A stretch of DNA of 64,000 bases from Spraguea lophii (lineage: Eukaryota > Microsporidia > Spragueidae): contig LDOQ01000303.1 in NCBI GenBank assembly GCA_001887945.1, forward strand, positions 1 to 64,000, given 5' to 3'. Positions 1 through 64,000 of the stretch are shown here, piece after piece (the first letter of the stretch is position 1; every line of letters starts with the position of its first letter). Under the pieces are notes generated by a model. It was not told where the DNA came from, ran no database searches, and worked only from the letters and a program-made list of their open reading frames with translations. The translations under genes were made by a program, and so were the position numbers.

Positions 1-119
1 GCATATCTGTAGTGAAACCAGTTAGTACAAGTTTAATGTCGCTCGAGGAACCGAAGGTCACAGACCATGGTAGGCCGCAACCGGCCAGGAAGCTTTGATA
101 AATAAAAGTTTCATTCGTA
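1..119 (+). repeat. SINE-like repeat, copy 1 (3' end only)
   Basis: The window opens inside a copy of the repeat that is fuller at 60877-61240. Over about 120 bases the two differ at only about four positions. The stretch is much GC-richer than its surroundings, contains a GGCCG-CAAC-CGGCC hairpin, and ends in an AATAAAAGTTTCATT tail followed by an A-run. The left part lies outside the window. The near identity to copy 3 suggests recent movement. What is seen is the repeat; the SINE interpretation is inferred from copies 2 and 4, which carry tRNA-like heads. Confidence 0.75.
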
Positions 120-1054
120 AAAAAAAAATCCTAAAATAATATTTTAAATAATAAAGTAATTTTTATAATATATTTTGATCCAACTTCGTTTTAGCCCTTT
201 TTTTAATATTAAAAGTTTTTGTTCAGTCTTGTTATTGTTGAGTATGAAATTTTAAAATTTATATTAATTAATAATAGATTTATTATATTTCTATTGGTTA
301 TTCCATCTTATATTATGTATTTAGGTATTTGATAATTTGTTTTAAATAAGAAATTTCATTAATTATAAATTTTATGTATTCTACATCAAATATATTCGTT
401 TATATTATTAATATGCAATAAAGTTTACTTTATAATGAATATAATTTTGTTTTTCATATCCCAATCAATACTACGTATAATTTGTTATTTTTTCATTTTT
501 GATTACAACACAATTATTTATTCAAATACATTTTTATTAATTTCTTATACAAATATTTTGCTTTTGTTTCCATTTTCATTCTTCCAATTATACAATATTC
601 CTTATATTATATTTTCTTTTATTACGCTTTTGTCGTATGGTTATTATATTATTATACAATTATTTCTTTATTAGTATTTGTATATTCTCTTCAAAATATA
701 TTTGGTTAACCCTAAACTACTTAATAATCAACATGTATAATTTATATTTTTATACTAAAATCTCATAATAATACATAGTAAATAATTATATTTAATAACT
801 ATGTGTGTTTTTGATTCATAAAGTTTTTTTCGTATTTTTTATATCTTACAATATTTTTATTATCATTCTTTCTAAATATCTTTTAAAAATTAAAGAATTA
901 ACTTTTTCCGATTATTATCTTAAAACAGTTTTATCACAGTTTTTAGTGTTCACCACGAATTTATTTTTATTGGTCATGACTCTCATTATTTTTAATAATT
1001 TTTATAGCGTCTTTAAATTAATTTCTGTATAAAAAAAGATCTATTCGGTATTCC
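120..1054. other. AT-rich spacer, no supported gene
   Basis: Two open frames of about 75-80 codons (435-674 and 805-1032) translate to runs of Phe, Ile, Leu and Tyr without any motif. This is what random AT-rich DNA gives. I see no gene here. Confidence 0.6.
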
Positions 1055-1524
1055 TGACTCCGCTTGGTACAGTGGACATGGAGTGGTAACCAAATCCCAA
1101 ACGTGGTGTGATCGAATCCCTCGTCAAAAATAATTTTCGAAAAAAAAATGATAGTAATAAAAGATAGACTAGATGTTGTTAATGTGAGAATTCAATAATA
1201 TAGCATTAGTTGTGCTTTATATAATAGCTCCTCCATAAATTAATATAATGCTTAACTGGTGTAATTGCAATCCCTGTATTGATTTGTGATTCAGTCAATA
1301 TTATACAATAAAGAGTTTAGGAATTCCTTAAAAATATGGAAGGCAACGACGTGCACCAGACGCAAAATCCTAACACTCTGGAGCATAAGGTAAATGAGAT
1401 TAATGCATATCTGTAGCGAAACCAATCAATACAAGTTTAGACGTGCTTCAGGAGCCAAAGGGCTCAGACCATGATAGGCGTAACCGGTCAGAGAACTTAT
1501 AATAAATAAAAGTTTTATTAGGTT
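1055..1524 (+). repeat. SINE-like repeat, copy 2, with tRNA-like head
   Basis: The copy starts with a tRNA-like head at about 1055-1130. An A-box-like TTGGTACAGTGG lies at 1064-1075 and a B-box-like GTGATCGAATCC at 1108-1119, spaced about as in tRNA genes. An A-rich linker follows. From about 1173 a body aligns along its length with 60877-61240; shared blocks include TGCAATCC..TGTATTGATTTGTGA, CACCAGACGCAAAATCCT and CTGGAGCATAAGGTAA. It ends with AATAAATAAAAGTTTTATT. The head does not fold into a convincing full tRNA, so this is not a tRNA gene. A head with Pol III-type boxes plus a repeated body plus an A-rich tail fits a tRNA-derived SINE. Confidence 0.65.
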
Positions 1525-2323
1525 AAAAAAAATAATCTTTTAACTATTCGTTTTATATTATTTGATATTATTTTATTAAGTAAATAATAAAATTCCCTTA
1601 TTACATTGTGATTACCAAAAATTATATTTGTTCTGTTATAAAATTTATGTAAACAAGTTTTCTTGATCTATTAATTTTTCATTTTCAAGATGTAATGCCA
1701 ATAAAATGTTAGGATTTAATTCATTGAGAAGATATTCAGAAATATCATTTGAATATATGACGAGTAAATTGGAATACATTATTAATTTTTTATAAATTTT
1801 TATTTATGAATAACACTGTAACAAAAAAGAAATCATTAATTACAATCGGAACATAAGTTCTTCTGTTTATTGAAAAATATATCTCTTATAATTTGCAACG
1901 TCTTTCATAATTCTAATGAGAATGGGATTTTATAGTAAAAACTTTTCTTTTATGATTTCTACTCTGTAACCTTCGACAACTTATAAGAAATTATTAGATA
2001 CCCTTTTTCATTTAAACAGTTTATAGGAATGTAACGAGGTTGTTTAATTGTATAAAATGTATGGGAATTTCTATATAATAAACAAATAAAAAATAAAGAC
2101 ATTCAATACTAATAAATAAAAAATTAAATAAATATTTGAGAATAGTTAATCTAACTTAATAAATGGTAATATAATATACTTTTTATCTTTATACGTATTT
2201 GTAATTTACATATAAATATTAAATATTTGTACTTTATCATCAAATAAATGTTTAATGTCTATTTTTTTATGTTTTCTATTAGAAGAGAAGAAAATCTTTC
2301 ACCCAAATATTATTAAATACCAT
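1525..2323. other. AT-rich spacer
   Basis: No open frame or repeat that I can support is present between SINE copy 2 and the helicase relic. Confidence 0.5.
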
Positions 2324-3910
2324 CTAATTTAATAAATCCTTGAGCATAGATGGATCCAATACCATTCCTTTTCTATTTACAAATAAAAATAACTGTTTAT
2401 AAAATTTATCCTTGAAATTATTACTATCTCCTATAATTATCAATCCTAATTTACATCTGGTTATTGCTACATTAATTCTTCTAATTTCATTTAAAGATCC
2501 TATTTCTGATAAACAATTACTTCTTACTAATGTTACTACTATTATATCTTTTTCTTGCCCTTGAAAGGAATCTACAGTTGATATTTTTATTTCTTCAAAA
2601 ATATTAGAACTGTAATCCTTTAGAATTTCCTTCAAAAGTTTATTCTGTCCAGAATATGGTGTAATAATTCCTAAAGATAATTTATTCTCTCCAATATGAT
2701 TAATTTCTATACATTTAAGAATATCTTTTATAATATTTCCTTCTTCTAAATTAATATATGAGCAGTTTATTTCAGATTCAAAAAAATTTCTATCTTGCAT
2801 ACCAATTAGAAGAAGAGGAGGTGTATAAAAATTAAATTTTTTTTGCTTACTTTTTATTTTATTCTGATAAAAAAATTATTAGAAAATTCTATTAGTAACT
2901 CATTCATTCTGTATTGTTCATTTAACATTATTTCGAGTATTTTCATTTTTTTATAATCCAGACTTTTTTCTTCTAGTGGTCCTAATTGGTAAGGATCTCC
3001 AACAAGAATAAAATTGTGAGCCAATATCGTACTAAGAATAATATCCAATTCAGATGTTTAATAACATCAATCGATTATAATATAATCATATTTGTCAAGG
3101 CTAAATATAGTACTAAAGATTAATTTTATATCTTTTTGAAGTTCATTTATTTTTTTATTTTTCCTTCTTTTTTTATCTCTCGATAAAGAATAAATTGATT
3201 CTACACCTTTTTATATTCTTTTTTATTTTTACTTTTTTTATTTCTTTTGTTAAAAAATCTAAATTCTCTTCAACGATATTTTCTAAATTATAAAATGTTT
3301 CCCCTTTGTTTGAAAACTTAATCTAAAAAAATTTGTTTTTTTATAATAATCAGAATTAATAAATCGTTTAAGAATATTATCGAATGCAATATTACTTGGT
3401 GCACATACAATTATTTTTTTCTCATTAATGAATACTTTTATTATCATTTCGACAACAGTTTTAGTTTTTCCTGTTCCAGGTGGACCCATAATTTTATATG
3501 ATAAACAATTATCCAAATAATCAACTGTTGATTGTTGAGAACTATTTAAAACATTACCATAATTAGAAATAGGAACAGTTTCTACTTCTATTTCTTTTGT
3601 ATTATTATCTAAATAATTTATAATTTTTCCATGAAAAACAATTTTATCTTTTATACATTTTCTATCCTTTCATTAACCTGCACTTAAAATAATTTTATAT
3701 TCATACTTTTTTATCTAACAATTTATAACTTTTTGCAGTATATTTATCTTTATTATCTAATATCATACATTCAACACCATTTATTTATCATAACCCTCTC
3801 TTCAATTCTTAATCTATCTCTACAATTAAATATAATAATTTTTTTATTTATTCCTAAAATATGAGTTCTGTTGCTGTTTCTTCTTCTTCAAAGTTCGTTT
3901 TAAAAATATT
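2324..3910 (-). pseudogene. Decayed superfamily-1 helicase (Hcs1/IGHMBP2/Upf1 type)
   Basis: Three minus-strand open segments hold helicase motifs in the right order. Segment 3283-3671 (open upstream of its first possible start) has a Q-motif-like stretch and Walker A GPPGTGKT, then CAPSNIAFDN (motif Ia). Segment 2854-3048 has VGDPYQLGP (motif III) and NEQYRMN (motif IV region). Segment 2324-2800 has TVDSFQGQEKDIIV (motif V) and NVAITRCKLG (motif VI). Motif II should lie near 3050-3110 and is damaged. Weak N-terminal remnants reach about 3910. Stops and frameshifts separate the segments, so no full helicase can be made. The order and the GPPGTGKT/QGQEKDI signatures fit the DNA2/NAM7-like family that acts on RNA or DNA in translation, decay or replication. 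The exact subfamily is uncertain; Hcs1/IGHMBP2 looks closest. Confidence 0.8.
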
Positions 3911-3979
3911 TTTTATTCTTCTAAAATAAACAATAATCTGACTTAAAAAATTATAAAAGCATAAACAAATATTTATTAT

Positions 3980-4965
3980 TTTTTTATTAATTAATTGTCT
4001 TTTAAAAACAAAGAATAAACGATTTTATTTAAAATATATTCGTATGTATGTTTTAATATATTCTTATCTCTTTTGATTACAATTGGTTCTTCATTAATTT
4101 TATTTCCTCCTTGGGTTTTGGATATATTATAATTAATTCTATCGTGTTCCATATTGAGTCTAAAAGCTTATAAATATTCCATTCTTTATTAGTACATATC
4201 GATACAGAGTTAAAAACCCTAGAAAGTATATCTAATTCTTTTATAGAGATTCATTGATTTTATTTAATATATAAAGAGTTAATACGTATTTTATATTATC
4301 TTCTATTACATCCATAAGATCATCTGCTGTATAATGTTTGTTATCATTTACAAAAAAAAATTTCAGTTTTGTTTATTCTATATTCTTTCAGAATAATTTT
4401 TGCAGTTTCTTTATCTGAGTCATTCACACGATAATACCACCTTATCTTTTTTTTTGATTTTAATATTAGGTTTTTGTTTGTTTAAACCTAATTTGAAGCT
4501 TTTAATTCTTTCTCTATTAATTTTTATGTGTAATGGATTTTGACTATCTAAAATTATCAGTAACAAAAAAATATATACGTGTAACTCTAAAACTTGTTTA
4601 TTTATATCTTTTTATTCTTCAGTCCATTGTAATACATTACATTTGGAATAGTAGTAAGTGTTGTAAATTCATAATCCTTAATAACACCGGTAGCATTATT
4701 GGTTAATTAATTCATTGTATAGATTTTTCGACAGATGGAAATCCGATGAATTCAATTCTTGCAACACCAGTTTTTAGTACATTAAATCCTTCTTGTTGAA
4801 AAGATGATTCGGATAAATTTGTTGAAATTAACTCTCTATGTAACTAGAAAAATTTTATTTTAAAAAAACCTAAGTGTGTAGATGTTGCTTTATTTTTGAA
4901 TACGTATCGTTTCATATTCAATTTTCTCTATTTTTTTTGTCTGCTATTGGTGATATTCGTTTCGA
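3980..4965 (-). pseudogene. Decayed DRG/Rbg1-type GTPase
   Basis: No long open frame survives, but reading the minus strand in shifting frames gives a DRG GTPase from end to end. Near 4920-4860 there is an N-terminal IRIQKNKATSTHLG, like the RTQKNKATxxHLG of DRG proteins. The P-loop region GFPSVEKS is near 4740, where the family has GFPSVGKS. The switch segment DYEFTTLTTIPNV is near 4660, a hallmark of DRG. LNKQKPNIKIKKK is near 4480, TADDLMDVIED near 4320, and KEWNIYKLLDSIW near 4180, followed by YPKPKE. Functional DRG proteins bind ribosomes with DFRP partners. Here the invariant P-loop Gly is Glu, and many stops and shifts are present, so the gene is dead. It is transcribed divergently from the eRF1 relic. 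Confidence 0.8.
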
Positions 4966-5022
4966 GGGTTTAAAAAATTTTCTATAGATTAAGATAAAAT
5001 AATTATCTTAAAAAAATTACAT

Positions 5023-6185
5023 CTAATGGACACAAATGAATTTTTTTCTTTGAATATTGAATTGTAGAAAATGTATAAATTAATAAAATTTCTATGTAAC
5101 GCTATTGGAAATAATACCATTATGATATATATATATTATTCGATTAGGATATCAACTCAATAATTATATACAAATATTAATTAATAAATATTCGACAACA
5201 TCAAATATAAAATATTAGTCAATTGATTAAATGCTTTCTTGGGTATTATATCTACTCAAAATAAATCAAAAACAATAAATAAGTTTCCACCAAACGGTAT
5301 TGGTATTTTCGTAGAATTCGTCATGGATAAATTAAACAACAAAGAAAAAAATTTACTTTCTTTAGAATCTATAAACCTCATAACTTATTCTTTATATCTT
5401 TTGTGATTCGAATTTCATGTAGAAGGATTTCTATTTTTATTTAACAAACATCCAAATACGGTTAGGTTATAATGGATGAACATGGTGCATTCTTTGCTAT
5501 TCTTCTTGGAAATATTGAATCAATTCTTTATATTATTTCAATATATTTTCCTAGAAAACACGGAAGATGAGAAGAATCATCTGTCAGGTTTACAAGATTA
5601 AGAATTGAAAAAAGAAATTGGTATAATAAGAAAATAGTTGGAAATGTTAATAATATTTTTGAAGATGATATTGTTGTATTTATTTTTGCAGGCTCTGTAG
5701 GCTTTAAAACAAAATTAAAAAATTCAGATGTTTAAAAAACATCTATAAGATTAATAGATATAAATTATGATGGTTCCAATAATCTCAACCACGCCGTTGA
5801 ACTTTCGTTGAATTTTATTACACAACAAATACACTAAAGAAGTATTACACTAATTTTTTAGAAAAAATACTGATGATGGTAAATATGCATTTAGTCTTAA
5901 ATCTACAATAGAAGATTTACAAAATGGTTTTATAAGTGTTCCTATAGTTGATAAAATATTATGGATTTGAATAGACCCGTCTGAATATAAAATATTATTA
6001 CAGATTGGATAATGAAAATTATAAATCTTTCAGCATTATATTATTTTTTATATCAGATAAAACTTCAGAAGAAATACGATTTAAAGAAGGATTCGACGGT
6101 GCTGGTGGTATTTTAAAATATAAATTAATGATAATGAGTATAGTGATTATAAAAAAATGGTGATGATATTTTTAAATAAATTATT
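5023..6185 (+). pseudogene. Decayed translation release factor eRF1
   Basis: Shifting-frame reading of the plus strand follows eukaryotic eRF1 in order. The N-domain start (NIEL-KMYKLIKFL) lies near 5055. STTSNIK is near 5190; the family's TASNIKS motif marks the stop-codon-recognition domain. PPNGIGIFVEF is near 5290. The middle-domain start MDEHGAFFAILL is near 5472, with FPRKHGR near 5550, where the family has PKKHGRGGQS. FAGSVGFKTKL lies near 5690. The C-domain tail SEEIRFKEGFDGAGGILKYKL is near 6070-6130; the family ends QFxxGFGGIGGILRY. The peptidyl-hydrolysis GGQ is disrupted; the frame breaks right after KHGR. At least five shifts or stops occur. eRF1 is essential, so an intact copy must exist elsewhere. 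Confidence 0.85.
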
Positions 6186-6570
6186 TATAAATAGAATTTT
6201 TATTTTCTTGAAAAAGTTTTTTATGTTTGAGATTTGGTTATTGTTCTACAACTACTGGATCAATGGGTTTATATATATAATAGAAAATAATAATAAAAAT
6301 TATAATATAAACCATATAAGATAAAATTCGATTATAGATGAGGTTGTATTTGTATTTATAATGTATATTATAATACGTATAACATATTTATTTCTTTAAA
6401 ATAATAACAATTATCATAATACTGTTCTTTATTATTAATATTATGTAATAAAAATTTATAGATAATATATATCATGAAAAGTTGTTAGGAGTTTAATAAT
6501 GTATATTTGTCAATTAATGGTTTGAAAACTTTTATTTTTAATATTCTATTCTAATCTAATCCGTAATAAC
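6186..6570. other. AT-rich spacer
   Basis: Nothing recognisable lies between the eRF1 relic and the LRR gene tail. Confidence 0.5.
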
Positions 6571-9260
6571 CTAAAAATTTTTAAACCGCCGTGCAAACTT
6601 ATTCTTAAAACGTTGGCGTAATGTATGGAAATCAGAATGTTTCACATGCTTCTTTAACTTAAAACGACCCCGTTTCGTCTTATCATCATCATTTTTTTTT
6701 AATGAAAAGATATCCCATCGGTTTTAAAAGTTTACGAACGTCTTCATCCTGTAATTGAAAAAACTTACCATCGTCAACAATTCCAAATGGTTTACTCCTT
6801 TGTTCGTTTCTCCCGTAAATATAATTGATATATTCATTCAATTGATCATATAATTCATTACCTAATCTTTCAATCTTCAGATGTTTGTTAATTTCATCTC
6901 TTATTCTCTGGAGAGTAAATTCTCTAAAAAATTGTTCAACTATATATTTTTTATCGTAGAGTTCTGTTCTATCCGACTTATCAAGATAGGCATATAAGTT
7001 TGTTTCTTTTTGAAACCCAAGTTCTTCTGATAAAATATATTTCCATTTTATAAAGATTTCCACTTCTTCTTCTTCTTCATTTCCGGGTGCAGTAATTTTT
7101 TTAAGTATATCTTCCTTCAAGCTTGTAATTATTCTTTTTATTTTTTCTTTAGCATTCATAGATCTGTTGTCAGGTATAATATTTAAATATGTACTGATAT
7201 ATATTTGACCTTGCCCATCCAAACATGTTACATTCTTATCTTTACTATCCTTTACTTCAAAGTTTAAATCGGATACCATATTATCAATAATCTCTCCTGC
7301 ATATTTTTTTTTATTTGCTATTGACATTATATAAATCTCATCGATAATAAATTCAAAATAATCAATAATGGAATTTCGTTTCTTGTATTCTTTAGTTGGA
7401 TTTTCCGTTTTAATTATATTCCTATCTTGAAAGTAATAGTCGTTTATTCTTCTTATTAAAAAGTTCATTTTTTCCTCTTTATAACATATATCTATTTCTC
7501 TAAAAATATGTTCTAATGTTTTCTCGATTTGTGCTTGGTTTTTTATATGATTTCCTGGTTCAACAGCTTGGCATAATTTTATCTCTTCTAAATTTAATCT
7601 TTCGTCGGCAGGAATGTTAAGTTCTTCATAATAGGCTTTAACATTCAAATCCATGTTGGTATATCCTCTTTTTATTTCTATACCCGTTTCTTGGAACATT
7701 ATTATTGCATCATATCCGATATTTTTTAAAATATCTTGATTTACATCTTCAAAAAAGATTAACTCTGGATTATCCGGATCTTCATCTAACCTTAAACGTA
7801 AAGGATTGTCAAATAATTCAATTTGTAAATTTCTGTTTCTCATATTATTGATATTAGAAGGAAGTAATTCTAAACTGTTAGCATATATTATTAATTTTTC
7901 GAGTGTAATTATGTCGAATATACTTCTCTCGATAGTGGTTATTTGGTTAATAGATAAATTCAACACCTTTAATGAAGTTAGACCCGTAAAAACATTTTCT
8001 AAAATAATTAATTCATTACACTGTGCTTTAAAAGTCTCTAAATTAATAAGCTTCGAAATATCATAAGGTATACTTGTTAAGAAACAGTGAGATAAATCTA
8101 AATACGTGATTTGGGAATTGGTTGGTATATGCTCGAATATATTAATTTCTCTGTCAGTTCGTTCTTTGCATCTAACAGTTAATTCACTTAAAAATATTAC
8201 CTGAAAATATACATTTTTTAAATCTTTTTACCGATTTTAAAATATTTCTATCTATTTTTGACAATCTATTAAAAGATAAATCAAGTGTTTCCAAACTTTG
8301 TAATACAATATCAGAGATAGATAATTCAGGTATTTTGTTACATCGAAGATATAACTCTATTAGATTTTTAAACATACCATCCACAATAATCATTTTCTTG
8401 ATACAGTTATTAGAAATATTTAATATCTCTAAATTAATAAAGGAATGTATCTCGTAAGGAATCTCTTCGAATGAATTATTGGAAATATCTAATTGTTCTA
8501 AATTTATAGAATTACTGAAGATTCTAGGGAATGTACTCAAGCCATTACCACAGATAAATAATTTTTTTAAGGAATTATATGATACAAAATTTGTATCATC
8601 ATTATCCTCATTTTCTCCAGAAGTTTTATACTCTGAATAAACCAGGCAGGAAATAAAATCATCGTTCCTAAATAATAAGGGATTATTTGATAAATTTAAT
8701 TCTTTTAATTTTGTTAATCTAAACAAATTTGAATTAATACTTATCAAACGAGAGCAGAATCCAATATTTAATATCTCGAGATTGTTCATATGTATAATTC
8801 CAAAAGGTATTATATTAAATTCATTGTCGTTTAAATAAAGAATTTTCAAGTTTGATAACGAAAATAGAATTTGAGGAAATTCTTTAAATCTATTATAACC
8901 TAAATATAACTCTTCTAATTCTTTAAGTCTTACAAATTTATCGGGCAATCCGGACAATGTTAAATTGTTAAGTAGTAAACATTTAATATTATTGATTTCA
9001 CAAAATATTTCAGGAAATATATTGTTACCTGTTTTGGGATCGATGTTATTTAAATCCAAAATTCCAATCGTGTTATCATATTCATTCTCTCTGTATATTT
9101 CAAAACGACATGAAAATTTCCGGTTCATTATGATTTCCTTATATAAACCAATTACATTTGAATTGGGTATTAACTTCTTAATACTATCATAATTATCATA
9201 TGTTATTTTATACTCAATACAATTCATCAATACTGGGGAAAAGAATAGCAAAAAATTCAT
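6571..9260 (-). CDS. Secreted leucine-rich-repeat protein, split by two one-base shifts
   Basis: The start is chosen at the ATG at 9260. It opens a short hydrophobic signal-like stretch (MNFLLFFSPVL) and has CCCCC about 8 bases upstream. Segment 1 (9260-8184) carries about ten LRRs of the LxxLxLxxNxLxxxP type. It stops just after an A6 run (8214-8219). With one base fewer there the reading passes into a second open segment (from about 8216 to 6689) that resumes with further LRRs (TYLDLSHCFLTSIP, KVLNLSINQ) and then a roughly 400-residue non-repeat, charged, helical C-terminal domain. That segment stops right after an A9 run (6692-6700). One base fewer continues it for about 40 very basic residues to 6571. 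The sum is about 895 residues. No in-frame ATG lies near the start of segment 2, so two separate genes are unlikely. Similar LRR proteins form lineage-specific families in microsporidia; the function is unknown. Confidence 0.7.
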
Positions 9261-9275
9261 AAAAGTAGGGGGTTC
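9261..9275 (-). promoter_or_regulatory. CCC-type start-proximal signal
   Basis: On the minus strand CCCCC (9268-9272) precedes the chosen LRR start by about 7 bases. This resembles the CCC/GGG signal described directly upstream of microsporidian start codons, and it supports the ATG at 9260 over the TTG further upstream. Confidence 0.4.
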
Positions 9276-9302
9276 CTCTTCCTTATATAGTTTTTTTATC
9301 AA

Positions 9303-10246
9303 TTTTTTTTATATTTAAATAAATATTTTTAAATGATAAGAATAACTCCAAAAAGGAATTCAGAAATATGATGTGAGAAATTGAGATAAATTAAAATTTA
9401 CATAAAAATAATTTAAAAAAACAATATTATAAAAAAATGTTTTGAAGTATCAGAAATAATAATGATCTAGCTGTCAAACATTTCACACAAAAATATATAA
9501 TATTTACATGATATTTTAACTGTATTAAAAGAGCGAACAGATAAAAGTAATGGCTTTTTCAAATAATCTTACAAAATTTAAGATGTTACATGCATTTACA
9601 ATTATAATATAACCAATAAAATATATCTGAAAATAAATAGAAATACAAAAATATTTTTTTTTATTTTTTCTAGAATATTTTATCAAGATATTTATCAAAT
9701 AAATAGAAATATGTTTATACGCAGTCTCAGGGGAAAAAAATAAAACATATTAAAATATATCATAAAATTGTAAGTTGTTTTAATTTTTATTGGAAAATAA
9801 TATTCTTTTAATTTTCATTGATTTATAATATTATTTTTGATAATAATAATATTATAAAATAAAAATAATAAAATAAAAAATTTATATACCTTAATCGTTG
9901 GATGGGAATCCTTTTTAATTATATGTACAATATAGTTAAATGATATGTGTATATGAATTTCTTATATAAATTAATATATATTGATGAAATGAACAATATA
10001 GAAAAAATATATAATATAAAATATTATTTGATAAGAATATTATATATAAATTGATTTATATCAGGATTTTTTTTTTATTTTTTTACCCCTTGGTAAGAAT
10101 AAGAAGAAACATTTGATTATATACTTTTTTCAATTATATATTTTTTAATTAAATATTTTTATTTTGTTTTAGAATTATATTATAATTATTTATAAACTTT
10201 AAATATCATTGGTTTATACTTTTATATAATTTATAGAAAAAATCAA
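9303..10246. other. AT-rich spacer
   Basis: A long A/T-run spacer upstream of the LRR gene. No gene seen. Confidence 0.5.
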
Positions 10247-10695
10247 AAGCCTGTTTGGTTCAATGGTCGTGGAGTGGTGTGGTAATCACCACAGGCCTAA
10301 TAGTTAGAATTTCACATCTATAGGAATTTTTAAATAAAAAATAAAAGTAAAATACAAAAAAAATGAATTGATGAGGGTGAGCATTCGATAACGTATATTG
10401 GTTATGTCTTGTACACGTATAACCATTATATTAAGCTAGTTATTTAATAATATGATTATAATATCTATATTGATTAATGATTTAGTCGTTATGCTAAAAA
10501 GGAGATTGGAATTTCATCAGGAATAAATGGTAAATGATAACATGTACCATATGAAAATTTATAATGTCCTGATGTAAAAATTAAGATGGGAATAATACAA
10601 ATATCTAACAAGATTAGTCAATATGAGTTATCTGTATTTTTAAAAAGTTGCAATTTCAAATTACGGTGGACACAATTATCCTGACTTGATGATAA
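10247..10695 (+). repeat. SINE-like repeat, copy 4 (diverged), with tRNA-like head
   Basis: A tRNA-like head at 10249-10321 has the A-box-like TTTGGTTCAATGG followed by GTGGAGTGG, as in copy 2, but its B box is eroded. After an A-rich linker, a body from about 10368 follows copy 3 block by block. GATGAGGGTGAGCATTCGAT matches GTGGGTGAGGTTTCGAT. TATTGATTAATGATTTAGTC matches TATTGATTTGTGACTCGGTC. ATTAAGATGGGAATAAT and GGTGGACACAATTATCCTGA match the tail section. GC content has decayed towards the local AT background. It is an older copy than 1-3. Confidence 0.55.
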
Positions 10696-11330
10696 TTAAC
10701 ATGTTATTTAAAAATAAAAAATCAACAATCTTTATTGTGATAAGTTAAATTTATAAAATAAAAGTAAATTTCGTGGTTATAAGCCAGTATCAATAGTTTA
10801 TGATTTTAAGATAAAATAAACAATATTTTTATGTTTAGATGAACATGATATTCATTATTATTCTGATATTCTTGACTTATATCACGTCAATGATTTCATT
10901 GATCATTAATAATAATCACTAATGGAATTAAGAATTAATTACGTCATAAATGTTTTTCAGAATGATAATGGTTCTTTATTTTAAAATTAAATAAGATTAA
11001 TTCAAAAATACATCTTTTTGAACTTTATAAACGAATTCATTAAATAAAGCAAAAGTTTCAACAATTCTTTTTAATTCACAATCTATTTATAGGAAAAATA
11101 ATTTTAAGTATAAAAACCAGGGTTTAATTATAAAGAATCTATTTTACATTCATAAAAATTTCATAAGGATGTTCCAATTCCAGAATAAACCAATTATTAA
11201 TAATCTATAATACTTTATTATATATTATATGAATTATATTAATAAATTTATAATAGTTTATTATAATGTACAATAAAATTTATATTGATAATTATATCTT
11301 ATAAAATATTTTATTTTTGTGTTAAGCCCT
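10696..11330. other. AT-rich spacer
   Basis: No open frame or structure that I can support lies between the SINE-like copy and the next gene. Confidence 0.4.
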
Positions 11331-12122
11331 ATGTTTAAAATATTAAAAAATTTTATAAAAAATAATATTTTAAATATATTTTTAACAATAGATAAGAATA
11401 TTAAATATGACCTTATAACATTCAGTATAGAGGGTAGAATTGAAAAAAATAATAAATATTTAACAATATTAGAATCTATTCCAATCACAATAAAAATAGA
11501 AGATAAAATTTATATAGGAATATTATTGGATAATTTTATACCGCAGTTCAAAGGTATTTCAACCTTTTTGAAATATTATTTAGTTTTAAAATATTTTAAA
11601 AATAAAAATGTAGAAATATCAGAACATCAAATAAACATAGATTATATGTTTAACATGAAAAAATATATTTTAGAAAATAAAATTATTATACAAGAAAAAG
11701 ATATAATATATAGTAATACGATAAAAACTAGTACTGCTGATAATAGTAATTTAGAGTATAATAACAGAAAAAATAGAAATATTACTATTAATAAGGAATT
11801 GGTATTTGTTATTAATTATCCAAGTATATTTAATAATGATAATTATATCTTATTGTATTTTAATGTTAATCAGAATATAATTGATTTTAAAGATAAACTG
11901 AATATTAATATATCTATTTTAACCATAGAGAAAGATGAATACGAAGAAAATAAAGTTTATATTATGTTATATAACGAATATTGTAATAATGTGATATGTA
12001 AAAAAATAAATTTGGACATTGAACCTATTATTACATTTAATTCTGATATATTAGAAATTAAAAATTATTTGATTATAACAATAAATGGAACAAAGGTTAA
12101 AATGGAAATATGTGTATTATAA
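11331..12122 (+). CDS. Unknown protein of 263 residues
   Basis: I do not recognise this protein. The ATG at 11331 is the first in frame; a GTG 12 bases upstream could only be used as an alternative start. The product is rich in Ile, Asn and Lys. It starts with an amphipathic stretch (MFKILKNFIKNNILNIFL) rather than a cleavable signal peptide. The rest alternates short beta-prone runs (YDLITFSIEGRI, ESIPITIKIEDKIYIGILL, YLIITINGTKVKMEICVL) with polar linkers, so a beta-rich fold is likely. Cysteines are few (NNVICK, the MEICVL end). It lies just upstream of the RBL-like cluster on the same strand and may be a divergent member. Coding is supported by length in AT-rich DNA, where stops are frequent. 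Confidence 0.65.
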   Translation: MFKILKNFIKNNILNIFLTIDKNIKYDLITFSIEGRIEKNNKYLTILESIPITIKIEDKIYIGILLDNFIPQFKGISTFLKYYLVLKYFKNKNVEISEHQINIDYMFNMKKYILENKIIIQEKDIIYSNTIKTSTADNSNLEYNNRKNRNITINKELVFVINYPSIFNNDNYILLYFNVNQNIIDFKDKLNINISILTIEKDEYEENKVYIMLYNEYCNNVICKKINLDIEPIITFNSDILEIKNYLIITINGTKVKMEICVL

Positions 12123-12901
12123 AACAATTGTTTTTTTTAATTCAGATATTTTAGAGATTGATATGTAAATTGTAATTATAATAATATCTAAAGCAATGGG
12201 TAATAGATATTAATATCATGATACCAATAAGTATTTTTGTAATTTTAAAATAATATATATACGACAAATTATTATTGATAAATGTATAATTATTAAATAA
12301 TTAGATAACTTTTTTTAAAACATATACGTTAAATTTGAAAAATATTGTTTTAAAACTCATTAGTAAAAAAATAAAAAAAGATGTAATTAATATTTCCTAT
12401 AAAACAAATTTTTATAAAACATTTCAAAAGTTGTTTTTTATAATATTTTTTACCCAGGCTCATATGTTATTGAATTATAATAAAAATACTTTTTTCTAAG
12501 TTCTGATCAGAATAATATGATTTAGGAGTCTATAATATGAAATATACTATATAATATACTCTTTACATTCGATAAAATATATATATAATATTTTAACGAT
12601 TATCATAGAAATTAAAAATATTACAGAATAAGCTAATGAAAAATATTGAACAATATAATATTTAATATCTTATTGGTTAATAAATTATAAATATAATATG
12701 TTTGTAAATATATAAAACTAAAATAATGGAAAGAAGTAAAGAATTTTAATTATTATTTTTAATACTAGTTTTATTTATTCACAGAGAAATAAAATATAAA
12801 TAATATGTTTATTATGTTTTACAATGAACAAAGTAATATCGTTTAAATTTTTATATAACTGTTTCCGTTCTACGAATATAAATAAGTTATAAATATTCTA
12901 T
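12123..12901. other. AT-rich spacer
   Basis: About 0.8 kb without a supportable gene; it presumably holds the promoter of the next gene. Confidence 0.4.
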
Positions 12902-13777
12902 ATGTTATATTTTAAAAATTATATTTTGATAAAAATAATATTTTTTTTATTAATACTGAATAGAATAAAGACACTTAGAAATCCATTAGATTATTTTATA
13001 GATGTACCTTTACAAGTTTTTTTAAGTTTAAAACCAAATTATAAAATTGCATCTGAAATGTTTGATTTCGATGTACCTTTTATAATTGTAGAACAAGATA
13101 ATAAAGAAATAGAAAAAATAGAAAAATATATTATTGATCAAAATGGAAATAAAAAAAATTTACGCAATTCTCCAATAAATTATGAACAGAAAAATAATAA
13201 AGATAATAAAGGTAATTATATAATAGGCATAAACACAGATGAAATATTTGATATATCAAATATAATAAGATATGGTAATGAATATAAAATAAAAATAGGT
13301 AGATTTTATATTTGTTCTCAAAAAGCGGATAAAAATGATATTATTTCAGTTGATAAAAAATGTTATTGGAAAATACATCCTGTGGTTGGTGGTTATTTAT
13401 TAAAAAGAAATAATCAGTGTATTACTATATTAGAAAATAATTTTACTATTAATATGGAACAGTGTCATGGTAATATTAACCAAATATTTTATTTTAAAAG
13501 ATTAAATAGATGTGATTTAGAATCAAAGAGTGAAAGTAAAGAAAGTACAGATAATGATATACTTCCAAATAAATTAATAACAAAAGAAAAGGGTAAGAAA
13601 TCATTAGAAAAGAAAAAAGAAGCATCAAAAAGAAAAGATCCTTTTAAAAAATTTATAAAGAAAAACAACGGTATAAAAAAATCGTGGGGATTTTTTAACT
13701 TTTTTAAGAAATTGAATAATTTGGTTAAATTTCCTTTTCGACCACGATTTAATATACTGGATTTATTTTGTTATTAA
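12902..13777 (+). CDS. Ricin-B-lectin-like secreted protein 1
   Basis: A 291-residue protein with an N-terminal hydrophobic signal (about residues 5-20, after a Lys) and an early mature start near TLRNPLD. The recognisable part is at about residues 150-200: CYWKIHPVVGGYL, then NQCITI, then INMEQC, then QIFYFKR. This is one W-I...C-(hydrophobic)...L/M-x-x-C...Q-x-F subdomain as in a ricin-B beta-trefoil. A Lys-rich tail (about 205-260) and an aromatic C-terminus follow. Such RBL-like proteins are secreted or wall-associated in microsporidia, and some are linked to host adhesion. The family call is by pattern only; the overall similarity is faint. First gene of the cluster that runs to 25.5 kb. 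Confidence 0.7.
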   Translation: MLYFKNYILIKIIFFLLILNRIKTLRNPLDYFIDVPLQVFLSLKPNYKIASEMFDFDVPFIIVEQDNKEIEKIEKYIIDQNGNKKNLRNSPINYEQKNNKDNKGNYIIGINTDEIFDISNIIRYGNEYKIKIGRFYICSQKADKNDIISVDKKCYWKIHPVVGGYLLKRNNQCITILENNFTINMEQCHGNINQIFYFKRLNRCDLESKSESKESTDNDILPNKLITKEKGKKSLEKKKEASKRKDPFKKFIKKNNGIKKSWGFFNFFKKLNNLVKFPFRPRFNILDLFCY

Positions 13778-14253
13778 ATATTATTATAATATAGAAGATT
13801 AATCGATGGTAACAGTTATAATAATCAATATGATGATATAAAATATTAAATAATATTAATTGGTATATAGCAATAATAATAAACATTTGATTATTTATAT
13901 ATAGCAATACTAAACATTTAACTGTTATACATTAACAATTGTTCATTTTTAAAAAATACAAATTATTTTTATAAATATTGAGTTTTTAATATTATAAGAT
14001 TATCACATTATAAAACAATTGATTAAAGTATTTATTGATTTATCTCAAACACTCGATTAATGATTAATCAATCCTATTCCATTATCATTTATACTTTGAA
14101 ACGTAATGTTTTATAATAAAAACGGATATAGAACTATAAAAAAGTATCATGAAACAGTACAAAAAAATAGAAATGAAAATAGTTAATACAATGAATTTAC
14201 CCTATGAAAATAATATATACAACAGAGCGTATTATAATATATCTAAAGTTATA

Positions 14254-14994
14254 ATGAGATTTATTCTGTTAATATATTTTGTACATGCAAAATCTATCTT
14301 AACCATGCTGAATACTAATGATCCTGTCGTGTTATCAATGGGATTATTTCCTATGGATAAAGTAGTAGTAGATAGATATAATTATAATATTAAAGTGTTA
14401 GAAGATAAGAAAATAGACCATGACAAATATCAAGTTGTAGCTAATCTTATATCCAAAGGAAATAAATATATGATAAAATATAACGATAGATATTTTTCTG
14501 TCACTGATGTATTTGAAAAGAATACTAATCGTAAAAAACATCATAAATTAATAAAAACTACAGAAGATAAAAATAAAGCATCGTTATTTAAAATACACAA
14601 TTTAAGTGATGGTATTGTTATATCATGGAAAAAAAATAAAAATGATAAAGAAGATAAAATGACATCCAAAAAAGTAGATAAGAAGATTAGAACGAACACT
14701 AAATCATTTTTCACAAATACTAATTCACTCTGCATCACAAGAAGTCATAAACAGTTAATTCTTTGTAAATGTAATATCAATGATCTTATAGCATTTGAAC
14801 ATCAGAAATTTACTGTATTTACTATGTCTAATATTTCTTTGATAAAAAATACTAATATGAACCTATTAAAAATGTTTGAAGATAATTTAAATGATCCTAT
14901 GCTTATAAAATCTTTTGCGCAAATAAGAGATTTAGAAGAAAAATATGATACTAGTAAAGATAAAAAATATTATAATAAATGTGTAATAGCATAA
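14254..14994 (+). CDS. Ricin-B-lectin-like secreted protein 2
   Basis: The frame is open from an ATG at 14149, but the ATG at 14254 directly opens a good signal peptide (MRFILLIYFVHAKS), so I place the start there (246 residues). The mature part has FKIHNLSDGIVISWKKN, a Lys/Asp-rich loop, then LCITRSHKQLILCKC and FEHQKFTVF. This matches the I-x...C-hydrophobic...L-x-x-C...Q-x-F layout of a ricin-B subdomain. A helical C-terminus follows (LKMFEDNLNDP onward). It has the same strand and size class as its upstream neighbour. The 35-residue N-terminal extension would hide the signal peptide, so I consider it non-coding. It could also be a generic secreted effector with no carbohydrate binding. 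Confidence 0.65.
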   Translation: MRFILLIYFVHAKSILTMLNTNDPVVLSMGLFPMDKVVVDRYNYNIKVLEDKKIDHDKYQVVANLISKGNKYMIKYNDRYFSVTDVFEKNTNRKKHHKLIKTTEDKNKASLFKIHNLSDGIVISWKKNKNDKEDKMTSKKVDKKIRTNTKSFFTNTNSLCITRSHKQLILCKCNINDLIAFEHQKFTVFTMSNISLIKNTNMNLLKMFEDNLNDPMLIKSFAQIRDLEEKYDTSKDKKYYNKCVIA

Positions 14995-15297
14995 AATATA
15001 GAATAATAAAAACATTGAAGAATTGTATACAAATATATATAATATAATATTATAAAATCCCTATAAGAGATAATAATATTATTAGAATATAATAATTATA
15101 CATATACAGTTAATTTACTCAATATGGAAATTCATAAAACTATAATTAAATTTTAATTATTAAATAATACGTTAAAATATTTAATAATAATATATTTTAT
15201 TTTTTTATATTACAAATAATTAACTTTAATAAAAATATTATAAAAATAATAAAACTTTTAAATAATTAAAATAACTTATAATATATTTCTTTATATC

Positions 15298-15384
15298 AAA
15301 ATTTATCACTCAATTATTATCTATAAATAATTTATCATTCGATTATTATCTATAAATAATTTATTAATTAATTACTATCTATAG
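15298..15384. repeat. Short tandem repeat, about 30 bp, three units
   Basis: Three units of a TTATC(A)CTCAATTATTATCTATAAATAAT-like sequence in direct order. The last overlaps the stop codon of RBL-like gene 3, so slippage here could have changed its C-terminus. Confidence 0.6.
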
Positions 15385-16099
15385 ATGCTTGTTTATAATA
15401 ATTTTCTTCTTTCATCTGCTCTTCTTTTATTTTCAAACTATCATTTGAAATAAATCTTTCATCAACATTTTCTATTGTAACAACTTTATTTATTTTATTA
15501 TTACCACAATCTTCCATTACTAATCTGTTAGATTTTATAGTGAAACATTTTCCATCTATTTCTATTGTATACAAACCATTATCATATGTATATTTGCTAT
15601 TATCATGTGATTTATTATCGTCATTATCATTTGAATTATCATGTAAATTCTTATCGTTCTTATCGTTATTATCATTTGAATTATTATTATCATTCAAATT
15701 ATCATTATCACCATGTAACTTATTACTATTATCATGTAACTTATTATTATTATTATCATTTAAATTCCTATTTACTTTTACTAATTTTAATGTTGTTCTT
15801 CTTTCTTCATTATCACACACATATAATTTATATTTTTCATCATAACATATTTTTCTCCCACAATACCATATTTTTATAAAATTTTCATCTATATTTTGTA
15901 TATATGGATTATAACAGTATAAATTAGTCATTTGACTTATACGTGCTAATGAATATATTGAGAATGTATCATCTAGTTTATTTAGAGTAAGATACATATT
16001 AGGATAATCTATAAATTTTATACGTGAACAATATATTGTGGTGGAAGTAAGAAGAAAGAATGGAAATGAAATACACAGTAGAATGAAAGAATAAAACAT
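15368..16099 (-). CDS. Ricin-B-lectin-like secreted protein 3
   Basis: A minus-strand gene of 243 residues opening with a strong signal peptide (MFYSFILLCISFPFFLLTST). The mature part has IKIWYCGRKICYD and, after an 80-residue Asn/Asp/His repeat block (NDNNNNKLHDNSNK type, about residues 113-168), a second unit: DNGLYTIEIDGKCFTI then LVMEDC. The block encodes near-tandem GATAATAAT-type DNA and separates the two lectin-like halves. That arrangement is typical of replication-slippage inserts. It is the only member of the cluster on the minus strand. The LVMEDC block closely resembles LVMERC of member 6, which is the best internal evidence that these genes are paralogues. Confidence 0.7.
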   Translation of the reverse strand: MFYSFILLCISFPFFLLTSTTIYCSRIKFIDYPNMYLTLNKLDDTFSIYSLARISQMTNLYCYNPYIQNIDENFIKIWYCGRKICYDEKYKLYVCDNEERRTTLKLVKVNRNLNDNNNNKLHDNSNKLHGDNDNLNDNNNSNDNNDKNDKNLHDNSNDNDDNKSHDNSKYTYDNGLYTIEIDGKCFTIKSNRLVMEDCGNNKINKVVTIENVDERFISNDSLKIKEEQMKEENYYKQASIDSN

Positions 16100-16426
16100 A
16101 TTGATGTAGTAAAAGTATAAAATATAGTATTATAATATAATGTTTCATAGTAGCTAAAACAAATGTAATACATCAAAGCATATTATAATAGAATATTTAA
16201 ATACTAAGAAAATATTTAAAACATTCAGTATTCACTTAAAATTATTAATACCAATCTATTAACAATCATCCATAATAATAATTTAAGATGATACATCCAT
16301 TTAAATTATTAATATTAAACCATTTAATCATTCTGTTTCCACTTAAAATCATTGATAATCACTAATCGAAACAAATGTTTTAAATATTTTCCTATTATTT
16401 AAATATTCTATTACACTTATTCTATT

Positions 16427-16945
16427 ATGTTACACTTATTCATACTATCTATTTTTTCCACAGAAATAATAATATCACCATCCAGCAATCCAGATCTCCT
16501 ATTAAACGACAATCTCCAATTTTCCAATATAAATTCAAAATCCAATAAATCCACAACACACGAATACTCTATAGCTTTTGAAAATGGCATGTATTATACG
16601 ATTATAAACACATCCCAAGGATATATTGTATCAGCCGATAATAAATTAGCAATATCAGAAGATAATACAAAAAAATATAATTGGAATATAGTACCATTAA
16701 GCAATGGTAGATACATAATACAATCACAAGATAATAAATGTTGGAAACATAATACAAAGAAGTGCAGAGATAATAAAGAAGAGAAAGTAGAAAGTGATAT
16801 CGATACAACAGTACAATTGGAAGATTGTCCACAAGAAATGGAAGAGATACCATTTAATATGATGTTTAACCTACTGATATTTCCATCTAAACAAGAAAAA
16901 GAGAAATGCAAAGAATTATTAGAAAACAATAAAGCAGATCTATAA
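16427..16945 (+). CDS. Ricin-B-lectin-like secreted protein 4 (short)
   Basis: The smallest member, 172 residues, with a weak hydrophobic start (MLHLFILSIFSTEIII). It shows the cleanest single ricin-B-like unit of the cluster. YYTIINTSQGYIVSADNKL (residues 56-74) is followed by YNWNIVPLSNGRYII (84-98), NKCWKHNTKKC (103-113) and, after a charged loop, TVQLEDC. A Lys/Glu-rich C-terminus follows. W86 and C105 correspond to W156 and C173 in member 1. It is divergently placed from gene 3, sharing an AT-rich 330-base region that probably carries both promoters. Confidence 0.7.
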   Translation: MLHLFILSIFSTEIIISPSSNPDLLLNDNLQFSNINSKSNKSTTHEYSIAFENGMYYTIINTSQGYIVSADNKLAISEDNTKKYNWNIVPLSNGRYIIQSQDNKCWKHNTKKCRDNKEEKVESDIDTTVQLEDCPQEMEEIPFNMMFNLLIFPSKQEKEKCKELLENNKADL

Positions 16946-17290
16946 TTATGAGATAATGATATAATGATGAGATAATAATATAGTGATGGTATAATAATAT
17001 AATGAGGATATAATGATGATATAAAAATGTTAGAAAGATATAAGAGTGTTATAAGAACAATGATAAGATATAGTAAAATAAAAGTAAAACAATATTAAAT
17101 TAGAAGAATCTATAATAGTAATATAGTAAAATAAAAGTAAAATAATATTAAATTAGAAATATAAATAACCTAGAATAATATATAATCATATATAACAATA
17201 AATAAATATATATTAATAAATAAATATTCTCTTATAAAATAAATATATATTTCTATATAAAATAAATAAATATACTCTCTTATAACCCTT
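16946..17290. repeat. Low-complexity spacer with a direct duplication
   Basis: TGATATAATGATGAGATAATA-type microsatellite (16950-17035). It is followed by a duplicated 38-base unit (17068-17105 and 17121-17158; ATATAGTAAAATAAAAGTAA and onward) and repeated AAATAAATATA(T) tracts up to the NAD kinase start. Confidence 0.6.
17283..17290 (+). promoter_or_regulatory. CCC start-proximal signal before NAD kinase
   Basis: CCC at 17286-17288 lies two bases before the ATG. This position and sequence match the CCC motif known upstream of microsporidian start codons. Confidence 0.45.
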
Positions 17291-18796
17291 ATGTATTTTA
17301 TTATAACTTATTATTCTTTTAAATATGAAGAAATAAAAGAAATATTAAATATATTTAAAAATAAATATAATATCATAGAATATATATTAGATTATGAAGA
17401 ATATAAAAATATAGAATATACTAATATAAATATATTTAAATATAATAATAATTATAGTGTTATAAGTGATAATAATAGTGATAATGTTATAAGTGATAAT
17501 AAGAGTGGTAGTAATACTGTTATAAGTGATAATAATAAAGATGATAGTAACAATTATAACATTACTACCATTACTACTAACCATCACACGAACAACACAA
17601 ATCATATATCAAATAATAAGAATAATAAGAATATAAAGATAGAAGGAATAATAGTATTAGGTGGTGATGGTACTCTGTTAAAAACTATATCTTTATTAAA
17701 TATATACAATATACCAATATATCCTTTTAATTTGGGAAGAGTAGGTATGTTATGTAATCTAAGTATAAAAGATATAAATATTTTTATAAATTATAATCTT
17801 AAGATAGTTAATCTTATTTCTCTTTATAGTCATAGTGATAGATATGGTAATGATGATAATAATAGATATAAAGATGGTAACGATAATAATCATACTAACA
17901 ATCACATTACTAACAATAATCATATTAATGCTAATCTACCTATCCTAACCTCTAACAAAAATATAATTTATAATAATAATATACATTATAATAATAATAT
18001 TGTTAATAATTTTATAAATGAAGTATTATTTACTAATGAATATACAGGATATCTTAATAAATATAAAATAATAGTAGATGGTAGAATAATAGATATAATA
18101 TATTGTGATAGTATTATGGTATCTACATCATTAGGATCTACAGGATATAATAAAAGTACTAATGGGCCTATTATTATAGATTATAGTAATAATTATGATA
18201 ATGATAGATGTGATGATAATGGTAATAGAGATGATTGTGATAGTAATAATTATTTGAGTGATAGTAATATTACTAATAATAAAAATACCTATACCAATAA
18301 TCATATACACCAACCTATCCTAACCTCTAACAAAAATGATAATACTAATGATAACAATCATATTACAAATAAAAAGAATATAAATAATAGTTTAATATTA
18401 AATATTATAAATTCTAATAGAGTATCATATAAATTTATTCTTAGTATTTGTAGTATAATAGAGATAGAAATATTATCTAATAATAATAGAGATAATAGTA
18501 ATATAAGAGATAATAATATAGATGATGATAATAATGATATTAATAATAATATTAATAATAATACTAATACCTATATTAACAATCATATTAATGCTAACCA
18601 ACCTATTCTAACCTCTAACAAAAATATAAATATAAATATAAATGATAATAATAAAAGATGTATACCTGTATGTATAGTAGATGGTAATATAAGAATATAT
18701 TCTAATAAATACAAAATAATGTATAATAGAGTAACAGTAATAATAAGTAATCTACGAGATAATCTAAAAGATATTTATGATAAAATTAAATTATAA
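17291..18796 (+). CDS. NAD kinase with large Asn/Asp-rich inserts
   Basis: A 501-residue cytosolic ATP-NAD kinase (makes NADP from NAD). Conserved blocks in order are IIVLGGDGTLLKTI (120-133, the catalytic GGDGT), PIYPFNLGRVGMLCN (142-156, family P-I-N-G-x-G-F-L), FINEVLFTNEYTGYLNKYKI (241-260, NE motif), DSIMVSTSLGSTGYNKSTNGPII (273-295, family D-G-x-x-x-S-T-P-T-G-S-T-A-Y) and RVSYKFILSICSIIEIEIL (377-395). Family proteins need about 260-300 residues. The excess is four hydrophilic inserts at about 55-112, 180-235, 298-365 and 397-455, all between conserved blocks, so the fold can survive. Three inserts share the segment PILTSNKN (217-224, 342-349, 438-445) encoded by almost the same DNA. 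It sits within the RBL-like cluster. Confidence 0.9.
   Translation: MYFIITYYSFKYEEIKEILNIFKNKYNIIEYILDYEEYKNIEYTNINIFKYNNNYSVISDNNSDNVISDNKSGSNTVISDNNKDDSNNYNITTITTNHHTNNTNHISNNKNNKNIKIEGIIVLGGDGTLLKTISLLNIYNIPIYPFNLGRVGMLCNLSIKDINIFINYNLKIVNLISLYSHSDRYGNDDNNRYKDGNDNNHTNNHITNNNHINANLPILTSNKNIIYNNNIHYNNNIVNNFINEVLFTNEYTGYLNKYKIIVDGRIIDIIYCDSIMVSTSLGSTGYNKSTNGPIIIDYSNNYDNDRCDDNGNRDDCDSNNYLSDSNITNNKNTYTNNHIHQPILTSNKNDNTNDNNHITNKKNINNSLILNIINSNRVSYKFILSICSIIEIEILSNNNRDNSNIRDNNIDDDNNDINNNINNNTNTYINNHINANQPILTSNKNINININDNNKRCIPVCIVDGNIRIYSNKYKIMYNRVTVIISNLRDNLKDIYDKIKL
17916..18630 (+). repeat. Three dispersed copies of a 40-50 bp repeat inside the NAD kinase gene
   Basis: Copies at about 17917-17960, 18291-18336 and 18580-18624 share the pattern AACAATCATAT(TAATGCTA), then CCTATCCTAACCTCTAAC, then AAAAAT. 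All are in the same reading frame and each sits in a separate low-complexity insert. The unit is GC-richer than the surrounding GATAATAAT sequence. Confidence 0.8.
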
Positions 18797-18983
18797 TTTA
18801 TTATATTCTATTATAATATATGTTTTATATTTATAATACTATTATACTATGTTATAATTTATATTATACCATTATGATCACCTATAACCAGTTACAATCA
18901 TTTATCATCTATAATCACCTATAATCATTTGTAAAACATATTGTTTTATAATAATATTTATTAATGAATAATATTTATTTTAT

Positions 18984-20447
18984 ATGTTATACTCTAAGAA
19001 TAATAATTTATATTTTATAAAAATAATATTATATTTATATTATTTAATAGATAATAATTATTATAATATTGATATAAGAGATAATACTACATATGATATA
19101 AGAGATAATAGTTATAACTATAGATATAATGATACATATGATACTACTTATCATATTAATACTACTCACACTCATTATACTACTTATCATACCAATACTA
19201 ATACTACTCACATTCATTATACTAATTATATTGCTTCTATGTTCTTTGTTGGAGCGAAGGATGTTCTTATAAAATTCAGACCTTCTTATCCCAAAGATCT
19301 TGAATTAGGTATAAAAGATTTCAAGCTTGTTAAGAGTGCTGACGGTAATTTTTTATTGCGTAATATTGTAAAAACTAAGAAGGGTGAAGAGATGCTTTCT
19401 CAATCTGTATTTAAATACGGTGATAAATATGTATCTGTTGCTAGTAGTGGTGATGAATTAGTGTATTCTGAAGATCCGTATTATTGGAATATGGTTATGT
19501 TGGATAATAATGTATTTTATGTTGAGGAGGATAATGGCCATTGTTGGTATAGTGATGGGAAAAGTGTGGTCGTTGGAGTGTGTAATTCGCCAGGTGCAGG
19601 TATGGAGGGTAAATATTTGTTTTCGGCGGAATTTAGGCCGACGGGAGATAGTTTGTGTAAATGTAAAGTCGTAGTGGATGAATATGAGGATGCTATGAAT
19701 GTGTTGAGGAAGAGGAAAGGTAAACCGAAAAAAGATGAAGAGGAAAATGTAGGTGAAGAGGAATTGGATGAAAGTAAAAAAGAGGAAAAAAATAAAAAAG
19801 AATCGGATAAAAAGAGTGACGGTGAAAATGAATTAGATAAAGATACACCCCTTCCACCAATAGAATCTGCATTACCAGTACAACCGATACGCCAACAACC
19901 AATAATAGCTGCCCCGGTAATACAACCAGTCTATCAACAACCAGTAAATCAACAATATCGTCCTCCAGCAAATAATTATCCACCAGCTTATCCATTACAA
20001 CAACCACAACCACATTACCCACAACCCATAAATACTACACCATCAGAAGGATATGGTTTTAATTTATCAGATACCATTCCATCCTATAATAGTAAATCCG
20101 ATGAAAATAACGATAACAACCAATATAAAAAAGATACTGATCAACGTGGAAAAGATGATGATGATAAACACAAAGAAGAATTATATAAACCATCAAGACC
20201 ATCTAATTCAAGACCGCCATTAAGTAAAACATTACCAGCAGAAGAAAAAGAAAGAATAAATAAAGATGCAACAATAAAATCCAGTGTAAATGTAAGACCG
20301 TTAGGTTCAGGAGATAAATCTTCTAAAATAAATAAAGATAATGAACCTAATCCTAAAGTAAGCAATTTAAATGAAGGTATTTCTAATGAAGAGATATATA
20401 AAGAATTATCACAAGTACTTGAAGAAATAAAAAGTAGGAGAAAATAA
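18984..20447 (+). CDS. Ricin-B-lectin-like protein 5 with Lys/Glu and Pro/Gln-rich tail
   Basis: 487 residues if read from 18984. The first 25 residues contain a signal-like hydrophobic run (FIKIILYLYYL). A 60-residue Asp/Thr/His/Tyr low-complexity block follows. The alternative ATG at 19239 (MFFVGAKDVLIKF) would remove both and leave no signal peptide. The lectin-like part covers about residues 93-230: FRPSYPKDLELG, FKYGDKYVSVAS, YYWNMVMLDNNVFYVEEDNGHCW, VVVGVC, KYLFSAEF, CKCKVVV. It has higher GC and better codon diversity than its neighbours. A Lys/Glu-rich linker (about 240-290) follows. Then comes a proline/glutamine stretch (about 290-370; PIRQQP, VYQQPVNQQYRPP, LQQPQPHYPQP) and a charged C-terminus. 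The Pro/Gln tail recalls extracellular wall or polar-tube components, but this is inference. Confidence 0.75.
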   Translation: MLYSKNNNLYFIKIILYLYYLIDNNYYNIDIRDNTTYDIRDNSYNYRYNDTYDTTYHINTTHTHYTTYHTNTNTTHIHYTNYIASMFFVGAKDVLIKFRPSYPKDLELGIKDFKLVKSADGNFLLRNIVKTKKGEEMLSQSVFKYGDKYVSVASSGDELVYSEDPYYWNMVMLDNNVFYVEEDNGHCWYSDGKSVVVGVCNSPGAGMEGKYLFSAEFRPTGDSLCKCKVVVDEYEDAMNVLRKRKGKPKKDEEENVGEEELDESKKEEKNKKESDKKSDGENELDKDTPLPPIESALPVQPIRQQPIIAAPVIQPVYQQPVNQQYRPPANNYPPAYPLQQPQPHYPQPINTTPSEGYGFNLSDTIPSYNSKSDENNDNNQYKKDTDQRGKDDDDKHKEELYKPSRPSNSRPPLSKTLPAEEKERINKDATIKSSVNVRPLGSGDKSSKINKDNEPNPKVSNLNEGISNEEIYKELSQVLEEIKSRRK

Positions 20448-20669
20448 AATTTATATTTATAACATTCTGTTATATTTTATTATATTTTGTTATTCTGTTA
20501 TATTTTATTTTATATCATTTTATTATATTATCATTCTTATAACATCTTATTATATTTTATCGTCATTGTAACACACTGTTACAAGTTATTCTTCTTATAA
20601 CACTTATAATACAATATGGTATCCTATTATATATTATTATTCTTATAACATTGTATAACATCCTATTAC
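20448..20669. repeat. TATATTTTATTATA/CTTATAACA quasi-repeat spacer
   Basis: Repeated TTATATTTTATTATATT and ATTCTTATAACA units fill the gap between the two lectin-like genes. Confidence 0.5.
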
Positions 20670-20735
20670 ATGTTATACTACATTATATGTTTTATATTTC
20701 TATTATATAAATATATTATATTATTATATTTTACT

Positions 20736-22604
20736 ATGTACAATATATTGTTATTTCTTTTATGTTGTTTATCTGTTGATAACCTAGGTAGAATATTATA
20801 TAAAGATAAAAATATAAATAAGATATTATATAATGATGGTGATAATGTATATTTATCTTCTGATATGGATTATAAGGGTTTGGTTATACGGGTATTGGAT
20901 ACGGGTCAGGTGGAATTTTGGAATGGGAAGAAACGTATGGGTAGTGTAGATGGTAATATTGTTTTTGGAAGTGGTACACAGTATAATATATTAATGGAAG
21001 GTGGTATGCATAAGATCGAAAAAGATGGTAAGTGTGTAACATATAAAGAACGAAGATTGGTTATGGAAAGATGTGTGGCTTATGATAAACATCAGCAATT
21101 TAAAATAAGTGTTATCGACGGTGACAATAATGATATAAATGATGGCAATGATAAAACTAATGTAGATAATAATGATATAGATGATGGTAAAAGTAATATA
21201 AATGGTAAAAATGATAAAAATAATATCGATGGTAAAAATAATATAAATGATGATATGGAAGTTATTGATGGTGGAATTAAAGATTCCCATGTTACTGTCA
21301 ATAGTACTGTAATTCTTACTGAATTTAAAACAATGTTAAGTACTGTAGTAAAAACGAAGACAAAAACAGAGACATTACGAGAAACATATAGAATTATTAA
21401 AACTGTAACAATAGAAGTAAAACATCCTAAGAGTGTAGATAATATAGAAAAAATAGTAAATGTAACGACAAAAAATAAAAATAAAGATGATAAAGATATT
21501 AAAGATGATAAAGAAAATAAAGATATTAGAGAATCTAAAAATGTAAAACCTCCTGCAATAAAAACATCCAAAAACAGAATAAATAATAAATATAAATATA
21601 AAAATATTATAAAAAAAGATAAAAATATTATTAAAAGATTTAAACAAAATAGAAATATAGAAAAAGTAAAGAAAAAGGATAATAAATATATAAAAGATAG
21701 TTCTATAAAAGATTATAATAATAAATATATAACAGATAGTGCTATAAAAGATTATAATAATAAATATAAATTACAAGAAAATGATAACAAACAGAAAAAT
21801 AATTATAAAAAACCATCTAATGATATAAACAATACGACTAACCAATTAAAAACAAATAATATCAATTTACAAAAATATAATAACATAGAAGAAGATTTAT
21901 CAAATTCTGATACACAAGAGAATAATAATCCAGATGAAGATAATCCAGTATTGAAAACAAACACATCTTTATTAGATAATCCATTTATTAAATCGTTTAA
22001 AGATTCAGTTAATCGTGTAAAAAATATAATTAAAAAAAAGTATAAACGTGATGAATCGGGAATAAAACAATTTAATCATCTAATAGATACTTTTACTGAT
22101 GTACCTAAAAAAACAAATGAACAATTAAATAATTTAAAAAATATTCAACCATTAAATAATTCAGCTATAAATACTCAGTCGTTAAATAATCCAAATAATT
22201 TTAATGATAAAGTAACAAATAATTCAAAAAATACAGAACCACTAAACAATTCAGATATAAATGTACAACCATTTAATAATCCAATTTATTCAGGTAATGT
22301 AAATATTCAACCATTAAACAATTCAGAAAATATTCAGCCGTTAAACAATCCGAATATAAATACTCTACCCTTAAACAATTATAATAATCCAAATAATGTA
22401 AATATTCAACCACTGAATAATTATAATCCATTAGAAAATTATAGTAAATATAACAATAAAAATATAATAAAGAATATTACACCATTAAATAATAATATAA
22501 ATTATGAATATGATCAACCGTGTGATATAAATATGGCTTTAAATAAAATAGGAGTAAATACACCACAAGATATGTCTCCTTTCATAGAACAATTAGTTCA
22601 ATAA
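20736..22604 (+). CDS. Ricin-B-lectin-like protein 6 with long Asn/Lys-rich repeat tail
   Basis: I choose the ATG at 20736, which directly opens a signal peptide (MYNILLFLLCCLSVDN). An in-frame ATG at 20670 would add 22 very hydrophobic residues. From the 20736 start the protein has 622 residues. The lectin-like head covers about residues 20-135: YLSSDMDYKGLVIRVLDTGQVEFW, YNILMEGGMHKIEKDGKCVT, RRLVMERC, HQQFKI. These are the W-x...I...C-x...LVMExC...QQF blocks of a ricin-B fold. An Asn/Asp spacer, a Thr/Val segment (VTVNSTVILTEF), and a long Lys/Asn-rich tail follow. The last 160 residues carry degenerate repeats of (N)IQPLNN(S/P), at least eight times. The end is short and less repetitive (DINMALNKIGVNTPQDMSPF). 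Confidence 0.75.
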   Translation: MYNILLFLLCCLSVDNLGRILYKDKNINKILYNDGDNVYLSSDMDYKGLVIRVLDTGQVEFWNGKKRMGSVDGNIVFGSGTQYNILMEGGMHKIEKDGKCVTYKERRLVMERCVAYDKHQQFKISVIDGDNNDINDGNDKTNVDNNDIDDGKSNINGKNDKNNIDGKNNINDDMEVIDGGIKDSHVTVNSTVILTEFKTMLSTVVKTKTKTETLRETYRIIKTVTIEVKHPKSVDNIEKIVNVTTKNKNKDDKDIKDDKENKDIRESKNVKPPAIKTSKNRINNKYKYKNIIKKDKNIIKRFKQNRNIEKVKKKDNKYIKDSSIKDYNNKYITDSAIKDYNNKYKLQENDNKQKNNYKKPSNDINNTTNQLKTNNINLQKYNNIEEDLSNSDTQENNNPDEDNPVLKTNTSLLDNPFIKSFKDSVNRVKNIIKKKYKRDESGIKQFNHLIDTFTDVPKKTNEQLNNLKNIQPLNNSAINTQSLNNPNNFNDKVTNNSKNTEPLNNSDINVQPFNNPIYSGNVNIQPLNNSENIQPLNNPNINTLPLNNYNNPNNVNIQPLNNYNPLENYSKYNNKNIIKNITPLNNNINYEYDQPCDINMALNKIGVNTPQDMSPFIEQLVQ

Positions 22605-22889
22605 TAAAATATATTTTTATTTAAATGTATAATAGATATTATATTTTATAAAATTCATATATAATAATAATTATATAGATATTATATAATAATGATAACA
22701 ATAGAATTTATATACTTAATAATTATATATTTAATAATTACATATGAATTTTATAATCTTTATTATTTTTTTATAAATATGATATATTTACAATTCTTGT
22801 TATATCTTTTTTTATTTTACATTATTATAATATTTTTAGGTGAATTATAATTAAATATAAAATATCTTTTATTCGTTATAACAGATAAT
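22605..22889. other. AT-rich spacer
   Basis: No gene seen. Confidence 0.4.
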
Positions 22890-23115
22890 ACAAACTTACT
22901 TGGTTAATGAATATGAATGATAAATAGATCATAAGCGGGATGAACCCTTTACACAAAAAAAGAAATATAAAAAAGTATTCGATCTGAGAGAGAGTAAAAT
23001 ATGTTGTTAAAGGATTTATTATTATAACTTGACTATGTTTTATGTGATGGGCCTATTATTAAAAATTAAAGAAATGATATTAAAAAATTCTATACATTCA
23101 TTATTTAAATTTTTT
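22890..23115 (+). repeat. SINE-like repeat, possible copy 6 (old, partial)
   Basis: ACTTGGTTAATG at 22900 could be a decayed A box and GCGGGATGAACCC a decayed B box. An A-rich linker follows. Next comes GTTGTTAAAGG and TGTTTTATGTGATGGGCCTATTA, then AAATTAAAGAAATGAT. These line up with GTTGTTTAGTGG, TGCCTTGTATGACGGCCCCGCTA and GATTAAAGTAGTG of copy 3. The alignment fades after about 23115. A tentative call. Confidence 0.3.
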
Positions 23116-24000
23116 CATAAAATATTATTTTAATGATATTTTTATTATCTAATTTTTAAATATTTTTGATAATTACAATATCTTATTGTATCATTCTAAT
23201 TACTTTATTTTTATATTAAATATTTTTTTGTTTTAACATATATTTTATATCCAATCCGTCAGAAATAGATTTATATAAAAACCTGCATCTAAATCTTTTA
23301 AATATTGATAAATTCGATTGTTAAACCTTCTGAAACAATTATACTACATATTTTACACAAATTTAGTAATTTTATTATTCATATGTATATCTTACTTATT
23401 TAATTTTTTATCTTTTACAGATATATTTTTTTACTTATTTAATTCCTTCTTTATATTTTTAATAATAAAAATATTCATATAATTGATGTTGTGCTTAAAA
23501 TAATAATAATACTTATAATTATAATAAACTTTATAATAAAGTTATAATGGTAATAATAATACTGATAATAATAAATATTATAATTAATTTTATTTGGTTA
23601 TAAAATATATTTATTCAAAAAAGATATATTTTCATAATACATACAAATATTAAATTTCCTACACTGATCTTCAAACTTAAATATCATTTATTTCTATAAT
23701 TATTTTATAATGATTATAGAAATAAATGATATTATAAAAGATTATTACGATTATTTATAAAACATTTTAATATGCATTTTTATAATTATTTTATAATATT
23801 AATAGCTCTTTAAAACATTTTATTCACTATATATTATCTAAAATCAAAACAATCCAAATATAATATCATTTTTAAAATCCAATCTTAATAATTTATGATA
23901 ACTAATTAGTTTATCAGTTGATAAGATAAGATAAATATAATATTTTTTTCATTCAAATAATTAAATATTCTATTATAGTTATACATAAACTTGTTATAAT

Positions 24001-24095
24001 AATAATCAAATAATAATAATACAATAATAATAATACAATAATAATCAAATAATACAATAATAATCAAATAATACAATAATAATCAAATAATAATA
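24001..24095. repeat. Microsatellite of AATAATCAAATAATACA units
   Basis: A run of near-identical AATAATACAATAATAATCAAAT units. It is part of a 1.5-kb AT-rich spacer (23120-24465) in which I see no gene. Confidence 0.7.
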
Positions 24096-24672
24096 ATATC
24101 AGAATTATTAGAATTAAAATATAATAATAAATATTTTAAATATCAAAACAATCTTTTATTTTCACTTGTGAATTATAAAGAAAATCAAAAGTTTAAATTA
24201 TTTTTTATCAAATATTTATTATAATCTATATTATAACCAATAACTATAATACATATATTATTTATATAATAATAACATATATTATAATTATAATATATTA
24301 AAACATTTACTTACCAATGATATTTCTTATAGCTATTGTATAACCAATAACTGTATTATATAATAAATTATTATTTTATTATATTTTATCATTGGTAATT
24401 ATATGTTTTATTTCAATCATAATAGATATATTTGTAATATAAATATGTTATGAATACAGTAAAGTATGAAACAAATAGTAATGAGAAGTATTTTAAAATA
24501 TATTAACTGTAATATAAAATATTCATATTATAAAGATAGTAACAATAATAGTAATAATAATAGTAATAATAATAATAATAATTATAGTATATTTAATGAT
24601 AATAAGAATAAGAATAATAGTATATTTAATGATAAAAATATATTTACTAACACATTTAAATATATGAAATAT

Positions 24673-25515
24673 ATGAATTATAGATACGGTACACTTTTAT
24701 TATTTCTCCTATCTTTCATATCTCCTATTTCTGCTGAACGTGGATATCTATACGCTGTTGAAGAAAACAAATTCATTTCCTATCCACCTACATCTGGCAA
24801 AATATTTCTCGTATACAAAGAAATGCCAAAAATGTTTAGATTGGAAGAATTCGATGGTAAACAATTGGTTGTACATTTAGATGATTCTAAAAATGTATTA
24901 GATAGTTCACGATCTGCAAATGAAATAATCGCGTATCCGCAACATAGTCATTCTAATCAATTATTTACTTTTGCTTTGCAAGCAGATAATAAAATAAAAT
25001 TGGAATTGTTCGGGGAAAAGTGCGTTAGTACGAAAAGAAATAAAAAATATTTGGATGAAGAATATTGTGATAAAAATGATAGAGGACAATATTTTATGTG
25101 GATAACAGAAAAAAATAAAAGGAATGTAGAAGATTTTATTAATAGAAATAACGATAATAAACGTTATGACAATGATAGACGTTATGATAATGATAAATAT
25201 TACGGTGATAATAACAGACATTATGACAATGATAGAAATTACAATGATGATAATAGGCATTATGACAATGATAGAAATTATGGTGATGGTAGAAAAGATG
25301 ATAGAAGACACAAACCAGATTATAATAAATGTAATCCTAATGATAGGCCACTTACAACCAAAGATGTAAAACCAATGCTGGATTTGATAGAAGGCATACA
25401 AAAAAATATGAATAGGCGTAATCGAAGTGATTCATCATCACATGATTTTCTCTGTAACAAATATTCAGATGGAATCAATACAGAGCCTATGATAAACCTA
25501 CCACCATTCAACTAA
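24673..25515 (+). CDS. Ricin-B-lectin-like secreted protein 7 with YDNDR repeats
   Basis: The ATG at 24673 opens a textbook signal peptide (MNYRYGTLLLFLLSFISPISA) with cleavage near ISA-ERGYL, giving 280 residues. An in-frame ATG at 24466 would bury it behind 69 Asn-rich residues and is rejected. The mature head (about 20-140) has RGYLYAVEENKFISYPP, FRLEEFDGKQLVVHL, LFTFALQADNKIKLELFGEKCVST, EEYC and GQYFMWI. This is again one I..L...KC...(x)xxC...QYF unit. Next is a 50-residue tandem block of RHYDNDRNYxD-type units (DNA 25150-25300). A conserved-looking tail follows, with a Cys near the end (HDFLCNKY). GC and codon diversity are higher in the head than in the repeat block. Last gene of the cluster. 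Confidence 0.75.
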   Translation: MNYRYGTLLLFLLSFISPISAERGYLYAVEENKFISYPPTSGKIFLVYKEMPKMFRLEEFDGKQLVVHLDDSKNVLDSSRSANEIIAYPQHSHSNQLFTFALQADNKIKLELFGEKCVSTKRNKKYLDEEYCDKNDRGQYFMWITEKNKRNVEDFINRNNDNKRYDNDRRYDNDKYYGDNNRHYDNDRNYNDDNRHYDNDRNYGDGRKDDRRHKPDYNKCNPNDRPLTTKDVKPMLDLIEGIQKNMNRRNRSDSSSHDFLCNKYSDGINTEPMINLPPFN

Positions 25516-25828
25516 AAATAAATATAATTGAATATGAGATAATAATTGAGAAAGACTAAAGGAGGAAAGTAATGATAAAAGAATATGAAAGAAAGTGAGA
25601 TAATAAAAGAATGATGTATAATCTATTATAATCAATCTATTATAATCAATCTATTATAATTAAATATTATTATATAAAATTTATATTAAATGTAAAAGTA
25701 TAATTTATTATAAATTTTATATAAATCTTATTAAATAAATATTAAACGTATATAAATAAACGTATAAAAGTATAATATATATATATATAATTTATTATTA
25801 CATATTATCACATATAATATTTATATAC

Positions 25829-25960
25829 TTATTTATATATATCTTTTTTCATTTCTTCATAATCGTTTATTAAGTTAGATATTTTTTCTACTATATTCTC
25901 TTCTTTCTCTTCAGCTGTAATTATTTTTAATATAAAAAATACAATCAATAGAATATTCAT
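25829..25960 (-). CDS. Small secreted peptide, 43 residues
   Basis: A minus-strand frame from ATG at 25960 to TAA at 25829. It has a clear signal peptide (MNILLIVFFILKIITA) with likely cleavage at ITA-EEK. The mature part is only about 27 residues, very charged and probably helical (EEKEENIVEKISNLINDYEE and a Lys-rich end). The stark split between a hydrophobic start and a charged remainder is unlikely in random AT-rich sequence. No homologue is known to me. It converges on the last RBL-like gene, with about 310 bases between the stops. It could be a host-directed peptide or a spore-coat component; that is inference. Confidence 0.5.
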   Translation of the reverse strand: MNILLIVFFILKIITAEEKEENIVEKISNLINDYEEMKKDIYK

Positions 25961-26903
25961 AAATAATAAAATAATACAATAGAATAAATAATAGAATAAA
26001 AACAGTTTATTATAAAACAGATATCAAACACATAATGAGATAGATATGTTTTATAATAAACTAATAAATTGTTTTATATCTGATTTATAAATGATAGAAA
26101 TAAGATGATAAGATAGATGTTATATGATAATAATTATAAATAGTAATATTAATATAACATTTATATTATAATATTGTTATAATTTATTATTATAGGCGTA
26201 TTGTGAAAAGAATGGAAAAAATAAAAATTTTATTTATAAATATTTGCCATAGTTTATAATCCATTAACAATAAATTCAATTTATATCAAAATAATTCCTA
26301 TAATTATAATCCATTAACAATAAATATTATCTCATATCCTATTATAAAAATATAATCAAACTCTATATAATAAAATATATCTCATAATAAATAAAAAATA
26401 ATAATAAATTTATTTAAATAAAAATGTTATTGTAATAATAAAATAATTATTTATATTTATTATTAACAATATTTTATTGTATACTGAACATTGACTTATA
26501 TTCTATTAAAAATATAAGCTTCGAATTCAGTAAGGGTAAATAAAAAATATTTTATTTTTTATTTATTATTTTATTTATTAATTGTTAATTTCTATAATTA
26601 TTTTATAATATTGATTGTTAATTTAATAGGGTTTTATTGTTTTCTTTAATTAAACGTGTACTCTTGTTTTTAATAATTTATATTACATTCTATTATAATT
26701 ACTTTCTATCATTCTAATTACTATGATTATCACATCATACTATAATTACCACACTCTAACTACCACACCATCACATCCTACCATCCTACCATCCTAATCA
26801 CACCCTAATCACACTCTATCACAACCTAATTATATGTTAATTATTATTTTTAATTTATCACTATTTATTTTTATATATTTTTTTGTTTTGTTCTCTCTTT
26901 TTA
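25961..26903. other. AT-rich spacer upstream of chitin synthase
   Basis: AT-rich DNA that ends in a C-containing microsatellite-like stretch (26740-26840; CACACCATCACATCCTACCA and similar). It is unlike the rest of the spacer in base composition on one strand (almost no G). No gene seen. Confidence 0.5.
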
Positions 26904-29393
26904 ATGCAGAGACCCAGCAACAGTGAATTATTGCGTAGCAGCAGCAGAACATTATTCCGCCAAGATATTTTACGTGATGACCACTCCAAGTCATTTTGGT
27001 ATAATATATTTCCTATTTTTACATTTCTTATACCTGATTGTATATTACGATGTTTTGGAATAAAGAGTAAAAGTAGTATTACTGCATGGAGGGAGAAAGT
27101 TGCATTATGTGCTATAATTGCTATGTTGTGTTTAATTTTAGGATTTTTTACATATGGTATAAATATATTTTTATGTCACGGTAACAATAATTTTATTTAT
27201 GGAAAATTGAAATTGAAGAAAAATTATGTGATAGCTAACGGTGGGATATTTTATACGGATGAATACGAAAATAGTAGCATAATATATTTAGGTAGTAAAA
27301 AATGCAGGAAATTTAGTGATATGGATATTTTAAGTACAAGGGATATGGTTAGGGTGGGTGATATTTATTTTTATACGGCTGATGTGCTTAATAGAAATTT
27401 TATTATCAGGGACAATAAAATATTTAATCCAGCGGTGTTTTTGGAGTACGGTGGTGATGATGTATTTTTAGAAAAAATGGAAAAAATAAAAAATGGTGGA
27501 AATATAGATATTTTGGATAAGAATGAAAAATTATGTTTTGAAGATGGGTGTTATATGGGGAGATTGAATAGTAAGAGTTATGGATGTTTGATAGCAGATT
27601 TTTTATTGTATATTTCTACTGTGATAATATTTTCTCTGATACTAGTAAAATTCTTTCTTGCGATATTTTATAGTTTTTATAGAAGAAATAAAAAAATATA
27701 TAAAAATGATATGCCTGCGGTTATGTTGGTTACGTGTTATTCAGAAAATGAAGAAGGAATAAGACATACGTTAGATAGTCTATGTAATCAAGATCATAAA
27801 GAAAAAATATTGGTAATTGTTGCAGATGGTGATGTAAAAGGTGCAGATAATGATATTTCTACACCACAAATAATAAAAAATATGATAGAAATAGATGATA
27901 GGTATGGTTTGGAGCCTATGGATTATTTGTCTTTAGCAATTGGAAATAAAAAACATAATAGAGCTATTGTATATCCGGGTGTTTATAGAAGTAAAGAAAA
28001 AGAATGTAAAGTAATATTTATAGAAAAAATAGGAAATCCGAATGAAATAAATAAAAGGGGGAATAGGGGAAAAAGAGATTCACAGGTAATAATAATGGGA
28101 TTTTTTCAAAAAATACTTTATGATGAAAGAATGACACCATTGGATATTGATCTTTATCATAAATTTAGATATTTAAATTCACATTTAAAATTAACAGATT
28201 ATGAATGTTTACTGATGGTAGATGCAGATACGATAGTAGAAGAAGATGCATTAACATGTTTTACATCAACATTTTTAGATGATGGTAAGATTATGGGGGT
28301 ATGTGGAGAAACTACTATTATTAATAAATTTGATTCATGGGTATCTATGATACAAGTATTTGAATATTATATAGCACACCACCAAGCAAAAGCATTTGAG
28401 AGTGTATTTGGTGGTGTAACATGTCTTCCAGGGTGTTTTTCAGCGTATAGAATAAGAGTGATAGAAGAGAGTGTAAGTTATGATGATTATATCATAGATG
28501 TTTTAAATGAGCAAGAACAAGAATTTAATAGTGGTGGTGATAGAAATGATAATGGTAATAGCAACGGTAGTAACAATAGTAATAACAATGGTAATACTGC
28601 TAACAATAACATTATTACTACTACCAACCATACGAACCACATCACTACGAACCATAACACACATACTACCAACAACAATACTAAAACAATAAAATCTAAA
28701 AGAAGAATGTGTGTACCACTGGTAGCTAATACATTTATCCTTAACGGATATTCTGTTACTGAGACAAATACATTACATGAAAAAAATTTATTACTTTTAG
28801 GAGAAGATAGATATTTAACCACGATTATGTTAAAAACATTTTATAGAAGAAAATTAGTATTTATTCCCAAGGCAAAATGTGGAACACTTGTTCCATCATC
28901 ATTTAAAGTATTACTTAGTCAAAGGAGAAGATGGATAAATTCTACTGTGCATAATTTATTTGTGCTTATTGGTGTAAATAAATTATGTGGAACATTTTGT
29001 TGTTCTATGCAATTTGTAGTTGGAATAGAATTATTTGGGACACTTACATTACCGGTAGCAATATTTTTTACTGGTGTATTAATTGTATCTTCTATTATGA
29101 AAGAACCTGCTTGGATTCCATTGATTATGTTAATGGGAATATTGGGTTTGCCAGGTATACTCGTATTTATGACAACATTTCAATTAAGTTATCTATTTTG
29201 GATTATTGTTTATATTGTAAGTTTACCAGTATGGAATTTTATACTTCCAAGTTATGCTTTTTGGCATTTTGATGATTTTACGTGGGGTGAGACAAGAAAG
29301 GTGGAAGGTGGTGATGCGCATGAAATGGGAGAAGGTGTGTTTGATAGTTCATTGGTGAGATTAAGACATTTAGAAGAATGTGAAGAAATGTAA
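26904..29393 (+). CDS. Chitin synthase (class IV-like)
   Basis: An 829-residue integral membrane glycosyltransferase (GT2) that polymerises UDP-GlcNAc into chitin for the spore wall. The ATG at 26904 is used; a TTG upstream is the only earlier option. N-terminal membrane segments lie at about 30-45 and 65-85. A further hydrophobic stretch is at about 230-255, before the catalytic domain that starts PAVMLVTCYSE (about 271). Motifs are LLMVDADT (about 437), CLPGCFSAYR (about 510), LLGEDRYLTT (about 631) and QRRRWINST (about 672, the QxxRW motif). Four or more C-terminal membrane segments follow (690-800). A Gly/Asn/Thr/His low-complexity insert lies at about 540-598, between CLPGCFSAYR and LLGEDRYLTT. 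Apart from this the gene is intact and close to usual class IV length. It is followed by uS8 on the same strand 260 bases on. Confidence 0.95.
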   Translation: MQRPSNSELLRSSSRTLFRQDILRDDHSKSFWYNIFPIFTFLIPDCILRCFGIKSKSSITAWREKVALCAIIAMLCLILGFFTYGINIFLCHGNNNFIYGKLKLKKNYVIANGGIFYTDEYENSSIIYLGSKKCRKFSDMDILSTRDMVRVGDIYFYTADVLNRNFIIRDNKIFNPAVFLEYGGDDVFLEKMEKIKNGGNIDILDKNEKLCFEDGCYMGRLNSKSYGCLIADFLLYISTVIIFSLILVKFFLAIFYSFYRRNKKIYKNDMPAVMLVTCYSENEEGIRHTLDSLCNQDHKEKILVIVADGDVKGADNDISTPQIIKNMIEIDDRYGLEPMDYLSLAIGNKKHNRAIVYPGVYRSKEKECKVIFIEKIGNPNEINKRGNRGKRDSQVIIMGFFQKILYDERMTPLDIDLYHKFRYLNSHLKLTDYECLLMVDADTIVEEDALTCFTSTFLDDGKIMGVCGETTIINKFDSWVSMIQVFEYYIAHHQAKAFESVFGGVTCLPGCFSAYRIRVIEESVSYDDYIIDVLNEQEQEFNSGGDRNDNGNSNGSNNSNNNGNTANNNIITTTNHTNHITTNHNTHTTNNNTKTIKSKRRMCVPLVANTFILNGYSVTETNTLHEKNLLLLGEDRYLTTIMLKTFYRRKLVFIPKAKCGTLVPSSFKVLLSQRRRWINSTVHNLFVLIGVNKLCGTFCCSMQFVVGIELFGTLTLPVAIFFTGVLIVSSIMKEPAWIPLIMLMGILGLPGILVFMTTFQLSYLFWIIVYIVSLPVWNFILPSYAFWHFDDFTWGETRKVEGGDAHEMGEGVFDSSLVRLRHLEECEEM

Positions 29394-29646
29394 ATATTTT
29401 ATTATCATAATATATTATAATATATTATGATATTGGTGTAGAGTTATTGTGTTGTATTGAGTATTGGTGTAGGTTAGTATAGGTTATGGTATTAAGGTTA
29501 AACTATGTAACTATAAATCAATTAAACTATGTAATTATAATTATAAATCTATGTAACTATAAATTTATCAATCTACCATTAAACTACTAATCAATTAAAC
29601 ACTATAAATCTCATATTTTTATTTTTTTAAATTTTTATTTTTACCA
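29394..29646. other. Intergenic spacer with short ACTATGTAA/TAAATC repeats
   Basis: Repeated ATTAAACTATGTAACTATAAATC units. Probably spacer and promoter for uS8. Confidence 0.4.
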
Positions 29647-29653
29647 CCCTCAA
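29647..29653 (+). promoter_or_regulatory. CCC start-proximal signal before uS8
   Basis: CCC at 29647-29649 lies four bases before the ATG. This is the arrangement known for microsporidian ribosomal protein genes. Confidence 0.5.
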
Positions 29654-30040
29654 ATGATGGACAAATTAGCCAATCTCTGCATAACCATAAACAATGCCAA
29701 CCGCGCACAAAAGCGTTCTGTTGTTATACGTCGTATATCCAAAGTATGCCGTCTATTTTTAGAATCTATGCAAAAACACGGTTATATTACAGATATAGTT
29801 TACATTGATGATCATAGAGAAGGAAAAGCAGTAGTAGGATTAAGTGGAAGATTGAATAGATGTGGAGCAATATGTCCAAGATATGATGTTGAATTAAAAG
29901 ATGTTGAAAGATACAGAGCCAATTTATTACCTTCAAGAGGATTTGGACATTTGATAGTAACATCATCAAAAGGATTGATAGATCATAGAGAGTGTATTCA
30001 GCATAATACAGGAGGAAAGATATTAGGATATTTTTATTAA
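29654..30040 (+). CDS. RPS22: Small ribosomal subunit protein uS8 (RPS15A/Rps22)
   Basis: 128 residues, full length for the eukaryotic protein, which binds helix h21/h25 of 18S rRNA in the 40S platform. Diagnostic blocks are LANLCITINNANRAQKRSVVIR (about 4-25), FLESMQKHGYI, YIDDHREGKAVVGLSGRLNRCG (about 50-71), PRYDVELKDVE, LLPSRGFGHLIVTSSKGLIDH (about 91-111) and the C-terminal GGKILGYFY. Two adjacent ATG codons (29654, 29657) could each serve as start. The gene is intact and marks the right border of the gene-bearing half of the window. No anomaly seen. Confidence 0.97.
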   Translation: MMDKLANLCITINNANRAQKRSVVIRRISKVCRLFLESMQKHGYITDIVYIDDHREGKAVVGLSGRLNRCGAICPRYDVELKDVERYRANLLPSRGFGHLIVTSSKGLIDHRECIQHNTGGKILGYFY

Positions 30041-30474
30041 AAGGAGAAAATAAAATTTAATTGAAGAAAATATTTTTTATATCAAAATTTTATTATAATA
30101 AAATATTATTATAATTTATAAGTGATAATAATAATAATATTGAAGTATTATTATGATAGTATTATAATATTATGATGGTATATAATAATAATATTATGTT
30201 GTATGTTATAGTTTATTTCAAATTATTTTAAATATGATACAGGTAAGAAATTAAATTAACTATGACAGATATATTTTATAATTTTTTTATTCAATATTCT
30301 TAATTATTGGTCTTTAATATTCTTAACTACTAGTCTTTAATATAGTAACGTATATATAACATATGTTTTATAAATTATTTTATTATTATCGTAGAAGAGG
30401 ATGTTGTATTTATTTGGTTTATAAAATATTTAATAAATCTCAATAATATAATGATATAGAATAATGATAATGAT
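30041..30474. other. AT-rich spacer
   Basis: No gene seen downstream of uS8. Confidence 0.4.
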
Positions 30475-30618
30475 ATGTTATTAATGAAAAATATATTAGT
30501 AAATAATATTTTTTTGTTATGGATATTGATATATTCTATTTTTTTTATTTTCTTTTATTTATATTTTTTTAATGAAAATTATTTTTATTGGTTGTGGTTT
30601 ATGATATTAGGTTTATAA
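30475..30618 (+). CDS. Possible 47-residue membrane peptide
   Basis: An ATG-to-TAA frame encoding an almost wholly hydrophobic peptide with four Trp residues (YWLWFMILGL end) and one Lys near the start. It could be a small membrane protein but may equally be chance. Not recognised. Confidence 0.15.
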   Translation: MLLMKNILVNNIFLLWILIYSIFFIFFYLYFFNENYFYWLWFMILGL

Positions 30619-30726
30619 AATTATTTATATTATATAAATATTCTTAGTTAACTGATTTTATTTGGTTGTATATATTATGTTTGGATAAATTCTATTAATG
30701 ATTCTTTGTTATTTAGATATGTTTTT

Positions 30727-30810
30727 GAATGATGTTTTATTGGTTATAAATATTCTTTGAATGATGTTTTATTGGTTATAAATATTCTTTGAATGATGTT
30801 TTATTGGTTA
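30727..30810. repeat. 32-bp tandem repeat, 2.6 units
   Basis: Units start at 30727, 30759 and 30791 (GAATGATGTTTTATTGGTTA, then TAAATATTCTTT). They are almost identical, so the duplication is recent. Confidence 0.85.
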
Positions 30811-30894
30811 AATGATTGGTATAATATAAATAATTATAATATTGAGTAATACAAATTAAATACAAAGAAGAAATATATTAAAATATTTTTTTAA

Positions 30895-31105
30895 AAGTTT
30901 TAATTTTTAGGTTAGGAATATTTAAAAATTAAGGAGATGATGATATGCATTATACGTATAATACCAATATACTGAGCATAAAATGAGATGAAATTAATAT
31001 TTATCTTGAATGGAATTAGCTAACATAACTTTAAAATGTGTTTTAGACATAAAAAGTTTATGATTATATTCAGCTAGGAAATTTTTATAAATAAATGTTT
31101 CATTG
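30895..31105 (+). repeat. SINE-like repeat, copy 5 (diverged 3' half)
   Basis: GGTTAGGAATATTTAAAAATTAAGG, ACTGAGCATAAAATGAGATGAAATTAAT, then TTATAAATAAATGTTTCATT at the end, follow the last 230 bases of copy 3 in order. Most C and G of the young copies have become T and A. There is no head; it is 5'-truncated or eroded. Confidence 0.5.
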
Positions 31106-34100
31106 AAAATTTAAGAATCCAATATATTTTTATTATTTACTGTTGTTATATTTTCTTTTTGGTATGGGAAATTTATATACTTCCATAATTCTTTCTAGCT
31201 TACTAATTTGAACTTTATTTTTTCATATGTAATTTGTTGATGATATTACAAAATATTGTTTTTTAAACAACCGAAGTTCTTATTGATAGAGTTGTATTAT
31301 TTTACTTGTATTGTCTTTGTCGGATTTCAACAATATATTATTATTAATTGTTCAAAAATGATGGATTTTCTTTTCTAATATCAAGTCTTTTAAATAGAAA
31401 AAGGGTTTCATAATTAGACTTTAAGTATTTCTAATATCCTCTTTCTTTCATTTTTTATGCAATATATTCCGAGTAAAAACACGGAATATTTAATTATTTT
31501 CCAATTATAAAATTCCACATGCCAAATCGATCAAAATTTATAAATAAATTAGTTATATAATTCAAGTTCATTTCTAAATTTAATTTTGTTGGAATGGGGA
31601 TTATTATATAAATTTTTATTTGAAAACTTTATTTATAATTGGTGTGTATTGATATATAGATGAAGTAAAAATGACGTTTTATTTTGAAATAAATGTAAAT
31701 CTGTATTAATGGAAATATGATATATTTTAAAGAAATTATAACTAAAAAAACGAACAATATGAAAATAAATAAAAATTTTTATAATGGGAATTCCTCTGCT
31801 AGCATTACACAAACAATTATAATTTTTAAAGTTTTACAATCAGATAATTTTATAAAAAATATATATTTTTTAAATTCTGGAAACGAAATGATAAATTATT
31901 TTTATAAATTTTTATAAGCTTTTATTCATATAATATTATTTTTGTTTTCTATTTCTTTGATTTTTTCATCTAATTAAAAAACAAACTATATTGAATTTGT
32001 ATTCAGTTTATAATTTATTATTTTGGAAACTTTTTAAGAATTATCAAATTGGAGTTAGATTGAAATAAATTTTTATGTTTTGAAATAAAAATCATTTTCT
32101 TTTATAAATTTTAAAATTTTTTTAAAGTTTTTTGTTAACTTTTTTATTAATATCATTTAAACATAAAATGTGTTACGTGTGAATGATATTTTATATATCA
32201 GTTTATTTAATGATTGAATTTTTAATTGTAAATAGATTAATATATAATAATTTTTTAGATGTAATTTCATATATTTTATTATTATATATTTTTTTTCTAT
32301 TATCGTTATCATAATTTTTAATCCTGTCATCATCTTATGCAACTTATTTGTTTATAAATTTTGAAATAAAATTGTAAAAAATATTTTAAAGTTATACATT
32401 CCTATAAACAATATTAAAGTTTTATTAAATTAATATGTGAATGTCAATATATATTTTCAAAAAATAATTTCATATTTATTTGCAAAAAATGTGGAAAAAT
32501 TATAAAAAATAAAATATATTTTGATTTTTTGTAAAAAAAAATAGAGAGCCAGGGAAAATACGGAATCTGTTGTATTTAACTTTGATGGTTGTTGTTTCTT
32601 TTTATTTCTACAACGATTTTATCTTCTTATATCTTTTCCTTTTTATTTTTTTAATATTTTTCATCTAATCTTTAAAAAATCAAAATTAAATTTTTAATAT
32701 ATATTTGTGTTATACTAGTTGCAAAGAACTAGTATTCCGCAATGTGCATATACTCTACTAAAGAGTGGATTATCAAATATCTACCTTATAAAAAAAACCC
32801 AAAATATTTTATTTGCAAGATGAAAATTCGAGAATCTTAGGAGCTTGAAAGAATAAAGACACGAAGACACATAAAAAAATTGATTTCAAAAGGTATTTTA
32901 AGAATTTCAATAAAAACCTATTGAAAATCTCCCGGCACATTGAAATTATAAATCATCTATTAAAAACATATTTATTAATCCGAGGTTAATATTAGATTTC
33001 TAACACCACATAATCTTCTTATATTCGTTTTAAAGGGAGTTCCTGATTTGATGTCATTGATGTAATCACAATTGAAATCTGTAAAGTCAGAGAATTGGGA
33101 TGAGAGTAATGTATAGTGAACTAAGCCTTTCATCCGCATATAGATATTATGAATATCCATCACACATAGTATTGTATTATTCTCAATATTATGTCTTAAA
33201 ATGTACACAATTGTTTCTATCTTTTTATTACTTACTCGTTGAACAAAAAATTTATGTGATACGTTTTCATGTGTCAGACGTGAAGTAAGGCTGAATATTA
33301 CACCATATCTTTATAGTACAGTTTCATGCGCATGCTACAACATCATGTCTACACAATCTTATTGGTCTCCTTCGATAATAACTCCCATAAACTGCACGTA
33401 ATATAGTTTTAATTTCATATATTATAGCATCAATTATTCTGTAATATATTTTTATCTGTTCGTATGGGGATCTTGTCATCCCCAAATACATGAGATGGGT
33501 TTATTTAGATGGACCAATGTTTGTGTTAAATAAGAATTTTATATTTTGATATTTTTCTTTATTATATCTATATTTATTATACTTGGGTTCATCATTAATA
33601 TAAACACGGGTATGTGAAATATTACCACATTAATATATATTACTGAGGTCGGAATAACTTCATAATAAAATGAATAATTAAATTATTTGCGTGTATAGCC
33701 ATAAGAGTTAATTTTTTATTTGTATACGATTTAAGGATTACTAAAGAATATGCATAAAAAGGTATAAAACTCATTTTTTTTATACAAAAAATATTTCCGA
33801 TTTTTCCCAGATATATATAAAAATTTACACAAACCTTTCTCTTGTGTATTTCTAAATATGTATCTAATGCAAATAAAAATCCCACCTTTATTTGATATAT
33901 TTATAGTTTCATTAATAATAAAATAAAAATAAAACGAATCTTTTCCATCCCTTTTTAATCTATTTCCTTTATAAGTAAATTTTAAATTTGCGACGATACA
34001 TATTTTTCTTTCATTCTTTTGAAATATCTTTTTAAAACCAATACCATGTTTTTAGAAAAAACATCCGAACTTTATATAGTTCCCTTTATTTGTTGAGAAT

Positions 34101-34164
34101 CTTGCTTCTTTGTATACATTCATGATATATTTATCTTCCAGGAAATATGTTATTTTTATTAAAT
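31106..34164. other. Gene desert
   Basis: AT-rich, with many short T-rich frames and no motif I can place. At 32975-33208 (-) a 77-codon frame of better codon balance (IYMRMKGLVHYTLLSSQFSD) lies in a GC-richer stretch up to about 33500. It may be the relic of a further transposon, but I could not identify it. A perfect short hairpin (ACTAGTT-GCAAAG-AACTAGT) lies near 32715. Confidence 0.4.
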
Positions 34165-34212
34165 GTCGCGCTGCGAGGCCATTACCTGTGCCCTACCCGC
34201 GAAACTCGGATT
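34165..34212 (-). repeat. GC-rich tRNA-like fragment
   Basis: On the minus strand GGGTAGGGCACAGGTAATGG is followed by CCTCGCAGCGCGAC. This looks like the D-arm/A-box part and anticodon arm of tRNA-derived SINEs. No B box follows. It is a GC island in AT-rich DNA. Confidence 0.3.
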
Positions 34213-34399
34213 TTTTATTTACAAATTATTGTGTCAAATGGATTTGAACTTTGATAAATTGAAATTTTTTGAATTAAAAATATTATAAAAGTTAATTTTT
34301 TAGTTTATATTATATAAAATAATGATAAAAATTGCATGAGGACCCGCTTTTTTGCTTTATATAAACCATAACACATGTTTACAAGATTAATATTATACG

Positions 34400-35260
34400 A
34401 ACAACTTAATTCATCGTATAAAATTTTTACTTTCTGTGCCAATGTAGGAGTAATTTATAAAAAAGAAGATGTAAAAATGCAAAAAAGAGATATATTTAAA
34501 AAGTAAAAAGGTATCGGATGGATTAATCTGGGTTTCCAAATCAAAAGATATAATAAAGCATCTGTTTCAATAAGGGACGGTTCTGTATTTTAAGATATAA
34601 GGACCTTACTAAGAAATATAATTTTTATAATATATGAGTGGTCCTATGAAACACGAATAAAGGACATTAAACACGAATTAGGAGTTGAGTACAAACGAAT
34701 CAACAAGGTTTTGGATCTTATAAAACTTGTTATAAATAAAATTGAATATGAAAAATAGGAGGTGATAAAGAAATAGCGGAAGTTGATAAAAGTTGTTTCA
34801 GCAAAAGGAAGTATAATATTGGCCGATGTTTTAAACAATTATAGTGCATTGGTGGAATATCACGAACCTCCAGGCGATAGTTTTTTGAAGTGGTGCATAC
34901 AAGAAACTGTGAACCCATTGAAAATATAGTTTTAAAAAATATAAAAAAGAATTCTACGATAATGACAGATGGTTGGAGAGGTTATCTTAGCCTTAAAAAT
35001 ATAGGTTTTAAACATTTTTGTGTAAATCACAAAATAAATTTCGTGTCCCCGGAAAACAAAGAGATACACACTCAGAACATTGAAAATATGTGGTGTAAAC
35101 TAAAGAAATATGTTAAAACACGAGGAACTTAATGTTAAAAAAAATCTTTCATGGCATATTTCAGAATTTAAATTTTTTAAATTTCATATGAACCCGTTGA
35201 GAAAATTTTACACGATTTTAAAGGAAAGATAAAACAAATAAACATTAATTAAACCTTTTT
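34400..35260 (+). pseudogene. Merlin-type (IS1595/ISXO2-like) transposase relic A
   Basis: Shifted frames give a transposase in order. A helix-turn-helix-like IKHELGVEYKRINKVL (about 34660-34720) comes first. GGDKEIAEVDKSCFSKRKYNIGR (about 34760-34830) holds the first catalytic Asp (codon 34785). An open 80-codon segment (34890-35132) follows, with TIMTDGWRGY (second Asp, codon 34968) and then VNHKINFV...HTQNIENMWCKLK (catalytic Glu, codon 35082). This DDE arrangement with GWRGY and HTQxIExxW is diagnostic of IS1595-group/Merlin enzymes. At least two shifts break it. Terminal repeats were not found. The intact C-terminal half suggests moderate age. Confidence 0.8.
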
Positions 35261-35264
35261 TTAT

Positions 35265-35375
35265 CTATATAACCGCAAAAAGGAGGGAGTCTGCCATGCC
35301 AACTGCATAGATGTAATATGTAGCAAGGAGATGCCTTACAAACCATTGAGCCATCCAAGGTCTAACATATAAAAA
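35265..35375 (-). repeat. tRNA-like GC-richer island
   Basis: On the minus strand GGATGGCTCAATGGTTTGTA and AAGGC resemble a tRNA D-arm with A box. A stem-like CTCCTTGCTAC follows, but no T-arm consensus. It is probably a SINE head or a decayed tRNA. Confidence 0.3.
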
Positions 35376-35634
35376 AGAAATAGGTTTACCTAAAACATAG
35401 GGATGAAAGGAGAAGAAAACCCAAGAAGTTTGGGAGACGGGAAAAGAAATCAAACTAACAATAAAAGTTTATTTATCAACAGTTTGTTTAAGCCGCACCT
35501 GCCACAAAGGCAGGTCAAGGTTCTCAAAACAATTTTTACCCAAATAATAATTTTATCTATATGTATAAAAGAAGATAAAAGATGAAAACGAGTTAAATAC
35601 CATTTTACAGTATATAAAAACAAATGATATTATA

Positions 35635-36925
35635 GGGGTTTTCGATCAATTTCGTACGATTTTTCAATCAATTTCGTACGGTGTCAAAACAATCAAAAAT
35701 ACTTTAAAAAGAATGGAACTTTTTTCAACCAATTTCGTACGGCCCTAATGAATGAAAAAAATACAAAAAAATTGAAGTTGAGACAAGAGAACAAATCCTT
35801 TTTTTACACAATAAAGGTATGTCTTATAACAAAATAGGTGAGAAACCGGGATTGGCTAAATCGACTGTCCAGTCTATTATTCAAAAGTTTAATAATAAAG
35901 GTGTTTTATCGGTTGAAAAAAGAGGCGGGATAAAAGGTCTAAACTTGGTGATGTTGAAAGGACATTTATATCTGATCTTGTTGATGGAAACCCAATAATC
36001 ACTCTTAAAAAAATAACAGAGAAGGTGAATGAAAGGTTTTTAATATCAGTTTCAACATCTACGATTTTTCGGAACCTAAAAAACCTACATTTTTCGTTAA
36101 AATCATTAACCGTTGTTCCAGTGAATCGAAACACTGACACAACAATTGAAAAACGTAGAGAATACGAAGAAAAATTCATATTTATAGATGAGGTAGGATT
36201 TTCTCTCGCAACTAGAGTTAAACGTGACAGAGCAATTATTGGCCAATCTGCAGAGGTTGGAGGTGTAAGATCAAAAAGTTACAGTTTTATAGCGGCTGTA
36301 AATAAGAATACGGTAATACATTATAAAAATAATATTAATAGATAAATGGTATTGATTTTAAAGATTTTTTAAGAGATTTGCATACTATTACTGTTGATAA
36401 AGGAATTAATAATCCAATATATGTTCTTGACAACGCCAGAATACATCATTATAGTAATGTTGTCGATTTAATCTCAAAACTTAACCTTTCGATTTTGTAT
36501 CTTCCATCATATGCTCCGTTTTTAACCATAATAGAGAATTGTTTTAGTAAATGCAAAAACATTATTGGAAGAATAATAATAAACACGCGAGAAAAACTGT
36601 TTAAACATGTTGATGAAACTTTAATTGCATAACATCAGATGTTCTAGCAGAATTTTTTAAAAAAATGTTGAGGTATTTACCAAGGTGTAGGAACAATGTG
36701 ATTATATCCGAATAAATTATTTATTCAATAAAGTGATTTTTTACATATATATTTTATAAATTATATTTTTTTTACCATAATCCATAATTTTTAAACCGTA
36801 CGAATTTGATTGAAAAACCGTACGAAATTGGTTGAAAAAAGTTCCATTCCTTTTAAAGTATTTTTGATTGTTTTGACACCGTACGAATTTGATTGAAAAA
36901 TCATACGAAATTGATCGAAAAACCC
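35635..36925 (+). mobile_element. Tc1/mariner-like element with 108-bp inverted repeats
   Basis: The left repeat 35635-35742 and right repeat 36818-36925 are nearly perfect inverted copies (start GGGGTTTTCGATCAATTTCG on the left, GGGTTTTTCGATCAATTTCG on the right). TA flanks both ends (35633-35634, 36926-36927), the target duplication of this superfamily. Each repeat contains three direct copies of (C)AA(T/C)CAATTTCGTACG, and a fourth lies just inside the right one (36796-36812). These are likely transposase sites. The element inserted into an integrase-type gene. Confidence 0.9.
35778..36632 (+). pseudogene. Tc1-like (DD34E) transposase of the TIR-bounded element
   Basis: The HTH region is MSYNKIGEKPGLAKSTVQSI (about 35817-35876). 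After a shift near 35925 the frame is open to 36343: VERTFISDLVDGNPIITL, STIFRNLKNLHFS, and IFIDEVGFSL with the first catalytic Asp (36187). A stop and shift follow at 36343, then ITVDKGINNPIYVLDNARIHH (second Asp, 36429) and LPSYAPFLTIIENCFSKCK (Glu, 36534). There are 34 residues between the second Asp and the Glu (DD34E). Only about two lesions break the protein, and the flanking repeats are near perfect, so inactivation looks recent. The C-terminus lies between 36600 and 36710. Confidence 0.85.
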
Positions 36926-38065
36926 TATAATATAATAAGTAAAGATGCTAGATATCGTCTGAAAAAGAAGTCGGAAAATTTTAAATGTATTGAAAATACG
37001 TTATACCTCATAGATAATGAGAAGTTTCTTAGAGTTATTCCCGACGAATCTATAGAAACGATGAAGTTGGAGGTTATAAAACTACATGAAGATTCTCACA
37101 TCCCGGTGTAAACAAATTAGAACACCTTGCAAACCAAAAATTTTTTTAAATTAAAAGCGAAGTAATAAGAATTGTTGTAGAAGAATGTCTTGCTTGCCAA
37201 AGAACATTACCATTTAAAGCAAAAGATAAACCTAAACATGTTAAATCAAAAAACCATTTGAAAAAATACGAATTGATTTAATTGATCTAAGAAAATATAG
37301 TGATAATGAGGAAGAATATAAATGGATTTTAACAATTATTGACATTTGTACAAAATGTCTTTTTTTATCCATTAAAAAAACAAAAATGCTGAATCTGTAG
37401 AAAAGTTGTTTTATTTAAACAGAGCACCACACATAATACAAAGTGATAATGGTTAGAATTTAAAAATCATCATATAAGGGAATTATGTACAAACTGGAAA
37501 TTTTTACACATATTTGGTAGACCAAGACATCCTCAATCACCGGGATAGGTTGAACGTTTTAATCGAACATTAACAAGGATGATGAATAAGGAAATATTCA
37601 AAGACAATAAAAACAATTAGCCTAAACATCTTTCAAAGGTTACGTTTAATTATAACAAAACTATTCGTTCTGTGACACTAAAAAGTCCGTTTGAATTATT
37701 TCATAACCCTCAACCAGAAAATAATGTAATAATACAATGTGATAATGAAGACAAAGAATCGTTTTCCGGTGAATTTACTATTGTTAGAGAAAAATATATT
37801 AAAAGAATGGATAGAGATTGTAATCCACAAATATCAAAATACGAAATAAAAATAGGAGATAGAGTTTTAATCAAAAAGAGTCTGATACTAATAAAAATAC
37901 CAAAAAAAATTATATGGTTTTTATGAAGATGATATATACGAAATAAATAGAATTCTTACAAGAATTTTATTGAAATTAAAAACAATAAACTTCAAGAAGT
38001 TAAATATTTTAATGGGTAGGGTAAAAATTGTTAAATTTATTTATTTCTTATTTAGCAAATAATAA

Positions 38066-38122
38066 ATTTGGTTTCACAGGGATTCGAACATGGGTGCACG
38101 CTTCACCCGCTGTGCCCGTTAC
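38066..38122 (-). repeat. tRNA-like fragment lacking the anticodon arm
   Basis: On the minus strand an A-box-like GGGCACAGCGGGTGAAGCG is followed after only about nine bases by a perfect B box GTTCGAATCC and CTGTGAAACC. The gap is some 25 bases short for a tRNA, and the T-stem does not pair, so this is not a tRNA gene. It is likely a deleted tRNA-derived SINE head. Confidence 0.45.
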
Positions 38123-39835
38123 ATTAAATTTGTCTATATTCTGTTCTTGTTCGTTTTTTTATTCATTTTCGAAATCTCCGGTCAACTCAAGTCTCGGGTT
38201 TTTATCTTTATCTTACGAATAAACATTAGATTTATGTGTGTTTTGGTAATGATGTGTTTTTGAATACTTTTAGTAATTTTTCCAAAATCGAAGAACCATC
38301 GAACGAGAAAACCTTATTTGGTTTCAAAAAATAAAAGATAAGATAAATAAACAACTTTTTTTCTTCTTAAAAGTAGATAGTCAGTTGTAATTTTGAAATA
38401 AATAGATATTCAATATAATTTTTTCAGATATAAAAGAAACTTAAATATCTTTTTTCGTTCGAACCAATATTTAAATCAATTTTTTATTTTCAATTATTTT
38501 TCCTAAATGCCTTATTTTTTCAATAGAAATGTGTGGATTTTATTTTTCCATAACTAACCACGAAAAAAGAATATAATTTATTGTGATTATATTTTAATTG
38601 ATTTTTTTTAAGATTATTTTTTAGTATTTAAAGAGAAGTTTTAAATAAAATATGTTTTAAAAGGACGGAAATTGAAAATTTTTGTAAAACAAAAGTAAAT
38701 TTGATTATAAATGAATTTTACAATGAATAAAACAATTTAGAAGAGAACAAAAACATATGTCTGATTAGAGAAAGGAATGAGTCCAACCAGAGTTGGTGGT
38801 AGAAATAAATCCGTTAACCAACAACCAATCCAACGAGACCGCTTATTGGTTTTTGAACCTTACCTTTTCATTAATTGAATCATGGTGAATTGGATGAAAT
38901 AAAGAACAAAATTAAGTAATATTTTTTACATAATGGATACGTCTATAACATAGAAAAATAAAAGGAAGTGTTAAAATACTTGAGATGCAAGGCAAAAAAT
39001 ACATGACTGAAATACAAATAGTAAAATAAAAAAAACAAATAGATTACAACATAGATAAACAAAATTATGATTAAAAAGAAACTTTATTTAGAAATAAAAA
39101 ACACATTTAACAAGTTCTAATGACTTTGAAGGGAACCCGAGATATAATAATGATTCTGGAAAGGAAAATAAAAAGAGAATTATAATATTAGCGATTTCGA
39201 CAAATATATTACATTTACAGAAATCCCAGATCTAATATGGTAATAATATTTTTAAAATTTGTCCGACGATTTTTTTGTTATATCTTTATAAGATTAAGAG
39301 ATGAAAACTTTTCTTTTGTATTTGTTTTAAAGGAATTAAAATCCAAAGTGGCATATATAAATCTGTTCTGATTTTTAAACGAAAAGCTAAAAAAAAAGAA
39401 CTTAAAAATTTTATTATTCATCTTGAGATAATTGTATATGTTATCGTAATGATGTTTACACAACCACCCCGTAACTTTCATTTTATATCGAACGGTTTAA
39501 AAGTATTGGTTTGTAACTCAATATAAATTAAAATTAAGTATAAAAGGATGACTTAAACGATCATAAAATTGGTTTGAATAACCCCAAAAATATTTAGAAA
39601 TAGAGATAAAAAAACCGATAAATCTATAAAATAAAATAAAAATTCCAGTAATAATGATCTTCTAAACAAATAATGTGAAATCATTTCCCTAAAGTCTTTT
39701 TGAATTTTGGTTTTCTTACTTTTATACAATCTTTTAACCATAGCCGGTTTGCTTATATTGCCATTTTTCTGTTTTTTAATTCTAAAAAGTTTTTTTGAAT
39801 AATTCATATTTTAGGTTTTAAAGGTTTTTATACCA
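38123..39835. other. Gene desert
   Basis: No motif that I can place. A GC-richer patch at 38770-38880 has no reading frame of note. The open frames at 39278 and 39553 (-) are Lys/Phe-rich; the latter overlaps the end of the Merlin relic that follows. Confidence 0.4.
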
Positions 39836-40770
39836 TTTTAACAACCTGTTACCGTTGGCGAATCTTCTTAAGATGTTTCTTAATAATCCGTTTTGGGGCT
39901 TTTTCATTTTTTATAATTGTTACGCCAAGACACTTCATTAATTATCATATCAACAATTCCAACAACTCACATTCGCTTATTATGTTTTCAACACGATTTT
40001 TTTTTGAAATAATCAACGCGTCTATTTCAATTCATTTATCTTTACCGCCTATCTTTTTATTTTTATTATATATAACTCAAATATTGATATTATTAATTTC
40101 AGACCATTGGATAATATTTATATTTCCTTCATTATATCTTTGAATCCTTTCTTTTGAGTCCACTCATATATTACTCAAATTATAATAATTAAAGGTAATT
40201 TAATACCCGAAAACATTGCCAACTCTTATCGAAACTATCTTTTTATTGCATCTTTTGGCGTGATATCTTAAAACAAAACCATCACAGTATTTGCTTTTTT
40301 CATTTTTATGTATTTTTTACATAAAAATATATTTATGATTTTGTTTAAGAATTCCTAAATTCTGCAAAAAAGGAATAATTCCTTTCAGTACTTTATCTTC
40401 TTTTCTAACTATTCTGTTTTTTATTGTTATATTCATATTCGAGGATTGTTTTAAGGTAGTTAATATTTGTTATTATCGTTTATTATATTCTTATACGGAA
40501 TAAAATACGAATTTCGTATATTATTTTTATGATTAATGTAAGTGATATTTTAATTCCTCCAAAGATGAACTTTTTCTGGTTGAAATTGTTTTGCTCCATA
40601 TTTATATCTATAACATCGCTAAACATATTAATCGGAACAATTTCTAATTATCAAAATCATTGTTCTTTTACATTTTGAAGATCTGACTTTATTTTTCGAT
40701 ACACCTATATTTGTCAACAATTAACGTGTCTAAATATCCCCGTGTTCATTGATAAATTGAACTTTTGTTA
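39836..40770 (-). pseudogene. Merlin-type transposase relic B
   Basis: Minus-strand shifting frames give KEDKVLKGIIPFFAEFR near 40390 and a DGFVLRYHAKRCNKKIVSIRVG block near 40230-40290, the zinc-ribbon/RCxxxxC region preceding Merlin catalytic domains. IQWSEINNINI is near 40090, and IGGKDK-IEIDALIISKKN near 40020-40060 holds the first Asp. Beyond that only fragments remain (APKRIIKKHLKK near 39880). It is the oldest-looking Merlin copy; the C-terminal half is lost. Confidence 0.55.
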
Positions 40771-41089
40771 TCACAATCATTTCATTTACAAGGGTTATTT
40801 TCACATGCCTTAAAACCCCCAAATGCCCCTTTTTTTATATATTTAACTCATTTCAATCGAAAAAAATTCAACAATTATATAAAATTTATGGAAAAGTGTA
40901 TAACTGTTTTATTTTAAGGGATTTAAAAAAAGTAAAAATTATTTTTTAAATAAAACCGAATTTATTTTATACGGGGTTCCGATCAAATCCATATTTGAAT
41001 TAAAAATTTATGTTTTAAAAAGAAAGGAAAAATATTTTCATACGAATTAATAATATTATGAATAAACCTAAATATATGGGGATAAATAA

Positions 41090-41980
41090 TAATAAAAAAG
41101 TTAACTTATATAATTGCATAAAAATAGAGCTTCTTGTTCAAAATAGTAAAACGATTATATCTTAAAAAAACAGGATACACAATCTAAAATTAAAAAGATT
41201 TAACAATACAGGAATATCAATCAAAAAGAAAAGAGCAGAAAATAAAAGACCTATTTTAAATAATAACGAAAAAATTACTTCATAAAACCTGTAAATTAAA
41301 ACTTTATGATAATATTAAAATCTATGATAGAAAAAACTTTTCAGTAAATTTAATGAGTAATATCAATTTCAACTATTTTTTAAAAGCTTCATTATCAGCT
41401 AAAAATATAATTACAATCATGTTCAATCACAATATTGAATCTACAATCGAAAGATATATTTATATGAGGAAAAATTTACTAGATCTTTATATGGAAGTCC
41501 GGTCACAAATTTTATTTTTATTGATAAAGCAGATTTGGGTGTAATAGCAGACCCTAAAGGGTAGATCAAAAGAGAAAACATTAATTTATATTTATATCTC
41601 ACCAGTTAGAAGTAACAAAATTTTGGTCGTAACAGCAATAAATGAATATGATATGATATTTCATAAAATTCATTGTAAGGCAGTAACGAAAAAAAAGTTT
41701 AAAACTTGTTTATTGAATTCAGACTGTTACAATTCCAAATTGATATTGAAAATCCATTTTTATCTCTATAATACATAAATTCATCATTATAGAGGTTACG
41801 AATACGATTAATTAGATAAACACGATTATTACTTATTTGTTATTCTGCACACCATTCTCAATTCCTATTAGAATGTTTTTTCAACCTAAAAAAAGTTAAT
41901 GATCTGGGGAGAATTTCAACATGAAATTACAGAAAAGGATTGCAATTGTTTTTATAAAAATATGTTTGATTATAATTTAA
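41090..41980 (+). pseudogene. Tc1/IS630-type transposase relic b
   Basis: In order: LLVQNSKTII and LKRFNNTGISIKKKRAENKRP (HTH and linker, about 41130-41245), the open frame 41353-41544 (SNINFNYFLKASLSAKN, ESTIERYIYMRKN), then VRSNKILVVTAINEYDMIFHK (about 41605-41665). A decayed N-x-IHHYRGYEY (about 41790, second Asp region) and a blurred SPFLNPIE-like segment (about 41850) follow. IS630/Tc1 enzymes have this order. No terminal repeats seen. Confidence 0.55.
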
Positions 41981-43100
41981 AGATCAAAAGAAGAGAAACA
42001 ATATCATATGGATTTTTTTAATTAAATATTTTTATAAAAACTATTTTTATCTCGCATTAATATCGACATATATCTTACTCTGATCAGTAAATCTATTAAA
42101 AAATTTTAGAAAAAAAATCAAAAAGGAAAAAATACATTAAATAATATTATATACATCATAATATCATCAACATACATGAAACAGTTTTCGACGTTTTTTA
42201 ATGCATTATTTTTTTTCTTTATAATAATTTAAATCCCGGTTTCAATCCCATATATTAATTTATATATTTATATTATTTACCCAGAAATATAAATTTAGTT
42301 AATATTTTTTAAACTCTTTTATAAATAATAAATAATTATATCTGTTTTTTAAATCCTATCCAAAAATATTTAATCCGTTTGTTTATAGCTTTTCCCATTC
42401 TGGGTATGGTACAAGTATCATCAATTATTTATTTGTTAATTTCTTCATATCTTATAAAATAATCCTTAATTTGTTGTTCTTTTATTATAAAAAATCTGGC
42501 TACAGTATTAACTATCATTATATTTTATTATACCTGTTCAAGTAATCTATCGTTTTTTGTTTTCACTCACATAAATACTTAAATGCAACCAAATATCATT
42601 TTTTTGAATAATACATGGATTTTAAAGCAGACAAATAGATATTTCTGTAATTTTTATATATTTAAAGTTGTTATTTTTATACATAATTGGCAATTTTATA
42701 AAATTAATTATTAAATATTATATTTTATTTATTTTTCATCAACTTTTATATTTGGGAATATAAAGAGAACTCTAAATTGGTATTTTTTGGCATTGTACTT
42801 AATTCAAGATATTATATTTTTGATGTTAATAGCGTGAAATATTGTTATATCTGTTTATTCTTATATTATTTTTACATTACCAACATTTGTTATTTCATAA
42901 GATTCATGTTACTTCTTTTTTAATTTTTTTACTTTTATTAATTAAATATTTTTTCCATGATTTTATATTCATGTTCGTTCTAATGTGTTATTATTTTTTG
43001 TTATGCTTAACGTATTTCTTTCTTTATAATTTTATTCACTGTTTTTTTCATATTCAGTTTGTATAATAGGGTTTCTAAACTAACAGCTTCTATTGAATTA
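41981..43100. other. Gene desert
   Basis: T-rich; the 74-codon frame at 42842 is Phe/Leu-rich and unsupported. Confidence 0.4.
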
Positions 43101-43149
43101 TTTTTATTATTATACGATATGAAAAGTCAATTCATTCAATATCATGTAT

Positions 43150-45400
43150 TATATCAATTATATTTTTCCTTTATTCGCTTAAATCTATTTAATGTAATTG
43201 AATGTATTCTTTCGAAAATTCTGTGACTCTAAAAAATGTATAGCATGGTTATATATATAATTTTATGTTCTTTCAAGAGATTATTAAAGGTTGTTGAAAT
43301 ATATTGCTTTGTTTGGTCTGTTATAACTCTTTTAGATTTAAATTTTTTTGAAACCATTGTTCTTTTAATATGTTTGTGATGATATTTTCAGTTATTTCGT
43401 TTGTAAATATTAATTTAATGTGTCTTGGAAATGGATGTAGTTGTTAAAATATAACCATTTCCTTTTCATAAAATTCTTATAGGTTAAATTGTCAGTATAT
43501 CATTAGATACCAATACAAGAAGTGTTCCTATTACTGAATTAGATTTCAACCTTCATAGTTGGCTATGTATGTTCTGTTTTTTTTTGCATATTTAACTTCA
43601 TCTTTGGTATATAAAACGCGTCTTTAAACATGCTCTATGGTTTATTTATCCGGTATATATTAGATAAATGTATACATTCACGATTTTTTTTGTAATCGAT
43701 AAATATTATTATTTCGTTATCTGATATTATCATTTTATTTTTTATAAATCTTAACAATGTATTCGATTGGTTAAGTTTTCTCTTATTAATATGCTTGTGC
43801 TATAATTTTCAGATAAAAAATATATATTTTTGATGTTTTAACGGGCATATTAAATAATTCATAGTTATATTCATCTGGATATGTTTTATATCCTGATATC
43901 CCCCTGTATTCATAACTTTTAGACAGTCAAAATTTTGTTATTTACTTGAATTCTTATTTTCGAATCATACATTATATTTCTGAATTCTTCTACAGCTTTG
44001 ATTGTGGTAAAGAACTACTTTTCCATTATAGAGTAATTCATTTCTTTCTTGGGTAGTTTATGGTTATAAAATTTATTATCGATCATTTTGTTTTATTATT
44101 ACGCTAATTATTTTGTTACTGACATTTGTTTGTAAACGGGAAAAGCTTATTTAAATTGAAATGATATAATGTTATCGAACTAATAATATCTCTTCTTATA
44201 TATCCCGGTATTTTTATGCCATCAGTATTATAAGCGATTATTCTATTAATTTTAATTTTTAGTTTATATATCATTAGAAGGATGATTATATTATTTCGAT
44301 CTTTTGTGAATGATCTGAAGTAATTTATAAATCCGATAATTTTTATGATGTTGTTTTTTTGTTTCTCGGATATCAAATTCCTAATTTTTTGCGTCTGGCA
44401 GATACCATCCGGTAATATGCTACGCCCGGATATTTCGGTTGTTTTATTATTATGTTTGTTTTTTATAGATTTAAAATAAGTTTATTTTTTCTTTAAATTT
44501 CCTGATACTATTTTAACATGTAACGAGTGTTGATCAATTGCTTTTAATTAAATTAATATATCATCAAATTCCATTTTTCATAAAGGGAAGCACTTAATAT
44601 GTCATTCATTGTTTTGGGGAGGGTGCATTTGTTGTATCTAATGGTAATCTATTTAAATCTGTATTATTTATTCGATACTACAAAATTTGTCCTATGTTTA
44701 TTATTGTTGCATATCGATTTTGCCCTATTTGCGTTTAAATCTAACTACGTGACTATTACATTTCCACCGAGAGCTTATCAAATAACCTTTGCATTCAGAA
44801 GGGGATATGCCTCTTTTACAGTGATGATACTTAATTTTCATAATCGTAATAATCGGATACTCCCGTTTTTTAGAATGATAGATACAGGATTAATATATTG
44901 TTATGTAAATTCCAAATATTTGTTTTCTTTAATAATCCTTCTATTCCATAGTTCAACTTGGATTTCCGACTTAAGAGAAAATTATCTGGTTTGCATAGTA
45001 TCGGTTCTTTGTCAATTAGTTTTATTTAATGTTTGTAACTAACATATCATTCCAATTATACCGGTTGTTTTTCAATTCTTTGATAACCCTGTTTTACCAA
45101 TTTTTTTATTGAATGGGTTATCGTTGTTGATATTACCCACCGATGCAGCGGTTTTATTCTCTCCTAAAATGTTTTCGTTTACATCTATGTTCATCCTGAG
45201 AAATAAATTCGGATTTTGTTTTCCTTCGATAAACTCTATTCCTATATGTATGTAATTTTGCCATTCCTTTTTAAATATATAAGTTTATTTCGAAAATCTT
45301 GATAGGAATATTATAAAAATTTATATTACTTTTATATATATGATTTGTGGTAATAGTTTTTTCATCTGCTATTAGCATAACAAAGGATTTTGTATTTGTT
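43150..45400 (-). pseudogene. Ty3/gypsy-type pol relic (minus strand)
   Basis: Reading right to left, the reverse transcriptase lies at about 45090-44600 (INPVSIILKNGSIRLLR, ITVKEAYPL, LGGNVIVT-LDLNAN). The RT-thumb/RNase H connection is at 44376-44116 (KQKNNIIKIIGFINYFRSFTKD), an open frame that aligns with the gypsy GLINYFRxFI block. RNase H at about 44090-43980 has LPKKEMNYSIMEKEFF-like text and KAVEEFRNIMYDSKIRIQVNNKILT. Integrase is at about 43520-43180 (NGYILTTTSISKTH, ITDQTKQYISTTFNN, FERIHSITLNRFKR). Domain order RT-RNaseH-INT is that of Ty3/gypsy. Many shifts and stops; no long terminal repeats found. Confidence 0.75.
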
Positions 45401-45599
45401 AGATTCAATCAAAACTTCTCGTTCTTATTATATTTATAAAATTATTCAGGGACCGGTATTAAACAACGCGTCTAAATGTTATCTTATTTATTGAGCTATA
45501 CAATAATGATAATCATTATGAAAAATGGTTACTGAGATAAGAATAAAAAATATATTATTATAAATCCCATGTAAAAAATAATAATTAAAAACAGAGATA

Positions 45600-46140
45600 C
45601 TTTAAAACATCTTACTCGAAAAAAAATTCATTTTGTTACGTTTTTAAGAGAAGAAGGTATAAATGTAAAAATATATTAAATACGTACTTTGATACTATAT
45701 TTGAATCGTATATCTTTATAATAAGAAAAAATTATGTGTCATAAAGCATTACCCGTAAAAAAGGATTCCTTTTTATGATTTACGTATACCTATGAATAAA
45801 ATTTTAAAAATAAATTATGAGTTTTCTGAAAAATAAGGTTAAAAAATAATTAAAGAAACAGGTTTAAATAAGGAGACAATTAAAAAAACAAGAAATATAT
45901 ATGTTGTGAACGATTGGTTATCGCATCAAACGGATTGTGTTTAAAGGGGAGTTATATCAATAGGAAAAGTTATTTATTTTAATTTGAATTAGTTTTAGAA
46001 GATAACAAATTACAATTCAAACTATATAATTTTTATCTTAATCAAAACGATTATCTAATTATAGAAATCAGAATGATGATGTTTGATTCAATTATAAATA
46101 TTCTTAAATTTAAATAGATGATGAAGTTTTATCGCAGATG
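45600..46140 (+). other. Unassigned transposase-like stretch
   Basis: KIIKETGLNKETIKKT (about 45842-45890) looks like a helix-turn-helix of the Merlin or IS630 sort, and LQFKLYNFYLNQND follows near 46010. There is no catalytic motif. It may be the N-terminal remnant of a further DNA transposon or of the gypsy element that follows. Confidence 0.2.
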
Positions 46141-46149
46141 TTTTTTTAC

Positions 46150-49100
46150 CTCTTATGAACATCCATCTCCTTCTTATTTACATTCTCTATGAATAAAGGG
46201 TTCTTCAACTGCTTTCGATTTTTCACAGAAACGTTATAGGTAACCTTTATTTCAGGACCACGACATAATGAATTTCTTAGTTACAGAAATGCGAGACAGA
46301 CTTCCGAATAATCAATATGAAAATCAAAAATACAGATGAGTAACACCGATACAAATAGATATTAACTAACATCCAGGTTCAAAACGTTAATATTTGGTCG
46401 AGAAAGACAAAGGAACAAATCAGAAACAATGAATGGGATAAACAAATTACAATGAACATATTAAAAATTTTAATTAAAAATAAAGCATCTTAGTAAATTG
46501 AAAAATACACAGAACCATTCAAAGCCATAGATGTCTATTAACTTCTCATTACAAGAAAAGCGGATGATAAATTAGACTCAACATCAATCTATTAGAATTA
46601 TTGAGTGCGTGAAAAACAAGAACCAATGATTAATGAATCAGCAATATGTCGAAAATGGAGCAATAATATGAAAAAGGAAATATTTGGAAATAAAATTTAG
46701 AGAAAGACTAAGTAACCAAACTAAACTTGAATAAAAAGGATTTCAAAAAATGCCAGGGAAGATATAAAAAAATATATTAATGAAATAGAAGAAGAAATAT
46801 TATAGTAATCAGTTAAAAGACAAGTTATCAATAAATTAAAAACTTTAAATAAAAAAAATTTATAAAAAATAATTCCCCACAAAAATAAGAAGATGACGTA
46901 AGGAACACAAAAATTATATTGTCATTATCATAAATTTAAAAATCATGACGCTGAATTGTAAAACAATAAAAGAGGCGGAGAAAAATAAACAAAATTTTCA
47001 CATGAAGAATGAAAATTTTAAGGACAAACTACTTTTTAGAAAGGATTATCAAAATGCTGAGTATTTATTTGATACAGGAGTCGAAAAATCTGTCATTTCG
47101 TCTGATTTTTTAAAACCATTTCTCTTTAAAACCAAACTTATTCCGGAAATAAAAACAGAACCAGCAATAAAAAAATATAGGTAAATAAGTCGCTCCTGGG
47201 ACAATGCATATTTGAAAAAATACCACACGCTATAAACAAACAAGATTTTCTTATAGTTTCAAATTTAACCTGTCATGTAATCTTAAATACAGATTTTTTT
47301 TCAAACCGTGTTAAAATTAATTATGATTCTTAAATAATCTCTATCAATAGACGAAAGGTTCTTCCAAAGAATTAAAAGAAAATACCGTATGCAACATCTA
47401 GAGAAAAACTAGAAAATCTAATACGAAAATATTCAACGAATACGAAATGGGAACTTATAGAATTTAAAACATGAAACACGTCTAAAGTCCAATCCAGATG
47501 TTAACATAAAACGTAATCTGTTCCTTACAACTTAAGTCACGAGGGTAAACATTAAATAATATTCTTATAGAAGAAAACATTATTAGAAATATACCTTATA
47601 AATATTGTTCATCATCTTTCTTAATTCCAAAGAAGACAAGATCATTACAACTAGTTGTAAACTTTTCTAAACTTAACGAGTATACAACAAAAAAGTTGAC
47701 CGGTGTCCAAATATCACCGACTGCCTATCAGATCTAAAAAAACTCTGTTATCTTTACAACTTAAATATAAACATGGCATCATCAAATAGTTATGCATCCA
47801 GACTCCATACAATACACATCTTCCACGATTTTAAATAACAATACAAGTATTAAAAAATACCTTTCGGTTTCACAAACTCACTATATATCTTCCAACGTGT
47901 CATGCGCGATGTTCCCTGTGATTTCACCTTTGCGAAACTTTAATTAGACGATTGACTGATACAAAGTAAGACTTTAGAGAACATACAAAACACGTTCCTA
48001 TTGTCTGTAAAAAAACCGGCAAGCGAGAATGATTTTAAATATCAAAAAATGCGTTTTTTTAAAGAAGAAATAGAGTACTTTGGCCATATAATTAATAAAA
48101 AGTGTTACTCGTTAAACCTTACGAAAATAAACAAACTTCAAAGGTTGCAATTCTCTGAAACAAAGAAAAAACTCCAGATATTAATTAGATCTATAAATCG
48201 GTTTAGGCCATTTACCAGAAACATTGCAACAAAGTCTTATTTATCACAAATAGATTAAAATACAACACATCTTATCGACGGGGAAAATGATGGGATGCAT
48301 TCCAAAGAATTTGGAATGATATTAAGGAATCTCCAACTCTTGTTTATTCAGATTTCAAGGGGAAATTATAATAGAAACAGATGCATTTAATGTACCACTG
48401 GAATTGTATTATACCAAAGGCATGGAATAATTACATTATTTAGTTACAAACTGAACAAGATAGGAAAAATATACATAATCGTAGAAAAAGAATTTTACGC
48501 TATATATAAGACCATCATAAAATTTCACAGTATACTATTCAATACGAAGATTAAATTAAGAATTAATAATAAAACCCACAGCAACAATAAGAGAACCAGC
48601 ATCACGGATCCACGGATGGAAAAAACATTTGTTAAAATATTCAACATTTATAGAAATTATACCGTGAAACAAAAATGTCGTTGCAGATATATAACTTCAT
48701 TTGACAAAGTTAAGAAAAACAGATAATGGATTAAAAGAAAAAAAACAATTGATTGGCACAAAGAACATGGACGTTCAGGAATTTTAAGAACCGGAGAACC
48801 CTAAACACGTCTGGGAATTATGTTTCATATTATCAAATTCAACAAATATTATCTTCCTGTCAAGATTACCAAAGGAACACGTCGGTAAGATAAAATAAGG
48901 AAAATTAATGGAAAAATAATCTCGAACAAGTCATTTGAAATCATATCGCCTGATATAATATGTTCTTTAATAATTATGAATACAAGGATCTTAATGATAA
49001 TGTGAAATTCTTTTGATTTCGGTATCAGAAATCATTTTACTAGGCTCATCGGAAGCAATTGAATGTTTTAAACTTTTTTTAATAAATATATTACATCAAA

Positions 49101-49660
49101 GGAGATATTTATCAATGATGATAAGCAATATATAACAGAGATATATTTTTTTTCCGAGTAACACAACCTCAATCACCGATTTTTTATTCACCCATAACCT
49201 TATAAGCAATTGGGTTTCTGAAAAAATAAATCAAATTATTATTAAAGATATGAGAATCATGAAAACGGAATCCATTAAGAATATAATTATACATATTACA
49301 AATAACTTAAATAAATGTTTTAATTCTGCATTAGATGACATTCCTATTAATATTATAAAAGTGTATAGGAAAAAAAGACTTTACAAGTTAAATAAACGAT
49401 ATGAAAGAAACAGAAGTAAAAATAATACATTAGAAAAGGTAAATAAAAAAATGAAAATATACAAATATATGATACGAGACAAAATATATGTTAAGAACAT
49501 AAAGTTAGCGAAAACAGAAGCGATTACATAGGATCTTATACTATTCATAAAATATACAACAACTTTAACATTGTTGACGCTCTAAAGGAAAACCGTATTT
49601 CCAAATACAATATAAAAAAACAAGTAAAAGATCGTTTCAACTTTCAAAGAAAATGTATAA
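46150..49660 (+). pseudogene. Ty3/gypsy-type gag-pol relic (plus strand)
   Basis: In order: a polar, gag-like stretch without clear motifs (46200-46900). An aspartic protease follows (YLFDTGVEKSVIS, active Asp codon 47071; open frame 46945-47184). Reverse transcriptase comes next (FLIPKKTRSLQLVVNFSKLNEYTTKK, about 47610-47695; EIEYFGHIINKKCYSLNLTKINKL and RSINRFRPFTRN, 48060-48230). RNase H is at about 48330-48540 (LVYSDFKG-IIETDAFNVPLELYYTKGM, VEKEFYAIYKTI). The integrase end is at about 49200-49640 (SEKINQIIIKDMRIMKTESIKN, then an SH3-like DKIYVKNIKLAKT, 49250-49531 open). Multiple shifts and stops. No long terminal repeats recognised. It lies head to head with the minus-strand relic, 0.75 kb apart. 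Confidence 0.8.
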
Positions 49661-50369
49661 AGTAGCCCGTATGATAAAAACTGATATTACTAATAAATTA
49701 GAATTAATCTCCTTGACGAGAAACGCGAGTCTTTTTTGATTATTTGATGGATTTAGATATCTTAAAAAAATCGAAGAATGTTCTGGATGTAAAAAAGTAT
49801 TAAAATTAATGATTAATGATGACATAGACAAATGATTATGAAAATGTACTGATTCTAGATGCCAAATATTTCATTTTCAATTAGAAAAAAATCATTATTA
49901 TATGGTTTAAATACATCACTATCAAAAAATATTATTGGTAATTTATTATATTTCTAAAAAAAATTTTAAGGGAGATCGATATTTCTAATATTATTTATGT
50001 AAATATTAGGAATATATTATGGATTAAAAAGAAATATATACCCAAAAAAAGAATAGAGAAAAAAAATTAACAATTGAGATAGATGAAATTTACCCGACAA
50101 AAAAACAATAAACATAAATATTAGAAAAAAATAATGGTATGTTGTAGAAATATGTAGGGAAACAAAAAGTATTTTTTTGAAATATATACTAAAAAAATGT
50201 ATTAAAACTTTAAAAAAGAACATCTATTATGCGTGAATCACTCGAAAAATTTCGTAACTCCAAACAATCCTATAATTCCCACATAAAATATAGGGATTAA
50301 ATATAAATACGCGAAAGATTTTTTTTACAACAAAGAATCTGGTAAGAATAAAAATATAAAAAATTACAT
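49661..50369. other. AT-rich spacer
   Basis: Nothing supportable. Confidence 0.4.
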
Positions 50370-51130
50370 AAGAGGATATTTTCCTTTGTATGAAAAAATG
50401 CGCATTTTCCGTATTATTGAATTTATTAAAGATATTTGATGAATTTCTTTCTTTTAAAATTATTCTTATAATATATATTTTGGAAGTTAGAACGACTTTT
50501 TATTGAAAAAAGGTTTGAAAAAAGGTCTCTGTAATTTTTTGTAAATGATCGTAGAAGACAGACTATTAGCTATGGCATACATCTCTTAGAATGTAGAACA
50601 AAACAAACTTGCTTTTAGGTAAATCCGGATACAATCTCGATATAAGAAATGCATATAGAAAAGCTATAAATATATTGACATTACTTATATGGCATCTAAT
50701 AGAAGCTAAAACATTTCCCATTAGTGCTATTTTTTTCGCTAACTGGTATAATGCATCATAAGTTTTTAAATGATATATATATTGTGATGTGTTTTAAAAT
50801 AGTCATTAGAAAAACACATGACAAAAATGTATTCAATGAAAATACAATCTTAATATTGGATAATGTTAAATTTCATAAGATTATAACGAAATATTATCTT
50901 ATTTAACCGTGAAAAATATAAGATGTTTATTTTTGTCCACGTACTCTCCCGAATTTAATCCCATAGAAAACACTTTTAATTATTTTAAAAGTTACGTATC
51001 AAATAAAAGATCAAATGCAATTAGAAGGGATGTTTTAAAAGAATATCTTTTAGAAACTGTAAATAACCTTAGTAATAACAACAATGAATTTTTAGAAGAT
51101 TTTATACTAAAATGCAAAAGAAGGCAGTAA
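50370..51130 (+). pseudogene. Tc1/IS630-type transposase relic c
   Basis: LLLGKSGYNLDIRNAYRKAI (about 50610-50670) sits at the place of the first Asp block (family DESGFNLxxR; here D is replaced by K). TILILDNVKFHKIITKYY (about 50848-50898) has the second Asp (50859). After a shift, FLSTYSPEFNPIENTFNYFKSYV (about 50930-51000) holds the Glu (50965), and the frame runs to a proper stop at 51130. The second Asp and the Glu are about 35 codons apart across the shift. The SPEFNPIExxF block is diagnostic. Confidence 0.75.
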
Positions 51131-51274
51131 TGTTTTTAATACCATATTCTTTATTTATTATACGTAATTTATTAAAATAAATATTTTTTATTTTTTTCTG
51201 AATTATCATGTATAGAAAGAAAATTAAATAATTATTACTTTAAAAATAAGAGGAAAATATATAATTGTGGAAAT

Positions 51275-51620
51275 AGACAGTCAAAGTTTGGTAAGAATGA
51301 ATACAAAAAAAGACATAATGTCAATGGGAAATGGATCGTGAGCGTGGTAGAGACCAGTAATAAATTATTATTTTTATAAGCAGTTGACGATCGAAATAAG
51401 AAAACACGAATCCATATTATATCCAAGTTGTTGATGAGAATATAATATAAAAGATGTGGATATGAAACATTATGTTGTAAATCACAATAAACATTTCAAA
51501 GATATTTAGTATAATGTAAAAAAGTTTGTTACTAAAAGATATCTTAATTCCAATAAATTACGATTTCTTCTGAAACCTTTTTATATTTATAAGAACGAAG
51601 GGAATAACGCTTTGATAACT
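51275..51620 (+). pseudogene. Merlin/ISXO2-type transposase relic C
   Basis: QSKFGKNEYKKRHNVNGKWIVSVVETSNKLLFL (51275-51378) aligns with the DESKFGKRKYxRGHRVxGxWVxGGVER block of ISXO2-like enzymes, with the first Asp lost. AVDDRNKKTR follows. After a degraded gap, KHYVVNHNKHFKD (about 51460) and VKKFVTKRYLNSNK (about 51520) correspond to VNHSxNFVDP and the W..LK end. It is a distinct subtype from copy A. It starts 145 bases after relic c. Confidence 0.6.
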
Positions 51621-52289
51621 TAATTAATCATATATTTATTGTTTAATATTATAATTTTGAAGATAAAAAATTAATTATTTTTAAAATGAATATACATAAG
51701 GTATATCTTAGTCAAAAAAAAATATCGAATAACTTTAAAAAAACCATTATTAAAATTATATATTATCGGGCATTTATATTATATCCCAATTGAAATTATT
51801 TTCTTAAAAAATTCTTACAAATAACAAATGAAACAGAAATAAGTATGAATGATAAATTTACTAATAAATTTGAAGAAACATTAAATTTAAAAATAATAGA
51901 TATGTTGTATTATGCTGTCTAGAAAAAAATCACACAGATAAATTAAAAAATGACATTCGGATATAATTAAGAAAAATGTTAAAAAACTTATACTCATTAA
52001 AAACAACAATCTTCAGTAATAAAATATCATAAAACAGTATTATCAGGAAATTGTAGTATAAACATTATAGGGCGAGTTTGAGTGAGTGGTTTACAACAAA
52101 AAAGATGTTGAATTTATGATATAAATAAATATTTTAAATTATTTGTTTTTGTTATGAATTATGATAATAAAGATTTTAATATATTTTTGATTGTTATTTA
52201 CAAGAATTCAAAAAATCGATTTAAATTAGAATATACATAAGTATCAAATCAACTTTGACCCTAATGAATTTTTTTAAAAAATATGTATT

Positions 52290-52570
52290 CTGATCAACGA
52301 CATGAATATAGAAACATGACCAATGATATATTTCTAAAGCATTAATAATCGACCATTCTAGAAGCTTTGTACATCCTGAAACAAGAATAAACATCCAATT
52401 AATAAAATCTTACGGGATAAATAAAACTCATGGATGTAAAAAAGAAGTGGATGTTAAGAAATAACTTAATGAAGGTGGTATTAATATATTGTTTAAAACA
52501 GCTAGATATAATGATTTAAAAAAATTATTCAGGGTTTTCAAGGAGGAGAATAACAAATATAATCCTAAAT
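52290..52570 (+). pseudogene. Merlin-type transposase C-terminal relic D
   Basis: IIDHSRSFVHPETRINIQLIKSYGINK (about 52346-52430) aligns with the INHSKNFVDPTNKQIHIQTIESVWRYLK block of copy F. KKEVDVKK and GGINILFK follow. The upstream catalytic half is not readable. Confidence 0.5.
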
Positions 52571-55500
52571 ATCAATAAATCAAATTATAATCGGATTTTG
52601 ATTTATATTTTTTTTTAAAAAAAATTTCGATTCGCGTTGAATGTATTAATATAAACATTTTCCATTAAAAAATAACCATAAAATAAGATGAAAATTAATT
52701 AAATAAAGATGTTTAACAATAGTAATTATAGAATCAATAACACGGATTCATATGTTATAAGAAATGATTATTCCATAAAACCATCTCAATTTCAGATTTT
52801 ATTATATATTTGGAAATGGTGTTATTTGCGCTAAGTGGCTTGGTTAAATATTTCTTTCATTTTCTTTATAATTCTTTGTTTTTTCGATAGAAATAAAATT
52901 TATAATCTGACTCGAAAAAATAATTTTTTTTTATCCTCATAAGTGCATCGGTGTGTATGTTTTAAATAATTTGATGGAGTCCTTTCTATTTATATGAAAA
53001 CTAACATGTTCAAAGGAAAAAACGATATTTTGTAATATTAAGATTTTTTTTAGATTTAATAAAAATTTCTTTTTTTATTAAATTTCCTGATTTTGATATA
53101 TCCTAATATTGTTTATATATTTTTTTTATTTCAATTCTTTCATTAATATTCTTTACTTATATACTAGTTGTGTCTATATAAACTCCAAACTCTCTTCGTA
53201 TTGTCAACATCAGTATCAAAATCGTTATCGAATGAGACCAAATCTTCCAAACTAAACTCATTTTATTATAACTGGAGTTTGCAATTTTTAACATCGATTA
53301 GAAAAATAAGAATTTTTATATTCGATATTTGTAATTTTTAAGTTATTTTTTGTCGATTTGTATTTCTTTATTTTCATTTCCCAATTTCTGTCTCGGAATA
53401 AAACCGTAGAATATAAAGTTAAATTTATTTATACCTTTATGTACACTGAACAGTGGTTGCATAATGTTTAATAGTATTATATTGATATACCACCTCATCT
53501 AGAAATATGCTATGATCTCCGTTGAATGCGACTTAATTGGCATTATTTCGATTATTTAATTTGTTTTTTTAATTTTCTCTAATTTTGGAAATGTCTTAAT
53601 TTCCCATATATTTATGTGATTCTAATTTCTTTACCGAACTCATACATCTTATTATTTTTAACTTCATTTATGTTATTTATCTAGAACTTCATAAGATGGC
53701 TTTCTAGAAAAAATATCTTTTAGGATAATTGCATATAATATGTACAATTTTATCTGCAATGAAAATATTTATAACAACATTTAAAGAAATACGATATTTA
53801 AATTATACCTAAAATCATATCATTTTCCCCGGAATACACGTATTCATAATGTTAGTTATTTATCCAGCATCTTTTTTCTTATATAATAACTTAAATAATC
53901 ATATTTTTAAAAGATTAATTAAACTTGATGAAAATGACCATATTATACATTCTTCTATATCTTCTCTCCGAATTCTAAACGTTTTTAATATAATATGTTG
54001 GTTTATCATTTATGAACCTAACTTATTAGTAAATAACATAACTTTTATTTAGTTGTTTTCTTAAATAATATAAAAAGGGAAGCGTTCTTACCTAATAAGA
54101 AATTTGATTTAAATAAACACTCAACGAGTTATATAAATCCATTCGGTGAAATTTCACTCTAGATATATCATAATTCAAATTATGACAATCAAAAGCTATA
54201 CCATTAACTTCAATTTATTATATATCAATATTGTTTGGGTGTATCTAACGTGATATTTTATACTCCTTTTTACTATTATGACACCAGTTAATGGTTTTCG
54301 TATAATATTTTTGCTTTGAACTTATTTCAAAATTACGAACAAACGGCCTTTTTACTTTATTTTATTAATAAAAAACAATTCAGTTGAAACAAGAGTAAAT
54401 TTTTTGTATTTAATTGTAAAGTTTGTTGTGGATTTTTTATATTTTAAATAATTCACCATTCCTTTCTTATCCCTCAATTATATGATTTTAACGACTATAT
54501 ATTAAATTATAATAAAATTTATATGTTATAAGTAAAAATTATCTAGGAAGAGTTTTTACTGAAAACCTATGATTAAACATAAAATTCCTGATAAACTTTA
54601 CAATATAAAAAATATTAAACAGTAGATCATTTCAAAATTCTTTGATTTAAATGTTTAAAATCAATTAATCTTTTTTTAAATACATTTATTTTAATATTAT
54701 AAGGAAAGATAAAAAAGAATCATTACGAGATTGGTGTTCAGAGACTAGGATGAATAATCTATTTTTTTAATTTCTTCTCTTCGAAAATACATATTTTAGT
54801 TTTTATTGTATATCTGGAATAATTATTTTGATGAAACTAAAAACTTTTACTCTCATTATTCGCATAAATTCTTCAAGATTATTGGAAATAATGTTATTAT
54901 ATTTGGGAGAATTTACTTTCCTTTCAATAAACACTAATTTATAAACACCAAAATATGGAAAATTCGCATCTGACTAATACAAATCTTATTAAAATTATTA
55001 TGATTTTAACATATATTTTTCTGTAATCACTTGTGTTTTTATTATTAACGATTTCTTTGTCAGAGAGTATACATAAATGGTTATTGGATTTCAGTATTTT
55101 CTATATGCTTTTTGACACAGAAAGTTATACTTGGTTTTTCTTGATGATATTTTCGGTATTTATTATATATCTTATTAAGTTTTTTACATATCTTAATAAA
55201 TTTGTTTTTCTTCTATATTTTTTCGTATCTCTATTGTCAGGATTCGCAAATTTTCTATATACTCTTTCCATAATGTTTTTGAACATTCATCTCTATAACA
55301 TTTTTTAAAACTTTTAATATTAATATATCTTATAATCATTTCCCCTTTGTTGTGTATATATTTCCCTCGTTATAAAATATCAATATTAAAAAAATTAAAA
55401 ATAAAAACACGGTTCTTAAAAATTTGAGTCTTCTTGAAAAATAAATTATTTTAAAAAGTAAATAATTTACAAGAATAAAATTTATTAATTTTAATAATAC

Positions 55501-55635
55501 GAGATTTTTCCAATATGAAAGTACAGATTTTTAAAATAATAAACAGGTTTAAAAATAAATAAATGATGGTTATTAATAAAATCGTTTGGTTGAATATACC
55601 ATTAAACATTCTATTAGTTTTATCCCACGTATTGT
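52571..55635. other. Gene desert
   Basis: About 3 kb without assignable coding. A minus-strand FLDEVVYQYNT near 53500 could be the first-Asp block of another Tc1-like relic but lacks support. The open frames at 53849 and 55033 are Phe/Leu/Ile-rich and unsupported. Confidence 0.4.
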
Positions 55636-55639
55636 TATA

Positions 55640-56200
55640 AAAAATTCGAAAATTTGGCTTGGATTAGAATTAAATTCATTAATCATATCGCCAATATAAT
55701 TTTTTAGAATATCACTAATATCGCTTTAGTCTGGTTAATCTGCTTATCACAATATTTTTTATTAAATTAAATTTAAGAGAATATAATAATGAAAACGGAT
55801 ATTTTATATTATTCTCATTCCAAAACATTTTGATTATTTGTATAAAATGAAACCGACATTATCCATAACCCAAAGTGTGTCGTTTATAAAAACATTCTCC
55901 TCAAACGACTCTTGTAAATAGGCCAAAAACAAATATGTGTTATACAAATGGTTTTATATTTTATTATTTCACGGGATGAATATATCGCATATGAAAATAT
56001 GTGTTGTAAGTGATACCGATGTGGTGTAAATAAAGGATTTGTATTCGTAGACTATATTTATACGCACGATTAAACAGGGTTAACCGTATTCATCAAGATA
56101 AAATATGCATATTGGGTATCCCCAACAAAACGGAATAGTATCTTATTGTGATTACTTGTGATCACTTAATAAACCCACCGAGAATATTGTTCGGTTCTAT
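55640..56200 (-). pseudogene. Tc1/IS630-type transposase relic d
   Basis: On the minus strand in order: YKYSLRIQILYLHHIGITY (about 56060-56000), then YLFLAYLQESFEENVFINDTLWVMDNVGF (about 55945-55855) containing the second Asp in VMDNVGF. A degraded SLKFNLIKNI (about 55760) stands where the family has SPEFNPIEN. LTRLK follows. No terminal repeats seen. Confidence 0.55.
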
Positions 56201-57100
56201 TTATTATCTTATAAAGAACCCAAAAATTTCACAAATATCTAGTTTGTTATTATAGAAAATCAAATCAATAGCGTTATCCTTTATAGAATATAAAATACAA
56301 CCGCCATATCTGTTTATATATGTTTTAGTTTACCTAAGACATATAACCATTTCATAATTAACACATTTCATTTTATAAATAATTCTTACTTTACTGTAAA
56401 TTATATTAAAAACTTCGAATTAATAATTTCTTAAAGAGGAACCCTCTGAAATCTCCAATTCTCGAATTTCAAAAGTTGGACAAGTTTTTTCTACAATAAA
56501 GAAGTTCATTTTTAAATGAGTTATTTTTAACGAGGATATTTTTAAATTCGATTGAAGAAGATATAAAATAAATAATAAGAGATCTAATATCATAATAAGA
56601 TGAAATTCTAAAAATAGAAAAACAGGATATGCTGTCGGCTTTTATTTATAAGATTTTACATCAATCCCATATACCTTTTCATCAATTTGGTCCACATTAT
56701 AAGTGGACATGATAAGGGACTCTGAAAAAAATTTATTCATTTGAGATAGAAAAATATTTCATTTTAAAATAAATGAAAACTTATGATTGCTTATATCTGC
56801 TATGCAACATATAACAAGATGATTTTTTGATGAAGGAAAATTTCACAAAAAAAGAAAGATAATAGAATGATAAAAACCAAAACCTAATCTTGAGGAAAAA
56901 AATGTTTTCATTTAAAAATTAAAAAAGATATATAATTACCATATTAAGGTTTTAATAATTAAAATCTATGGAAATTATAATATTACTCTATTAATAACTT
57001 TTTATTGGAATCTTATACAATTATATTATCGTTAAAATATTGATTCCGATTCTGATGAATAGAAATATTAAAGTTATTTTTAATTAAAAATTCTAAAATA
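56201..57100. other. AT-rich spacer
   Basis: Nothing supportable. Confidence 0.35.
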
Positions 57101-57149
57101 GAGTGATATTCATCGTCTATCATATAAAAACGCATTATCTTCATTTGTT

Positions 57150-57660
57150 TTATGGATGATACAAAATTTTATTCGACAATTAGAATAAAAGGAAAAAGAT
57201 TTAGTTTGGAGATCTGCATATATGTGAATACAAATAGATGATGTAAAAAATAAAAATTGATTTATAGTTATTATTAATAGAGAACGGGCTTTATATTATA
57301 AAAACAGTATAATAATGTTGGTAAGTTAAAATTTCGTTAATATTTTATGGAATTATTTGAAATTATGAAAGAAAAAGAAACTTACAATCTAATAAATATA
57401 ACATAAGTGTTATAAAAATTCACCGCTTTAATTATGTAAAAATAGATTAGTGTTCGAATCCAATTGTTCTTTATCTTCTTCCGTATTCATCATTTTTGAA
57501 TATTACTAAAAATTGTTTTAACAAATGTAGAAATTATGTAGCAAAATATAATAAGAATATAAACGATGAACTTTTAAATTCTATAAATGAGAATTTTAAT
57601 TGTATCATTCAGAATTTTTTTAGATGGATAATTATGGACAGATGATACTATATAGCTTTA
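57150..57660 (+). pseudogene. Tc1-like transposase relic e, related to the TIR-bounded element
   Basis: FIVIINRERALYYKNSI (about 57260-57315) corresponds to SFIAAVNKNTVIHYKNNI of the element at 35635. LYLLPYSSFLNITKNCFNKCRNY (about 57470-57540) corresponds to LYLPSYAPFLTIIENCFSKCKN, with the catalytic Glu changed to Lys. The rest is eroded. No flanking copies of the 108-bp repeat were found. Confidence 0.6.
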
Positions 57661-57959
57661 AAAATAAAAATCTGTCTAGGGAAGAGCATCATACGGTTTC
57701 CTTTTCCAGACTTAACCATAAGGGTGACAGGACATGTTGGTTTAATTACCATTAAACTAAATAATCTTAACTTTATGTGATATTATTTTAAAATACCCTT
57801 TTATTGTTATTCTGAAAATTGCTAAAAATAGAACATATTACAGAGATGGTACTCCTGCAATAAACGCATTGGTATCAATTAAAGGAAATTCTACAGTTTA
57901 AAAAAAATTTCAGCTAGGAGATAGTCGATCTTTTCCGATCAACTGAAATATTTCAACAA

Positions 57960-58640
57960 ATGTATAGGTGTCGTAAATATAACAGGAATTGACAACTTTA
58001 CACCGACAAAATAATATTTCACTTAGATTTTGTTATAAGTGTGTGAACTGTGTTAACAAACACAGCTATAATACAATAAACTCCTTAAAATACTTTATTG
58101 GTATAACTGTAAAATGACAATGTCTAATAGCGTTGAAACTCTTAATCGCATTAAAAAGATTATTATGAGTTTTTATAGATTATTTAGGTATAGTTTCATC
58201 TATTTCCTTGGAAATACCTCTAAAACCCCCAATGGAAATGGGATAGTAATTCATTTTGACGAAATTCAAATAATTGGGAGACATTAAAATATAGAAATAT
58301 TAGACCATTACACACTGTTTAAATTGCATTGCGGTGGATATCCATAGCAGAAAATGTTTCCTTTTATTTTTATCATCCGGGCCAAGAGATAATTTGTTCA
58401 GGTTATTAGGAAAATATATTTTATTGAATCCATAATACGCACCGATTGTCCTGATCATGTTTAACATTATGTTTTTTAGGGCATATCCGTTTTACAATTA
58501 ATCATCCAAGAGAATTGATTTCAAAGATAAGAATGAATACTAATTGGATTAAGTATCTTGGGCGCATTTAAACACCATCAAAAAAACATATATTACTGAT
58601 GTTGATAATTTAAATCTGTTTAAATCTGAATTTTATTTTA
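57960..58640 (+). pseudogene. Merlin-type transposase relic E
   Basis: In shifting frames: YKCVNCVNKHSYN (about 58040, zinc-ribbon end), HFDEIQIIGRH with the first Asp (about 58255), LHCGGYP-QKMFPF (about 58330; family GGIxRGxxxxFL), NLFRLLGKYILLNP-IIRTDCPDHV (about 58395-58460, second Asp in TDC), INHPRE (about 58500) and GAHLNTIKKTYITDVD (about 58560-58605; family GAHTNTIExxW). Heavy decay, but six blocks are in the right order. Confidence 0.6.
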
Positions 58641-59940
58641 GATATACCTATGATATATCGGACAGAAAAAAGCAATGTTGAAACTGTTATATGTTCTGAA
58701 ATAGCTTAAAATTAAATCAACGAGTTAAAGGTTATTTTATTATGTTTTATTATTTTTTATGAGACGTGTGGTATAATCAAACTCCTGAAAAGATTTATAT
58801 GATTATTATGGATGGTTTTGAAGGTAATTGATATTTGTAAACAAAAAGAACATCATTAATGAGTAAATTTTATTAGAAAATATTTTTTTATTAAACCGGG
58901 TAAGAAAGTGTTTAAATTCATATCAAAAAATTAATTTTTTTATTTTATTAAAATGGATGGGGAATTATTAAATAATAAACAGAAAACGTTATAAGGTTAT
59001 ATTGTTTTTTTATAATTTGGTTACTTTATCTAACACCTGATTCTTTATTAAAAAATACTTTTGTTTAATCTTTGTATTTATTCTATCTTTATTTCAGTTT
59101 CGATATGTTTTCTTATATTATTCGAGTTTTCTTATATTATTCGCTGTTTTTTTTGATTTTATAGAAAACAATACTGTAACTTTAAATTTTATTTTAATTG
59201 TATTTTTTTAATAATAATTAACTATTTCATATTTTGGAGAAATCGCAATTTTTGTATTTTTGTATTTCAACCATGGATGGAGAAAAATGAGATTGTAAAT
59301 TTTCAGAAGGTTTATTGTAAACATGATAAATATTAATTTTTCCCTGAAAATATTTCCAAAAATTTAATATTAAATTATTGGGAAAGTTTATTCCAAAAAT
59401 TTTAATAGTTAAAAAAATGTGTAAAAAATATAATATTCAAAAGATTGTAGATATTTGATAATTAAAAATTTATTGAAACAATATTCACTTATTGGGAAAA
59501 TAAGAATGAAGTAAATAATAGGGGTTAACAATATTTTTGATATTTATACATATGAAGAAATATTTGACCATTTTAATAGAAACCCAAAACGATTTTCAGA
59601 TAATGATATTTCGGAAATTTCAAATGTTATTTCTATGAGAAACCATATCAAAACAATTTTTGAAAAATCCGAAAAAATATCTAGTTATTTTATTAATTAT
59701 TCTCAGTTAATATAAAAATTTTCCTAAAAAGATTCCATACACTTAGAATTAAAAAAAGGAAATAAAAATTTTGTCACGTATTACTATTTTCAAAACACAT
59801 ATTTAAAATTGCGTATTTCTTAATAACAAAAATGTTTTTTGTTAATTTATTTTTTTATATGATTTTATTATTATTCTTCCTTTTTTATTTTTTAATAATT
59901 TATGGACAAAAAAAATATTTTTTAATAAACGGTATAAATT
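58641..59940. other. Gene desert
   Basis: Nothing supportable beyond T- and A-runs. Confidence 0.35.
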
Positions 59941-60825
59941 AAGATTATCCGAAGATATATATATTTGGTGAAAATGTATTGTTATGGGTAAGCATAGTAA
60001 TAAAATAACTATGATAGGTTTTACGACTAAAAAATACTTTTTTACTTATAAAATTATTAAAAGAGAGACGGATCTTTCCGAAATTACAACAATGAGATAC
60101 GCAAAAAACACGGAAAATAAAAGTATAATAAGGAAAACTATAAATGGTTGAAGAAAATGTTCATAGAGCTTTTTACAAATAAAAAAGTTTTTAAAAAAAT
60201 ATAATGACTTCTGCACCAAAAGTCCAAGAAAAGGTATTAGAAAATAATACAAAAAGTTTGGCATAAAAACTATAAAACGATTTTAAAAGGAGATTTGAAT
60301 AAAATCTTTGATACTTATCAAAAACCCCTTTTTATCTTCACAACATAGAAAGCAAACTTAATATTACAAAAAAGTAACACTGTGAAAGGTTAACTTCTCA
60401 GACAATGTCGTTTTCACAAATGAAATATTATCCAATATTTATAACGAAATAAGACGATCGAAAATAGGACAGGTGGTGCTAAATATTATAAACGAATAGA
60501 GCAGACAAAACATTCTAATTTTACGAAACTATTGGTTTGGGTGTTTCTCGTATAAAGATGTGAGGATTTATATTTTTAAATAAAACCATGTGTACACACA
60601 TAATGTCATCATATTATATATAATGTCCAGGTAAGTTTTGATAAATTTGGGTTTAAAAAGTTTTAAAATACAGAAATGATGATCAAAAACATAAAAGTAA
60701 ACCGCACCAAATTATTTTCAAGGAAAAAACATAAATGTTATTGAATGGCGACCTAATAACTTGATTTAAATCAAATAGAAAATATCTGTGAATTTATTAA
60801 GAAAAATACGGAGTAAGTATTTTGA
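59940..60825 (+). pseudogene. Canonical Tc1-type transposase relic f
   Basis: This relic is of the animal Tc1 kind, unlike a-e. Blocks: KVNFSDNVVFTNEILSNIYNE (about 60385-60445; first Asp block, Asp to Asn), NYWFGCFSYKDVRIYIF (about 60525-60575; family MVWGCFSxxGVGxLxFI), YRNDDQKHKSKPHQIIFKEK (about 60670-60725; family QDNDPKHTS, second Asp codon 60681), IEWRPNN and LDLNQIENICEFIKKNTE (about 60740-60812; family WPxxSPDLNPIENLWxxLK, Glu codon 60778). Separated by shifts. A SINE-like copy starts about 50 bases downstream. Confidence 0.8.
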
Positions 60826-60876
60826 GATATAACTTTTTAATAAAAAATAATAATAATAAACATAGAAGAGAAGAAA

Positions 60877-61240
60877 AAGGTTGTTTAGTGGGTGAGGTTT
60901 CGATAGTGCAGCATAGCTGTGCCTTGTATGACGGCCCCGCTACTAGATTAAAGTAGTGTTTAGCTGATATAGTTGCAATCCTTGTATTGATTTGTGACTC
61001 GGTCAATACTATGCAACGAAAGAGGCTGGGAATTCCTTAAGAGCTGGAAGTGGGGTGGCGACGCGCACCAGACGCAAAATCCTTATACTCTGGAGCATAA
61101 GGTAAGATGAGATTAATGCATATCTGTAGCGAAACCAGTTAGTACAAGTTTAATTTCGCTCGAGGAACCGAAGGTCACAGACCATGGTAGGCCGCAACCG
61201 GCCAGGGAGCTTTGATAAATAAAAGTTTCATTAGTAAAAA
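60877..61240 (+). repeat. SINE-like repeat, copy 3 (young, headless)
   Basis: This is the best-preserved body of the family: 364 bases, strikingly GC-richer than its flanks. It runs from GGTTGTTTAGTGGGTGAGG to AATAAAAGTTTCATTAG and an A-run. It lacks the tRNA-like head seen in copies 2 and 4, as expected for 5' truncation. The last 120 bases are about 97% identical to copy 1. Confidence 0.75.
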
Positions 61241-63284
61241 AGTTGTTAAAAATGTTTATAGATATTTTAAAAAAACTGGATGATTTTAACGAATAAATTG
61301 AATGTAAAAATAGGAAGTGTTAATTAACATATATATAAGAAAGTTTCAAAACATTACTTAAATATCATTTTATTTATTTCGTTTTTTTTGTCCCTAACAA
61401 TGTATAATAATAGGAAAAAGGTTCTACGCTATGAATTTTTACCAAACTATCTAATTGTTTTGATATTTGTTTTTTCCAAAACGAATATAATTTTCAATCT
61501 ATAAAAATATGATTCGGTTTTTATTACGAAGAAAAAATATGCGTGATACAATGTCTAAAATAACGACAAGAACATATGTAAATGTATATAATAATCTTTT
61601 TTATTGAAAGCAAGATGATAAAACCGTTGAATCTGATTTAATTTTACATAATTCAAATATTTTCTATAAATTGATTATACAATTAAAAGAAGATGTATGA
61701 CATCCTTTGTCTATAAAAAAGTTTTAAATGAATAATATTGAATTTTATAGTATATTTACAAATATTAAAAAATTTATCTTATTCTTCATAATTTATATGA
61801 GATGTTATATTAATCATAAATTTCCACAAACGAAAATAAATAAGCATAGAAAATTCGTAATATATCATAAATTAAAAATCTTTAAAAATATTATTTAAAT
61901 AAATAATATTGAGATTCTAAAGGAGGATAGAATATACACACAGAAAGAATTATCCAAAAACAATCTTTAATCACTTTTTACAAACAATCCATCCTTACAT
62001 AATGCATGATCACAGTTAAACTATTATGGGATTACACGATATTTAAAAATTACAATATTACATTTATGGTTATATGATGTTCCTTGATAAAAAAAATGAA
62101 TAAAGTATATTTTTGTTTGCAATAAACATAAAGTTTTTATAAGTTTGATATAATATTATATAATAAAAGACAGGTTTGAAAATTTTTTTAATGATTTTAT
62201 ATATCATACCAGGGATAATTTCTCAAAAATTACCAAATAAATCTTTGAATAAAGATATATTTCCATACTTTAAATTATTTAGAAATGTTTAGGATTAAAA
62301 CATGGAAATATTTTTTATTATGACCGTAATTTAAAAATTATGAATTTTTATTTATAATTTTTAAATTACAAAAATATTTTCATGGTGATGTTTAATGAAT
62401 TTTTTTAATAATTATTAAAAAAAATGAAAACATATACCATTTCCCAACGGAAATATTGGGATTTTTTAGATATTTTGGTGTTTTTATTTTAAAATTGCTA
62501 AGGAATCAATAATTTATTATAAAATATAATTAAAAAATATTAGAATTAACACTCATTGAAGGTGTAAAACAAAAATAAAAGAAAGGAAAATTATTATTAT
62601 GGATGATTTATTTCTAAAAAATATGCAGATAATCAGTAATAATATGTTGGAATATATAACATAAAAAATATATTCAAAGCTACAATATTAAAATTTTCAA
62701 ATCTTATATAACATGAATGCATAATATCAAGTTCCCGTTTGAAGTCAAATCAAGACCAATATCTGATGAAATACATTTGTAAATATAGAAAATGTTAAAC
62801 TAATATGTGAAAATTTTTAAAAAATTTATTAAGAATACTCACATGTTAATATATTTAACTGCGATGAGATGGGATTATAACCCCACGGTTAAAAATATTG
62901 ACATACACTTTTTAAAAACAGATATCTAAAAAAATGTTTAAAGTCGGAATTACAATTTTATGAGTGATCTCGGGTAAGTGAAAAATTACTTATGTTATAA
63001 TAAAAAATCTAAAAACTTTCGTAATTTAAACTTATAGAATTTAAAAGAAACGAAATTATGTATTGATATATTTCTAAAATACAAATATATAAGTATGTAT
63101 TTTATTGAATTATTAGAAGTTCTAGATCCAAGAATAATAAAATACTTTTACCACTTAATAATGCTCATAAATATTGTTTTGTGTATTATTTGATAAACAT
63201 CAAACTTTATTCGGCATTAGTGACTTTGGGTACCCCGAAAAAACAATATTAAAAAAAGAAAATAAATGTACCAAATAAATTAAT
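61241..63284. other. Gene desert with a strong hairpin
   Basis: No coding that I can support. The inverted repeat at 62301-62385 is listed separately. Confidence 0.4.
62301..62385. repeat. Inverted repeat / hairpin
   Basis: A perfect 16-base stem (62326-62341 with 62354-62369; GTAATTTAAAAATTAT) around a 12-base loop. Outer arms (CATGGAAATATTTTT / AAAAATATTTTCATG) extend it imperfectly to about 40 bases per side. It could be a small MITE or a cruciform. Confidence 0.65.
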
Positions 63285-64000
63285 TTAATGTTGTTTTATG
63301 GCTATACCGTGCAAGACTTGTTCAAAGCTAAAATTAATTTTTTTTAAAAAAAAATATTGATCGATAATCCTTATCAGAGATTTTTTGCTTTGGGGCTTGC
63401 GAATTTTAATGTATTCTTTTAAATATCTCCATACAGATTCTATTGTTTGTATATGTATTTGTTTATTTGTAGGGTCTACAAAATTTTTCGAATGATTAAT
63501 TTTAAAATGTTGTAAATCGAGTGATTCAAGATTTTTGTATCCTTTCCAACAATCAGTGACAACGATTGATTTAGGTTTGATATGTTTTTTAATTGTACTT
63601 CTTAAGAAATCTGAATTTCTTGATTTGGTAACTCTAAAAAACATATTATTAGAACCTCTTTCTATTCCTCCAACAACCCATATCGTCCTAACTGTCTACC
63701 GACATTGTATTTTCTTCTAGACACTGCGCTCTCGTCCACCTCAACCCATTTATTATATCCCCAATTTTGTTGTTATTTAATATTCGTAATTTTTGAATTG
63801 AAACAATTTATTATTGTATTTATTCCTTTATAACTTATATTTATTTCTTTTTTAATTTCTTTTAAGCTTTTTTTCTATACCCATTCGTATATTACTTCTA
63901 AAATTTTTGATAATTTTATTTTAACTTTATAAAAAATAGAATCTTTTCTTATTGAAATGGTTGGTTTTTGCATTTATTCATCATATACTTCCAAATATAT
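63285..64000 (-). pseudogene. Merlin-type transposase F (truncated by the window end)
   Basis: The best-preserved Merlin copy. From right to left: KWVEVDESAVSRRKYNVGRQLGR (about 63755-63690; first Asp). After a one-base shift near 63680 comes WVVGGIERGSNNMFFRVTKSRNSDFL. The open frame 63644-63285 has SIVVTDCWKGYKNL (second Asp) and INHSKNFVDPTNKQIHIQTIESVW (Glu in TIESVW), and ends with a regular stop. The upstream zinc-ribbon/HTH part continues in damaged form to the window edge. A single clear shift in the catalytic part makes it a recent casualty. Confidence 0.8.

Follow-up and report, generated by a model that had tools for sequence, protein, structure and literature searches.

A tRNA-headed SINE family with a LINE-derived tail in the microsporidian Spraguea lophii, with some copies directly behind tRNA genes

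The window analyzed here is a stretch of 64,000 nucleotides of Spraguea lophii (contig LDOQ01000303.1, positions 1 to 64,000). Six copies of one repeat family had been proposed within it. We searched the window using an nhmmer profile of 44 distinct near-full-length SINE copies (each covering 400 or more of the 486 positions), which include window copy 2 (locus L001), and a second profile of 15 old copies only. Five of the six proposed copies were significant, all on the + strand, and the best match of the 44-copy profile to the reversed window had an E of 1.5. The features are as follows, with E-values for both profiles where two are given:

1..121, + strand: young SINE copy, 3' quarter (reference positions 366-486), cut by the contig start (copy 1); nhmmer E 1.7e-39
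1060..1520, + strand: old SINE copy, near-full-length, with A/B-box head (copy 2); nhmmer E 3.5e-114, the copy itself being one of the 44 in the profile
10250..10627, + strand: very old SINE copy, head through profile position 392 (copy 3); nhmmer E 4.3e-27 / 8.4e-30
22942..23071, + strand: possible very old SINE remnant, not significant (copy 4); nhmmer E 0.14 / 0.054
30909..31104, + strand: old SINE 3' half, profile 267-476 (copy 5); nhmmer E 9e-9 / 2.3e-11
60831..61237, + strand: young SINE copy, truncated at the 5' end (profile 75-481) and ending in oligo(A) (copy 6); nhmmer E 2.8e-141

Copies 1 and 6 are 99% and 96% identical to a young reference copy, and it is these two that form the near-identical pair (1-119 against 61118-61236, 96.6%) which the first-pass annotation had assigned, at ~97%, to copies 1 and 3. 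Copy 2 differs from the young consensus by about 21% and has an 88% identical paralogue on C8; neither copy 2 nor copy 6 is flanked by a clear target-site duplication. The proposed copy at 22890-23115 is the one that did not hold up (E 0.05-0.14), its match spanning 22954-23071 with the old-copies-only profile (E 0.054) and 22942-23071 with the 44-copy profile (E 0.14). Heads had been described in copies 2 and 4, and we found them in copies 2 and 3 instead, starting at profile positions 2 and 1, respectively; copy 3 lacks a recognized tail (profile 1-392). The uniform + orientation, which had been regarded as odd, is true of the window (5/5, chance about 0.06, two-sided) and dissolves across the genome, where 136 tails lie forward and 130 reverse.

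The repeats are a real tRNA-type SINE family of ~486 bp, with A and B boxes and an oligo(A) tail. The full element consists of a tRNA-like head that carries the two Pol III boxes, then a linker rich in A/T, the body and a LINE-derived 3' end. The A box (TGGCCCAGTGG) and the B box (GGTTCGAATCC) match the consensus. Pattern counts across the 5.27 Mb genome, allowing up to 2 mismatches, gave at least 266 matches to the tail, at least 160 to the B box and 111 to the A box, spread over many contigs and both strands, and the reversed-pattern controls gave 1, 0 and 0, respectively. Head and body co-occur in near-full-length copies on many contigs, which supports the original reading of a tRNA-headed SINE. 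B-box orientation, at 61 to 99, deviates from even (p 0.003), and A-box orientation is 41 to 70. Among the first 100 matches listed for each pattern, neighboring copies are more often opposite, with the same orientation in 1/11 tail pairs within 5 kb and 8/30 within 20 kb, and in 4/12 B-box pairs within 5 kb and 9/27 within 20 kb (p 0.12).

Among 22 distinct tRNA sequences taken from 30 loci, tRNA-Arg(TCG) was the best match to the head, with a score of 13, the maximum among 1,100 shuffles being 4. Because neither ARAGORN nor Rfam called the head a tRNA, and its fold was no better than that of shuffles (z -0.43), the parent tRNA is uncertain. An internal TTTT directly follows the head in the young copies read, and T4 is the first T-run in 3/30 tRNA genes of this genome; thus, early termination is possible. 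The body gave nothing relevant against Rfam, and derivation from a known RNA was rejected. A search of viral contigs with one tail pattern and of prokaryote contigs with one body pattern gave 0 exact matches each, a result that bears on viruses and prokaryotes only.

Target-site duplications with a score of at least 10 are present in 26 of 48 SINE copies, compared with 23 of 938 mismatched flank controls (Fisher p 8e-25). These duplications are 10-20 bp long, variable in sequence and directly abut the SINE ends. They were found in 25 of 32 young copies (94% identity or more), and none scoring 10 was seen in the other 7, window copy 6 included, or in 15 of 16 older copies. Two 5'-truncated copies, L065 and L019, also bear a duplication. 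T-runs as a general target were rejected, since none of the 32 young copies begins 3 nt or less from a run of five or more T, against a background of 2.8%. The genome does contain Ty3/gypsy-like RT genes, one of them degenerate and within the window (classified by eye), and the copies might instead represent solo LTRs or belong invariably to a larger LTR or DNA transposon, with a tRNA-like sequence arising by chance. We consider this highly improbable, as duplications abut the ends of the SINE itself, some copies are 5'-truncated, the tail resembles a LINE 3' UTR and the flanks read showed no larger unit. Copies are dispersed, and 26 of 48 have independent flanks with their own duplications; they therefore do not belong to a single fixed larger element, the alternative that had been named at the outset.

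The tail in common with a LINE, which the first-pass annotation had suggested looking for, consists of 55 nt at the SINE 3' end that are 84% identical to a LINE 3' UTR (E 2e-9 for this genome). By this similarity, the SINE 3' end is derived from the LINE 3' UTR of the same genome. A second match lies at the very terminus, beyond an internal gap of about 100 nt, and the terminal stretch (TAAATAAAA-TTTC, oligo(A)) is common, by eye, to the SINE and 9/11 aligned LINE 3' ends. Folding of one SINE tail (z -2.76) and of one LINE piece predicts the same two hairpins in both, the LINE fold doing no better than shuffled sequence (z -0.94); in LINE copy L093 the second hairpin is mostly missing. One LINE piece has an open 479-aa frame at a contig end with weak Pfam matches to endonuclease and the RT start (E 0.002 each, below Pfam's cut-offs), the RT part of which also matches LINE-1 ORF2 structures (E 1e-9). 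Another piece encodes an RT C-terminus with a Cys/His knuckle (by eye). Clade searches gave general homologues only. No complete LINE partner was seen because the contigs end inside the LINE, and the RT catalytic core was not found beside the pieces. Non-LTR retrotransposon transcripts have been reported in S. lophii spores, according to the part of PMC3749934 available to us.

We are strongly confident in the overall account of a tRNA-derived SINE with a Pol III start that is mobilized in trans by a LINE through its LINE-derived tail. Its anatomy, dispersal, duplications, truncations, shared tail and accompanying LINE pieces can be read directly in the genome, and Pol III transcription, tail recognition and present-day activity are inferred from these. 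Pol III would start at the internal promoter, yielding an RNA that would end in the LINE-derived two-hairpin motif with an AATAAA/oligo(A) end, which the LINE endonuclease-reverse transcriptase would recognize in trans. Target-primed reverse transcription into the nicked site would then generate the 10-20 bp duplications and some 5' truncations, and inserted copies would decay under strong GC-to-AT mutation pressure. A relaxed, poly(A)-recognizing LINE might move the SINE instead, leaving the 55-nt tail as a functionless chance capture. Indeed, oligo(A) terminates both elements, their tails are only 84% rather than ~100% identical, and compensatory changes in the tail hairpins were not seen among the copies read by eye. 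We nevertheless regard this alternative as unlikely, because the shared part lies at the 3' end of both elements, with the second match resuming at the terminus, and because the layout is that of stringent-type SINE/LINE pairs as described in the available text of PMC3747384.

A drift towards AT had been noted for copies 4-6, and such a drift was confirmed: the 29 copies within 3.9% of the young consensus have a GC of 42-47%, compared with 28-43% for the 15 copies that differ from it by 11% or more. Decay of the old copies predicts an equilibrium GC of 22.5%, close to the 22.8% of the window, and the extreme AT-richness is therefore consistent with mutation bias. CpG-type mutation was rejected as the cause since there was no CpG excess, the values for C-to-T (with G-to-A) being 0.168 in CA, 0.233 in CC, 0.266 in CG and 0.293 in CT. 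The graded ages of the copies let them serve as a clock of decay.

At 7 of 57 tRNA genes, a SINE starts within 1-7 nt of the terminator-like T-run, and all seven share the orientation of the tRNA (two-sided p 0.016). This adjacency is far above chance (Poisson p 6e-5 with 150-nt pieces, and about 1e-10 or lower from the density of junctions) and suggests that the SINE either targets tRNA 3' flanks or survives there. Most copies are located elsewhere, and LINE 3' ends beside tRNA genes gave marginal matches only (best E 6e-4). We put at even chances that the LINE-dependent SINE, at least formerly, integrated preferentially right behind tRNA Pol III terminators in the same orientation. Alternatively, the seven may be survivors and not targeted, a possibility we hold at slightly under an even chance and which concerns the niche and not the SINE itself. 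Old insertions could have been kept where deletion would harm the tRNA gene, or deletions could have trimmed the spacer down to the terminator. Consistent with survival, each of the seven copies has diverged, matching the young reference at 75-92% over the aligned stretch, and 0/30 loci with exact B-box matches (L018-L047, mostly young) hold a tRNA gene, although fewer than one would be expected. Trimming, however, predicts mixed orientation, whereas all seven lie in that of the tRNA, and the start 1-7 nt after the T-run is kept even in two strongly truncated copies whose 5' ends are short by more than 250 nt. Were preferential integration correct, tRNA genes would be left intact by insertion because the T-run remains upstream of the SINE.

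The closest parallel to the shared tail is found among stringent tRNA SINE/LINE pairs such as that of eel, presumably UnaSINE1/UnaL2. As far as described in the text available from PMC3747384, such pairs likewise combine a tRNA head with a stem-loop 3' end derived from a LINE 3' UTR, with trans-mobilization through the shared tail, which here is proposed from sequence. Our family differs in having a microsporidian host and in its tail, which matches the LINE copies seen at 84%, omits a stretch of about 100 nt present in the LINE 3' UTR and ends in oligo(A). Fungal tRNA SINEs, in the excerpt of PMC5063351 consulted, include MgSINE (472 bp, ~100 copies) and Foxy (~160 copies), which by description are alike in size, copy number and tRNA head, and AfuSINE2-1a, whose 3' end resembles a Tad-clade LINE and is thus LINE-like, as here; unlike these, some copies here also lie at tRNA terminators. 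For that niche the parallel is Dictyostelium, where, in the portions of PMC5911963 and PMC5006619 available, TRE3 inserts 40-150 bp downstream of tRNA genes and Skipper-2 of D. discoideum 8-23 bp downstream. TRE3 also resembles the present case in having the same orientation and an endonuclease-RT-zinc-finger ORF2. Both are autonomous, whereas here a SINE sits 1-7 nt after the T-run at 7/57 tRNA genes and most copies are elsewhere. Another microsporidian with a SINE annotation is Nosema bombycis, for which the excerpt of PMC3614468 gives a total only (28,669 bp, 0.18%), with no structure, partner or family. Beyond this one repeat-table total, no microsporidian SINE was found in the literature searched.

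The SINE thus belongs to a known kind, and the tRNA-terminator niche would be new if confirmed. Genome reduction has its textbook example in the Microsporidia, and this small genome nonetheless carries a SINE in numerous near-identical copies, together with a recognizable LINE partner. If preferential integration is true, S. lophii would join the dictyostelids, with their TRE3 and Skipper-2, as a second lineage in which tRNA 3' flanks serve as a safe haven, and its element would be, as far as the literature searched shows, the first SINE in this niche. If targeted, the tRNA terminator would be an independently reached solution to the problem of landing harmlessly in a dense genome.

We searched the window with a profile of the SINE built from 44 distinct copies and recovered five significant copies and one marginal copy; the reversed window gave no match below E 1.5. 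The positions assigned to the copies in the first-pass annotation held up well in this search. The pair it described as ~97% identical, copies 1 and 3, proved to be copies 1 and 6, and of the heads it assigned to copies 2 and 4 only that of copy 2 was recovered, the detected heads being those of copies 2 and 3. Among the eight copies first read, six (L003–L008) begin with CCCGCCTGGCCCAGTGG or nearly so. In these loci the start is followed by GGTTCGAATCCC, an A/T-rich linker, a body of ~300 nt, a tail of the form ..GGCCGCAACCGGCCAGGAAGC..ATAAATAAAAGTTTCATTCGT, and oligo(A). Divergence from the young consensus is 0.6–3.9% in 29 of the 44 copies and 11–28% in the other 15, an age distribution skewed young because 30 loci were fetched via exact B-box matches.

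Genome-wide, allowing up to two mismatches, the tail was matched 266 times (136 forward, 130 reverse; control 1), the B box 160 times (61/99; control 0) and the A box 111 times (41/70; control 0), counts that overlook older copies. Among the matches listed, opposite orientation of neighbouring copies (contigs C1, C3, C45 and others) was commoner than expected, with like orientation in 1 of 11 tail pairs within 5 kb and 8 of 30 within 20 kb; like orientation in 9 of 27 listed B-box neighbours was not significant. By eye, one locus (L021) resembles an inverted duplication, flanks included.

The SINE head was scored against 22 distinct tRNA sequences drawn from 30 loci. The top score was 13, for tRNA-Arg(TCG), followed by 11 for tRNA-Trp(CCA), and the maximum over 1,100 shuffled controls was 4. 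By sequence similarity we consider the head tRNA-related, tRNA-Arg(TCG) being only the best-scoring candidate parent.

Flanks were considered usable when the 3′ end was present with at least 25 nt before and at least 40 nt after the copy, duplicates being dropped (n = 48). The target-site duplications that the first-pass annotation proposed to look for were found: a flanking repeat with a score of 10 or more occurs at 26 of the 48 copies versus 23 of 938 mismatched flank pairs, and at 25 of 32 copies with at least 94% identity. Duplications also flank 5′-truncated copies, at L065 (from position 324) and L019 (from position 36); the truncated copy 6 of the window has no clear duplication. Only 1 of 28 young insertions breaks a reading frame of 100 aa or more, versus 149 of 600 random window positions (p 0.006), as expected if insertions into genes get removed.

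An RVT_1 search of the genome gave nine places. Reading their frames by eye, we classed four as Ty3/gypsy-like, two as LINE-like (L012, L017) and two as parts of one long gene resembling telomerase reverse transcriptase (RT); L015 was too degenerate to class. One lies in the window:

47827–48093, + strand: degenerate Ty3/gypsy-like reverse transcriptase (RVT_1 search, frames by eye)

Of the other Ty3/gypsy-like RTs (L009, L010, L011), those on C73 and C44 are better preserved and the one on C48 carries stops. The clearest LINE frame, P0001 (479 aa), extends past its contig end, has weak Pfam matches to an endonuclease and the RT start, and has LINE-type homologues at 23–39% identity and, in its RT part, matches to LINE-1 ORF2 structures (E 1e-9). 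An RT C-terminus lies on C61, which, like C11 and C21, also carries a Cys/His knuckle. No LINE RT core was recovered beside these pieces, contigs ending within the LINE. A short telomere-like run (TTAGG x3) lies downstream of LINE-like sequence near the start of C21 (~3550–3567; L087 ~3050–3067).

The LINE 3′ end, used as a query, gave 41 matches, 16 at LINE-type places and 25 at SINE copies. The latter cover only a 49–55-nt segment, bearing out the suggestion that the SINE might share its tail with a LINE. At 11 loci the LINE 3′ ends mostly read ..AGAACCAAAGGTCCCAGACCATGGTGGGCCGCAACCGGCCAGGAG.. (~100 nt) ..ATAAATAAAATTTTCTTATGTTTAAAAAA; the terminal stretch is absent from two of them, and most of the second hairpin is missing in L093. 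The SINE counterpart reads ..GGAACCGAAGGTCACAGACCATGGTAGGCCGCAACCGGCCAGGAAGC..ATAAATAAAAGTTTCATTCGTAAAAAA. Thus, of this part of the LINE 3′ UTR the SINE has the two ends but lacks the middle. Two hairpins, ACCR-GGUC-GACC-UGGU and GGCCG-CAAC-CGGCC, are predicted in one SINE tail and in one LINE piece. The same 3′ layout is seen in stringent-type SINE/LINE pairs (PMC3747384) and has a fungal precedent in AfuSINE2-1a (PMC5063351), according to the available portions of these papers.

The word SINE has a count of 0 in the main text of both the S. lophii paper (PMC3749934) and a study from 2025 covering forty microsporidian genomes (PMC12558613). Among retrotransposon transcripts, one sentence in the accessible part of the former terms five LTR elements. 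In the available portions of other reports, the repeat table for N. bombycis has a SINE line of 0.18% (PMC3614468), and A. algerae is described as having four LINE families (PMC4202319). In partly available open-licence literature, covering SINEs with microsporidia and insertion downstream of tRNA genes, no paper was recognisable as describing a microsporidian SINE.

The assembly comprises 73 contigs and 5,273,041 bases, and the window covers the initial 64 kb of a contig of 168 kb. Over 99% of its length, the chitin synthase of the assembly shares 98% identity with the Spraguea lophii 42_110 protein; the second-ranked protein by score, that of Dictyocoela muelleri, shares 42%. This similarity, together with the GC contents given below, places the DNA in S. 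lophii itself or a very near relative. Microsporidian SSU rRNA had no match in the assembly, using a model that detects it in 9 of 14 control genomes. Contigs C56 and C3 start within SINE copies, near reference position 366, and tail positions suggest the same of C15 and C25; C11, C61, C72 and, judged by spacing, C63 break within the LINE. These are probably repeat-induced assembly breaks. Window positions 426–3024, around and including copy 2, are duplicated at C8:98093–100704 (L002) with 92% identity, representing either an old duplication or divergent haplotypes. The window also carries a run of ORFs:

12902–25515, mostly + strand: ORFs with hydrophobic N-termini and a common motif ~KC..(T/S)....L.M..C (by eye)

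Two ORFs tested from this run had no Pfam match; the run may be the lectin-like family to which the S. lophii paper (PMC3749934) refers in one of its section titles.

The tRNA set comprised 57 listed matches, with 63 of 485 candidates scored, and the 150 nt downstream of each match were taken (30 + 14 loci, 13 downstream pieces). Seven of the 57 have a SINE in this interval, all seven on the tRNA's strand and none opposite.

SINE loci adjacent to tRNAs, on the tRNA's strand (profile alignment)
L049: behind tRNA-Lys
L054: behind tRNA-Asn
L062: behind tRNA-Ala
L077: behind tRNA-Leu
L112: behind tRNA-Ile
L118: behind a tRNA match
L126: behind the weakest tRNA match of the 57 (41 bits)

By profile alignment, the five head-bearing copies start 1–4 nt past a T-run (a second T-run in L126); L112 and L118 are strongly truncated and recognisable from 6–7 nt past it. 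Of 44 tRNA genes with sufficient upstream sequence, 2 have a SINE within 150 nt on that side, in each case on the strand opposite the tRNA, and 18 of 720 control 150-nt pieces have a SINE match, 12 on the + strand. Seven same-strand SINEs at tRNA genes give P 6e-5 (7e-4 with either strand allowed), and junctions within 30 nt give P ~1e-10 or less by copy density. In L062, ATATTTTT recurs behind the SINE tail, a repeat suggesting that the terminator was duplicated when the SINE inserted; at the other six loci a duplicated terminator is not clear or falls outside the sequence covered. It is a serious possibility, a little short of an even chance, that these copies are survivors at tRNA 3′ flanks and not targeted insertions. 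This reading stays viable because all seven are diverged (75–92% identity) and none of 32 young copies starts behind a T-run.

Relative to the young consensus, the 15 old copies have changed from G/C to A/T at 28.1% of sites and in reverse at 8.2%, with no CpG excess among their substitutions. These rates predict an equilibrium GC of 22.5%, approximate because the young consensus only stands in for the ancestor, alongside 22.8% in the window; the available part of the S. lophii paper gives a GC of 23.4% (PMC3749934).
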